Assembly (NCBI GenBank): GCA_025716855.1
Contig: JAIXMQ010000089.1
Location: forward strand, 1 to 64,000
Source of the DNA: Pilaira anomala
Lineage: Eukaryota; Mucoromycota; Mucoromycetes; Mucorales; Mucoraceae
DNA: 64,000 nt
Direction of reading: 5' to 3'
A program made the translations under genes and the position numbers. This document shows, in pieces, positions 1 to 64,000 of the stretch. Position 1 is the stretch's first letter, and each line of letters starts with the position of its first letter. The notes beneath the pieces were generated by a model, which had not been told where the DNA came from, did not search any database, and was given only the letters and a program-made list of their open reading frames with translations.

Positions 1-1872
1 TTATCCGCTCAATACATCCATGAACAAATCTCTTCACCTGCTGAAGCCAACCCTGAATCTACTCATGATCCAGAATGCTCAGAACCTGGCACTCCTTTTG
101 TCCAACAAGCTTCTGAACATAGTTTATCACCAGTTCAATCTAACGTTGAAGCTACCTATGATACAAGATACTTGGAACCTATGCACGAACATGGTATTTC
201 TATTCCTCAACCAGCTTTCGAACATAGCCCTTCGCCAATTCAATCTAACTCTGAACTTAATTGTGATCCAGGATGCTTGGAACCTACTCAAGAATTAGGC
301 TCGCTTCTTTCTCAACCAGCTTTTGAGCATAGTCCTTCACCTGTTCAATCCAGTGCTGAACTTACTCATGATTCAGAATATTCTGTTATTCAAACCACTC
401 ACGAACTTGGTACACCTCTTGCTCAACCAGCTTATGAACATAACTCTTCACCAGTGCAATCTAACCTTGGACTTTATTATACTACAGGATACTTGGAAGC
501 TGCTCATGAACCTGATGCTTCTCTTGCTGAACCAGCTTTTGAACACAGCCTCTTGCCAATCCAATCCAATACTGAACTTACTCATGAACCAGAATATTCT
601 GTTACTCAACCTATTCAAGAATTTGGCTTTCCTCTTGTTCAATCAGCTTTTGAACATATCCCTTCACCAGCTCAATCCAATGTTGAACTTACTCATGATT
701 CAGAATATTCTATTATTCAAACTACTCACGAACTTGGTACACCTCTTGCTCAACCAGCTTATGAACATAACCTTTCACCAGTGCAATCTAACATTGGACT
801 TTATTATACTACAGGATACTTGGAAGTTACTCATGAACGTGACACTCCTCCCATTCAATCAGCGTTTGAATATGCTCCCCCAGCAGTTCAATCCAACTCT
901 GAAGAAGATACTTATCGTTCAGTATATCCTTCTACTCAATTTGGCACCTCTCTTGCTCAACCTGCTTCTGACAGCAGCCCTTTACCTGATGGATTTACAT
1001 ATGAAAATAGTCCTTCACTTGTCCAACATACATATGAAGCCAGTCCTACGCCGGTTCAACATGTATATGAAACTAGTCCTTCGCCTATTCAGCCTATTCG
1101 ACAATCTGTTTCTCGATTTACTCAATCCTCTTATGATTCCGGATCTCCAACCTCGCAACCTTTTTATGACCCTGGATCACCCTATAATCAACCTTCGTAC
1201 GATCCTGGATCACCCTATAATCAACCTTCGTACGATCCTGGATCGCCAGTCATTGAACCTGGAACCCCAATAATCCAATCTGCTTCTCCTCCTTTTGCTC
1301 AGCATTTCTCTTCACCTATCCGGTATATTTCATCACCAATTCGACCTTTGAACAGTACTGGCTCACCAGTTTACCGTCGTGATTCGCTCAAGAGAACATC
1401 GCCAATTGGATCTGGTTATATGTCACCTTTGATGTATTCTTCAAGTAATATTCCAACTAGCTTTCAAACTGCTTCGCCAGGTTCACCAAAAGAGCCAATT
1501 TCTTTAGGTCATGTTATTCGATCTTCACCTACGCCAAGACAATCTAAATTGAAAAGTGTAAGCAAGAGTGTTACGCCTAGAGCAAGTAGTGTATTCAGAG
1601 TAGCACCATATCGCATTTGTTCAGGTCAATTTCCATTTTACAAAAGCACGGCATATTCACCATATTATAAAATATTGGAAGACGCAGGTGATGTAGAAGA
1701 TCCTTTTGCCTCCACACCGGTCAGCAAGGAATCTCCTTCCTCATCAATCACCACAAGATATTTTAGAAGGGCAACAAAAAGATCATTACTTGATGAGGAG
1801 GAGGAACGCTTGACTCGGTTGGAGAAAACAATGATGGATATCAGATCCAAGGTAAAACTAATCATAAAATGA
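1..1872 (+). CDS. Ser/Pro/Gln-rich repeat protein, 3' part
   Basis: The frame is open from the first base of the window, so this is the C-terminal part (at least 623 residues) of a longer protein. The first ~330 residues are diverged tandem repeats of about 35-50 residues built on the pattern QPAFEHSPSPIQSN, each followed by an acidic stretch. A second repeat with PSYDPGSPYNQ units follows, two of them identical at DNA level (about 1156-1250). Then comes a basic Ser/Pro region with many SP dipeptides, and a short charged end (DEEEERLTRLEKTMMDIRSK) that could form a coiled coil. No enzyme domain, signal peptide or membrane segment is visible in this part. The many SP/TP sites would suit proline-directed phosphorylation, but that is inference. 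A splice donor may exist near the end (gtaaaac after codon AAG at ~1851), so the true C terminus could differ. I do not recognise the family. Confidence 0.7.
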   Translation, partial: LSAQYIHEQISSPAEANPESTHDPECSEPGTPFVQQASEHSLSPVQSNVEATYDTRYLEPMHEHGISIPQPAFEHSPSPIQSNSELNCDPGCLEPTQELGSLLSQPAFEHSPSPVQSSAELTHDSEYSVIQTTHELGTPLAQPAYEHNSSPVQSNLGLYYTTGYLEAAHEPDASLAEPAFEHSLLPIQSNTELTHEPEYSVTQPIQEFGFPLVQSAFEHIPSPAQSNVELTHDSEYSIIQTTHELGTPLAQPAYEHNLSPVQSNIGLYYTTGYLEVTHERDTPPIQSAFEYAPPAVQSNSEEDTYRSVYPSTQFGTSLAQPASDSSPLPDGFTYENSPSLVQHTYEASPTPVQHVYETSPSPIQPIRQSVSRFTQSSYDSGSPTSQPFYDPGSPYNQPSYDPGSPYNQPSYDPGSPVIEPGTPIIQSASPPFAQHFSSPIRYISSPIRPLNSTGSPVYRRDSLKRTSPIGSGYMSPLMYSSSNIPTSFQTASPGSPKEPISLGHVIRSSPTPRQSKLKSVSKSVTPRASSVFRVAPYRICSGQFPFYKSTAYSPYYKILEDAGDVEDPFASTPVSKESPSSSITTRYFRRATKRSLLDEEEERLTRLEKTMMDIRSKVKLIIK

Positions 1873-2117
1873 AAATGAAAATGAAAATAAATTTACTAAT
1901 GTTTCAATTATAATATGGAGGTGAAGGAAATTATTTAAGTTTTTTTTTTTTTTTTAATAAAATTGTTTTTTTTTTTTTTGAATGATTTGAAGCAGATAAA
2001 AAGAATTGTTTTGTTAGATTTTAGCTGCTACGAGGATTGATTACGTAAAAATATATAGAGTGTTTATAAATTGATACAGTAACTGATTTGTAATCATGTT
2101 GTATCTATCAACTACTA

Positions 2118-2163
<46 letters not shown>

Positions 2164-2173
2164 CTTTCTTAAA

Positions 2174-2381
2174 ATGTGTGCACGTACTGTTTGTAATAAG
2201 TGTAAAAGACGTACTTGGGCCGGTAAGTGTCAAATTTAACACAAATAAATATTTAGCGTATGTAAATCTAATAGAATGTGGTCAACATATTGAACAAGCT
2301 TTAGCTGATGTATCTGAAAATGATAGATGTCAATGTCCTGGTCTCTTTACTCGTCTTAAATTCTGGATTAAATCTAAATAA
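2174..2381 (+). CDS. 51-residue Cys-rich protein of the WAxCGxH type
   Basis: Two exons, 2174-2222 and 2275-2381, joined across a 52-nt GT-AG intron (gtaagt ... aatag), give 51 residues. The product has an N-terminal CNKC pair, then WAECGQHIEQAL, then a CQC pair, followed by a basic, aromatic tail. From memory this resembles a widespread family of very small proteins with the pattern CxxC...TWAGCGxHVExAL...RCxC, which I cannot name with certainty; the four to five Cys and one His suggest a metal site. The splice was chosen because it restores the WAxCGQH motif; an earlier AG (2256) would insert extra residues. It is unrelated to the CCHC knuckle microgenes downstream, although it shares small size, one intron and a T-run/A-run just upstream (2128-2163). 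Confidence 0.65.
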
Positions 2382-2434
2382 ATTCGGCCATTAATTTAAT
2401 CACAATTCAGCTTAAATAAACACTATACCGCTTA

Positions 2435-2493
<59 letters not shown>

Positions 2494-3439
2494 AAATCTA
2501 TTTAGAATAGTCTTTCGCTTATTTCAGCATGTGAATCTACAGACTCCTTCTTTAGTAATCCGGTTCTTATTTAGTCCCTCAAGCTTTAAAGTCTTAAGCA
2601 TAGGCAATACGGTGGAAGTAACATGATTTATAGTTGTCAAGATAATCTTTTTTTTTATGGTTAACCATTATAGCGAACAAAAGAGCCGTTTTTTGGCTAC
2701 TTGGTTAAAACTATTATTTCTTTTACTTGTTGCCAGTATGTAGGCTTCACAACTATCCCCAAAAACTGAACTCAAGACAAAGACCACAAATATTTCTAAG
2801 CTCCAATTCATTCTTTATACTACAAAAATCAACCTCTTAGCTTTACATTGTAATTACAGAGACATTAGGTGTGGTAGTATTCTTCATAGCTGAGAGCAAA
2901 TAGAGGTTCTTAATATATTTCAAACACTTTATTGAATGCTGTGTCCATTTGAATGTAGATATATAGTTACATCTAAAATATCCGGTTGGAAATTGTTCTT
3001 AATGCTTAATCTAAAAACAAAACTTCGTTCACATATTTCTAGAAAATTATTATCTTCTTTACTTTCTAAACATTAATAATATAAGATATCATTAACCACT
3101 TTTCTGTACTTGGATTGGATATGTATGTAAAGAGAAAAATAAATGTTTTCCGTGTTTAGATTACGTTTTGAGCCTTTATAGTGTATGATTTTGCTTTCGA
3201 CCTTGCAACCACCAATAATTAGGCTATTTCTTAAAGTTTTATATCGTTATTCAACTTGTATCTCAAATAAATCTTAATTCGTTTAAAGTAGTTATCTCTT
3301 TTTGTACAATTTAAATAGATAGTCTAAAAAATAACTAATTTAACAGCACTGTTCTTAACTAACAACTTTTTTGTTGATTCACATACTTACAACGTACATA
3401 TCTATTTTTAAACTACACGCACTCTCCGTCCTAAATTTG
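2382..3439. other. Intergenic AT-rich stretch
   Basis: A pure A run of about 56 nt at 2436-2491 follows the end of the small gene. Beyond it I see no long frame, no conserved motif and no clear microgene remnant up to the inverted-repeat boundary. Confidence 0.5.
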
Positions 3440-3511
3440 TGTATAAAAGATACAAAATTTCCTTTTTTTTTTTTTTTCTCTCTTTATATTATTTTATAAA
3501 ATATTAAAACT

Positions 3512-3644
3512 ATGCCACGAGGAGACCTTTGCAGATTATGCGGTGCTTTTGGTCACACCAGATCGTAAGAAGATAATGTAATTGTATATGCCAACCCATT
3601 AACTTTTTTTTTATAGTAATTGCCCTCGTTATACAGCCGGTTAA
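3512..3644 (+). CDS. Single CCHC zinc-knuckle microprotein (26 aa)
   Basis: Exons 3512-3564 and 3617-3644 flank a 52-nt intron (gtaaga ... tatag) and encode 26 residues. The protein is essentially one knuckle, CRLCGAFGHTRSNC (C-x2-C-x4-H-x4-C), followed by PRY and a short tail. The intron is in phase 2 between His and the last Cys; reading through it gives TCG then TAA, so only spliced RNA encodes the fourth metal ligand. A TATA-like box (TATAAAAG) lies at ~3442-3449 and a pyrimidine-rich leader precedes the ATG. A nearly identical copy lies at 25290-25419 on the other strand, with two residue changes. CCHC knuckles of this form usually bind single-stranded RNA or DNA; that role is inferred from the motif only. 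Confidence 0.7.
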
Positions 3645-4587
3645 ATTCTTCTATAATAACCAGTTTTCTCTATATAAATCCAAAATATCCAATGCTAGAG
3701 ATTACCAATATTTTTGGCCAAGTTTACTTTAACAAAAAACAATAAACATTTATAATGTTGTCTTAAAAACCTCTTCGTATAATATTTTTTTTTTGTTATT
3801 TTTGTTTTTATGACTAAATGCAAAGATGTAGTTTAGAATGTTTTTTACAGCAATGATTTCTTTTTTTCTATAGGTTATATTTTATTCTATATTGTATTTG
3901 TATTTTTAAACTAATAATTTAACTCTTTTTAGGCGTTATCATAACGCATTTTACTCATCGTTCGAGTGTAACTAACAACAAATTAGTTTTATAATCATTT
4001 TTATAATCATAACTATTTAAACTCTTTATTCCTAATAAAGGACGTCCTCATTTTGTAAAAATAGAATTGGTTACAAAGGTGTCAATATGTTTTAGCACTG
4101 AATTACTGAACCGACTCTCAGAGTTTTACAACTTTCTTTAATTGCTCGAAAGTAGAGCTGGAACGCATAAAAAATAAAATGAAGTAAAGGTTCAGTTATA
4201 TAGATATACAAAATATTGCTAATATTTATCGAAACAAAGATATTTGTAATATTACCGTATGTAAATATAGCTCAAAATCTAGTTCAAAGTTGGGTTAGAA
4301 GCCTAGAAGTATAATGTTGCCACCATACAGGTATTAAGAAACTTGAAATAGTTAAAAATTGAGCATCAACTTATTTTTGTAAATATATGGAAATAAAAAA
4401 TAAATGTGTTCATGTTGGCAACAAAAGCTTAATGTTTTAAGTAACGATACAATGGAACCAAGTACACAAACCCATTTAATTGTTTTGGTATAAAAAATGG
4501 CACCTTTGTTATGTATTTCTGTATATAAATACACTTTTTTTTTGTTTATTTACATTTTACTTACATCTTATCTTTAAATATAAAAAT

Positions 4588-4726
4588 ATGGTTACGTACG
4601 TTCCTTCTTGCGCTTTCTGTGGATATCCTCATCATGACGGGTAATTGGGATAAATGTTTTGTGTTCGTTTCGATTGATTTCTAAACTTTTAAATAATTCT
4701 GTAGTAAATGCCCAAGACGCCGTTAA
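4588..4726 (+). CDS. Single zinc-knuckle microprotein, short-spacing form (24 aa)
   Basis: Exons 4588-4640 and 4705-4726 with a 64-nt intron encode 24 residues. The knuckle is CAFCGYPHHDGKC, that is C-x2-C-x3-H-x4-C, one residue shorter than the common form (a second His would give x4/x3). A basic PRRR tail ends the protein. The phase-2 intron again sits between His and the last Cys, and retention gives GGG then TAA. A TATA-like box is at ~4522-4529. Both exons are identical at DNA level to the copy at 24222-24360 on the minus strand, in line with either recent duplication or gene conversion between the arms. Confidence 0.68.
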
Positions 4727-5252
4727 TGTCTAAGAAGCTACAAAAATTTAAAATGAATTTGCTCCAAAATATATAATCATAATTGATAACTACATATTAA
4801 TCAATTTTATATCAAAATCGTTTTAAAATAAACTTTATCCTTGTTATTTTCAATATTGTCTGTCGATTTTGTTTTTTAAAATAAAAATAGTTCATAGAAT
4901 AATCCCATATATGTAAAAAAGCTGGTTTCTTATCAGCTGTCCAAAAACCCATTGTGTAATATATATCAGCTCCTCGGAGTATTCACCTTAAATATAATTA
5001 CGCTATTTAAGATGGAAACAGAAAACAAACGTGCAAAGATTTACAATGAAAATTTATTACAGAAGTGTAAAATTTTTAAAGAAGGTGCTTTGTTTGGCTT
5101 AATATTTATTTGTTTACATAGTTCTTTTGATTTTCAGGTTCAACAGAAGCTACGTACCGACACAAACTTTCCCCATTATTCCGAGATTGGTAGTTTGTGT
5201 ATAAAAATACATGCTTTTCAAAAAGAAGGCCAGTTATTTTTGAGGAAGAAGA

Positions 5253-5370
5253 TGGGCCCTCCCGTCAAATTGATTAAGCTATGAATGTTACTTTCTCGTA
5301 AGCTATATAAAATTGGAAAGGCCGTTATTTAATCTTCTTTTTTTTTGTGATAGGGCGGTAAAATTTAGGA
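5253..5370 (+). pseudogene. Decayed knuckle microgene, partner of 23531-23692
   Basis: This lies where the left arm should carry the mirror of the minus-strand gene at 23531-23692. A TATA-like box (~5200), an ATG at 5253 after a purine stretch, a cgtaag donor-like site at ~5297 and a gtgatag acceptor-like site at ~5354 fall in matching order. The reading frame stops after ten codons and the knuckle Cys codons are gone. The call rests mostly on position and order, less on sequence. Confidence 0.35.
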
Positions 5371-5910
5371 TTTCTTCTTCCTCGTTTACTTTCATATAGT
5401 TAATTAGTTCAAGAAGTATGTGATGGTAGCATTCTAGTTTTGTCTTGTATTCTGATTGGTTTTCAGATATCTACACAATTACTATATTTTTAATGGTTGT
5501 TTAAAGATTAGCTAATCTAGAATTTGTTTTTTGACCCAAAACTAGCGAAAGCTTCTCAATTTATTCTCTATCATTTTTGTATGTAAGTGAAACTATATGA
5601 ATATATTTGTAAGAAACAAACAAAAGAGTCAGTCAAATAAATATACTTCATCTCCTCTCTTAATTGAAAGTAAGTAACTGAAAAGCTTTTTGAGTCATCA
5701 ATAAGTAAAACCAAATATACTAGTACTTAATGTGCCTTAAACTAGAGTTTTTTTTTTAAAAAAAAAAACTGAAGGGAATAAAGCGAAGAAATAGACCAAA
5801 AAAAATGCACCAATATATGGCATTAATTTACAAATTATTTGAAAGGAAAGTTGGAGAGAAAGCTTTATTTAAACAATTGAATATACTTTCTGATTTTTTT
5901 CTTCTGACTA

Positions 5911-6054
5911 CTAAATAGGATATCGCTCCTTGTACAATGGACATGCACTATCAAAAAGAGAAGGTTAAAAATCAACAAAAACACATACAAAGTCTCTCAC
6001 ATACTAATCACTGTGCTCGGTACTGAAGCAGTAAACACAAAAACGCCGATTCAT
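5911..6054 (-). CDS. Single CCHC zinc-knuckle microprotein (28 aa)
   Basis: On the minus strand, exon 1 is 6054-6005 and exon 2 is 5947-5911, separated by a 57-nt intron (gtatgtg ... gatag). The 28-residue product has the knuckle CVYCFSTEHSDYAC (C-x2-C-x4-H-x4-C) followed by PLYKERYPI. The intron is in phase 2 and reading through it completes a TAG codon at once. A TATA-like box is at ~6090-6100 (reverse). By order and flanking landmarks it is the mirror partner of the plus-strand gene at 22775 on the right arm, though the proteins have diverged strongly outside the Cys/His positions. Confidence 0.65.
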
Positions 6055-6099
6055 ATATTAAAAGTTACAAAAAGTAATGGTGGATGAATAAAATGCATC

Positions 6100-6988
6100 T
6101 TTATATTTAAAAAAAAAAGAATTCATTTTTTGTGTTAACGATTATATGGAATAGATATGATTAGTTTATTTTATTTTCGCTTTAATCATTTGGCTTTTGT
6201 TGCTGATATTTTTTTTAATATTTATGTGGTAACAACACACCATTCTATTACCCTCACCAAAATTCTAATTGTGCTTTTTTAAGCAATCTTCACTTTTGAA
6301 ATACCTTGAACAGAATATTCGCTTGATTAGTGAGTATGATCTTTTATTATAACTCTGTTTCTTTACCGAAATTATTGATTATATTTAGCTTTTACTTTAT
6401 ATCATTTTGACACATTAGCGAAGATTCCGCTATGTTGATATAATCCAACAGACTAAATTCCTAAAGTTGACCACACATTCTCTCCTCCCTAAATTTAAGG
6501 TCATTGCTACTTTAACGGCTGTCTAAAATAATTAACTTTCGAAATCTACCAAAAAAACGTACTAATCAGATATGATAATCGTAAATCAAATATTCAAAAA
6601 TGATATGAGTAACATAACACAAATAAACAAAGATGTACTAGTATTTATTAAAGGAAAGAGCCGAAGAAAGGGCACTACTGTCTTTTGCAACATACCGGTG
6701 TGAATACACATAAAAAAAAATACTTCGAGCTACTGCTGTTTTTTTTTAAATGCTTCAACATCGATTGTAATAATGTTTTACATAAACATTTACATGCCTA
6801 TTACTCTTTTATCTTATCATTCTTGCTATTGATTAAAAATAGTGCGCGTATATGTATCTAAAATTAAGTTGATATGGGCCCTTTTGAAAAAAACGAAACT
6901 GATGTCTGATTCAAAGTCGATCAGTTATGAATAATTTTTTTAAAAAAAGTAAAATTAATTGGAGCAAATAAAAAATAGAAGACATGAT

Positions 6989-7022
<34 letters not shown>

Positions 7023-7049
7023 TTACTAATTTATCATGCAACTATAAGC
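6100..7049. repeat. Array spacer with CEF1-tail fossil (~6735-6765)
   Basis: On the minus strand, 6765-6735 reads ACAATCGATGTTGAAGCATT, closely matching plus-strand 21940-21975 in the other arm. Both resemble decayed copies of a short segment of the last CEF1 exon (~17365-17410). A donor-like GTATGT and a CAGTAG lie at ~6660-6690 without a usable reading frame between them. The rest shows A runs (6992-7020) and no frame I can support. Confidence 0.45.
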
Positions 7050-7230
7050 CCAAGATGAAGCCTGGTGTATTCAACGTAGGTAAAAAATTGTAACCAGTAT
7101 ACATTGTCTAGAACCAAGAAAAAAAAATAGTTAGCAAATCAATGAAAATACACTACACTCTTTTTTTATCCACTTCTCAGTCGTAAGCCGCTGTCAAGCT
7201 TTAATCGACTTGATGAATGATTTTGGCCAA
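7050..7230 (-). pseudogene. Decayed knuckle microgene, partner of 21440-21664
   Basis: The minus strand here aligns by eye with the gene at 21440: the intron stretch GATTTGCTAACT and the acceptor followed by CAATGTA match TTCTAG/TTTTAG and CAATGTCC of that gene. Exon 1 lacks a usable ATG and the Cys pair. It sits at the same distance from its neighbour (about 0.86 kb) as the intact copy does in the right arm. Confidence 0.5.
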
Positions 7231-7866
7231 GTATTTAATGACGAATTGAAATTCTTCCGATACGTATATATTTAATCCAAATAGATATATATTGAGAAAT
7301 AAAAGTTGTTAAACCCATAAGAGCATGTGTATCTTTTAAAACGCAGCAGTTTTATTACATAGACGAAACAAAAGTAAATGTTTCAAAGAAATCATGTCAT
7401 TAAGATTACATAGTACCGCATACTTTTTTTTTGTAGTTAACTGGGGATTTTTAAGTATCTCAAGTGTGACCACATTGTGTGATATCATATGATGTGTGGC
7501 CAACTAAATCCTTAATAAGGGTACATACATCCCACCAACTCTTTCTATTCTTCACTGGTTATAAATGTAAGAACTAAAGATTAACATATATTGTTTTATC
7601 CTGGAAATTGAATTCGTATGAATTAACTATTAAATAAAAGATAAAAAAACACACAAAAAAGGATAGTGTACTAATGCTTAACGTTAATATACATGAATTA
7701 TTTTCGAAGACGAAAGCTAAAGTGAAGAATAGGTAACGAGAAATGTTTTATTTAAACAATCATATAAATTTATTTATTGATTTATGTAGTTATTTAGTTA
7801 ACAAAAAATTAAGGCACCAGATAGCAACACCTTATTTTTTATAACTTTGGGTAGAATTTTAGACCT

Positions 7867-7994
7867 TTAACGGAATAATGGACAAGACCTATTATAAAAC
7901 AGGAATATGTTAGTAAGTGAATAGAAATACACACAAAAATTTGATCTTACTCCTTAGTGTGCGTAGGATTGAAACAGAGAGAGCAGCCGGCCAT
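7867..7994 (-). CDS. Single CCHC zinc-knuckle microprotein (21 aa)
   Basis: Exon 1 (7994-7951) and exon 2 (7888-7867) with a 62-nt intron (gtaagatc ... aatag) give only 21 residues, the shortest intact copy. The knuckle CSLCFNPTHTKESC (C-x2-C-x4-H-x4-C) starts at residue 4 and is followed by PLFR. Reading through the intron gives GAG then TAA. A reverse TATA box (GTATATAAAGAC) lies at ~8049-8060. The broken copy at 20575-20699 in the other arm carries the same layout and the same PLFR ending, so this is probably the surviving member of that pair. Confidence 0.68.
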
Positions 7995-8639
7995 ATTTTT
8001 AATTTTAAGAAAAAGTGATGAAGGAATAAGTAAAAGTAAAAATAAAAGTCTTTATATACAAAAAAGAGGTGTCATATTTTACGCTTAACTAATAAAATTC
8101 AATACAGTTTCTTAAAGCATTAAAATTTTGTTGCCAACATTATTTTTATTTTTGTAATATTTGCTGAACGGATTGACACTTAACTTAAAATAATGAACCC
8201 CGATTTCTTTATTATCGATAAGTTGACAACGTTCTATACATTCTTGCAATTAAGCCTAGTCTCTAACTAATTCAAGTTATTATATCTAATAATATCATAT
8301 CGAATTTTTATTGTGGGAGACGAATCGAATAAGACAAAAAGAAACAATTCCTCTTGTCTCCTATTTGAAAATAGTTCCCATATTATAATTTGCTTGAATA
8401 ATAAAAAAAACGAAAGAAGTATTGCTGTACATATACTGCACTCAAGTATAAGATTTAATTAAAAAGACATAATGCGCAGATATCTCTCTTCCATAATATC
8501 TTTTTTTCGCACTGGCTATAAATGTAAAATTAAAAACGAAAATAGAAAAAAAAAAAACTAAACAAATTGTTTAGTTATTGATTCATTTTGACAAAAAAAA
8601 TGGTAAACAGATAATAATGTTTTGATTAATTTTAGTTTT

Positions 8640-8796
8640 TGAATAGCTTTTTGGACAGTTATCAACAACCCTGTTTAAAGGGAATTGAAGATAAAACAAG
8701 AAAAATCTAGTTGGCTGATAAAACTCATATGTAATCTCTTTCTTACTTGTAAACGTGAGAATGACTGAAATAACGTGTACAAGCAGATGAAGGCTT
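8640..8796 (-). pseudogene. Decayed knuckle microgene, partner of 19567
   Basis: Minus-strand exon 1 (8796-8747) reads as PSSACTRYFSHSHVY after an AAG where the ATG should be, and ends at a GTAAG donor in phase 2. It matches PPPACSRCHSQYHTT of the intact gene at 19567, with the second Cys changed to Tyr. The acceptor region (~8660) has lost its AG, reading TTGATAACTGTCC, while the CysPro codons survive. So start codon, one ligand and splice acceptor are all lost. Confidence 0.6.
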
Positions 8797-8799
8797 ATT

Positions 8800-9950
8800 T
8801 TTAAGATTCAGAATTAACGATAGAATATTTTACATATGTACGAAACAAAGTTGCTCTCTTTTTATCTAATAAAGATACAAAACAACGTAAACTACCATTT
8901 TAGTTACATATGACTTCTTAAACCAACATAGTTGTTTTGTCATTTTGTAACTATAAACCTTTTATTATATATGTTATCAACTGAATACTTCCACAAGTCT
9001 AAAACCATCACCGACTTTTTTTTTAATTTATGATGTTCATAACTAGAACTTAGATATAGTTATTTGAGTTTTTTTTTTTTTTTTTGGGGGGGGGGAGGAG
9101 TTAATGCCTTACATGCTTCAATAATGTCTGTTGTTACAACATTTTTATATATAAATGGACATCAATCTGATTGAGAGTTCCATTATTTCTAATAATAACT
9201 ATTTTTAGTGTATCAGCAATTACGGACGCCGACATAAATCTTTTAAAGATTCAATAGATGGTGGATATTGGAAAATTTTCTGGAGCCACAAAACTTCAAA
9301 AAGTTATTTGTGTTAATTACTTTAAATGTGTTTCGATGTTCTTTGTGACAACAGGTTGTGTACTAAATGTAACCAAACATTAATTTTAATCCAAGTGACA
9401 ACCCTGAGAGCTGATTAAATGGGCTTAAGCTTAGTAATAATTGAATATTGACAACAGAGTCAAGACTGATGAAACCACATTTGGAAACAAACACTCAGGA
9501 TAAATTTAAAAAATAGTTTTAACATATAATTCAATATTTTAAATGAATCTATTGCAATGCAAACCATGAGTAGCAGGTTTAATGCTAAAAAAAAAAACAA
9601 ATCAAATTATGTGCTATACACAGTACATAAAACCATATTGATTTTGGTTCATATAACTGAGTGAAATTTAATAAATTAGAAATGCATCAACTTACGTGTA
9701 TAGCTGACAGCAACTTAAGATATATCTTTCAACTTTTTTCATTAATTATACAAGAATGTCAAAAATAATAGTTATAAAAGTGTGGGGCTGCAACAAGCTG
9801 ATATCAATACCATAAAGAGAAAAAATAAAGACTTTTAAGATAAAGCAGTTACAAAAAAAAAGATGGTTTTTTTAAAGACAATATTTTAATTAAAATTTAT
9901 TTTTTTATAAGTAAATTTGTTCACTTTGGCCCTGAAAAGATTTTGAAAGA
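8800..9950. repeat. Array spacer with CEF1-tail fossil and T/G run
   Basis: A near-palindrome TGTTGTTACAACA lies at ~9131-9143, about 335 bases upstream (minus sense) of the broken microgene; it corresponds to ACGTTGTCACAACA in the last CEF1 exon. A T run followed by a run of G (9069-9096) is a conspicuous simple-sequence tract. No open frame of note. Confidence 0.45.
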
Positions 9951-10102
9951 TTATTGAAAATAAGGACAACGGCTACAAAAGAAAAGAGAATAAGTCAATA
10001 AATCGATGAAGACATACACATTCATTTATTATTTCCTTACAATTGGCCATGACTAAGACTACCGCATACACTGCAGCCTGGAGCGGGTCGGGGTCGAGAC
10101 AT
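9951..10102 (-). CDS. Single CCHC zinc-knuckle microprotein (27 aa)
   Basis: Exon 1 (10102-10041) and exon 2 (9972-9951) with a 68-nt intron (gtaagg ... ttgtag) encode 27 residues. An Arg/Pro-rich start (SRPRPAP) leads into the knuckle CSVCGSLSHGQFRC, then PYFQ. Retention of the phase-2 intron gives TTG then TAA. A reverse TATA box (TTTATATATAAAGG) lies at ~10176-10189, and a CEF1-tail fossil with TGTTGTAACAACA at ~10420-10432 lies about 320 bases upstream. The PYFQ ending is shared with the gene at 17757, next to CEF1. Confidence 0.7.
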
Positions 10103-10734
10103 ATTTTTAATATTTTTTTGTTGTTGTTGAAGAAAAGTGATAAAATAAAAAAAAGGGAAATAGAAAAATTAGGCACCTTTATATATAAATACGAGAACAA
10201 AGTACCATCTTTTCGTACTTAAGCTTTTAACTAGTTATACCGAGTTGTTGCAGAGTTTATTCCTTTCGTTGTCAACTTGAACAATTCATGTCCCAAAAGC
10301 TTTAATACATCCCGTCAGTATTAGTTAACATTTATATAATTCTATAATATTCAGAAAAAATGCATTGATATCTAGCATAAGCTTCCATGACTTTTTCAAA
10401 AGCCTTAAATTTCTTCAAATCTTCTGTTGTAACAACATTTTTTTATGTATACATAGATCTATCCAAACGGGATTTTAATTGGTTCTTTGTATGAGTTACA
10501 TGTATCATTCAGACATTCGACAACCCTGTACCTGTTGGCATAAAGATGCAACGTTGATCGAAAGGATAAAATAGCTTACTATTTGTAGCTTTAATAGCTT
10601 TTGCGATGAAGTCTTTCACAAAAGATAGTTAGTTAAGAGAATATTGTACTTTAAAACGAGAGGAAAAGATAATTCAATGAAAAAAAAAAAAAAAAAGATG
10701 TTTATCTTAGTTCTCAAAATAATGAAAGAAATAC
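10103..10734. other. Array spacer with CEF1-tail fossil (~10400-10440)
   Basis: Contains TGTTGTAACAACATTT at ~10420 followed (minus sense) by GAAGATTTGAAGAAATTTAA, a decayed match to the last CEF1 exon. No gene. Confidence 0.4.
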
Positions 10735-10860
10735 CTACAATGATATTGGAAGGACAGCAGCTACAAGAAGACAGAAACAAGTCTAGTTCCAAGAGGTGTC
10801 TTTGAAAGCGGGAGGTAAAGTCTACCTGTGCCCGGTTGAAGGGATACTAACAAACAAAGC
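10735..10860 (-). pseudogene. Decayed knuckle microgene nearest the kinase
   Basis: On the minus strand a CAC codon and donor (GTAGAC at 10825) are followed 65 nt later by an acceptor TTCTTGTAG and then C-TGC-TGT-CCT, the usual CysPro start of exon 2. The frame from the His codon joins in phase 2 as in intact copies, but the two Cys codons upstream and the ATG are not recognisable and no stop follows quickly. Its position mirrors the gene at 17757. Confidence 0.4.
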
Positions 10861-11490
10861 TACTTAAAAAGCTGTTTCAATAACTAAATATTCTATGAAT
10901 CTTTAGATCAAGAGACTAAAAACCGGAAATGTTAATGCAGTGAAGAATATGGCTGGTTAGATTAAATTGACTTCAAATCAAAAACTTTTGAAAAAAAGAG
11001 AGAACAGAAAAGTTTTTTAGTTATGGTTCCTACAAATTTGTTTCTTTCATTCGCTTGTTTAAAAACCAATAGATTATATGCGATTCTTAAATATACACAT
11101 ATATATTTGTTTGGTTACATTAGTTTCTGACGATCTATCTACTGTCCAATCTTGGCTACAGAAAGTTGAAAGTGAAAAGTACAAAAGAATTTTTAATGCA
11201 AGTCAAACCAGAAAAAAAAAAGAAGAGATTTATTAAGTAAGAAAAAAAAAAGAGAATTAAAAAAAAAAGGAAAAAAAAAAAAATGAATAACTAAATTGTA
11301 ACTAAGTGAGTGTAAATATAAATGTGATAAATAACTAGTGTAAATAAATTTTGTAAATTTTTTTGTAATTGTATAAATATAAATTAAAGGAAAAGGAGGA
11401 AAAAGAGGGTATTATTGAATGATTTTTTTTTTTTGGCATAAATAATAAAAAAGAAAAAGTAAGTAATAGTAAAAATATTTGGTTGTTTTT
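10861..11490. other. Spacer downstream of the kinase
   Basis: A-rich tracts (11211-11284, mixed A/G) and the likely 3' UTR of the minus-strand kinase. No gene or microgene remnant that I can support. Confidence 0.4.
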
Positions 11491-13902
11491 TTATAAAAGG
11501 AGAGAAAAGAATCGACGTGTTTTACTCTGATGACTACTTGATTTATTTGAAGAATTTGATTTTGGTACAGTAGTAGCAGTAGTAGAATCACGATCGATAT
11601 TAAAAGAAAGTCTAAGATCAGGTAATTTAGAGAAATCATCTAAAGCAGCTAAATCGTCTAATGGATTTGTTGTGGTGGTGGTAGTGGTCGCAGTGGTAGT
11701 TGTGGTGTCGGGTATAGTAGTGTTGATCACGACCAGCGTGCTATTAAATGGAATATCTTCTGTATTACGTCTCTTTGGATATCTTGTATCAGAATCGGTT
11801 CTTGCAAAAGAAGGTTTTACCAAAGTATCATCATCCAAACAAAAGCTATCTACGTTGGATAACATACTAATACTACCTCTTTTACGTGCTGGTTGAAATA
11901 ATCCTGGAGGATCATAAAATCCATCTTCATGATAAGACTGTCTTGCTGGATAGATAGAATGTTCATAATCCATAAAATTTTCATCTGTAAATGAGTAACC
12001 ATCAAAGATATCTTGTACTTCTTGAGTAAACTCAATTTCAGAAGAAATGGGGGTTAACTGAGGTGTCATTGCTAAGAAATCTGGATCAAAGTTTGTAAAG
12101 TCTAATTCGTCTGAAACAGGAGGTAAATAAGGAGGTACGAGTTTACGATTTCTGATATCATCCCATGAAATATCAGCAAAATAAACGTGGTTTTTGATTT
12201 CATCTATACTATCCACACCAAGTCTTGTACCTGGATCTCGGTCTAATATATCTGATAAGAATTCTGCTGTTTCATAATCAAATAAGTCGGCAGGAAATTC
12301 AAGTGGATCTTCTAATACGCGACGATACATGTCTGCATGATTGTCTGCCCAGAATGGCGTAATACCTGCCAACATTTCATAAAGAATCGTACCAAAACTC
12401 CAATGATCGATACCAAACGAATAAGGTTCACCCAACAAAACTTCAGGTGCTAAATATTCAGCTGTACCACAAAATGTTTGTGTGGTGGCGTCACGATCGA
12501 GCCATTTACTAAGTCCGAAATCGGTCAAGATGATATGACCATCCGAAGTCAACAAAATATTCTCGGGTTTCAAGTCTCGATAAAGAATACCTAATCGATG
12601 CAATTCACCTATACCGTCAATGATCTCTGCAGCATAAAATAAAGCGCATTCTTTTGGAAATGTATAGAGCTTAGCCATATGCGTTGCTAAATCTCCTCCA
12701 CTATAATAATTTGTTAAGAGATAAAGTCGATGTTCGTCTTGAAATGATGTGTGTAATTTAGCAAGGTATGGATGATCGAGTTCAGAAAGTTTGGCAAGTA
12801 TATTTCGTTCGTCTAATGTATGTGTAATTTCTCTTTGTTCAATAACGTGTTCTTTTACAATCGATTTTAAAGCGTATAATTCTTTTGTTGTTCGAGAACG
12901 TACCAACATGACCTAATTATAAAAAAACGTTTAATAAAATAAAAAAGGAATAATTCGGTACTTGTATTTTTTTTTTTTTTTTACCTTGCCCATACAACCT
13001 TTACCGAGTACTTTAAGCATTTCGAGATTATCGAGTGGAAACTCGTGTTGGGGAGCCTGTGTTGTAGCAAGTATCATTAATTCATCTACTTCATCATCAT
13101 CGTCGTCATCGTGGCCGTTGTCATGGTGAATAGAGAGATTTTTACGAATACTACTGTTTCGTCTAGATCTTAAGCTACTATGTTTTAAACTACGTCTATT
13201 GGAACGTGATGAGGAAGTAGTAGAAAAAGAAGAATGTCTTGAAATAGGTAAACTGACTATAGATGGATGTGGACTGGGAACCCAAACTTTACCTACTTGA
13301 TCTTCTTCTTCCGTAGTATTTGTTACAGTTGTAGTGATGGGGTGATCATATGACGGAGTAGGTGATGGGTAGTCATGTGAAGAATTCAAAGTCTTTAAAT
13401 CGCCGTCTCTTTGTGGACTAAAGAAATCACGTAAAAGAGTTGAATGTCGAAGGGTTGGATCTAATGCACAACGATAAAGATATTTCTCGAGTTTTTCTGC
13501 ATTTGATTTTGTAGAAAGATGAAAAAAGTTCCGTATAGATTTTCGTTTTTCTAATTTTGATGTCGATTCTGTCAAGCTAGGGAATGGAATTTTGATCTTT
13601 TGATAATGAATTCTTACCTATTGTATATACATAGAATATGAGTTATGTTGTTGTATATATAATCTTTTATATCTAACTTACAAGTCGGTTAAAACTTAAA
13701 AGATCAGGAATGTATCTAATCACATAGAGTGTATACTGACTAGTCTTTACAGTAATATTGAACTCCTATTATAAAATTTAAATACTTTGTTCAAACATGT
13801 GTTTTTTTTCAAACTTACAGGCACGGTTTTCCAACATTCTGTAATTGAATCTTTTACTACGATTGGACATTCGGTCACTTTGATATCATATACCGTATTC
13901 AT
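11491..13902 (-). CDS. PX-domain AGC serine/threonine protein kinase
   Basis: Four exons, 13902-13819, 13765-13682, 13617-12985 and 12912-11491, encode 740 residues. The first ~120 residues look like a PX lipid-binding domain, ending in the typical NAEKLEKYLYRCALDPTLR helix. A Ser/Asp-rich linker follows. The kinase runs from about residue 245: Gly loop GKGCMGKV, ATP-binding Lys283 in YALK, RDLKPEN with Asp380, DFG with Asp398, activation loop TFCGT and APE at ~422. The C-terminal extension has NFDPDFLAMTP and an IFDGYSFT hydrophobic-motif-like segment, as in AGC kinases of the SGK/YPK group, and ends in a low-complexity Thr/Asp tail. A PX-AGC order recalls SGK3; phosphoinositide-guided signalling at membranes is inferred. 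It sits head to head with CEF1 across ~1.07 kb and forms part of the centre of the mirrored array. Confidence 0.88.
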
Positions 13903-17584
<3,682 letters not shown>

Positions 17585-17756
17585 ATTATAATATTTGTTT
17601 GGTTACCTCTGTATTTCGTCTCGCCACAAACATATTCTTTCCCCTCTCACACACATACACACACATTTATATATAAAGATACATATACTTTTTTTTTCTC
17701 TGCTTTTTTTTTTCTTTTCTTTCATTCTTATTTTATTACTGTATACTTAAAAAATT

Positions 17757-17891
17757 ATGTTACAAGCTAGTAAATGCAGTATATGCGGTGGTGACCATGG
17801 CAAATAGTAAGGAGATAAAAATAAATTGTGTGTATTTCTTTCGAGTTACTGACCTTTTTTTTTCTGTAGTCAATGTCCTTATTTCCAATAA
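17757..17891 (+). CDS. Single zinc-knuckle microprotein beside CEF1 (23 aa)
   Basis: Exons 17757-17806 and 17870-17891 with a 63-nt intron encode 23 residues. The knuckle CSICGGDHGKYQC has the short C-x2-C-x3-H-x4-C spacing, then PYFQ. Reading through the intron completes TAG at once. TATATAAAG lies at ~17669-17677, followed by a pyrimidine-rich leader. It starts only 173 bases after the CEF1 stop, in the same orientation, and CEF1's last exon plus this gene match the unit that seems to have been copied along the array, so this could be the founder or its direct descendant. Confidence 0.7.
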
Positions 17892-18221
17892 GTGCCCAAG
17901 AAGTTTTTCAAAATCAAAATGTATATGTCTTTAAATCAAGTTTACTGGCTAAAACTCAATAAACATTTAAAAGCTTGTCTTTAGAAACATTTGTCTTCTT
18001 TTTATAACTACAAGTATCACTTTTTTTATAACCATCTTAAAATTCATGTCGATAGTTCTTTTACAGTCTTTTTTTTTTTTTTTTGACATGGCACTCTCGT
18101 TTAGTGAAATATCAAATCAGATCTCTAAACTGACTGCATTTAAATAAATCACGTTTCACTTAAAAACGCCAGATACATAGTAGTTAGACTATTCATGCGG
18201 ATACATTTTAATATATAAAAA

Positions 18222-18440
18222 CTGTTGTTACAACAGACATTGAAGCATTGGAGGCCAGAGGAAAAAAAATAGAAGCTAGACATATGGATGCTTTGGAGGA
18301 TACAGTATTCAAGTTGGCAACAAGGGAAAAAGATTTACAGCAAGATTATTAGTGGTTTAGGTAAAGCAATGAAAATATGGCTCTTTGTTGTTAATTGCTT
18401 ATGCTACAAGAACTGTTTGGTACGTTTGTATTTCGTTCAT
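18222..18440 (+). pseudogene. Decayed copy of the last CEF1 exon
   Basis: The stretch TATTCAAGTTGGCAACAAGG (18305-18324) followed by a GAAAAAGATTTACA match reproduces 17501-17535 of the last CEF1 exon with few changes, preceded by GAAGCT/ATGGATGCTTTGGAGG-like sequence and by a near-palindrome TGTTGTTACAACA for the exon's CGTTGTCACAACA. Frame is broken by stops. It lies upstream of the microgene at 18576, at about the same spacing as the real CEF1 end lies from 17757. Confidence 0.75.
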
Positions 18441-18575
18441 TCACAAAAAACAATGTATTTATCTCCTTTCTTTCTTTAGTGCACATTTATATATAAAGAT
18501 ACAATATTTGTTTAAAATTATTTCTTTTCTTCTTAATTTACATATTACTTTTTTTTTAAAAAAAACATATTCAAA

Positions 18576-18691
18576 ATGTCTGTTAGATATACTAAATGTC
18601 CTTTGTGTGGTGGTACTGGCCACGAAAAATTGTAAGACGACAAACCAAGTTATTATGTGTATATGTTATTGTATATCTTATACGATTTATC

Positions 18692-18724
<33 letters not shown>

Positions 18725-18749
18725 TAGTCAATGTCCTTTATTTATGTAA
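18576..18749 (+). CDS. Single CCHC zinc-knuckle microprotein (25 aa)
   Basis: Exons 18576-18631 and 18728-18749 give 25 residues with knuckle CPLCGGTGHEKFQC (C-x2-C-x4-H-x4-C) and ending PLFM. The intron (96 nt, the longest in the family) is stretched by a T run of about 33. Retention gives TTG then TAA. TATATAAAGATAC at ~18489-18501 is identical to the box of the gene at 17757. Its mirror partner on the left arm appears to be 9951-10102. Confidence 0.7.
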
Positions 18750-19149
18750 TCTCCCAGAAATATTCAAGAGCTAAAATGAACCAGTATTACCAGGTTTCTC
18801 CTTCTACATAGTTTATGTACAAATAAATATAATAAATAATTATAATTAGCTTTGTTTTTATTAAGAAAATTTGTCTATTTTCATAATAAAGTTGTTTTAT
18901 ATTCTTTGTCAACTAGCTACAATCCTGTTCTGTTCAAGCTATTTTTCTTTTTTATATGGCACTCTCATATGTTTAACTAGTCAAATCGTGAACTAATTTC
19001 TAAAACTAATTGCCTCATAAGACAGTGTATTACCATATATGCTATATTTTACTCATTTATAAGAAACAAAATGACATGTTTATACTCACTGTGCACATAT
19101 TATACTTTGAAATGATTAAAGCCCGATTAAGTGAGCGTATGTCCATGTA

Positions 19150-19218
19150 CAAAAAATGTTGTTACAACAGATGCTAAAACATTTGAAGAATAAACTTAGA
19201 AGCTTCAATCTAATTATC

Positions 19219-19235
<17 letters not shown>
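19150..19235 (+). pseudogene. Short decayed CEF1-exon fragment
   Basis: TGTTGTTACAACAGATGC, then CATTTGAAGAATAAA and TTAGAAGCTTCAATCTAA, follow the order of the CEF1 exon segment CGTTGTCACAACA...CAGATGC...GAAGAATTTGAAGCTG (17367-17415). It lies ~410 bases upstream of the microgene at 19567. Confidence 0.5.
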
Positions 19236-19250
<15 letters not shown>

Positions 19251-19566
19251 ACTGCAAATTACAAAAAATCAGGAATTGCTAAATATAGACCTGGTAAAGC
19301 ATTTTGAAAGATAATATCGTATACAGTTGGTAATATGGATAAAGGGCTTATTTACAGTAGCAACAAAGCTATATTGTCTTAAGAAGTAATATATGGAGTT
19401 TTGTTGTGTATCATTGTTCATTAAAAAAAAAAAAAAAAAAAAAGGATGGCAACTTTCTTTTGTGTCATTGTTAACCGCAAAAATGAAATTTTGTTCTGAG
19501 TATATAAAGACACACATTTTGATGTACAATTTTTTTTTTCTCCATCACTTTCAGAATATTAAAAAT

Positions 19567-19692
19567 ATGCCTCCACCTGCTTGTTCTCGTTGTCACAGTC
19601 AATATCACACTACTGCGTAAGAGACATACTTTTTATATATTTTTATCAATTTCTAACATCTTTTGTTCTATAGTCAATGTGCAATGCGCTAA
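19567..19692 (+). CDS. Single CCHC zinc-knuckle microprotein (22 aa)
   Basis: Exons 19567-19616 and 19674-19692 with a 57-nt intron encode 22 residues: PPPA, then the knuckle CSRCHSQYHTTAQC (C-x2-C-x4-H-x4-C), then AMR. It is the only intact four-ligand copy with Ala rather than Pro after the last Cys and lacks the usual Gly after the second Cys. Retention gives GCG then TAA. GTATATAAAGACAC is at ~19499-19512. The left-arm partner at 8640-8796 is broken. Confidence 0.68.
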
Positions 19693-20574
19693 ATAGCCAA
19701 AAAGTCACCCAAAATTAAAGCAAATAAGATGTTCCTACACATTTTTTTTCAAAATTTTGTTAAAATAAACCAATAAACAATTTTATTTTGTTTTACCTTT
19801 ATTATTTCTTTGTTTTTTAAAGGTCATGGATTTCAGTTAAACTTAAAAAAAAATATCAGCGCGTTCTTTCTAATTTACAATTATAGTCAGTGAAGAGGAG
19901 ATATAATGGGAGAGATGTACATCCGTGTATATATTTCTTTATTTAAAAAAAAACCTCTACTAGCTGAACGAGCATTAAATGGCAATATATATGGCATTAC
20001 TTATTTTTTTTCTTGGATATTAAAACAGCACTTCATATAGTAATCACTTAAAACTTAAAGAAGGAGAGGAAATGCGTTTTGATTTTTTTGTTGTCCGTCC
20101 CAAACATGATTAGAATCTTCGTTTATCTTCCAGAATAAAAAGCGAGATTTCACTACTAGCTTCTGAGTACATACAAAAATCCGGAAATTCCAGACTATTT
20201 AATCGTCAACAACAATTTGAAATGATATTGGTGTATATATAATGGCGGAAAATCCAATCAGAAGTTTTACTTAGAAGTCTAAATATAAAATGTTGCCGAC
20301 ACATATATAATAAAAAACCTGAAGTAACTGGATAAATCTAAACCAAATACCAAACCTTTTTGTAAATATTATTTAAATAACAATGGGTGTGCTCATACTG
20401 ATAGCTAAAGTACCTATACTTTTTAAAGTGATGATACAATAGAATTAGTTATATTTGTTCTATTCAATTGGTTAAACATAAGCTATGATATTTTTTGTTT
20501 TTAACTATATAAAGGCTTTTTAAATTTATATTATTTTTGCTTTTTCTTCATCATTTTTTCTAAAGATTAAAAAT
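19693..20574. other. Array spacer
   Basis: Carries CAGTGAAGAGGAGATATAAT at ~19889, a landmark that recurs downstream of other copies (reverse of ~8480-8515). No gene. Confidence 0.4.
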
Positions 20575-20699
20575 ATGAAAAAGCTGTACGCTCTGTTTCA
20601 GTCTTTCGCACACTAAAGAGTAAGATCGAAATTTTGAGTGTGTATTTTTTTCTCAGTAACCATTTGTTGTTCTGTAGTTTTTGTCCATTATTCCGTTAA
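20575..20699 (+). pseudogene. Frameshifted knuckle microgene, partner of 7867-7994
   Basis: The knuckle codons read CTLCFSLSHTKDFC when joined across the usual intron (donor gtaagatc ~20619, acceptor ctgtag ~20677), followed by PLFR and a stop, almost the ending of the gene at 7867-7994. The ATG at 20575 is out of frame with the knuckle by one base, and the knuckle frame has an upstream TGA. The TATA box (TATATAAAGG, ~20506) is kept. A small indel between ATG and first Cys seems to have killed the gene. Confidence 0.7.
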
Positions 20700-21439
20700 A
20701 CGTCTAATGTTATCCAAAGTTTAAACAAATGTGCCTTAATTTTTGTTGAATAACCAAATCAATAAATACATATATATGATTCTTTAAATTAAACATTTCT
20801 TGTTACCTATTCTTCTTGCTAGCTTTTTTCCCAAAACATTTATATAGTATTAACATCATTAAGCATCAGTAAATTATCGCTGTTGTTTTTTTCTTTTTAT
20901 AATTCATGCGAATTCGATACCAATTCAGGGTAAAACAACATATATTTATTTTAGTATTTTCAAGTGCAACCAGTGAAGAGTGGAAGTAGTAAGAGGAGTA
21001 TACCTTTATTTTATCTTTATTAAGGCTTTAGCTAAACACACATTATTTGACAATATATAATGCAGTTGCACTTGATATAAGTGCCTATTTACAAAAAAAA
21101 AAGACATGCAATATAATATGCTCTTAATGACATGATTTCTTTGATTTAAACATTTACTTGTGTTTCGTTTGGAAAATTGGTGAATTTTAAAATGTATATT
21201 TCAAACCTTCTTCTATATATTGTTGCTAGTAGACTTCTAAAGTTGTTAACAGAAAACTGAATTTACGATAAAGTTTTCAAATATTTTAAGGTTTTAGTTT
21301 ATTGCTTTAACTACAAAAGTAAACCTCTTACGTTTACGTTAAAAATTGCAAAAACACTCATTAGATTTTTAGTTATTTAAAGGCCCATTTCTTTTTCCTT
21401 TGCGCTCTTTATTTATTAATTTTTTTAAACTTTTAAAAT
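20700..21439. other. Array spacer shared with left arm and third copy
   Basis: AACCAGTGAAGAG at ~20968 and CTTAATGACATGATTTCTTT at ~21122 match the reverse complement of the left arm (~7540 and ~7385-7405); the latter also matches ~29815-29835. These landmarks establish that the three array copies are related outside the genes as well. Confidence 0.6.
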
Positions 21440-21664
21440 ATGGCTCCTCGCATCAATTGTCAGTCAGTACCCAGTTGCACCGAGTGTGGCAGTAACTTTC
21501 ATACCAGAGAGTAAAATCGAAAAGTAATTTAGTGTATTCATATTTATCGATTTGCTAACTGTTATTTGTTGAATTTTAGTCAATGTCCATATTCTGATAC
21601 TTTCGAAAATATTTCTCCCGAAATCGAATACTCAAGGCGTCCTTTTGGTTACATAATTGCATAG
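21440..21664 (+). CDS. CCHC zinc-knuckle microprotein with long tail (51 aa)
   Basis: Exons 21440-21510 and 21580-21664 with a 69-nt intron give 51 residues, the longest member. Ahead of the knuckle there is an extra Cys; the knuckle is CTECGSNFHTRDQC (C-x2-C-x4-H-x4-C), then PYS and a 25-residue tail containing acidic and aromatic residues (SDTFENISPEIEYS) absent from other copies. The tail may be real or may reflect loss of an earlier stop. Retention gives GAG then TAA. Its left-arm partner is decayed at 7050-7230. Confidence 0.62.
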
Positions 21665-22774
21665 GAAGTGTAGCAAACCAATAAATATTTACAAATTTCT
21701 TATAAAAACGGTTGTCTTCTGTTTCTTTTCTTTTCTTTTTTTTCACTATGTAACTAGTTTCTTTTTTAAAAAAATAAACATTGTAGTAATGGGTCTATTT
21801 TACAACGATATAAGATTTTTTTCTTTTTTGAACGAGCCCATACCATCCTACTTTTAAAGCAAATATACGTGCGCATATTGTAATTAATGGAAAGAAGAAG
21901 GAGAGAGAGTGACAGCCATATAAATATGTTATTAAAACTCTGTTACAATCGATATTGAAGCATTTAAAAAAAATAGAAGTTCCAACTAATATCAAAATTA
22001 CTTTTAATACCACAAATTTATGGAAAAGACGTTAATTTTTAGGCCATTCAAAGAATTTTACCTATGTGACGAAGTGTTCATTTTTCAGCATAAGGAAAAT
22101 TGTTTATACACAGAGGCAAAGACATGTTGTTTCAAGAGTTCCAAAGATGGAACTTTGTTTGTGTCACTTTTGGCTATCAAAAGTTAGACCTTTTGTTTTG
22201 CTTCTTTCTTTCTAAGTTAGTTTTTATAACATTAAGACTTGTGTATAATATTCAGTGGCATCTTTTTTTCCATTTTTTTTTTTTGCATTAATTAGATATT
22301 TATATTTTTAAGCTTGACCTTAATTTTAAAGAACTTTTGCCACCTAAAAACGTTTCTTGTAATATAAAAACAGCTAGTACGTACAAAAAAAAAAGCTCTT
22401 AATTTAGGGAAATAACCGTAGGAGTTTATAACAATAAAGAGTTGATCCATTTGAGAATTTACACTTTTCTCTGACTAATCAGTTAATTCTTTAATATATT
22501 AGTGATACTTTCCTACCTGTTGTTATGTATAGTAAAATCTCTCTCTTTCATCACATCAGTATATTTTCAAGTTGTCAACAAGAGAAAAAGAATAAAATAT
22601 GGGCAAAACATAAAATTAAGCGATGAAAGGGTGACATTTTAATATTACTCTTGTTAAGGACAAGTTCAACTTCTTACTCAACGCACACATATGCATGCAT
22701 ATATAAGGGCAAATGTATCCTCTTACTTTTTTTAATTTTATTATTTTTTTTCAAAAATATTTACTGTCACTACA
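21665..22774. repeat. Spacer with two CEF1-tail fossils
   Basis: At ~21940-21975 TGTTACAATCGATATTGAAG matches the left-arm fossil at ~6750. At ~22560-22640 TTTTCAAGTTGTCAACAAGA, GAAAAAGA and AAGCGATGAAAGGGTGAC follow the order of the final CEF1 codons (17500-17575). No intact gene. Confidence 0.6.
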
Positions 22775-22909
22775 ATGGGTCGTACTCAAAAATGCTCTGA
22801 ATGCGGTAGCTTTTCTCACAAGACTCGGTAAAAAAAAAAATAGAGAATATATAACTAGGTCTGTTTTTAACTATTTTCTTGTAGTGATTGCCCAAAGTTA
22901 AACGGATAA
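22775..22909 (+). CDS. Single CCHC zinc-knuckle microprotein (25 aa)
   Basis: Exons 22775-22827 and 22885-22909 with a 57-nt intron encode 25 residues with knuckle CSECGSFSHKTRDC and ending PKLNG. The donor is GTAAAA followed by an A run. Retention gives CGG then TAA. TATATAAGGG is at ~22700. HKTR/CPK features are shared with the convergent gene at 23531, so these two look like close relatives in opposite orientation about 0.6 kb apart. Confidence 0.7.
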
Positions 22910-23530
22910 GCTGCTTCTTTATTCTCTTCTTGTTGGCTTAAATTGTTATATTCGCAGATCAATAAAAAATATGGCATTTGTCTCAGTTTTTAAAATAACC
23001 CACTACAAAATGTTAACTATTGTAGTTAAAGCAAGAAAAAAAAAAGAGAGAGCTCAAATCCAAAGAGAGACTTTTAACTTTTATATGGATAATATTGATT
23101 ACGATCTTATTGCATTGAATCACAACTCATAAAATAAAATAGAACAATGTTCACAACTGTGTTTATTGAGCAACTATAAGTTTTTTTTTATCACTTTAAG
23201 CAATAGCTACAAAGAGAAACAGAATATCTAATCAATCCAGCTAATAAACAGGTTTTGTTAAGGCCATGGGAAAAAAAATCTTTTTGCCCTAGTGTATATA
23301 CATTTAAATATCTCTTTGTAAAAACCCGAATTGATCATGTTTTTCAATTTTTTTTTTTTATGTAATAGTCAAGTGAAAAATAGATTTATCTTGTTCTAGC
23401 CAAGACATAAACTCGGTATAAGATTAAAACAGTAATATTTATTGATTCAGAGAGACACAAAATTGGAAAACTATGGTAATATCTTCAATTTAGTTCAACG
23501 GTGAACAAATTACTGTATCTTGTCGGACAA

Positions 23531-23692
23531 TCAAGGGAATTTTGGACACTCACTAAAAAATTTTAAAACAAATTAATGTAAAGAGGAATTAGTACAAAAC
23601 AAATAAGTAAATTATTCCCCTCCTTACCGAGTCTTATGGTTGAAACTATCGCATAAGCTACATCTGAAAGTACGAGAACTGAAACGAGCCAT
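23531..23692 (-). CDS. Single CCHC zinc-knuckle microprotein (28 aa)
   Basis: Exon 1 (23692-23628) and exon 2 (23552-23531) with a 75-nt intron encode 28 residues. A Ser/Arg/Phe-rich start leads to the knuckle CSLCDSFNHKTREC, then PKFP. Retention gives CGG then TAA. A reverse TATA-like box (ACATAAAGAGACAC) is at ~23748-23762. It starts just outside the near-identical inverted repeat, and its left-arm equivalent (5253-5370) has decayed. Confidence 0.7.
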
Positions 23693-24221
23693 CTTTTTAG
23701 TTAAAAAAATATATATATAAGAACGAAAAAAAAAAGAAAAAAAAAAGAAGTGTCTCTTTATGTATTAATAGGAAAATCCCAATTGTTTGTGAGTAACAAT
23801 AAAAAAAAGGGCCCACTTTTTGTGGACAAGCCAAACAAAGCACCCTCTTTAAAAAAATTACGCTTCTGTAATAAATTTTCATTGTAAATATTTGTACGTT
23901 TGTTTTCTGTTTCCAGCTTAAAATAGCGTAATTATATTTAAGGTAAATACGTCTAACAGCTGATATATATATCTATATATATATATATATATATTATACA
24001 ATGGGTTTTTGGACAGCTGATAAGAAGCCAGCTTTTTTAAATACATGGAAGTATTCTATGAACTATTTTTATTTTAGAAAAAAAATCGACAGATAATATT
24101 GAAAATGGCTAGGATAAAGTTTATTTTAAAACGATTTTGATATAAAATTGATTAATAGTTATCAATTATGATGATATATTTTGGAGCAAATTCATTTTAA
24201 ATTTTTGTAGCTTCTTAGACA

Positions 24222-24360
24222 TTAACGGCGTCTTGGGCATTTACTACAGAATTATTTAAAAGTTTAGAAATCAATCGAAACGAACACAAAACATTCATCT
24301 CAATTACCCGTCATGATGAGGATATCCACAGAAAGCGCAAGAAGGAACGTACGTAACCAT
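24222..24360 (-). CDS. Single zinc-knuckle microprotein, copy of 4588-4726
   Basis: Exon 1 (24360-24308) and exon 2 (24243-24222) with a 64-nt intron encode the same 24 residues as the left copy, including CAFCGYPHHDGKC and the basic PRRR end; coding bases are identical while the intron and flanks differ at a few positions. That pattern fits either very recent duplication, conversion, or selection on the protein. TATATAAATACAC lies upstream at ~24411-24427. Confidence 0.68.
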
Positions 24361-25289
24361 ATTCTTATATTTAAAGATAAGATGTAAGTAAAATGTAAAT
24401 AAACAAAAAAAAAAGTGTATTTATATACAGAAATACATAACAAAGGTGCCATTTTTTATACCCAAACAATTAAATGTGTTTGTGTACTTTACTTAAAACA
24501 TTAAGCTTTTGTTGCCAACATGAACACATTTATTTTTTATTTCCATATATTTACAAAAATAAGCTGATGCTCAATTTTTAACTATTTCAAGTTTCTTAAT
24601 ACCTATATGGTGGCAACATTATACTTCTAGGCTTCTAACCCAACTTTGAACTAGATTTTGAGCTATATTTACATACGGTAATATTACAAATATCTTTGTT
24701 TCGATAAATATTAGCAATATTTTGTATATCTATATAACTGAACCTTTACTTCGTTTTATTTTTTATGCGTTCCAGCTCTACTTTCGAGCAATTAAAGAAA
24801 GTTGTAAAACTCTGAGAGTCGGTTCAGTAATTCAGTGCTAAAACATATTGACACCTTTGTAACCAATTCTATTTTTACAAAATGAGGACGTCCTTTATTA
24901 GGAATAAAGAGTTTAAATAGTTATGATTATAAAAATGATTATAAAACTAATTTGTTGTTAGTTACACTCGAACGATGAGTAAAATGCGTTATGATAACGC
25001 CTAAAAAGAGTTAAATTATTAGTTTAAAAATACAAATACAATATAGAATAAAATATAACCTATAGAAAAAAAGAAATCATTACTGTAAAAAACATTCTAA
25101 ACTACATCTTTGCATTTAGTCATAAAAACAAAAATAACAAAAAAAAAATATTATACGAAGAGGTTTTTAAGACAACATTATAAATGTTTATTGTTTTTTG
25201 TTAAAAGTAAACTTGGCCAAAAATATTGGTAATCTCTAGCATTGGATATTTTGGATTTATATAGAGAAAACTGGTTATTATAGAAGAGT

Positions 25290-25419
25290 TTAGCCGGGTG
25301 TATAACGAGGGCAATTACTATAAAAAAGTTAATAAGTTGGCATATACAATCACATTATCTTCTTACGATTTGGTGTGACCAAAAGCACCGCATAATCTGC
25401 AAAGGTCTCCTCGTGGCAT
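25290..25419 (-). CDS. Single CCHC zinc-knuckle microprotein, copy of 3512-3644
   Basis: Exon 1 (25419-25367) and exon 2 (25317-25290) with a 49-nt intron encode 26 residues with knuckle CRLCGAFGHTKSNC. It differs from the left copy by Arg to Lys after the His and Ala to Pro near the end. Retention gives TCG then TAA. A TATA-like box (GTATATAATAAAGG) is at ~25478-25491. Confidence 0.7.
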
Positions 25420-25495
25420 AGTTTAATATTTTTAAAAATAATATAAAGAGAGATAGAAAAAAAAAAGGAGATTTTGTACCTTTATTATATACAAA

Positions 25496-26637
25496 TATCA
25501 GAAAGTAAAAAACGAGAAATATCCAAGTTTTCTTTAGATAAAACAAAGTACAAAAAAAAAAGGAGTTTTAACTAGTAGTTTTAGCAGTAAAAATGAAAAT
25601 TTATTCACTCAAGCCTTTAGAGTTTTGCTCCAAACTATTGTCTTTTATTTTAAATTAGAAAATTTCATTTGTAAAAGCTTCAATATGTATATAGGAATAG
25701 CTAACTTTTTCGAAATTTTTAAGATCAGCTATCCACAAATTCAGGAAAGATAGTGTATGTAAATTCAAAAAATAGACATGTAGTTGCATACACTTAAATA
25801 GGGTGGGAGATAGAAACTATTCAAGTTTTTCTTGTTATAAAGCAGAATACGAAAAAACTCTCTCCGAGCTGTAAATTAAGAAAAACACGTCTCCATTTTG
25901 ACAACATACATATTTAAGGCTTTATATTTAAGTATAATTTATCTCTTGATATTTTCTCAGAGGATCTTCGTAGATTTTTATAGTTAGACAACTCGTAAAC
26001 CTCTTGTGCTCCCACTTTCCAGGAATCGCATACAGATAAGCAGGTCATGATATCCTCTTTTCCAAACTTCGTCTTGCTAACGTATTGAAATATCTTTTTT
26101 TAATACTTCAACAGGTAAAGCATTATTCAAATGATCTGATATTCTACTTTTTCAAGAAAAAAAAAGTGTAAAGGAAGAATAAAATTATTTATTTAACCAC
26201 AATTTATATTTATTCATATTATGTACTGAGCGTAAACTGACATATTACAAATGGTGATAACAGGAAAAATTCAAAAAGGGGTATGTTAATAGATTTAAAA
26301 CTATTTTTTTTTATATATATGGTATGTAGTGCTCTATTGTCGATTGTTGGATATAAGCTGCTATTTTCCATGCTTTAAAGCATTACGTATACTTTGATGG
26401 CCTCAATTAAAACTTTTACCGTCTGAAATATTGTCTTTTAGGCAGTAAAAAGATCGGGACATATTTTTTAGCCTGGGACCTGCATTATAGGTATTAAAGT
26501 TTGAAGTGTTTAAAAAAAGTTAAATGGTAGAGTTGCCCACATCTTATTATATTTATTTACTTGTAAATGAAAAGAGAGTGTATTATGTTAAGGTAATAAT
26601 ATAGCTTATAATAATTAATATTTTTTCGTTAATGTTG
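25496..26637. other. Intergenic, no gene seen
   Basis: AT-rich with no frame or motif that I can support; no clear microgene remnant. Confidence 0.4.
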
Positions 26638-27027
26638 TTATAACTTGTTGGAGATATAATAAAAATTTTCGATATCTTTACAGTGGTAGAGATAGTAGTA
26701 AATAATTCCAATAAGCATTCCAGTAACAATAGGGTATTCAATCATTCTCCATTTCTTCATCACATTATCTTTCTGTTTTTTAATCTTGGTTCGTTTGACT
26801 TCTTCTCAAAAAAATCCACTTCTAGTCAGTTCATTGATCAAAAGTGGAGCTCTAGGATTTCCTCTAATCCATGCAGGTGGGTTTTTCAAACGAAGGAGAA
26901 GATTACGTGAGGTGATATGAAGGCTTCCGTCAGCTGCAAAAGGCATATTTTTGTTAATCTATCCCTTTTTTTTTTTGTAGTCTGTATATTATCTCCTACC
27001 TTGTTCTTCAAAATTATCTTGTTCCAT
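26638..27027 (-). pseudogene. Small membrane-protein-like gene with an in-frame TGA
   Basis: Exon 1 (27027-27000) encodes MEQDNFEEQ; after a 66-nt intron, exon 2 starts at 26933 with ADGSLHITSRNLLLRLKNPP and continues through LINELTRSGFF to a TGA at 26808-26806. Past that stop the same frame goes on with EEVKRTKIKKQKDNVMKKWR, then a hydrophobic stretch (YPIVTGMLIGIIYY) and a stop at 26640-26638. The smooth continuation of composition (basic stretch, then one membrane segment) suggests a single nonsense change in a once ~107-residue gene. I do not recognise the family. If read as is, it would give a 51-residue soluble peptide. Confidence 0.5.
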
Positions 27028-27432
27028 TGTTAAAATAAAATAAAAAAAGTTGAAGGGAAAAAAATGAGGCTCTCCTCTTGTTGTATATGAGAAATAATCG
27101 AACAATCAAAATATTATTTTATCGATTTTTTTTACACTGCATATCTAATCTTTCATTGTAAGTTACATAAATAGTCTTTTTTTTATTTCAATAACATATT
27201 ATCACAACATAATCTTTACAGTTCAATAGAGACAATAAAAACCTTTTTCAAGAACCAAATTCAAAAATATTCTGTAATACAACGAAATCCCGTTAAGTCG
27301 AACCTGAATTTTTTTTGTAGGGCAGTTCATACACAAGCTTTTAAAATTTTCGCTTTAGCTGTAATTTGGTATCTAACAATGGAATATATTCTTAATTTTG
27401 GTACATAACCTATAATAGAAGATCCATTGTTA

Positions 27433-28147
27433 CAGTATCTCCAGTCTCAAATTGTACATTTTTTGAACTTAGTACATAGTACATTTCTCGAAAATAAAAT
27501 GGAACATTCAACCAATTAGTTTCGAACAGAATTTGAACTTGGTTTGCAGCACTTCTCAAACTTAAATTGGAATTTCACTGTGAACATTATTATTCACCTC
27601 TTTAATTTTTTTGGCATCTCGGACGAACAGATATCTTGAAATGAAAGGTCTTTATCTTATCATAGATAATGCCCCAATTCATTCATAGAGTGAAGTAAGT
27701 TAGATGGTAGAGAGTAGAAACAAATACTATAAATGCGTGCATCTCCCTCATAATATCCAGAAATGAATCCAATTGAGCAATTCTGGGCTATTTTTAAGCA
27801 TAAAAGTATAGCGTAATAAACTTATGAAGTTTAAAATGCTTGCACAAAGAATAACTGAAGCATGTAATCAAGTCCCTCTATCTCAACTTGTCAATATTAC
27901 TCAACACTCTAAAAACCTTTTCGAAAACTGCTTAAATGAATTCCCTCAGCTATCTAAATAAAATGTTCTATACTAATTTCAAAAATTGTTTAGATTGGGG
28001 TTTATAATGTGTTCTGATTTAAGTTTGAGAAGTGTTTCAAATCAAGTTCAAATTCTGTTCGAAACTAATTGGTTGAATGTTCCATTTTATTTTCGAGAAA
28101 TGTACTACTAAGTTCAAAAAATGTACGATTTGAGAGTGGAGACACTG
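27433..28147 (+). mobile_element. Decayed Tc1/mariner-type element with ~115-bp terminal inverted repeats
   Basis: The left end (27433-27560) and right end (28020-28147) are inverted repeats; outermost bases read CAGTATCTCCAGTCTCAAAT on the left and CAGTGTCTCCACTCTCAAAT on the reverse of the right. TA dinucleotides flank both ends (27431-27432, 28148-28149), the expected target duplication. Between them lies the C-terminal part of a DDE transposase in broken frames: LIIDNAPIHS (~27650) with the second Asp, YPEMNPIEQFWAIFKHK (~27758) with the third acidic residue, and a frameshifted helical end (ITEACNQVPLSQL, ~27850). Most of the N-terminal half is missing, so it cannot move itself. Confidence 0.85.
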
Positions 28148-28699
28148 TATTAAAAAATGTATCTCTTTTGGTCAGTTTTATTTATTTACATTAGGATAAT
28201 ATTAAACGTAACAGCATCATAACTCTTTATTGTTATATAACAGAAAAAAATTATTGAAATAAAGCAATAGCTTCGCGTTTAATTAACCAGCCATTAATTT
28301 TATCAGGGTCTCTACCCCCCCCCCTTTTTTTTTTAGGTATAAAAAAGTACTTCAACATATTCCAGTAACATAAATGAAAAGGAATTATCAACGAAAGAGA
28401 GATAGGTAACCTATTCAAGCTCACCATTACAGTTGGACATATAAATAGTTTGTCGCTTTTTGTCATTCTCCAAGGTGTGAACTCCATCATGACAGTAGCT
28501 TATTCTATTTTATATCTCTGAACTCGATGGTTCTTCATCCGATATCAAATTTCTTATCTTCAAATTAGTTTTTTTTTCAATCTCGTTAGGATATATATTA
28601 GTGGAACATTATTCATTATAAACATCAATAAATTCAACCTGGTTACATTTAAATTATCAGGTTGTTCTAATATATCGTCTTTTATTGAATCGACTTTGG

Positions 28700-28955
28700 T
28701 TTTTGTCAATTTAGGCAGATACAAATCTTGTAACTGATGAGTTGTCTTTTTAGAATTTGAAATAGATCTACGGTGTTGTAATCTAATGACTCTCTTTCCA
28801 TCACTTTTAAAGTTGCTAGTTTAGGGGGGCGTATAATAAAGCCAAATAATTCAACGTCATTATCAGATACATGTATATCCTCCTGCGAGAAAATATTTAA
28901 TGATCTAATTGTTTCACAGTATCTGAGATTTTGTTGTAGAATAAGCTGTCTGTAA
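28700..28955 (-). pseudogene. Unidentified broken coding fragment
   Basis: After an acceptor-like CTTACAG, a minus-strand frame reads RQLILQQNLRYCETIRSLNI and on to KVMERESLDYNTVDLFQILK before a stop at 28706; the adjoining frame continues with LQDLYLPKLTKTKVDSIKDD. This looks like one coding stretch broken by a frameshift near 28730. The family is not recognised; it may belong with the F-box-like remnant upstream. Confidence 0.3.
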
Positions 28956-29169
28956 GAAAATGTAAGACAAGATTAACCAACATCAAGGTGCTGAATATGA
29001 TCCAGTTTTAATATCTCGTTGGCTATAAGAAAGCTTCACTATATACTCATTAAGGGGACCGACTGCAATTTTGTTCAAATTTATGGGAACTAGATTAGAA
29101 CAGGAAAATGACGTATATACAGAGCCAAGCAAGACATGGAAGTTTACGATCTAAAATAAAATACGGATA

Positions 29170-29460
29170 CATCCATTCGTCTCATGTTACCCATATCAAT
29201 TTTACTTTATATCCAAAAGATAAATGTCTAAATATCGCAGGCCGTTCCAAAGACTCTTTCCGCACTCTAACTGAAATATCACGATTGAATTTCTGTCCAA
29301 TAAAATTCCATCATTTATGTACAAGTAAGCAATTACTGAGTTCTTTTTTTTTTTCTGACAAGATTATTGTAAGATATTCAAATAATTCTTTTAGAATCTC
29401 TGCTGGCAAAACATCACCCAGATGATACGATATATTTTCACCTGTAAAATTAAATGTATG
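29170..29460 (-). pseudogene. F-box-like gene remnant
   Basis: A minus-strand frame reads LPAEILKELFEYL and, after a gap, LSNCLLVHK, then a stop, then WNFIGQKFNRDISVRVRKES. This is the order of an F-box (LPxEIL..IF..L....C.LVCK.W). The in-frame stop inside the box and further stops downstream mean it is not a working gene in this form. F-box proteins act as substrate adaptors in SCF ubiquitin ligases. Confidence 0.5.
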
Positions 29461-29499
29461 TAAGAAGCTTAGAAGAAAAAGAAAGAAAAGAGAACAAGA

Positions 29500-30268
29500 G
29501 TCTCCCACAATTTATTTATTTTTACCAAATGTTTATCATCTTCTAAAACTTTATATCATATTATTTGTTTTATACACGTATCAAACTCTCCTCTTTTTTA
29601 TTCGAATTAAAAAAGTATATATTTAACCAGAGATCGACCACATAATTTAGTCAAAACAACGAACCAAAATCTAAAAGTCTTTGTATTCTTTGTCACAAAT
29701 CCCAATTTCTTGTTAACAACTTGAGAACCTACTACAAATAGAAAAATGGAATAAAGTCCGGTTAAAATGTAGTTTGTTTTAGCCGCAGTAGAAATAAATG
29801 TTTGAAATCAGCAAAGAGATCATGTCATTAAGAGTACATAGCTCATTTGTTTGTAACTGGTGGGTGAGTTTATATCAAGTTTAACTACATAAATTTCATT
29901 TAATATGCGGTTAACTAAAGTTGGACATGTATGTAATAGCTGATATAAGGATACATCCCTATCATCCTTTCTACTCTTTACTTCCTATATAAATATTAAT
30001 ATAAATGTAAAAATAATAATAAATATTCCCTTCTTGAAAAGTTTGATTTTCCTTGGAATTTCAATAAAAGTAAGTGATAAAACTCAATATAGTGTCAATG
30101 TTTAGTAGATTATAAAGTAAAAATAAAAAATTTAAGAATAAATAACGAGTAGGTTTTTATTTGTGAGCAATCACTTAGAATTTTTTATTGATATGTTTTG
30201 ACAAAAAATTAAAGCCATATTGAAAACCGTCTTCGCTTGAGCTTTAGCTTTTTTTTTTTTTACAATAA
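29500..30268. repeat. Spacer homologous to left-arm spacer (~7350-7700)
   Basis: GATCATGTCATTAAGAGTAC (~29819) matches AATCATGTCATTAAGATTAC (~7391), and AAGGATACATCCCT...CTTTCTACTCTTTAC (~29947-29985) matches the left arm at ~7517-7553. Same orientation as the left arm. No gene. Confidence 0.6.
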
Positions 30269-30406
30269 TTAACTTCGTCTTCCATATGGGCACACACTAT
30301 ACACAAAAAAATTAATAAAATGATAAAACATATAACTTTAAAAATTTTCGACGCACTAGCTAGTATCGTGACGACCTCCGCATGTATAACAAAGTTGAAT
30401 AGGCAT
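30269..30406 (-). CDS. Zinc-knuckle microprotein with shifted His (25 aa)
   Basis: Exon 1 (30406-30357) and exon 2 (30296-30269) with a 60-nt intron encode 25 residues. The ligands fall as CYTCGGRHDTSYVC, C-x2-C-x3-H-x5-C: the overall Cys span is normal but His is one place early, which may weaken zinc binding. PYGRRS follows. Retention completes TAG at once. A reverse TATA box (TATATAAAGGCAG) is at ~30467-30479. Position and flanks make it the third-array equivalent of 7867-7994. Confidence 0.58.
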
Positions 30407-31284
30407 ATTTAGTATATATAAAAAAAGGAGTGAAGAAAAGTAAGAATAAAGATATAAAAAAAAATGCAGCTGCCTTTATATACAAAATTTGTGGTTAAGC
30501 AAAATGCAAAAAAGCAATGACATCAGTTCATGTTTTTTCTAAAAAAAAAAATAGAACAGACACCGTTACTTTAAAGCCGTCTAATTATTACGTATGGATG
30601 ACTGTAAAAAAAAAGTTGTTGTTAACATCCCATATTTAATGCTGCATATATAGTTAATAACTATCCTGGTACCTAACGTAAATCTTCAAACCCTTCATAT
30701 ATTTGTGTTGTAACAACATTCGGCCTAGACTCCAAATCAGATCTTTTTTTTTTTTTCTACACATGCTTTAGTATCTCGAAGTCTGTGGTACAAAAAATTA
30801 ATAATTAAGCTCTTTGACAGAATTTTAGTTTTATTTATGTCAGTTTGTTGGCCTGTAAATGATTTTTTAAGTATATTAGCAACAAGCCCATATTTAAACC
30901 GAATATGATATCAAAAGCTTTCTAATAAATTATCCTGGGCGATTAAGAGCCTCTAAAAGCTATCAAAGATAATGGTCAAGAATAACAAAAATTGAATGCT
31001 GTTTTTTATTAAGAATTTACAGAAATCAAATATATGAGCATGCAGTAATAACCTTATAATAAAAAACGACGAGAAAAAGCTGTATTGTTTTAGTTGACTA
31101 ATTATTATAAAAAGAAAAACTTTTTTATTGATATAAACCTTAAATAATTCAGAAAGAAAGATCCACCAAGAAAAGTATAATAAGACAAATTTTAAAACGA
31201 AATTTTATAAACCCTTACTAATATATACATCTGCTATATCAGAAGATTATGGAAAAGGCTTTACTTATTTTATTTCGGGTAAAG
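30407..31284. other. Array spacer with CEF1-tail fossil (~30700)
   Basis: TGTTGTAACAACATTC at ~30703 lies about 300 bases upstream (minus sense) of the microgene start, as in the other arrays. No gene. Confidence 0.45.
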
Positions 31285-31450
31285 TTAATGTAATTCATCA
31301 AATGGGTTTCGCTCGCACGAACAATAGCTATAAAGCAAAGACAGTTAAAAAAATATAAATACAAACATAATCTATCTTTACCTACCAATTACCTTGACCA
31401 GAGCCTTCACATAATAAGCAATAAGGCATTCGATTTTTAACTATACCCAT
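31285..31450 (-). CDS. Degenerate zinc-knuckle microgene, His replaced by Gln (35 aa)
   Basis: Exon 1 (31450-31386) and exon 2 (31327-31285) with a 58-nt intron keep an open frame of 35 residues (or 28 from the second ATG, MPY, which fits other family starts better). The knuckle positions read CLLCEGSGQGNCYC: the His is Gln, so the standard site is incomplete, although extra Cys residues nearby (C-Y-C-S-C) could substitute. Retention gives TGG then TAG. A reverse TATA-like box is at ~31500-31510. It may be decaying or may have changed its metal site. Confidence 0.45.
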
Positions 31451-32619
31451 ATTTATAATATCTAGCTGTAACCAGAAATATAAAAATAATAATAATAACT
31501 GTCTTTATATATGTACATACATATATGTGGTTACAACAAATAAAGAATTAAGTTGTCAATGGTTATATAATACAAACTAGTATATTTGTGCACCTAAATT
31601 ATTATCTTTAATAAATTTGAGAAGTTTGGGAACTTCCTTATACAATTTACATGACGTTAAAATTCAGGTTTTGAGCTTCTGGGATACTTTTACATTATCC
31701 TGACAACGTTTTATCTATACACATACACATATACTAATTCACTGATTGAACTTCTAATTTATTTCTATTTTTTTTTTTTTTTTTTTTACATCTAATGCAT
31801 CTAAATTTATAGTGTGTAAAAATAATTCTAATATATATCTACAATAACTACGCGTATAATATAAAGTAAAAGAATTTTAAGAAAGTAGCCAATTAATGTG
31901 AATATTATAAAAATAAAGAAACACTAAAAAAGTGTCACTTGGTGTAACTGTTTCTGAATAAAACTTGACAACTGGAATTCTAGTGTAATTGTATTAGTAT
32001 TCTGAAAGTAACCTGCAAAGATTAAGAATATAAAGTATGCAAAGTATGAAGATAAGAGAAGTGAAGGAGGGTAAAGATTGTATCGTAGTGCAAAGAAAAC
32101 TGTTATTGTTTTGAGCCCAGTTTATCCACCTTCTGTTATTTATGTGATTTACGTATCTTGTTCAACTTTATTGTTTATCTGCTTTTATGTTTACCTTTAT
32201 CTACTTATCTTACTTTACTTAGGTTTATTCTTATTCTATTTTTATTTTTACACAAACATGTCAAACATCATCCGACATGAAAAAATGGGAAAAGATATAG
32301 TCACAGGAAAAAAAGAAACCCCATCTATTTATGGTTATAACAATTATAGCTAACAAAGAACCATCATTTGAGTTATACTTTTGTCATAATTTTTCAACAA
32401 GCTTTAGTAACCACATTATTTGTGTTACCTAGAATATATCTGACAGCAGCAAATGTAACCAAACCTTCATTTTTTTTAATCTGAAAAAAAAAACAGTTTG
32501 AAAGAAGCAAGATTATATTATGAAAAAGTGGGTTTTTTTTTAAAAGGCAATATCATAAATGTTTATTGATTTCTTTGTAAACTTGAGAGGATATTATTGT
32601 ACGTCTTGATTTTGGAGAA
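31451..32619. other. Spacer, no supported gene
   Basis: Contains a T run (31771-31789) and a frame at ~32200-32350 encoding hydrophobic then polar residues without any recognisable family; I do not support it as a gene. Confidence 0.35.
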
Positions 32620-32793
32620 TTATCGTCTAGTGCTAAAACTAATATATGGACATTGCCTATTATAGGAGAAAATCAGTTAATAGATGAATATACATATACA
32701 ATCTGTCTTTCTTTCTTACTGGTGGCTGTGCTTATCAGATTGGCAGAGTGAGCAGTGAACCTTAGGACCCTTATTAGGAAATGGATTAAACAT
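32620..32793 (-). CDS. CCHC zinc-knuckle microprotein (36 aa)
   Basis: Exon 1 (32793-32720) and exon 2 (32656-32620) with a 63-nt intron (gtaagaa ... aatag) encode 36 residues. A 13-residue leader ending KVH leads into CSLCQSDKHSHQQC (C-x2-C-x4-H-x4-C), then PYISFSTRR. Retention gives CAG then TAA. It is the last member before the conserved genes on the right and corresponds by spacing to 9951-10102. Confidence 0.66.
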
Positions 32794-33204
32794 CTTGTAA
32801 ATATAAAAGTTGTGAAGAACAATAATTATGAAAAAAAAAAGAATGGCTCGTCTTTTATGCAAATTTATTTGATATAACGATTGAACAAAATGTTGTTAAA
32901 TCCTTATACAAAACAAAGGTCCATTTAGGTGGTCAATTGAATTCTTCCCTTTTGTTGCCAGCTGTAATTTTTTGCGTAAAGAATTCAGAGTGCCAAGAGA
33001 AAAAATCGTTACAATTTTTTCCCGCCCCCCTCCTCAAACAGTAAAAAGGCTAATAGGCATGATGACACCAAATTGTTATCAACAAGCCAATGAAATACGC
33101 AAATACACAATGAATTAATTAACTACGCCCCAATCTTCTGCGTTTTTTGTAATTTGATTTTTCTTTTTCTCGATATACTTTTCACTTTTTTTTTAGAACA
33201 AAAA

Positions 33205-34916
33205 ATGGCTTATCCCGGAAGTTACGGTACTCATGGCTATGGTCAACCACCTCAACAAGACCAATACGGTCAACAACAACAATATGGACAATACGGTCAA
33301 CCTCCTCCTCCTCCTCAACAATATGGTCAATATGGTCAACCTCCTCAACAACCACAATATGGTCAACCTCCTCCACAACAATACGGTTACCCTTCTCCTC
33401 AGCCAGGTTATGGTGGTTATCCTCCTGCGCCTCAAGGTTATGACCAACCTCAAGGCTTTGGTGGTTATGGTGCACCTCCTGGTTACCCTCCACCTCAACC
33501 TTATGGTCAACCACCTCAACAAAACTATGGTGACTACCCACCTCCTCCTTCTGATGATGTAAGTGTTTATCTTTCTCTGTAGCCTGATGAGCGAATAAGC
33601 TAAAATAAAAAGCCATCTTGTCTTGTAGCATCAACGTTCTCAACATTCCATCCAACCTCCTTCATATGTAGGACCTGATCCCGTATTCCAACCTGAGGAC
33701 CCTAACATGAACCAAGCTAATTACCCTCAGCCACCTAACACTTCTCATAACCAAGGACCTCATCCTGGTAAGGCGTATTTTATTTAGTTTTTACTTTGGT
33801 TTACTGATTTTTTTTTTTTTTATTTATGATGATATATTAGTACCTTATGGACAACACCCTAATGAAGATGCTAGTAACGTGATTATGCACGTTAATCCTA
33901 CCATGAAGGACCAAAGTCCACCCAATTTCCAACTTTCCAACTGTAAGTAGGATATAGGATATAGATTGAAGATTCAAAATGTTGATGTGTAACGTGTACT
34001 ATACATAGGTCAAGGAAGAAAGAGAGCATTATTGATTGGTATCAACTACATTGGTACTGATAATGCATTAAATGGATGTATTAATGACGTTCACAATATT
34101 CAAGAGTTTTTGATTACACTTTATAACTTTAAGCCAGAAGATATGGTTATTTTAACAGATGATCAAACCGATAGCAAGTTTCTTCCTACGAAACAAAATA
34201 TCCTTAGTGCAATGCAATGGCTTGTAAATGATGCTCAAGCAAACGATTCTTACTTTTTCCATTTCAGTGGTCACGGCGGTAGAGTAAAGGATACCAATGG
34301 TGATGAAGATGATGGATATGATGAAACTATTTATCCTATGGATCATGATAATTATGAAGGAGAAAGTGGACAAATTGTAGATGATGAAATGCATGATATT
34401 ATGGTTCGTCCTTTACCTGCTGGAGCTCGTTTAACTTGTATCTTTGACAGTTGTCATTCAGGTACTGCTATTGATTTACCTTATGTATATTCTACTTCGG
34501 GTAATGTCAAGGAAGATAGTATCTTTAAAGATGCTGGCTCTAGTTTATTAACTGCTGGTCTTGCTTATGCTAGCGGTAATCGATCTGGTGCTTTATCCTC
34601 TCTTATGGGTTTCGGTAAAAGTTTGATCAGTAGAAAAAGTGTTGATGAACGTATAAAGAAATTCAAGAGCTCTGAAGCAGATGTGATCATGTTCTCTGGT
34701 TGTAAAGATACCCAAACCTCCGCTGATGCTATGGAGAATGGTAAATCTACTGGCGCCATGTCATATGCATTTACTACTGTATTACGCCAAAATAGAAACT
34801 TGACTTATCTTCAATTACTTAATGCTGTTCGTGATATCTTGAAGGAAAAGTACTCACAACGTCCTCAAATGTCTTCTTCTCATCCTATTGATGTTAATCT
34901 TATGTTTATTATTTAA
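33205..34916 (+). CDS. Type I metacaspase
   Basis: Four exons, 33205-33558, 33629-33767, 33841-33942 and 34009-34916, encode 500 residues. The first ~150 residues are a Pro/Gln/Tyr/Gly-rich prodomain (repeats of QYGQPPP type). The caspase-like p20 region follows from about residue 204 ([14 protein letters not shown]), with the catalytic dyad His287 in HFSGHGG and Cys347 in DSCHSG. The p10-like end includes [13 protein letters not shown]. Metacaspases cleave after Arg/Lys, need calcium, and act in stress-linked cell death and protein quality control (S. cerevisiae Mca1/Yca1). An acidic loop ([12 protein letters not shown], ~297-308) is usual in the family. Length and all key residues are intact. 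Confidence 0.93.
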
Positions 34917-35280
34917 ATTTTATTCTTTCTGCTTATGGCATTTTTAACAGTAATATGTATATCATCTAATCCAATCAGAACCCCTTAAATAATGATCAAT
35001 AAAAAGCATCTTTAGCGTACCTAACTCCATGTAATAATGCAATAAGTCGGACTTATTCAGCTATTGACTTGATATAACCATAAGCAAAGTAAGGTACTGC
35101 AGATTTATAGCATTCATACAGACAATGGCGTAAAAAAAATACCAATTCATATCAACTTGTGAATAAATGCAACAAGCCACAAAATAAGCTGTCACAAAGA
35201 CACGGCAATTCAACTAAAAAAAAAAGTTGTCTGTTTGACACACTCTTTCTTAATTATATAAAATAAAATAAAAAATAAAA
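34917..35280. other. Intergenic between metacaspase and RPC19
   Basis: Holds the 3' UTR of the metacaspase and the RPC19 promoter, with a TATATAAAATAA stretch just before the latter's ATG. Nothing else seen. Confidence 0.4.
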
Positions 35281-35962
35281 ATGGCACCTGCAATTAAACA
35301 AGAAGAAGACGCATCTGCCACTGTTGCTCAACAAGAACAAATGGATATTGACGAAACTTCTGAAGTTGAAGAACAAGAGGAAGACGAAGAGAATTCCGAT
35401 GAAGAAATGGAGGAAGAGCCTGACTTGGTTGTCAGCGCTGATAAAGTTGAAATTGTAAGAGAGAGAGAGAGAGAGAAAGAAAATGATACATGTTAATTCA
35501 AGAGTTCATTGTATTAACTGTATTTATAGGTCGGTACTCACGCTGACCCTACCGCCATGACATTCTGTTTCAAAGAAGAAGATCACACTCTCGGTAACTC
35601 TTTAAGACATATCATTAACAAAAAGTAAGTTACTTTAAAAGTGTATTGGGAGGAAAAAATAGTATTGACATTTATTGTTCTAATAGTCGCGAAGTTGACT
35701 TCTGTGGTTATTCTATTCCTCACCCTTCCGAAGCTAAAATGAATGTTCGTATTCAAACCTCAGGTAAGAAATTTAATTTTGGAATATTGTGTGTATGACC
35801 AAAATATTAATATATTTATATTGGGATTTAGATAAGACAACAGCAGTCGATGCTTTGAAGACAGGTCTTAGCGATTTACTCGCTTTAGTTTCTCATGTTC
35901 GCGACACCTATGCTGAAGATTTAGCAAAGAAGGAGTATGTCGAATTTGAAGAAATTGCATAG
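35281..35962 (+). CDS. RPC19: RNA polymerase I and III subunit AC19
   Basis: Four exons, 35281-35454, 35530-35624, 35687-35763 and 35832-35962, encode 158 residues. After an acidic N-terminal tail (~50 residues, Glu/Asp-rich) comes the conserved alpha-like fold: FCFKEEDHTLGNSLRHIINK, then FCGYSIPHPSEAKMNVRIQT and TTAVDALKTGLSDLLALV. These are hallmarks of the AC19 subunit shared by Pol I and Pol III, which pairs with AC40 as the counterpart of the bacterial alpha dimer. RPB11 is the alternative, but GYSIPHPSE fits AC19 better. The long acidic tail is longer than in many relatives. Confidence 0.92.
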
Positions 35963-36243
35963 AAAAAAAAAAGCTCATTTTAAAATTAGAAGCAAATGAA
36001 AATACGCATAACATCCATCTATCTCTCTCTCTTTTTTTTTTTTCCTTATTTAAATACTACACAATAAACGCTTAAAAAACATATCAGAAAAAAAAAATAT
36101 TAAGCAGTGACTTTGGTTTAATTTCAACATTTGGAAAGTGAATTGGCCAATGATAGACTGCAAACAAAATAAGTAATATTATTACTTTTAAAGCGATTCT
36201 CTCTATCCTTTCTTTTTCTTTTTGATATACACATAAAGAAGCG

Positions 36244-37536
36244 ATGAAGAAACCCATTTCATTTTTATTGGCGTTTATTCAGCTATTTTTTATTGGACTT
36301 GTATCAGCACAAGATGCCAAGAAGGAGAAACTTATTTCTCTTCAAGATAGTAATACAGGTCTCATCAAGTTAAATTCAAACAGTTATGAACGATTCACCG
36401 AGGGAAAGCGTAATTATGGTCTTGTTGTCTTATTGACCGCTCTCGATTCTCAATTCAATTGTGTTCCTTGTCGGTAAGTCGAAAATATAGAATGAAAAAC
36501 GCGCGTTTTATTTTTTTTAACACAAAAAGTTATTTACAGTGAATTTGACCCTGAATATAATTTGGTAGCAAAAAGTTTCCAAAAGAACAAAGATAGTAAG
36601 AATCTCTTTTTTGGTCATTTGGACTTTAAAGATGGTCAAGCTGTTTATCAAAAGGTACAACTTTTTTTTTTTTTTTCTTATGAAATACAATGTTTTGACT
36701 TATTTTATAAATATATAGCTCAAAATTATGTCTGCACCCAACGTATTTTATTTCCCTCCTCAACAAGCAGGTGAACATAAAGAATTTGTTAAATACGATT
36801 TAGCTAGAAGGTTAGAAAAAAAAAAAAAAAAGGGACATACAGTATCGAGAAAATATAATGAATTAATGTATGTAAAAATATTACTTAGTGGATTTTCAGC
36901 AGAAAGTTTGGCCGAGTTCCTTACTAAACAATCAGGTTATAAAGTACCCGTTTCTCGTCCTCTCAATTATCTTAAACTCGCCACCAAAGTCTTTTTGGTC
37001 GTTGGAGCAGCAGCAATTCTTAAGCTTTTATATCGTCATTTTGGATTTATTATCAATCACAAGACAACTTGGACCATTTTGTCCATCTTGATTGTTTTAA
37101 CCATGACTTCAGGTTATATGTGGAATCGTATTCGTACTCCACCTTTTCTTATGCCCGGCAAGAATGGAGAAGTTAACTATATCGCTTCAGGGTAAGTTTT
37201 ATTGGGGAGGACTTAAGATGGATAATAAATGTAATAACTTGAACATGAATTTAGTTTCTCTTCTCAACTTGGTGTCGAATCACAAATCATTGCCAGTGTT
37301 TGTAAGTAAATTTATTATACATATAAAAAAAAAAGAACGCTTACTAAGAAATATGAATAGATGGTGTACTTGGTTTCTCTATACTTGCTTTAATTAAGTC
37401 TGTACCTCAATTAGATCAAACCAGCCAAAGACTTGGTGTTTATATTTGGATGGCATGTATTATCTTTATCTTTAGTTGTTTGTTGGCAATTTTTAGAATT
37501 AAGAATGGAGGGTATCCATTTAAACTTTTGCTTTAA
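36244..37536 (+). CDS. OST3: Oligosaccharyltransferase subunit OST3/OST6
   Basis: Six exons, 36244-36473, 36540-36654, 36719-36810, 36889-37191, 37255-37301 and 37361-37536, encode 320 residues. A signal peptide (1-~22) precedes a lumenal thioredoxin-like domain with a CVPC active motif (Cys73, Cys76). Four hydrophobic segments follow in the C-terminal half, as in the family. The subunit sits in the ER membrane complex that transfers N-glycans and uses its redox domain to hold glycoprotein substrates. One intron uses a GTTAGA donor (36811). OST3 and OST6 cannot be told apart by eye. The O-mannosyltransferase a few genes away shares the ER glycosylation theme, but linkage is probably chance. 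Confidence 0.9.
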
Positions 37537-37632
37537 GTAAAAAAAGTTTCTCTTTTTTTTATATTATATTTATTTTTTATTATGTTGAATTGTGGTATTT
37601 TTACAAAAAAATAATATTAAATTTACAAGTTT

Positions 37633-37847
37633 TTACTCTTCGTCTTCATCCTCTTCTTCATCACTTTCTTCAAAATCAAAATCTTCTTCTTCCTTTTTGG
37701 CTTCAATATCAGTAACATCATCACCTCTTTCTAATTTACGCAAATAACTTCTTCTTTGACGAAGTGTCATTCTATCCAACATACGCTCTCTTTCTTGTGC
37801 CTCTCTCATTTCTTCAGCATTAGATTTAAATTCATCCTTACTAAAAA

Positions 37848-37878
<31 letters not shown>

Positions 37879-38330
37879 TAGTATCCTCAGTTTCAATTAC
37901 TTTGATGATGAGTAAGGTATACTTACGTATTAATAATATCTTTAGATTCTAAACATTTAGCACAAACACCCTTGCTACGAGCACAGTTATCACAGAGAAC
38001 ATGGTATGCTTCTTTAATACATTTTTCCTCACAACCAGTACTAATATATTATGTCAGTAACCAAAGAGACAAAAAAAAATATGATTTTTCACAAACTAAA
38101 TTATCTTACCATTTCTTGACAGTGGTCAAAGGCTTATACTTCTTATACTTCTTACGCCACAAGATGACATCAGTACAACGTTGACAAAGACCATAAACTG
38201 GTAAACTGGCGATCTGTAAAGACTTTTTGGAGTTCTTATTGGCCTTCCAACTGGTTGTATTTTGATGAGCTTGGCCCTTCTTGGAGGTATTACCTTTACG
38301 GCTTGACCCCTTATTTTCGTAAGTTGACAT
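37633..38330 (-). CDS. C9orf85-like (DUF2039) zinc-ribbon protein
   Basis: Three exons, 38330-38110, 38040-37927 and 37840-37633, encode 180 residues. The start MSTYENKGSSRKGN and HQNTTSWKANKNSKK is typical of the C9orf85/DUF2039 family. Several CxxC pairs follow (CQRC, CTGC, CDNC, CAKC), which suggests bound zinc, then a coiled region (KDEFKSNAEEMREAQERERM) and a strongly acidic C terminus. The molecular role of this family is not established. It converges with OST3, their ends being ~100 bases apart. Confidence 0.85.
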
Positions 38331-38461
38331 GCAAAGTTGATCCGCAAAAAGTATAACAACCTTTTTAACAAATAAAAAAAAAATATAGCCTTAAATAAGA
38401 AAAAAAAAAAAAAAAAAAAAAAAAAGACGGTGTGACTCTATTATAAACAAGTCCATTTATT

Positions 38462-39194
38462 TTATTTTTCTTCATCTGCCAAAATGATCTCTTGTTCTAA
38501 TGGAGAAAAGATATCAATACCAGCTTCTAATGAATCAATCAAAATGTTTAAACGAGGTCCACTCAAGTTGGGTTCCTGCTATAAGTTAGTACTGGATCGT
38601 TTTACCAAGACTTGTTCGTTATCGTATCTTTACCTGTCTAATTATATCTAAATCGGTACCAAAGGCTTGAGTTACTTTGGTCATGTATAAATCTCGGAAT
38701 CGTTTTGCTGTACTCTTTTGCTCTAATGTTTCTGGTACATTTGGTTCATCTTCCTCCATTTTATCATCATCTTCCTCTCTATCTGCCTCTAATTCTGCCT
38801 CTTGTACTTCTGCTTCTGCTTCTGCTTCTTGATCATCATCTTCTTCTTCCTCTTCTTCTTCTTCTTCCTCCTCTTCTTCTTCCTCTTCCTCTTCTTCGGA
38901 TTCATCATTTATGTGGTTCATCATATCATCTAAAACTGAAGGATCCATTTCTTCGTCGAGATTATCAAACAACCCTTCTTCAACTATGTAACGTTGTTAA
39001 TATTACTTTAATAACTAGATCGATCTCGTTCTTAGTTTACCTTGATCTTCTACAATCTATGAAAAAGGAAAGGAATTGAGTACGATCACGTCAAATACGA
39101 GGTTGTTTAGTTTTACCTTTTCTGTCTTCGCGACTTTAGTAGGTTTAGGCTGTATTTTAGTAGCTGCACTTCTCTTTTTACTAATGTTGACCAT
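38462..39194 (-). CDS. Rsa3-like ribosome assembly protein
   Basis: Four exons, 39194-39117, 39056-39041 (only 16 nt), 38983-38634 and 38578-38462, encode 186 residues. A basic start (KKRSAATKIQPKPTK) is followed by a very long Glu/Asp run and then the conserved end: FRDLYMTKVTQAFGTDLDII, LSGPRLNILIDSLEAGIDIF. This matches the Rsa3 family, which in yeast helps early 60S ribosomal subunit assembly in the nucleolus. The tiny 16-nt exon was needed to keep frame and has good GT/AG borders. Without it the N-terminal basic part would be separate. Confidence 0.72.
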
Positions 39195-39286
39195 TTTATT
39201 ATATTTGTGTATTGTGTTGGTTTTTTGGTAAAAAAAAAAAAAAAATAATAAAAAGAAACAGCAAAAAAAAATATATATATTTTTAT

Positions 39287-41130
39287 TTAAATTACAAGAT
39301 TTTCATCAGCCCAAAGTTTAAAGGTACGATCATAACCTGAAGAAGCAATAAACTTGTTATCTATTTACAATAAAGAATTTTAGTTATAAAAAAAAAAAAA
39401 AAAAAAAAAGATCATGTATATTCATTAATAAATCACGAACCATCAGATATGTCTAAGCCCATTACTTTTCCTTCATGTCCATCTAAACTCTTGATTAATC
39501 TAAAATCATCACCAGACCATATTTTAACACAACCATCATATCCAGAAGTAGCAAGGTAAAGACCAGCAATATTATGTGGGTCAGACGCGCTATTATTGTT
39601 GGTACCAGGCACACCTTTACTATACTTTACATCTGACACAAGCGATTGATGAGCAGAAATCGTATATAAATTTGCAAGATTACGCATATCCCAAATTTTG
39701 ACAGAATGATCTGCACTAGCAGTAGCTAATTGATAGCCATTAGGTGACCAATCAATACCTAAAATATCCTTGACATGTCCTTCTAATGTCATAGTGGATC
39801 TTCCAGTTCTTAAATCCCACACTCTACCAACAGCATCTAAACCACCTGTAGCAACTAAACTACCATCACACTGAAATGCAATCGAATATACTTCTCTAGC
39901 ATGACCTTCTTGCAATAACAATTCTTGTGTTGTATTCACATCCCATAAACGCCATGTACCATCAAAACTAGCACTACCTAAATATTTACCAGAAGGATGA
40001 AATCCAATACGAGCCACACGTCTTGCATGACCTGATAAGGTGGCTATAGGTGTACTCTTTTCTAAATTCCATAATTGAATTAACCCATCTCCACCACCAG
40101 TAGCTAAATTAAGTGCACTTGGAGCTTGTGAAATAGTTGCTTCTGGATGAAATGCGATACCGCCCACTTTATCATTGTGTCCCTTCAAAGTTAATTTATG
40201 TTCGCAGTCAGGAACTGACCATACTTTACATAGGCCAGACCATGATCCTGTCACTAATAATTTAGAGTCTGGACTGAAAGCACATTGAGCAATCGGTCGA
40301 TCATCGGCAATTTGTGAAGACCAGTTGGTATATTTCTTGAGCTTTGAATGAAGCTCTTGTCGACTGGCTTTTAGTAAAGGAAGTGTGATTTTATGTTCTT
40401 CTTTTTGTCGTTCATTACGTTGTTTAGCTCTACCCAAGGAATAAGTCGTGATCCATTTTCTAGCTTCTAAAAGTTCTTGGGATCCAGGTGTAAAAAATTC
40501 CTCGTCCTCTTCCTAAAAAAACGTAATATAGCTTCTGTTAGATCTACAAAACAAAAAAAAACAAGAAACAGAAATAGTATTCTAATCTAACCTCTTCTCC
40601 TTCTCCTTCGGCTGATTCCTCTTCACTTTCAATTTCACGTCCTTGGTTTTTGGACAATAAGTATCGAAGACGATCACGACGATCGCCAGGCTAAAAAAAA
40701 AAAAAATAGAAATGAGTTTAAGCTTTCAAATAAAATCTATATAACTTACACCTTCACCGAAAAGACATTGTGGTTCACCAATATCTCGAAGTCTTTGTCT
40801 AACACGTTTATCGTCAGTTGGTACAGCAAGTTGAAAAGCTCTCTTTCTTCTTTCAAATTCGGCTAATACTTGTTTATCTGCTTCACCTGCATTAATAGAA
40901 TAAGCAGGTTCCATACTCTCATCTACAAAAGTCCTTTTTTTGTCAATACGTTATAATATGGTCGTGTTTCTTATTTATTTTTTACCTAAGGCATCAAGGT
41001 CAACACCACCATTAGAACTAGCAGCCTCTTCTGTGCGAGCTCTTTTGACTGACTCTTGACCTTCTAAGGAACCAAAATGAACACGAGGTTTAGAAGTTAA
41101 TCTAGCTATTTGAGAGTCGTCGTGATCCAT
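39287..41130 (-). CDS. PRP4: U4/U6 snRNP protein Prp4
   Basis: Five exons, 41130-40986, 40922-40750, 40690-40592, 40512-39441 and 39360-39287, encode 520 residues, close to the human protein's length. The N-terminal part has the Prp4-type splicing-factor motif ([20 protein letters not shown], ~residues 85-105) that binds U4/U6 RNA and Prp3. Seven WD40 repeats fill the C-terminal ~320 residues, for example [33 protein letters not shown] and [20 protein letters not shown]. Prp4 forms part of the U4/U6.U5 tri-snRNP. The last intron has a GTTCGT donor and another a GTTAGA donor. With CEF1, two spliceosome genes occur in this window. Confidence 0.93.
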
Positions 41131-41930
41131 AGCTATTGTTTTTGGTTAATAAAAAAGAGAGAGAGAGAAAAAAAAAATGGCATGGAAAATTAATTTTTTT
41201 AAAAAATACTGGAGGTATTTCGTGACTAGATGTTCATTGCATTTCTCGCTAGCAACTATTTGTATGTACACACGTTATAAAATGTATTGTGCTGAATTCC
41301 TTCAACTAGTTCCTTTTCTTTCCAGTACATTTGGCATATCTGCACTGATTTTTTTTTTAAAAAAAACCAATTTAATTCTATTATATATGTATTCTTTCCA
41401 TCGTATATTACACGCTTTTTTTATAATAAAGATTTAACTAAAATCACGCTTATGACAAAGAACACACTTCGTTGACAAATAAAGCCACTTTTTTCTCTTC
41501 AGGTATAGGACAAGAAGGCCCTTTACAAGCTAAAAACTTTAAATCGTGGTACACCCAAACAATAAACTTTTGGTGTACCTGTCTCACTAGACGGATGTAA
41601 ATATTTACCTCGTAAATAAGAACCGATTATAAAGTGGTCTATTTTTTTTTCTAAAATAGAATAAGAGTACAAAACGAATGTTATCTTGTTACATGTATGC
41701 GTCGAGAGAGGATTGGATAAAGTTATGATGGCTTATTTTTCTCTCATATGACATGTCATAACAATATGAAACCATCTGGGATGAATACACGTTTTTATTG
41801 TGCAGAAATTATGTATCGTTTCATTTGTCCTTTTATAGATTAACCATACTATATAGACCCTTCACATTTGACTTTTTTTTTTTTTTTCTTTATCCATTTT
41901 TTGTTTTGTTCTTTTGGAAAAGAAGGCGAT
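41131..41930. promoter_or_regulatory. Divergent region between PRP4 and the O-mannosyltransferase
   Basis: About 0.8 kb with GA repeat near PRP4 and T runs near the mannosyltransferase start. No distinct element or gene. Confidence 0.4.
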
Positions 41931-43115
41931 ATGGTCGCTGCTACAGCTAAAAAAGATGATTCAACAAAGACTAAAAGAAAATCAGTAAAATCAGATACCT
42001 TTAAAAAGTATTCACAAGATACAACGGATGGTTTTGATGATGATATTGATGAAATTAAAAAGGTAAAATTGATATATAAAAGAAAAAAAAGACGCGATCT
42101 AATATTTGATTATATATATATATTAGAAATTGAAATATCAGGTTGTGGATACTTATCTCGAACTAAAGCACCAAATTGCCTCTATTTCTGTCACTGTCAT
42201 GTCGTTTTTTACGACATTCTATATGATTTGGTTCCCTGCCCATGTTGTGTAAAGTATATATTTAATATCGCGTTATGTGTATCAACTAACTTGAATATAT
42301 ATATATATATATATATAAAGGTTTGACGAAGTTCATTTCGGAAAATTCACGTCTTATTATATTCAAAGACTCTTTTTCTTTGATGTACATCCACCTTTAG
42401 CAAAACTTATGTTTGCAGCAGTAGGTTACTTGGCTGGGTTTAATGGTGATTACAAGTTTACAGAAATTGGTGAAAGTTATGCTGATAATAATGTACCTTA
42501 TATTTGTCTTCGTGCTTTACCTGCCTCTTTACATGTCCTTAGTGTTCTCCTTGTATATAATATTATGAAGGAATCTGGTAGTTCTGTCCTTACCTGTTTT
42601 TTAACTGCCACTTTGTATTTATTGGGTTAGATATTTGTTTTATTTTTTTAAACATTGAATTTTCGTTTATTGATTTTTCTTTTTATATACAGATAATGCT
42701 TTTATTAGTCAACATAGATTAATTCTCTTGGATAGTTTCTTGATTTTCTTTATGCTTACTACAGTTTATGCATATATCCGGTTCCGTAAATTTCGACACG
42801 TGTAAGATATTATGTATAGTTTCTTTTTTTAAAAAAAAAATAACTTGTGCTCATTTTAAACTCTTCAAAAAAAAAAAAAAAAAAAAAAATAGACCTTTTA
42901 CTGGTTCATGGTGGACATGGATGAGTATGACGGGTGTTTGTATGGCACTTACACTTAGGTAAATTGAAAATGAATACTAAACTATTTTCAATTATTAACT
43001 TTTTACCATAGCGTTAAAATGATTGGATTATTTGTGGTAGCAACAGTTGGAATTGCAGTGCTTATGGATCTTTGGGAACTATTAGACACTAAATATCAAT
43101 TGACAAATGTAAGTC

Positions 43116-43158
<43 letters not shown>

Positions 43159-45001
43159 AAAAAGTTTTACTAAAAATCAAACTATGTAGAAAACTCTTGC
43201 GCAACATTTCTTTGCTCGTGTTATTGGCCTTATTCTTGTACCTGCTATTGTTTACATGTTTTGGTTCTATATTCATTTTGCAATCTTGAACATTTCTGGA
43301 CCAGGAGATGCATATATGAGCACAAAGTTTCAAAGTACTTTGTCAAATAATCCCCTCTCATTACATTCACTAGGTAAAACAATTTTTTGTAAAATATTTA
43401 AATATGTAATGTACTCATACATTGTACTTTAGATATTATGTATAATCAATCAGTAAGATTCCAACATAAAAAGACCTCTGCTTTCCTTCATTCTTACCAT
43501 TTGAATTATCCGCCTGCTTATGAGGACGGTCGCTTCAGTTCACAAGGTAAAAAAAAAAGAATAAAAAAACTGCTCAAGTTAAAAAAATATGAAACTCTAA
43601 TATATACATATATATATAACAGGTCCACAGGTTGTCGGAAATTTGGCTCCCGATATTAATAGTTACTGGCGTATCTTACCTGGTGGATTCTCATCTGATG
43701 ATAATGCAAAACAATATGTTCAACATAATGATATTATTCGGTTAGAGCATATTGCTACTGGTAAACTTTTAATGACACACGATGTCGCAGCTCCTTGGAC
43801 ACCGACCAACCATGAGATGACAACGACCAATGATCCTGTCATGCACGAATATACTTTATTTAGACTGGTATTGAGTGATCTCACTTCAGGACCTATTTGG
43901 TCGACATTTAGTAAACCTCTTAATTTGGTGCATGTCAAGAGTAATGTAGATGTGCTTTGTACTACCCTCAATCTTCCAGAATGGGGACAATTTCATTTAG
44001 AGATCAATGGTAAAAAAAATGGGCCCGATAAAGCCAATCAATGGGTTGCAACTGACATTTTAGGATTTAATGGTAATTTCTCTATTTTGTAAATCTTGCA
44101 AATACATTGTTTTTAATTTTTTTTTTTTTAAAAAAAAAAAAGCTGTTGAAGTCAATAAGAAAAAACAGAGAACACCTGAAAAAATGAGCTTCTTTGCCAA
44201 GTTTGTAGAGTATCAAAAAGCAATGATTATACAGAATAATAATTTGGTGGATTCTCATCCGTATCAATCAGGACCACTCTCTTGGCCATTGATGATCCGT
44301 GGAGTAAATTATTGGACTGATCTCATTAACAAGAATCAAATTTATATGACTGGAAACGTAGCAGGTTGGTGGGGTGGATTAGTTTGTATTTTCATTTTCT
44401 GTGGAATGACCGTACTTGATATGGGTTTACGTAAAAGAGGCTTTCGCTTATTCAGAGAAAGTAAGTTAACAAGAAGAAAAAAAAAAAAAAAAAAAAAAAG
44501 TTTAGAAAAATTACTCATGTCTCCATTTTGATATAGCATACCGAACAAGATTAAACAGAACAGGTGGTTTCTTCTTACTTCTTTGGGTGATGCACTATTT
44601 CCCTTTCTTCTTGATGCGTCGCTCTTTATTCTTACATCATTATTTACCTGCTATGGCATGTAATTATCTATTGATCGGCAGTGTATTTGAGTATTTTTTT
44701 ATCCATGGAGTGAATTCACCCATTTCCAATCAGCCTAATAACAAAAGGTTCATTACGGATAAAACAAAAGTTACTTTGAAGAGTTACATAGCTGCAGCCA
44801 TTATTTTAGGTATGCAGTTTACAGTCTACTTGTTTTTATCGCCCATGACATATGGTACTCCCGCCATGTCTGTTGAAGAAGCTACAAGACGTAAAGTTTT
44901 AAAGACTTGGGATATTCAATTTGGTAAATATATAAATTTTTTTTTTATTTCAACCTTTTTTTTTTATTAACAGTTTCTTTGATATAGCCAATCATGCCTA
45001 A
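41931..45001 (+). CDS. Protein O-mannosyltransferase, probably PMT4 type
   Basis: Twelve exons (41931-42062, 42142-42248, 42321-42625, 42693-42801, 42893-42958, 43012-43108, 43190-43373, 43433-43546, 43623-44072, 44143-44460, 44537-44923, 44988-45001) encode ~716 residues. The catalytic lumenal loop has FDEVHFGKFTSYYIQRLFFF and DVHPPLAKL, including the Asp-Glu pair of the GT39 family. Multiple membrane segments follow, then a MIR-domain block in exons 8-9 (SVRFQHKKTSAFLHS, DIIRLEHIATGKLLMTHD) and C-terminal membrane helices. The enzyme moves mannose from dolichol phosphate to Ser/Thr in the ER. SGPGDAYMSTKFQ and YEDGRFSSQGPQV resemble PMT4 more than PMT1/2, a judgement from memory. The last exon adds only four residues, so the C terminus is the least certain part. 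Confidence 0.9.
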
Positions 45002-45265
45002 AAAGAGAGAGAGTCGGTGATGATGTATATTATTATTTCTTTTGCGCAAATCAAATAAAGTTTTTTTTTTTTTTTTTTTTTTTTTTTTGTTTATCACCCC
45101 TTTTTGTTTATCACCCCCTTTTTTTTTGTTAACCCCTTTTTTTTTAATTAACTACGTGCGTTTCATATCAAAAAAAAAAAAAATATGTATATATAATAAA
45201 GCTATCTTTTGAATTAATATATTCTTTCTTTCTTTCTTTCTTTCTAACTCTTCTTTTTTAAAAAA
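45002..45265. other. T-rich spacer with TTTATCACCCC repeats
   Basis: A T run of about 28 (45061-45088) is followed by two copies of GTTTATCACCCC and a diverged GTTAACCCC, then a (TTTC)n stretch (45225-45244) just before the transposase ATG, with TATATAATAAAG at ~45190. Confidence 0.45.
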
Positions 45266-46605
45266 ATGACCGGTGGACCCTCAGAACATCAACAAGCTAT
45301 TCGGTATCTTAAATTTAAAGTCTTACTTAATGCGATTCTTGAAGAAGATGAAGAAGATGATGGAAGAACATTAGAATTGTTAGCTTTAATCCTTGATAAC
45401 AGATATTTCAATGCTAGAGGTAACGTTCCCAAAATTGATATACCTTGGAAACTTGACTTGCTTCAAGCTTTGGATGACAATAATGTTAGACAACAAGAGA
45501 TTAGAATGAGCCTTGAATCATTCAACAAGTTGTACGATATAACTACCGTACATCCTATTTACTCTGAACATGAAAATAGAAGACGAACGGATGTAAGAAT
45601 CCAAATGATGGTTGCTTTAGAGAGACTCGGCTGCTATGGTAATGGTGTTTCCGTTGGAAGACTTTCAAGATCAGCAGGTGTCAGTGGTAAGATAAAAAAA
45701 AAAAAAAAAGATAGAAAGATAAAGCTTTATTTAACTAAAATAATTGGATATAGAAGGATCAGTGGTAAACTTTACCAACAGATTCATTGTGGCTATTGTG
45801 TCAACTATGGAAAGAAAGTATGTCTCTTGGCCTAGTAGCAGACAAAAGGCACTCATCAAAAATGATGTTGAAAAGTCGCATGGCTTTCCTTCTTGTATTG
45901 GATTTGTTGATGGATCGTTAATCCCTTTGGCATATAATACCCCTCCTCGTTGGAGCCACCAAGACTTCTATACCCGTAAGTCTTGCTATGCAGTTGCTGC
46001 TATGGTTGTATGTGATCATAAGAAACGCATCACACATTTACTTTCTGGATATGCTGCTGGTTCTGCCGCACGATGCACGACGGGTTTTCAGAGGTAGTCA
46101 GCTGGCTGAATTTCCGGGCCGCCGCTACTTTCAAAATGGTGAATACCTTTTGGCAGACTCGGCATATCCTGCCAGCTTCAATCTTGTACCGGTCTTGAAG
46201 AAGCCAAGAAACGGGCAATTGACCAAAGATGAGAGGACATTCAATTACTTGCACGCTTCTCTCAGGGTCAATGTTGAAAATTGTATTGTTGGCATATGGA
46301 AATCTCGATTTCAAAGCTTGAGGGGACTGCCAATGCCGGTAAGAAACCGAGATGATATAAAGCATATCAATTATTGGATCAAGACTTGTGCTATCATTCA
46401 CAATTTTCTCATTGACGACAATGACGACGATATTGATGAAAGTTGGTACAGAATCGCTGATGAGGATTTACCCTCAGTTGTACGAGAAGAGGCTCTGGAA
46501 GAAGAGAGAGTAGCGTTTATAGATGAAAATAGGCCTCTTCTTGCTGCACGTAATGGTCAGGAAAAAAGAGCCATTGTAAAACGTATAGTTTTATCTAAAC
46601 ATTAA
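45266..46605 (+). pseudogene. Harbinger/PIF-like DDE transposase, one frameshift
   Basis: Exon 1 (45266-45686) and exon 2 (45754-46605) code a ~420-residue transposase. Exon 1 holds an N-terminal helical region and a helix-turn-helix-like GVSVGRLSRSAGVS. Exon 2 holds the DDE fold: first Asp in GFVDGSLIPL, second Asp in LLADSAYP, Glu in VNVENCIVGIWKSRF, plus NYWIKTCAIIHNFLIDD. At ~46064-46072 the frame slips by one base: upstream reads LLSGYAAGSA, downstream HDARRVFRGS. Removing one base there would restore the usual GS-HDxRVF motif. All acidic catalytic residues survive. Harbinger elements also need a Myb-like partner, which I do not see, and I found no terminal repeats by eye. It could be a recent transposon remnant or a domesticated gene with a sequencing error. 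Confidence 0.8.
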
Positions 46606-48500
46606 AATAAAGTTTTTTTATCTTAAGTTTTATAAGTGTCTTAATTATCTATCAGAATTCTTATTACTCTCATTGGCTGTATTTTAAAATCCGCTTCAGC
46701 AAATTGCTATAAGTATAAGTTTTTTGGTTTGAAACCCACTAATTTGTTGATTCTAGAACGCGAAAAAAGAAAGTTACAAGTTTTGAATGCTACCGGCAGA
46801 AGATTTGATGTCCTTATTAAATACATAATAAGAAGAGATTACATTGTGCTCAACATCATTTGTGGATGACTGCACCAGTCCAACCTGACGTGTACTGAAT
46901 TTTTTAGTATTTTAAGTACTACTGAAAACTTCAGTAATTAAATTTCTAATCTTCAGGGTACATTGTAACTCATATATACCGAATTTTAGGTGTAACTGTT
47001 CAATGTATATGTACACTGAAGATAGCATTTTATTTTCTTCTAGTGGCCATAGTGTGTACAGATGGTAGGTGCAAACGCAAAGATCGTGTGTGATCATCAT
47101 GCCAAAAAATATATTACGCTAACAGCTTTTCTGTAACTTAGGCTATAAATAAAGCAACGGAGTCTTCGGGCGATAAAATATCCTGGGATGGTGGCAGTAG
47201 TTGCATTGTCAGTCAGTCAAAGACAAATTTCTTGTTCTACTTGGCTTCTGTATGTGAAGTGAAAGCAGATTATATGAAAAACAATACTGTTGATACACAT
47301 CTAGATTTACTCAGGTTATGCATATATTCGGCAGGGATTACTATTGACAATGAAGATGTGGAGAATGTTGTCTTATTGCAAGCAACAGTTGGTAAATTTA
47401 TAGTATTTTGTTACTTGCTATTTTGCAAAATATATTTACAACAAATATATTATTTTCCATGATATAATAGGGACACCCGTGTGATTGTATATCTGTACCA
47501 ACAACATGATGGTGGTTTTTTATTCTGCCTTTGACTGTCAGCGATCTTTTTCTATTCTATTTATACCCTATTGAGTCTTGACACTTAAAAAATTGTGGTC
47601 TGATCGGTGTGGGATGAATGAAATTGTCTAATAAATTTAAAATGAAGTAAAGAAAAAAAAAAGTCGTCTTAGCCCATATATCTCAATGACTTTGAAATAG
47701 TCTCACGTCGGTTTAATCTCGTCTTAGTGTTGCATTAGTTTTTCCCAGCCCTTCTGGAGGAAACGTATGACGATTTCTTAAATTGTCTTTGTAAATTCTC
47801 GTTTAATTCAAAGAACATCTCGCCAAAAAAAAAAAAAAAAACTGTCGTCCCACGATTTCTCCTTGCTCATTATAAATGTTGTCTTGTCCATCTTCATAAA
47901 AAATGTGCTCATTGTTAGAAAATGTTTTTAGTAGAAAAAAAAAATAACAAAATTCAGTAACGAAGAAAAAGGGTAACTTAACCGCCTAAATTTAATTTAC
48001 TTGTTGGCAATATGGACAAAATATTCTTGAAGCATGTGACATTTATTTTCAATTTCCGCCAATTATTTTTGCTGTTGCCTTTCGGTTAATCATTTTTAAT
48101 AATTATTTTTGTGAAAACGCCAATTTCCCAATGTAGGTTTGACTGTAACACGAAGAAAAATTAAAGAAAAAAAGAGAGCTTTTTTTTTTTTAAGTACCCG
48201 CTATTAAATCCGAAAACAAAGATAAGTTTTAGAACCGCCAATCTATAAAAAACATGATCCTGTCAATTTTTTTTTTTTTTAAAAAAAAGGGGTATGAATG
48301 AAATAGAGTTTTTTTTTTGTACAAAAAGGCGTAAAAAAAAAAAAAAAAAAAGAAGTAACCATTTACTGTTTCTGGCTACACGAAAATAACAACAAATAAC
48401 ATATAATAAATAAATAACAAAAGTGAATCACCCAAAAAAAAAAAAAAAGGGACACTAAAAAAAGCAACAAAAAGATATACATAACGTATTTAAATAATTG
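46606..48500 (+). other. Gene-poor stretch with a decayed coding fragment (~47140-47400)
   Basis: Frame 47140-47400 reads SSGDKISWDGGSSCIVSQSK and on to NNTVDTHLDLLRLCIYSAGI without stops up to a possible donor at ~47393, but lacks a convincing start. The reading continues as if from a larger protein; family unknown. The rest is AT-rich, with no other feature. Confidence 0.3.
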
Positions 48501-50271
48501 ATTGCTGAACTTATGTCATTGGTAGAAAGATCAATCTTTTGGGAAAAAAAAAGCTTAAACCAAGATCTTTTTTTTTTTTTTTACAAGCTTTACCGAATAA
48601 AGAACAATCCATTGGTGACAAACAAACAGCTTCAATGTTTATTTTTTTTTTTAAAATAGACATCAATCTTTATAAATTTATACGGAAAAAAGAAAGAGGG
48701 AGGGAGAGAGAGGGAGAAAAAAAAAAGAAAGAAAAAAAACATTTGCATTTCAAAAAAAAAAAAAAAAAGGTACTGATCTTCCTCTCGCAAATGAATATTT
48801 AGGAATTGTGATGGGTGTGTGCACGTCATTTAATATAATATATAAGTATGTGTGTGTGTGTGTGTGTGTGCACAATGTAACACACTTTTTTGGCTTGAAA
48901 GCAACGAAATTCAAAATACGATAGTGATGTTATCATTATTATATTCACAGAGGGTATGAACCTTGTTTTTGATTTTATAAATGTACGGGCCATTTTTTTT
49001 TTTTTTTTTTTTAAAGGGTACTGGTACTTTATTTTGATCATATGACGCAGTTACTGTGTTCAGACTTGTCTAATTCTTTTCTTTTTTTTTTTTTCTGTCC
49101 TCTCTCTGTCTCACTCACTCATACAACTCACTGTCTCTTTTTTATTCTTTTTCTCTGTTGTTCCTTTTTAATTGTATAGGAGAGAGAGTGACAAAAAAAA
49201 AAAAAAAAAAAAAAGAGGGCCTCTTTTTCCGTCAATTAAAGTTTAGATTTTATATACACCGAACTAATAAAGGGGGTGAAGAAAAAAAAAAAAAAAGGAT
49301 ATAGATCAAAAATTTGGATTCTTATGGTCATACAAAGATATGGGACTTTATACGTTACCTATTTTTTTTTTTTTTTTTTAAAAAAAATAAAATTTATTTA
49401 TTCAGTGATATAAAATAATCACAGAATGTATCAAATTATAAAAAAAGGATATATTTAATAGAAAAATCAAAAATGAATTGAGTTCAATCAAATTGAATTA
49501 AACGATAATGCAATCAACCCGAGAAAAAAAAAAAAGGTTGGGAACGGACTCTGGATTTCGGTATCTTTATTTTTTTTTTTTTTTTTTTTCAAGGTCCATT
49601 TTGGTTGCTACACAACGTTGATAGAGATTTTTGAACATTCGTCCGGAAAGGAGCACGAACGACGACGGTGATGAAAGGTGTGGGAAAATAAAAAATGACA
49701 AAAACTCAAATAAAATAGTTTAAAAATTCCAACTCTTTTTTTTTTTTTTCTCTCTCTTTATTTTTTTTTTTCCCTTGTAAATTTTATAGTTTACTAGAAA
49801 GTGTTTTTTTTTTAAAAAAAAAAAAAAGGAATTGATTCCGGTCGGATATTGCAGTGAATTCAAACTCCAGGTTTAATGAAAGATCCCTCCTTGTACAAAC
49901 AGTTGTGATTTAGCGTAGGACAATACAATATCGGTGTATGAGAAAAAAAAAATAAAAGGCTTCTTTTTTAAAAAAGAAAGTGCCTCAGAATCCATTGGTT
50001 CAGGTGATTATAGATCGTATTTGACGCGAAGCAACTAATGTAGCACTTTGAAACCCCACACGTTTTTAAAAAGATGCACTTTTTTTTTAATTTTTCTTTG
50101 TTTCCTTTCCTCTTTATTCTAAATTATAACTTTTTCTTTTTTTTAAAAAAAAAAAAAAAAAAAAACCCTCTCCCCCACCCACTACACTCACTTTCATTCT
50201 TTGAATTAAATCACCCCTTACCAGTCCTTACTACACTTTCCTTTTTCATCAACAAAAAAACAAATATTAAA
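48501..50271. other. Homopolymer-rich region upstream of the bHLH gene
   Basis: Dense A runs, T runs and T-run/A-run junctions (for example 49363-49388, 49807-49828, 50137-50165), GA repeats (48692-48750) and a (TG)n repeat at 48849-48870. No frame of biological character. It presumably contains the bHLH promoter and long 5' UTR. Confidence 0.5.
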
Positions 50272-51478
50272 ATGAACAATTGGTCTTCCGAATATCTTCA
50301 TGATTGCCCTGTTACCCAACAACAACAGCAATACATGCCTAAACTTGAACTTGAGCAACAATCTGGTTTAATGTATCCTGGTAAAAATAGATAGATATAT
50401 ATATAAGAAAGGAAGACATGTATAGATATTAACAGATATAAATAATAAATAGTATCACCTTTTTATGCATCTACCATTATTAACTCCCCATCTGCTTCAC
50501 CTTTAAGCAGCAGTGGTGTTATCTATGGTGATTCTTTTGTTACCAGTCCTCCTTCATATTCCATCATGCATCCTGGTAGTCCTGATTCATTAATGTCAGG
50601 ATTATCATCTGGACCTCTTTACCCTCAACATCAACAACAACAACAACAACAAATGTCTCCTCCTCAATTAGTTCAATCTAATTCTAGTTCCACTACTCAC
50701 AGTAACACTTCTGCTGCTGCTACTGCATATTTGAATGAAACTATCGCAAAGGCTTCAGCATTACCTGAATCCTTTTATCCCGAGTTTCTTCAATATTCTA
50801 AAGAATCTTTTGAGCAACCTACTACTCATCGTATTAATAATAAGAAGAGAAATAGATTAGATGAGGAGGATAAGGCCAAGTTTTCTTCTTCTTCTTCTTC
50901 TTCCTCTTCTGAAGATGATGAAGAAGACGATCAACGTCCTTCTCGCAAGCAAAAAGTTGAGTAAGTGAATATATATATATATATATATATATTGGTGTTT
51001 AACCAAAAACTAACTCATGTTATCATAGACAACAAGAGAATGCTTCCAATGTTACTGAATTGAGACGTCAGATTCATATCCAATCTGAACAAAAGCGTCG
51101 TGCTCAAATTAAAGATGGTTTTGAGGATTTACGTACTGAATTGCCTGCTTGTTTAAACAAGAAAATGAGTAAAGTCACCTTGTTGCACCGAAGTAAGTTC
51201 ATGTTATATGTATATATACTTTCTTGTGTGTATACTCACAACTCAATTTATAGCTGTTCAACACATCCAACATTTAAAGTCTACTCAAATGACAATATTG
51301 GCTGAGCTTGAACGTCTTGTACAGGAAAATGAACAGCTCCGAACGTAAGTAACAAAAAAAAGTGTAACAGAGAAAGTTTTTTTTTTTTTTTTGTACTAAA
51401 ATAAATTTTTATAGTTTCCAACAAGGTGTATTACAAAAGCAAGCACTTGAAAATATGTATTCTATTGGAAACATTTAA
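50272..51478 (+). CDS. bHLH-leucine zipper transcription factor
   Basis: Five exons, 50272-50380, 50453-50960, 51029-51192, 51254-51344 and 51415-51478, encode 311 residues. The N-terminal two thirds are low-complexity (Gln, Ser and Pro runs) with a Ser/acidic stretch ahead of the DNA-binding part, typical of activation regions. The bHLH starts at about residue 215: RRQIHIQSEQKRRAQIKDGF with the H..E..RR basic pattern that reads E-boxes, loop around LPACLNKKMS, helix 2 KVTLLHRTVQHIQHLK, then heptad Leu residues (MTILAELERLVQENEQLR) forming a zipper. This places it with Myc/Max/Mlx or SREBP-like nuclear factors; no closer assignment is possible by eye. The C terminus after the zipper is short. 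Confidence 0.85.
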
Positions 51479-52043
51479 ATTTTCACTGTACTTTCTTTTT
51501 TTTATTTTATTTTTTTTTACGCAAGCATTATAACCTTTTCATACCCTCTATAGACAGTTTTTATTTTATTTTTTCACTACTCCGCCCTACCTCTCTCCCC
51601 CCCCCCCCCCTTTTTCCCTTTACTTGTTTTACTTGTATACCCAAAAAGAACCCAACACCCTTTTATTTTTTACTCCTAACCTTTTTATTTAGACCCAAAT
51701 TTTTTTTTTTTTCCTATCTAATTGATAAGAAAAGTATGTAGTCTCTTTTTTTTTTTTATTTCTCTTTTTTTTTTTACAAAGAGAAGAAAAAAAAACCAAA
51801 AAAGTATGCATATATATTTATGATAAAAATTTTATCTACACACACACACACACACACACAAAACTCTATGCCCTTTTTTTTTTAATAATAAAAAAACACA
51901 TTTTTTTTTTTCCCTTTAAAACTACGAAATAAATTAGCCACTTTTTTTTTTTTTTTTTTGAATACAATTTTTATTAAAGTGAATACTACAAAAAGGTGGT
52001 ATAGATAAATATAAAGTAAAAGAGAGAAAAAAAAATAGATTTC
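51479..52043. other. Convergent 3' region of bHLH and syntaxin genes
   Basis: Pyrimidine-rich, with a C run (51599-51611), T runs and a (CA)n repeat at 51839-51860. No gene. Confidence 0.5.
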
Positions 52044-53006
52044 TTAAGCAGCAGGAGCAGGAGCGGGAGCAGGATCATTATTACTACCACCGCCAAATTT
52101 CACACCCAAAACAATAGCGATAATAATCAAAATGATAATGAAAATAGCAAAACAAATCCATTTCTTACGACGAGTAGCCTTTGCAGACACCTTTGCTTTT
52201 TCAATGGAACCAACACCCGTTTCTAAATCATAAACAACTTGTTCAGCATTTTGTTCCACCGTATCCAAGACTCTCTTTTGTGCTTCTAGCATATCATGCA
52301 TTTCTTCAAACAAGACGGATAATTCCTGTACACTTTTAGCCAATCGAGCAATATCCTGATGACGTTCCTGAACCGCATCTAAAGTATTTTGAGCACCTTG
52401 ACGTCTATAATCACCTTTCACGGCCTGCATTAATTGTTGAGCAAAGACAGCACCACCACCTTGTTCTGCATCTGAAACAGCTTGTTGAATTTCTTGAGGG
52501 GTTGCATTTGGATTGGCAATCTTGATTTGTCTTTCCATTTGTTGACCTTCTGCCTTTTGAAATTCAAGGGCCGTTCGACGATGTTTATCAATCGTTTCCA
52601 TAAATGTCTTTGTGACAGTGATGAACGCATTCTTTCTCATCTCGAGATCCTTTTGACGAGAATTGGGTTCAATCTCCTTTAATTTTTGCTTTACGTGTGT
52701 CATGGTCATTTGTGTATCCTTTGTTAAATTGTCGAGGTCACTTCGAATACGATCGAGTTCATTCGCATCGGCTGTTTGTAACATACTGCTTTGATAGGTT
52801 TGCATACGACTGATATTATCATTGATCTTGCTAATATTTTCTCGGATATGTGATACTTGTTCAAGAAATCCTTGAACCGTAGAGATATCTCCTCCTCCTC
52901 CTGTAGATAAAAGTGGTCTCATCTCGTATCCTCCATTGCCAGCATTACCTTGACCATCTTGTCTACGTTGTTCTTTCTGAAGGTCTGCAAGTCTATTCAC
53001 ACTCAT
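52044..53006 (-). CDS. Plasma-membrane t-SNARE syntaxin (SSO type)
   Basis: A single exon encodes 320 residues. The N-terminal regulatory Habc part (~45-200) includes FLEQVSHIRENISKINDNIS and the long helix around MRKNAFITVTKTFMETIDKH. The SNARE motif (~210-270) contains ERHQDIARLAKSVQELSVLF and EEMHDMLEAQKRVLDTVEQN, where the central Gln or its neighbours form the zero layer. A basic patch (TRRKK) precedes a strong membrane anchor (WICFAIFIIILIIIAIVLGV, ~288-307), then a short Pro/Ala lumenal tail unusual in length for a syntaxin. In yeast Sso1/2 pair with Sec9 and Snc to drive exocytosis. The lack of introns is unlike most neighbours. Confidence 0.9.
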   Translation of the reverse strand: MSVNRLADLQKEQRRQDGQGNAGNGGYEMRPLLSTGGGGDISTVQGFLEQVSHIRENISKINDNISRMQTYQSSMLQTADANELDRIRSDLDNLTKDTQMTMTHVKQKLKEIEPNSRQKDLEMRKNAFITVTKTFMETIDKHRRTALEFQKAEGQQMERQIKIANPNATPQEIQQAVSDAEQGGGAVFAQQLMQAVKGDYRRQGAQNTLDAVQERHQDIARLAKSVQELSVLFEEMHDMLEAQKRVLDTVEQNAEQVVYDLETGVGSIEKAKVSAKATRRKKWICFAIFIIILIIIAIVLGVKFGGGSNNDPAPAPAPAA

Positions 53007-53219
53007 GGCAGGAAAAAAAAAAGGTGTGTGTTTTTTTAATAAAAAAAAAAAAATACAAAGAAAAAGAAGAAAGAGAAAAAAAAATAAAAAACTTGTGCTA
53101 AATAACCTATTTTAAAAAAAAAAAAAAAAAAGGGGGCTGAGCCAATGACATTGGATTTGGGCTTGGCAATATATATTTTTATTTTTATATTATTACTACT
53201 ACTACACAGTAAATAATTT

Positions 53220-54469
53220 CTACCAGGCTGTAGTGTATTTTTCTCCTGTCTCTAATAAACCGACAGCTAACTTTAAAGCACTTTCAATATTTTGATTCAA
53301 GATGCCCTGTTGTTCTTTTACTTGTTTTTGATTATTTGTCTTGACATCTTCTAATAGTTGTCTTTGCTTGGATTCTGCATTAATAATAATAGGTAATTGT
53401 AGTAATACTTTACATATCGTAATCGATAATTGCATACGTCGCCATATACTAAAATATGAAAGTGTTCTTAACTCATGTTGTAATTCGTATAATTTCATCA
53501 ACTCAAACTGAACCACTTTATAATATTGATGTGTAGCTGTTATAAATTCATCATTAGTTGTCTATACATATATATATATGCTTTTTTTTTTTTTTTTTTT
53601 TGTATAGGTACATTGGAATAATTCTCGCATTTTTCGAAATCCTAATTCGATTTGAAGTATGGCATCTTCTGTTATATGCATACCAGGATTGGTTTCGTTT
53701 AGAGCGTCTTTTTTTAGTTGTGGTACAAAATAATAGTCAGATGATAAATTATATATATATACATGTAAAAAAACAACAACAACAACAAAAAGGAATAAAC
53801 CATACACTTCATGTTACAATTACTTACGTATAAATGCCCGCATAGTTTGAAACTCTCCATCCAACATTTCATTAAATAACTAAAGAAAAAAAAGATAGTA
53901 AGAATTGTATATAGACATACATAATTGTGATGTTTACTTTACTTGATGTAGTACACGCTGTAAAGTGTCGTTTGGGTTATCATCATCTGTCGAAACAAAA
54001 GATGCTGAAGTAGATGCTGTTCCTTTATGTTTTGATACATCATACATTAATTTAGATGTTGGATTACTTAGGGTTTCATATGCTATTGATAATACTATAT
54101 ATATATACAACAACAAAATTAATCTTTTTTTTTTTTTGTCTCTCTAATTGTGTTTTGGCTTTACATTGAAAACTTTCTGTCGCTCGAGGATAAGATGGTA
54201 CAAACTTATCTGGGTGACATACTCTACTTCTCTAAAAAAAAAATATATATATATATAAAAGAGCTATCAAAAAAAAAATTCTCCTTTTTCTCTCTTTCTC
54301 TCTCTCACTCTCTCTTTTTTTTTACTTTGATATAAGCTCTACGAACTTCTTCTGGTCCTGAATCTTTTTTTATACCGAGAACACGATAATAATCTGGTGC
54401 TGATAATATTTCATCAACAAATCGAAATTTTTCTTCCTTTTGTTCTGTTGTTGTATTTATAAACGGCAT
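53220..54469 (-). CDS. J-domain (DnaJ-like) protein
   Basis: Six exons, 54469-54326, 54231-54165, 54094-53943, 53879-53828, 53707-53612 and 53536-53220, encode ~275 residues. The J domain spans residues ~25-95: PDYYRVLGIKKDSGPEEVRR, then CHPDKFVPSYPRATESFQ with the HPD that stimulates Hsp70 ATPase, then LLSIAYETLSNPTSKLMYD. The C-terminal part is helical, ending LLETGEKYTTAW, with no Gly/Phe-rich or zinc-finger region, so it is a class III type. Which Hsp70 partner and compartment it serves is not clear; no signal peptide is seen. Exon 5 and 6 acceptors were chosen because other AGs break the frame, so those joints are the weakest. Confidence 0.78.
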
Positions 54470-55630
54470 GTTGAAGATTAGAACAAGAGATTAATAAAAT
54501 AAAAAAATAAAAAAATAAAGTAAATAAGCGAGAGAGAGAGAGAGAGGGGAGAAAATTAAAATAATATTTTATATACACATTAAAAAAAAAGAGGAGATAG
54601 TTTATTGCATGTGAAAATTTAAGACGTATCAATAATTATCTTGTGAAGAATTTTTTTTTTTTTTAAGGTTCCATATTGAGAAAAAAACCCCAACTTGGTA
54701 GATCTCTTTCACTCTCTCACTCTCTCGCCCTCTCTCTCTCTCTCTATTTACTATAGCACGCACTCACTTGCTGTCTACATAATACACACCAAAGTATCTC
54801 TAGAGAGTTGTTTACATATAAAACTTTAAAAAAATGTTATGTACATTTGGTTAACACACAAACAAACAATAAGCAAAAAAAAAAAAAAAAGTAAAGACTC
54901 TCTCTAGATTCTATCAAGTGGGTATGAGAATATTCTTTTTAAATTGAAAGGAATGTAGCATGATACTGTCTTTTTATAAATACTTTTTTTTTTTGTGAAA
55001 AAGAGAACATACATTCATATGATTTTTTTTTTTTTTTTTAATGCAAACTATCATATGCTTTATTACTAAACTTTTTTTTTTTTCATCTTGTTTATATTAA
55101 CCGTGCACTTTCTTAATGCGATATAACATTACAATGAACATGTTTTTGTATCTCTCTCTCTCTCTCCAAGAAAAACTGAATAATTGGAATTTCTTCTGTA
55201 TGTTCCACACTATTCATGCGTATTTATTTAATTGCCCGGTATAATATATATGTTTTAAAAAAAAACAATTAAAAACGTTAAAGAAGATGATACTCTATAT
55301 ACTTGTCTCTCTTATTCGTATTGTAACGAAACCCACAAATAAAAATTCCTTTTCAATCTTATATTTACATATGTGATCGTCACCAATTGACTCCTTTTTT
55401 TTTTTTTTTTTTTATGTAACCATGTATCGGATCATAACCTAAAAAAATTTTTTTTTATCAACGGATGAAAAGTGCCGAAGCTAAAAAATTTTTTTTTTTT
55501 AGAATACTAGTTCTCCTTTTATTTTATCGCACGTTTGCGCAAATATCGATAAATAAGAATTCAGGAGTTAACATCACGTGATATTTGTTCGCGCGCGCGT
55601 GAAGTGACTCACTTTTTGAATACAATGATA
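54470..55630. other. Intergenic with GA, CT and T repeats
   Basis: (GA)n at 54529-54550, CT-rich repeats at 54706-54747, T runs and TA-rich parts. No gene seen. Confidence 0.5.
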
Positions 55631-56070
55631 TTGTATGTATTTTTCAGCAATTTTGAGAAAAGGGTCTCTGGGGATAAAATGATAATAAAATTTAAAGCCA
55701 GAATTGAGAAAAAATGTTTTCACTAAAATTGAGGAAAAATATCAGAGATAAATTGAAAAAAAAAAAAAATTGTTTCATAAGATATTTTAAAGATTCTTTT
55801 CCATTTGCTCAAAGAATTTAGTAGAATGGCGTATCCATCCCTGGCAGTCCTTTTGAGTTACTACTTTGGAGCATACTTCCATAATCCTCGGTGTTAACAT
55901 ATCCCCAGTGTCAAAAGGGGTTCTCTAATATCCTCAATTTATTTCTGATTTTATCAATTTATCTCTGATATTTTCTCAATTTTAGTGAAAACATTTTTCT
56001 CAATTCTGGCTTTAAATTTTATTATCATTTTATCCCAGAGACCTTTTCTCAAAATTGCTGAAAAATACAA
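55631..56070. mobile_element. Foldback (MITE-like) element with ~120-bp inverted arms
   Basis: Left arm 55631-55755 and right arm 55952-56070 are inverted copies: TTTTTCAGCAATTTTGAGAA on the left faces TTCTCAAAATTGCTGAAAAA on the right, and the arms stay matched through TTTAAAGCCAGAATTGAG and CACTAAAATTGAG to AGAGATAAATTG. The loop of ~195 bases has no coding potential. Arm ends carry TTGTA/TACAA. No clear target-site duplication was found. It could be a non-autonomous transposon or a hairpin-forming spacer between eEF1B-beta and the J-domain gene. Confidence 0.75.
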
Positions 56071-56548
56071 TAAGTTGGCATATACTATCCTTTTTCCCGT
56101 TTTTGTTCAAGATGTATTCTTGCAAGATTCTTATACACCCTTCTCCCTCCTATTACTAAGTAAATATGAATGATATACACTTCTGGAATACATATAATAA
56201 ACTAAAAGACTTCTTCCTTTTACTTTGTTCAATAACACAGCTCTCCTATAGTAGATGTTCATTCTTTTTATATAACGCCTCAACTTGAGATTCAACTTTC
56301 AAACTACTTGAATAACACAACTGCTTTTTTTTTTTCATGTAACTAAATCTTTAATCGATTAGCATTCCTGAGTACATAAAAAAAAAGAGGCTTCATATTA
56401 CCGACATTATTAAACTGTAAGTGAAAAAGGAAGACTGATGTGTAAAAATTGAATTAAATCACAAAAAAAAAAAAAAAAATAGTTTATTTGTAGAGTGTGG
56501 TAAATAACAATTTTTTCAAAATATTAACAGTAAAAAAAAAGAGAAAAC
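56071..56548. other. Short intergenic stretch, nothing seen
   Basis: AT-rich, with a long A run at 56462-56479 near the 3' end of the eEF1B-beta gene. Confidence 0.4.
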
Positions 56549-57351
56549 TTAGATCTTTTGCATAGCAGCAACATCAACGGATTGAACGTAATCCTCGAAT
56601 TCAAGAATCTTATCGGATAAATCATCCAAAAGAACCTTATCATCTTCAACAACACAGTTGATTTGGAGCTTCTTGATACCGTAACCGATAGCAACAAGTT
56701 GGCTACCACCCCAAATGAGACCGTCCATCTCAATAGACTTGACAGACTTGGTTAATTCGGCCATATCAGTCTCATCATCCCAAGGCTTAACTTCAAGAGT
56801 GACAGTGGTCTTGGCAATGGTCTTGGGCTTGTTGGCCTTCTTGGCGTTATATTCGGCAACACGTTGAGCCTTGAGCTTCTCAGCTTCATCATCAACTTCT
56901 TCATCATCGGAACCAAAGAGATCAATGTCATCCTCATCTTCCTCGACGGCAGCAGCAGCAGCAGCAGGGGCAGCGGCAGCTTCCCTATTTTTTTTTTTTT
57001 AAAAAAAAAAGAGAGTATTTGTTAGTTCCATAAACACAACGCGTTCACAATTAAAAAAAAAAACTTACTTGGTATCCAAACCTTGGACAGCAGCAATGTG
57101 TGCGTACCATCTGGCCAAGTGAGGGTAAGCCTCAGCAGAGGGACCTTCAGTCAAGGCAGTGAAAACAGCCTTATCAGCTTCAGAAACATCAGAACTGATT
57201 ATAAAAAAAAAAAAAAAGTTAATAATCCAATTCAAAAGTGTTTTGCATTTTTTTTTTTTTTTTTTTTTTTTTACCCCTTAACGTAAGAGACGTTTTCAAA
57301 GTAGTTGTTGAGGATCTTATAGGCCAAAGGAGCTTCAAGAGTGAAAGACAT
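56549..57351 (-). CDS. EFB1: Translation elongation factor 1-beta (eEF1B alpha/beta)
   Basis: Three exons, 57351-57275, 57194-57069 and 56984-56549, encode 212 residues. An N-terminal GST-like part ([38 protein letters not shown]) is followed by an Ala run and an acidic linker ([16 protein letters not shown]) with the FGSDDEE site known for casein kinase II. The guanine-nucleotide-exchange domain runs from about residue 125 ([20 protein letters not shown]) through [20 protein letters not shown] to the end [12 protein letters not shown]. It reloads eEF1A with GTP during translation. The codon use is strongly biased to C-ending and AAG codons, unlike neighbours, as expected for a highly expressed gene. 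Confidence 0.95.
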
Positions 57352-57554
57352 TTTTTAAAGTAATTGAAAAAAGAGTTAAAAGAAAAAAAAAAAAAAAAGC
57401 TAAAATGGATAGAAGTTCTTTACTACAGAAAAAAAAAAAAAAAAAAAAAAAAAAACTTTTCGGTCACACCTTATTGGCTAAGCCACAACTCAATGAAAAT
57501 CTAATTTTTTTTTTTTTTTTATTTACAAATATTCGCTTTATCTTTTTTTTTTTT

Positions 57555-59306
57555 TTAGCATAAAAATGATTTATAGACATCATTCTCTGTTTCTTCTATA
57601 TATTGGTAACCTAATTTATCAAGATAGTTGTTGAATTGAATCGTATCTTCAGGTGGTACTTGAACACCTAAAAAGACTTTACCAGTATCTATTAAAAAAA
57701 AAAAAAAAAAAAGGGGGTTGAGAATAGGATTGAAATAAAAATATACATAAAAAAAAAACTTTACCATCACCATGGTTACGATAATGAAACAAGGAAACGT
57801 TCCAAGTAGAATCTAAACCGACCAAAAACTTTGTCAAGGCACCAGGACGTTCAGGGAATATGAATCGAAAGACACGTTCATTGACAGGACGATTGCCACC
57901 GACCATGTAACGAGCATGCGCTTTGGCCAATTCGTTATCACTCACATCAATTCCTTTCATACCCGATTGACGCCAACCCTCCAAGACCTGTTTAATTTCC
58001 GTCTTTGGATCCTTGACCTTAAACGAGATATAGATATGAGCATGATCTTTATGATTATAACGATACGAGAACTCTGTGACTGCACGAGGATGGACTTGAT
58101 TCATCATCTGAATAAAACTTCCTGGTCTTTCAGGGATAATAACAGTAAAGAACGCTTCTGTCTTTTCACCCAATTCTGCTCTTTCTGCAATAAATCGAAG
58201 TCGATCAAAATTCACATTGGCTCCAGATACAATGGCAATATGAACATCTTGTCTTGTCTCTGGATGCAACTGAATATATTTCTTGATAGCAGCTAAAGAA
58301 AGGGCTCCAGTAGGTTCACAGACAGACCGTGTATCTTCAAAGATATCCTTGATGGCTGCACATACCTCATCATTTGTCACCAAAACCACATCATCAATCA
58401 AACTCTGTGCTAATCGATAATTCTCTACTCCTACCATACGAACGGCTGCACCATCTGCAAATAATCCAACTTCACCTAATAAAACACGTTCCTTGGCCTG
58501 AAGACTTTGATGCATGGCGTTCGCATCATGCGCTTCGACACCAATGATTTTAATATGGGGTGCAATACGCTTCACATAACTACCGATACCAGCTACAAGT
58601 CCTCCTCCTCCCACAGGGATAAAGATGGTCGAGATCTTGTTTAGATCGTGCTGCTTTAAGATTTCCATACCGATCGTGCCTTGTCCTGCAATCACGTAAG
58701 GGTCATCAAAGGGTGGAATATCCTTTAACCCTTCTTCTAATGTTATTCTTGCACATTCCTTTTTTGCTGCATCAAAATCATCTCCAAATAAAACTACCTC
58801 TGCTCCAAGTCTTGCTACATTACGCCACTAAAGTATATAGATGTGTAAGTAAAAAAAAAAAATGAATCATTTTTCATTCTTATATATATATATATTTTAC
58901 CTTGATAGCAGGTGTAGGCACAGGCATCACAATTTTAGCTTTAATACCTAAATGTTTCGCAGAATAAGCAACACCCTGAGCATGATTACCTGTAGATGAA
59001 AAAAAAAAAAAAAATTAAGTCTCAGCAAATATAGATGGTGTGTGTTTATGTATGTGTTTTACCTGCAGAACATGCAATCACACCACGCTTCTTTTCTTCA
59101 TCCGTTAGATGAGCTAAACGATTATAAGCACCACGAATTTTAAATGAAAAGACGGGTTTGACGTCTTCACGTTTCAAATAAATTTTAGAACCTAGTTTTG
59201 CATTAAGGTTGACTGCTTCTTGTAAAGGAGTTTCATCAATCACATCATAGACGCGGGCAGTTAAGATCATACGAAGATAATCAGGTTGTTCTACTTTATT
59301 ATCCAT
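57555..59306 (-). CDS. ILV1: Threonine deaminase (L-threonine dehydratase)
   Basis: Four exons, 59306-59063, 58989-58901, 58827-57765 and 57688-57555, encode 509 residues. The PLP fold II catalytic part has the Schiff-base Lys56 in [10 protein letters not shown], the substrate loop [11 protein letters not shown], and the glycine cradle [10 protein letters not shown]. Two ACT-like regulatory domains make up the last ~180 residues ([17 protein letters not shown] and [16 protein letters not shown]), as in isoleucine-inhibited biosynthetic enzymes. It converts threonine to 2-oxobutanoate, the first step to isoleucine, in mitochondria in fungi. The start shown gives [20 protein letters not shown] with little room for a transit peptide; an in-frame ATG upstream (59372) would add a hydrophobic stretch, so the N terminus is uncertain. 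Confidence 0.94.
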
Positions 59307-59529
59307 GAGTGTATAAGTGTGTTTGTATATATATATAAAAGAGAGAGAGAGAAAAAAGAAAAAAAAAGCCAAATTTATAAAAGTTTATATATGTATCAAA
59401 CCTATCACTGGGTTTTAAAGTCAAAATACAAAAATTCACTCCTAATGACTCAGTAAAATCCAGTTACTTTTATTGGTTCTATTTAGATAGAGCGAAAAAA
59501 AAAAAAAAAGTTACATTTTTTTTTTAGTT

Positions 59530-60576
59530 CTACTGTCGTGCTTTACGTTTCCATTCATAAACAGGTGTAGGTAAAGGCAAAGAAGAAGAAGTAGTGGTAT
59601 GAGTAGAAGAAGAAAGATAGATTTCAAAACGACCCTTTTTAAGAAAAGTATCTTGATTATTTTTTAATTCATGCAAGATGGGAGGCATTATACAATATTG
59701 TTGACCTGGTCTTGTCCAGAACTGATTATCCCATATTTGAGGTTCTATGGATGCTTTGTCTTCCTCTTCTTCATTTGAATAAATACTACTTGAACGTATC
59801 ATACTTGAATTATTACTGATACGAGATGTCACAATTAAGGAGGGTAATCGACTGTCATCGTCACCACAAAATGTACAAATCTTTTCTTGTCGTTCACAAT
59901 CATGTTGTTCTTGTGTTACCTCTTCATTTTCAGACAGGATTCGAATACCAGCCATATCTGCAAATTCTTTTGCAGTAAGATCTTCTGAATTGACTGTAAT
60001 GTTGGAAGAGGAGATACAGGATACATGCGAGTAATGACGTATATGTTGCGCCTTTTTTCTATAATTTGTTGGAATGACTGGCGTACTATTTGTATGTCGA
60101 TGATGAATCTTTTTATTAGTGTTTAATAAGATGGATTTCGTTGTTGTATTATTATTATTATTATTCATCAAAATAGATTTTGTAGTAATTGTTGTATTAT
60201 TATTATTATTATTAGAATTCATCAAAATAGATCCATGTTGATAATTAGTGTTGTTGTTATGGTGACTACTATGATTCATCAAAATAGATCCATTATTATT
60301 ATTATTATTATTATTGTTTTGTGTTAAAATACATTTGGTTTCTTTCTTTTGTTGTTGGTATCGATTATGTTCAAATAATGCATCGTTTTTAAATACATTG
60401 GGTTCTTCTGTACGAAAATAGTCAATCAATATACTAAAGGATGATCTTCTATTATCTGTGTGTCTTCTCTTTTTATTCGTATGAAATGAACTGGTGAGTT
60501 TATTCAACATCGCATTCAGTTTAGAAGGTGGTGAAGATCGATTTCGCTTTAATGAAAGAGAAAAAGTATGGGTCAT
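59530..60576 (-). CDS. Low-complexity Asn/Ser-rich protein with SILMN repeats
   Basis: A single exon encodes 348 residues. After a basic start (SLKRNRSSPPSKLNAMLNKL) and an RRSSFSILIDYFRTEE segment, the centre contains four to five short repeats of a [GK]SILMN core separated by Asn or His runs. The C-terminal part has a conserved-looking block, DLTAKEFADMAGIRILSE, a CERQEKICTFCGDDD stretch with one CxxC, and WDNQFWTRPGQQYCIMPPIL. I do not recognise a named family; the C-terminal part looks constrained while the middle looks free. The poly-Asn tracts are coded by ATT/AAT triplet repeats and are probably length-variable. Confidence 0.6.
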   Translation of the reverse strand: MTHTFSLSLKRNRSSPPSKLNAMLNKLTSSFHTNKKRRHTDNRRSSFSILIDYFRTEEPNVFKNDALFEHNRYQQQKKETKCILTQNNNNNNNNNGSILMNHSSHHNNNTNYQHGSILMNSNNNNNNTTITTKSILMNNNNNNTTTKSILLNTNKKIHHRHTNSTPVIPTNYRKKAQHIRHYSHVSCISSSNITVNSEDLTAKEFADMAGIRILSENEEVTQEQHDCERQEKICTFCGDDDSRLPSLIVTSRISNNSSMIRSSSIYSNEEEEDKASIEPQIWDNQFWTRPGQQYCIMPPILHELKNNQDTFLKKGRFEIYLSSSTHTTTSSSLPLPTPVYEWKRKARQ

Positions 60577-61224
60577 CTAAATATATATCAATATATATAT
60601 ATTTATATATATATATATATACAGTAATTTTTTTTTAAAAAAAAAAGAAAGAGATGATAGAGTAGTTGTGTGTGTATGGGTTTGGGTACCAATGATTAAA
60701 TGAACTAAAAAAAAAAAGAATTAGAGGAGAGATAACAAAAGGAGAATGCTAAATAAATATATATATATATAAAAAAAAAGGGGAGGAAAGAATATGCAGA
60801 AATAGATGTAATTATTTATACTTGTTATTGACAATAAATACTTATTACTACTACCTCTTTTAGGATCTTTAGAATACAACCACTACCCACAAAAACGGTC
60901 TAATCACGTTCCCAATCTTACCACACATACACACACACACTACGGTTTCTTTTCGTAATAAAATAAAAAGCCTTGAAGAAGAAGAAGAAGGGGATATAAG
61001 GTATGCATTTTTTCATTAAATTGGACTGAGTCTGGACTCTATTATACTTTTTTTTTTTTTAAAAAAAAAGAAACCCTTGAGACATTTACATACTTCTCCG
61101 TTTCCCAAGTTTAAAAAAGGCGTTTGGGTGTATGTTTATTTTTCCTTTTTTTTACATCATATTCATATTTAATATAAAGCTACACTAAAATATTTTCATG
61201 TCAATTTTTATTTCATGCTATTAA

Positions 61225-61259
<35 letters not shown>

Positions 61260-61858
61260 TATTAGGGGAATTATATTTATACTGTTACATGTACCATAAT
61301 TAAATAGTTGTTGTATATATAACACACTCACTCACTCTCACTCCTTATATAACTTATATATATATACATAAACATATATATAAAACATGTATAAATCATA
61401 TGTGCAAAGTGTATATATTATACATGTAAAATATTTATAATTTTCCTTTTTTATGATTTTACCGGGTAACAAATCATTCGGTACATAACTCAGGGCCCTT
61501 CTTTTTCATTGACCATGAATCTTATTCATATAAATTAAGAAAAATAAACCCATTTGTCTTTCGGGTATTCTATTTAGTACCCGGAATTCATAGTTTATAT
61601 TCATACGGCTTTAACAAACACATTTTCGCCATCCTTTTTTTCTATATTAAATGAACTTTTTTTTTTTGTCCGATACATGCCATTGTTTTCTTTTTACCAT
61701 TTTCGTACAATTTAAAATTCTGCATCATTACTTTTTTTTTTTTAAAAAAAAAAAAATACATGTAAATAATGAAGTAAAAAAAAGCAGAAAAAGGGTAAAA
61801 AAAAGATCATCATTTCATTTCAAAAAAGAGAAAAGAGAGAGAAAAACGATGCATGAAA

Positions 61859-61902
<44 letters not shown>

Positions 61903-62203
61903 GCCTAATCATTAAGAAGTATATGCATTGCCAAATCAGAATTCGGGATGTATTAAACTACCTAAATTTTCAATCGAACAAATAAACTTGGGCGCACTTA
62001 CAACTTGACAGTTGCGCATAAATAGATCAATACATCATAAAAAAAAAAAAAAAAAAAAAAAGGTTCAACACAGACAAAAGTCTAACAAAACCAACAATAG
62101 ATTGTATTGAAATAATTACTAATAAATAAAACAGAAAAAGAACAATTTAATTTAAGGATGTATTCTCTCACAAGACTTTAGTCTTAATTGGTATTGGCTG
62201 AGA
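60577..62203. other. Gene-free stretch rich in simple repeats
   Basis: (TA)n at 60588-60623, (CA)n at 61225-61256, a T run of 41 at 61861-61901 and an A run at ~62040-62060. No supported gene. Confidence 0.5.
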
Positions 62204-62390
62204 TACTTTGAAAATAGAATTCAGGTCAAACTATACACGAAGAACATTTAAGACGTTTGAAAATATAATTTGGGACAAGCCATATTTAAGCATTATGGTA
62301 TAACTTGGAAAGTAAAATTTGGGACAAACTATAGTTAGCATTAAGGCCAACTTAAAAATAGAGTTTGGGACAAACCTCATTTATTCCGTC
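62204..62390 (+). repeat. Four degenerate ~45-57-bp tandem units
   Basis: Units share the pattern ACTTxGAAAATAxAATTTGGGACAAACTATA, starting near 62204, 62253, 62302 and 62350. The spacing is uneven and the copies are diverged. No coding sense was found. Confidence 0.5.
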
Positions 62391-64000
62391 GCATACAACA
62401 ACAACAACAGGTAAGTGACACGTCAAACAGAGTTATGGTTATTTGCAAAATATTCCATTCAAAAGAGAATTAATTAACATGTTGCGAGATTCAGAAGACA
62501 ATGAATGCAACTTTATCAATGGAAGCACTACAAGTTTTCTGGAGCTTCTTCTGTAATATTGATAAAGTTAGTATTATGCCGGTGTTACAACGAAAACTTA
62601 TCAGATTTAAAGAAGGTACTAATTAACACGAAATAAGCATCATTGAATCTGTATATTATACGTATATACAAATATTACACAGAAGTAGTGTCAGGTGTTG
62701 GCCGTTGATTTATAAAAATAAATCCATTGTGATTGTATAAAGATTAAATTATATGTATATATACCATGATGACAGATTGAATAGTTAATGATCCCAACCA
62801 ATAAAATTGATTTAAACACTCCGTCAATCAAATTACATGATATAGTCAACGTGATATGGATCCGAGGGTTCTCTCAAGTCGATCTAATCACATGGCCTCA
62901 AATGAGTATATATATATATATAGACACAACATCGCAAATGGATAACTTCAACACGAGATTTTATCAATTGCTGCTCAGTTGTATAATGAATAATGTTAGT
63001 ATTTAGGAATTGGATCTTTTTTTTTATATATATATTAATGGAACTAGGTTTTTATTAGCTAAACTAATGCATCCTGTTTATTATAATTTTTTTTTTTTTT
63101 TGTAATCGGATCCGGTTATTATTTACAGTTTTGTCTACCCGTCAATTATTTTATTCCTGCTAAGTTTTAAACGACCCGTGGGATTTATATTCAATTAGAA
63201 GATGGCCCTGAATAAGACAGGATGGATATGAATTGCATTTCATCACTTTAATTAGTAAAAAAAAAATTAGTGTACTTTTTATATCTTTGCTAAAAATAAA
63301 AAAAATACATCATATTTTTGTAAACAAGAAACTTTAATATTATATATTTACTAAAAAAGACTTTAGTCCAGAACTTTGCTTCTTTTTCCCTTTTAGCTCG
63401 TTTATTTCGTAAAAAGATAAGCGATGTTTAGAAGAAGCCTGGGAATTCATTCGTCATACCTTGACTTTTAAAAGAAAAATGGAAGCAGAGGAATTTTGTT
63501 GTTTTTAAATTTAGTTAAAACACAATTTTCTTTTGATCTCTCTCTCTCTCTTTATTGTAAATATTTTATAACTCAATCGCTCTTTATTCTCTTGTTAAAA
63601 AATCAATTAAATTCTCATTTATTATCACTTTACATAAATTCTGTAAATCATAAAAATGTCAAATACTTTCTGAATTTTACAATCACAATTACTTCTTTTG
63701 GAGTTGTGCCGATCCACTTTTTTGTTCTTTGCGTCACGTGAGTTTCTATAAAAGTATAAAATATAAATCTTACTTTTTTCGGGTTCAGAATTGCTGAGCC
63801 CAATTGTATGTCGTGATTTTTTATTTTTTTCTGGTTTTTCTATTTCCTTATTTCGTACGTCATGGAACTTCTTTGAAAAAAAAAAAAAAAAAAAGGAAGG
63901 CTCCGTTTAAACAATTATACGTTTTTTTTTATTTGGGTAATGTGATATTAAAAGAAAAAAAAATACGTTATTGATCTTGTTTTACATATTGATCCTCTTG
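62391..64000. other. Right end of the window, no supported gene
   Basis: Short frames at ~62480-62560 (RDSEDNECNFINGSTTSFLE) and ~62788-63003 look like coding remnants at best and match no family that I know. T runs and TA repeats are frequent. Nothing else seen. Confidence 0.35.

Follow-up and report, generated by a model that had tools for sequence, protein, structure and literature searches.

A clustered family of predicted two-exon, single-zinc-knuckle microproteins in Pilaira anomala, with selection on the metal site

We analysed a 64,000-nt stretch of Pilaira anomala DNA (the window) in which 16 complete two-exon open reading frames (ORFs) of 21–51 codons, assembled one by one, lie on both strands between positions 3512 and 32793. 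Because only the residues that would hold a metal ion are clearly preserved, the genes look like overlooked miniature metal-binding proteins. We give a probability of about 0.5 to the reading that they form a tandemly expanded, lineage-specific family of spliced microproteins selected for metal binding, perhaps as one-site zinc buffers. Such a dense family of 21–51-codon spliced genes would be expected to escape standard annotation; exons small enough to be missed (under 90 bases) had been claimed in the initial annotation, and the longest is indeed 85 nt. The array also amounts to a sharp natural experiment, one where clear selection is confined to a knuckle's metal ligands and the Pro after them, and this raises two testable questions: what the lower size limit of a useful zinc-finger protein is, and whether a knuckle on its own can function with no nucleic-acid surface.

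Extent and structure of the array

The predicted features are listed below by coordinates and strand (CCHC+Pro, full ligand set followed by Pro).

3512..3644, +, gene, 26 aa, CCHC+Pro; exons 3512-3564, 3617-3644; strict and looser models and assembled ORF
4588..4726, +, gene, 24 aa, CCHC+Pro, loop shorter by one residue; exons 4588-4640, 4705-4726
5911..6054, -, gene, 28 aa, CCHC+Pro; exons 6005-6054, 5911-5947
7102..7174, -, relic retaining just the intron and the beginning of exon 2; profile match E 4e-5, filters off
7867..7994, -, gene, 21 aa, CCHC+Pro; exons 7951-7994, 7867-7888
8691..8787, -, dead copy with altered start and second-Cys codons and longer spacing before Cys-Pro; profile E 2.6e-5, read by eye
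9951..10102, -, gene, 27 aa, CCHC+Pro; exons 10041-10102, 9951-9972
17757..17891, +, gene, 23 aa, C-x2-C-x3-H-x4-C+Pro; exons 17757-17806, 17870-17891
18576..18749, +, gene, 25 aa, CCHC+Pro; exons 18576-18631, 18728-18749
19567..19692, +, gene, 22 aa, CCHC without Pro; exons 19567-19616, 19674-19692; looser model only
20573..20696, +, broken copy with intact knuckle codons but an out-of-frame nearest ATG
21440..21664, +, gene, 51 aa, CCHC+Pro, 24-residue tail; exons 21440-21510, 21580-21664
22775..22909, +, gene, 25 aa, CCHC+Pro; exons 22775-22827, 22885-22909
23531..23692, -, gene, 28 aa, CCHC+Pro; exons 23628-23692, 23531-23552
24222..24360, -, gene, 24 aa, protein identical to 4588+ (inverted duplication); exons 24308-24360, 24222-24243
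25290..25419, -, gene, 26 aa, near copy of 3512+ (inverted duplication); exons 25367-25419, 25290-25317
30269..30406, -, gene, 25 aa, C-x2-C-x3-H-x5-C+Pro; exons 30357-30406, 30269-30296; looser model only
31285..31450, -, gene-like ORF, 35 aa, Gln for His, extra Cys; exons 31386-31450, 31285-31327
32620..32793, -, gene, 36 aa, CCHC+Pro; exons 32720-32793, 32620-32656
3435..5100,., inverted-duplication arm with two genes; 94% with 23828-25496, 1.67 kb
23828..25496,., other inverted-duplication arm with two genes; 94% with 3435-5100
2867..2951, +, possible further relic, weak; profile E 0.003, barely clear of the noise among its matches

The ligand set C, C, H, C is complete in 15 of the 16 ORFs; the remaining one, 31450-, has Gln at the His position. 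Four of the 15 show x3 or x5 spacing variants (4588+, 24360-, 17757+ and 30406-), and Pro directly follows the last Cys in 14 of them, the exception being 19567+ with Ala. Each protein of 21–51 residues holds one knuckle, with few extra Cys outside it, and net charge is positive, +1 to +4, in 14 of the 15 listed proteins (-2 in the other). Since two gene pairs belong to one inverted duplication, the 16 ORFs count as 14 once collapsed.

The clustered two-exon knuckle family on both strands that had been proposed from the sequence was confirmed. A strict gene model (C-x2-C-x3/4-H, a GT[A/G]..AG intron, x-C-P, open from ATG) found 13 genes in the window and none in 100 order-2 Markov shuffles, and a looser model found 15 against a shuffle mean of 0.25 (maximum 2), both models having been devised after the copies had been seen. 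Introns are in phase 2 in all 16 ORFs and are 49–96 nt long; a branch-site-like YTRAY lies 15–31 nt before the end of 15 of the 16, a count with no null for comparison. AATAAA occurs within 125 nt downstream of every stop (16/16; null 27%), the exact TATA box TATATAAAG upstream of the ATG in 7/16 (null 0.8%) and a broad TATA in 13/16 (null 13%). Shuffles and these promoter and poly(A) signal tests rule out chance ORFs, and every sequence test tried supported the predicted two-exon genes. Nor are internal exons of longer genes favoured, because exon 2 stops 3–24 residues past Cys-Pro in the window ORFs that have it. A regular expression for an unbroken knuckle had no match, because the intron splits the knuckle in these genes. 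In the window, Rfam gave no match at gathering score and ARAGORN listed no tRNA; a protein search with an alignment headed by the 51-aa product of 21440+ returned two candidates, none at E up to 1.

Comparison of the copies demonstrates that they have evidently spread by tandem and inverted duplication, swapped parts by recombination and sometimes died. At least two copies are dead beyond the ORF with the lost ligand, and decayed copies are interspersed among intact ones. Of the initial claim of at least 16 genes and five broken copies, the 16 ORFs stood, one with a ligand change, and the decayed copies came down to three or four. Conserved elements near 18211, 19145, 21926 and 6740 resembled a relic exon and were set aside, as they gave no convincing frame. 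The possible relic at 2867-2951 also draws on a 74% likeness between 2762-2849 and 21253-21340, the latter being upstream of the 21440+ gene.

Selection on the knuckle codons

Selection acts on the metal site and the following Pro, and on little else in the alignable codons. A codon model of 17 copies gave omega of about 0.02 at ligand codons versus 0.9 (about 0.6–1.3) elsewhere, a contrast that partly reflects the recognition of copies by their knuckle, dead copies without one being under-sampled. By class, and across two 17-row trees and a set of 15 rows from the cluster only, omega was 0.015–0.021 for ligands, 0.05–0.07 for Pro, 0.85–0.89 for other knuckle codons and 1.0–1.25 for the three codons before the knuckle. 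The 17 rows retain one of each inverted-repeat duplicate pair together with the H-to-Q and start-lost copies, exclude the relics and the diverged copy on contig C171 (see below), and treat stop codons as gaps. With all omega at 1, lnL was -1134.55; freeing the ligand and Pro class raised it to -1048.64, and freeing both classes to -1048.52. Fixing omega of the rest at 0.3, 0.5, 0.7, 1.5 or 2.5 gave lnL of -1058.93, -1052.11, -1049.24, -1051.83 and -1061.38, respectively.

Pairwise identity tells the same story. At codon positions 1, 2 and 3 it is 0.97, 1.00 and 0.47 of pairs for ligands, whose Cys and His codons interchange T and C freely at position 3, and 0.34, 0.35 and 0.37 for other knuckle codons, for which composition alone predicts 0.32. 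Equal change at Cys/His and other positions, which would have spoken against the proposal that the former are kept while the rest varies, is thus clearly not what the copies display. Young genes under weak constraint, or a mixture of purifying and diversifying sites, would likewise give omega near 1 outside the ligands. Diversifying selection had been raised by several pairs (for example, 17775+/10075-) whose exon 1 has diverged further than the intron; this excess may stem from recombination and gapped intron alignment, and mean omega outside the ligands, 0.90, is not above 1.

Relatives elsewhere in the genome

The family extends beyond the cluster, with members recognized by sequence on three further contigs: C27 carries an intact copy, C167 a lone gene of 26 codons and C171 a diverged copy. 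The C167 gene has the same intron as the array genes and a canonical knuckle, C-I-x-C-G-x-x-G-H-Y, and may be founder-like. C167 and C171 each carry a single diverged member. DNA searches with 17500-33000, 3400-10300 and 20420-20830 found copies of the unit only on C214 and C27 among scored candidates, one array search having 39 of 71 candidates scored.

Four genome patterns were used, and the census covers their donors and spacings. TGYN12CAYN8GTAAG had 51 matches, nine in the array and one on C27 (backwards control, 28). Among the 41 others, 28 lacked a stop in the first eight codons and 13 had one; reading 21 of the 28, plus C163:48447 from the 13, yielded C167 as the sole gene. A second pattern matched 26 times, six in the array (control, 10), and 11 newly read matches gave one member, C171; two had been read earlier, and six of the remaining seven are one repeated sequence. 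The third had 74 matches, one in the array (control, 30), with no family member among the 10 read, and the fourth had five, one in the array (control, 7).

Knuckle type and candidate functions

In knuckles of the nucleocapsid/CNBP type, hydrophobic residues one position after the first Cys (C1+1) and after the His (H+1) contact bases. Array knuckles, tied to this type in the initial annotation, share the C-x2-C-x4-H-x4-C spacing of retroviral nucleocapsid, CNBP/Gis2 and AIR2 (Pfam zf-CCHC), but those proteins have several knuckles or are larger, whereas array knuckles are single, without larger context and without the hydrophobic contact after His. Among 14 cluster and C27 copies (a set without C167, the H-to-Q and start-lost copies and one of each inverted-repeat duplicate pair), H+1 is hydrophobic in none, whereas 9 of 10 ordinary knuckles sampled from this genome have such a residue there (Fisher 7.6e-6), C1+1 in 3/14 against 8/10, and both in 0/14 against 8/10 and also in C167; the ten ordinary knuckles come from eight overlapping loci in four places and, as top matches to a Pfam knuckle model, may favour such residues. 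Base contact by the hydrophobic H+1 residue is also described in a study of cod knuckles (PMC6333804). Of ten proteins scanned (eight of the 16 window proteins, C27 and C167), only 3512+ passes a Pfam knuckle model (zf-CCHC_6, 24.8; cut-off 22); PF00098 (zf-CCHC) peaks at 19.8 bits for 3512+ and 18.8 for C167, below its cut-off of 20.8.

It is therefore unlikely, though not negligibly so, that these are isolated nucleocapsid- or CNBP-type microproteins that bind single-stranded RNA or DNA or act as its chaperones: most copies share the ligand spacing, nearly all listed proteins are positively charged and the C167 knuckle matches retroviral nucleocapsid (E 7e-5) and AIR2 (E 1.2e-4), but the missing hydrophobic contacts, and the lack of any detectable conserved surface besides ligands and Pro in alignable codons, leave the nucleic-acid-binding hint for the array knuckles weak. 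Rather unlikely, too, is a partner-binding, diversifying family in which the zinc site would be a scaffold and the variable residues would bind targets differing per copy. It would suit the marked divergence of non-ligand positions, the variability of both termini, the mosaic exchange between copies, an omega of the rest compatible with values up to about 1.3 and the omega of 1.0–1.25 for the three codons before the knuckle; mean omega outside the ligands does not exceed 1. That the genes are decaying or barely used, the remains of a once expanded family now mostly non-functional, would accord with the several dead copies and with omega near 1 outside the ligands, yet it is improbable given ligand omega of about 0.02 and the retention of four ligands, splice sites, start and stop by 15 of the 16 ORFs despite near-saturated other codons. 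A very improbable reading makes the units parts of mobile elements and not host genes: one dispersed repeat lies inside the array at about 25.9–29.5 kb and another at 31.9–32.3 kb, and members occur on three other contigs, but array DNA matches units only on C214 and C27 among scored candidates, and units have their own predicted promoter and poly(A) signals.

We prefer selection for metal binding. Read as sequence, a typical unit has a TATA-type promoter of its own and a short leader; exon 1 then encodes C-x2-C-x3/4-H, one small phase-2 intron follows, exon 2 supplies the x-C-Pro that finishes the knuckle, and a poly(A) signal comes last. Each peptide would fold round one zinc ion. The selected trait may be metal binding itself, not nucleic-acid recognition, in which case the array could provide the dosage of a zinc buffer or carrier with a single high-affinity site, so that a knuckle would do metallothionein-like work. 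More speculatively, and at best tentatively, the genes might be 'knuckle-thioneins', in which a C167-like gene for a nucleic-acid-binding knuckle shed the contact surface, retained only the zinc site and was then multiplied to raise metal-binding dosage, giving a new class of metal-handling peptide.

Metallothioneins have many Cys and bind several metal ions, and yeast CUP1 is a tandem array. An array peptide, with three Cys and one His per knuckle, would hold one metal at most; that metallothioneins store far more than this single site counts against the buffer reading. Fungal metallothioneins and the array are alike in their very small peptides (metal binding being predicted for the array), short genes and small introns, and a length of 21–51 residues with selection concentrated on metal ligands (omega about 0.02 versus 0.9) is metallothionein-like. 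The Neurospora crassa protein has 26 residues (PMC4755600) and the introns of Agaricus crocodilinus AcMT1/2 are about 50 bp (PMC12508003).

No comparable array appears among the matches listed in the open literature, judged from titles and the beginnings of abstracts. The Atlantic cod zkY/zk1-zk8 family is, like the array, a lineage-specific multi-copy C-x2-C-x4-H-x4-C family that includes dead copies, 4 among its 12 autosomal members, but zk1-zk8 have 143–633 residues and are dispersed over linkage groups, zkY is intronless and basic repeats precede the knuckle (PMC6333804). One-domain zinc-finger micro-proteins of the archaeon Haloferax volcanii, likened here by description alone, resemble the array proteins in their small size and single zinc finger; the abstract and section headings of their description mention neither a tandem array nor introns, and report fewer than 70 residues and phenotypes in 12 of 16 deletion mutants (PMC6562870).

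Two-exon genes and their flanking signals

Sixteen complete two-exon open reading frames (ORFs) on mixed strands were assembled between 3.5 and 32.8 kb of the window, in agreement with the initial annotation, which had proposed at least 16 two-exon zinc-knuckle genes on both strands. The contig, C214, has 87,158 bases, of which the window takes the first 64 kb, in a genome of 34.25 Mb and 225 contigs. Neighbouring units start roughly 0.7–1.3 kb apart, and relics at 7.1 and 8.7 kb lie where this spacing has an apparent gap. Other ORFs lie among or beyond the units:

11491–12909, minus strand: protein-kinase ORF, with array units placed around it
16296–17288, plus strand: CEF1-like ORF, with array units placed around it
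34032–34916, plus strand: caspase-domain ORF, beyond the array

The CEF1-like ORF matches a Rhizopus arrhizus protein at 66% identity across 76% of its length, and a second protein at 97% across 91%, which points to a likely Rhizopus relative.

A strict gene model (C-x2-C-x3/4-H, a GT[A/G]..AG intron, x-C-P, open from ATG) recovered 13 genes in the window versus none in 100 shuffles, and a loose version 15 versus a shuffle mean of 0.25, both models having been formulated after the copies had been inspected. All introns (49–96 nt) are in phase 2, and the donor falls 35 nt downstream of where the first Cys codon begins (in short-loop copies, 32 nt). AATAAA occurs within 125 nt 3′ of the ORF in all 16 genes (null 0.27), the exact TATATAAAG upstream in 7 (null 0.008) and a broader TATA upstream in 13 (null 0.13). 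At the sequence level, AATAAA and TATA are gene signals flanking the ORFs; there is more here than a bare motif. We put the probability that this microprotein gene family exists at about 0.93. No such family appeared in the titles and abstract openings of the literature matches listed, drawn mainly from open-access papers.

Selection on the metal site

Pairwise comparison of 17 non-redundant copies showed that codon positions 1, 2 and 3 of the ligands (C, C, H, C) are identical in 0.97, 1.00 and 0.47 of pairs, versus 0.34, 0.35 and 0.37 for other knuckle codons, values near the 0.32 that composition alone gives; Cys and His therefore do not change as often as other residues. Intron columns are identical in 0.53 of pairs, a value inflated by gapped alignment. 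An MG94-type codon model with base frequencies from flanking non-coding DNA gave an omega of 0.02–0.03 for ligands plus Pro and 0.9 for the remaining codons (about 0.6–1.3, interpolated from fixed-value runs), subject to a recognition bias in that copies without a knuckle are harder to detect. This split, which bears out the proposed selection on the metal site, was robust to a second tree and to cluster-only copies. Freeing the ligand class gained 86 log units of likelihood, and freeing the rest a further 0.1. Only two or three knuckle-lost relics were found in the array, seemingly too few to account for intact ligand sets in 15 of 16 genes, and the total of lost copies may exceed them.

Probable zinc binding and possible nucleic-acid binding

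A knuckle requires its four ligands to hold zinc. As only these and the Pro are clearly constrained, the pattern points to metal binding as the property probably under selection; the peptides very probably bind zinc. In nucleocapsid-like knuckles, the contacts with bases are made by two hydrophobic residues, one following the first Cys and one following the His. A study of cod zinc knuckles describes the residue after His as a Trp that stacks between a pair of bases, an arrangement shared with NC proteins (PMC6333804). Nucleic-acid binding, to which the initial annotation had hinted, fits a lone relative on contig C167 that has both contact residues, but the array itself has a hydrophobic residue after the first Cys in 3 of 14 knuckles and after His in none of 14, versus 8 and 9 of 10 ordinary knuckles of this genome, a small sample picked by Pfam model and read from eight overlapping loci at four places. 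With the contact residues largely absent and only the metal site and the Pro clearly constrained, we prefer a putative zinc-buffer or carrier role over nucleic-acid binding; buffering itself, proposed by analogy with fungal metallothioneins (PMC12508003, PMC4755600), is a tentative suggestion. That the variable residues bind partners is a serious rival.

Growth of the array and relatives elsewhere

An inverted duplication of 1.67 kb (3435–5100 versus 23828–25496, 94% identity) carries two genes per arm. Another contig, C27, has a 21-codon copy adjoining DNA 95–98% identical to window 82–3249. Its 3′ flank is 99% identical to that of the 7994- gene across 150 nt past the stop, whereas exon 1, intron, exon 2 and 120 nt upstream reach only 68–77%; this sharp shift near the stop codon would be best explained by recombination. 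The segment duplicated on C27 (window 82–3249; L023:2231–5372) includes a Pro/Ser-rich ORF of 566 residues with internal repeats (window 172–1872), for which a Pfam scan gave no match.

Genome-wide, Cys..His..GTAAG patterns occur at 51 places (reversed-pattern control, 28), nine in the array and one on C27. Among the others, read in part, one lone gene was found, on C167, with 26 codons, a canonical knuckle and the intron place and phase of the array. Since the search pattern prescribed that intron place, the shared position by itself supports kinship weakly; further backing comes from the presence of a whole gene with both exons, from its size and from its Cys-Pro. Because the array profile scores it weakly (7.9 bits, intron and exon 2 only), we only infer that it may resemble the founder. 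A second pattern retrieved a diverged solitary member (within stretch L079, C171:161866–162396) with 19 codons, C-x-C and a tail resembling that of the 23692- gene.

Within the array, 25930–29521 is a dispersed repeat with parts on C147 and C145 (69–88% identity); nested in it, 27431–28157 is an inverted-repeat element carried by many contigs. A second dispersed repeat of about 340 nt (31929–32273) has full or part copies on more than 10 contigs. A conserved element recurs between units (6740–6807, 18211–18252, 19145–19186 and 21926–21967); no convincing reading frame was found in these four, and the stretch at 21.8–22.0 kb has a relative on C172.
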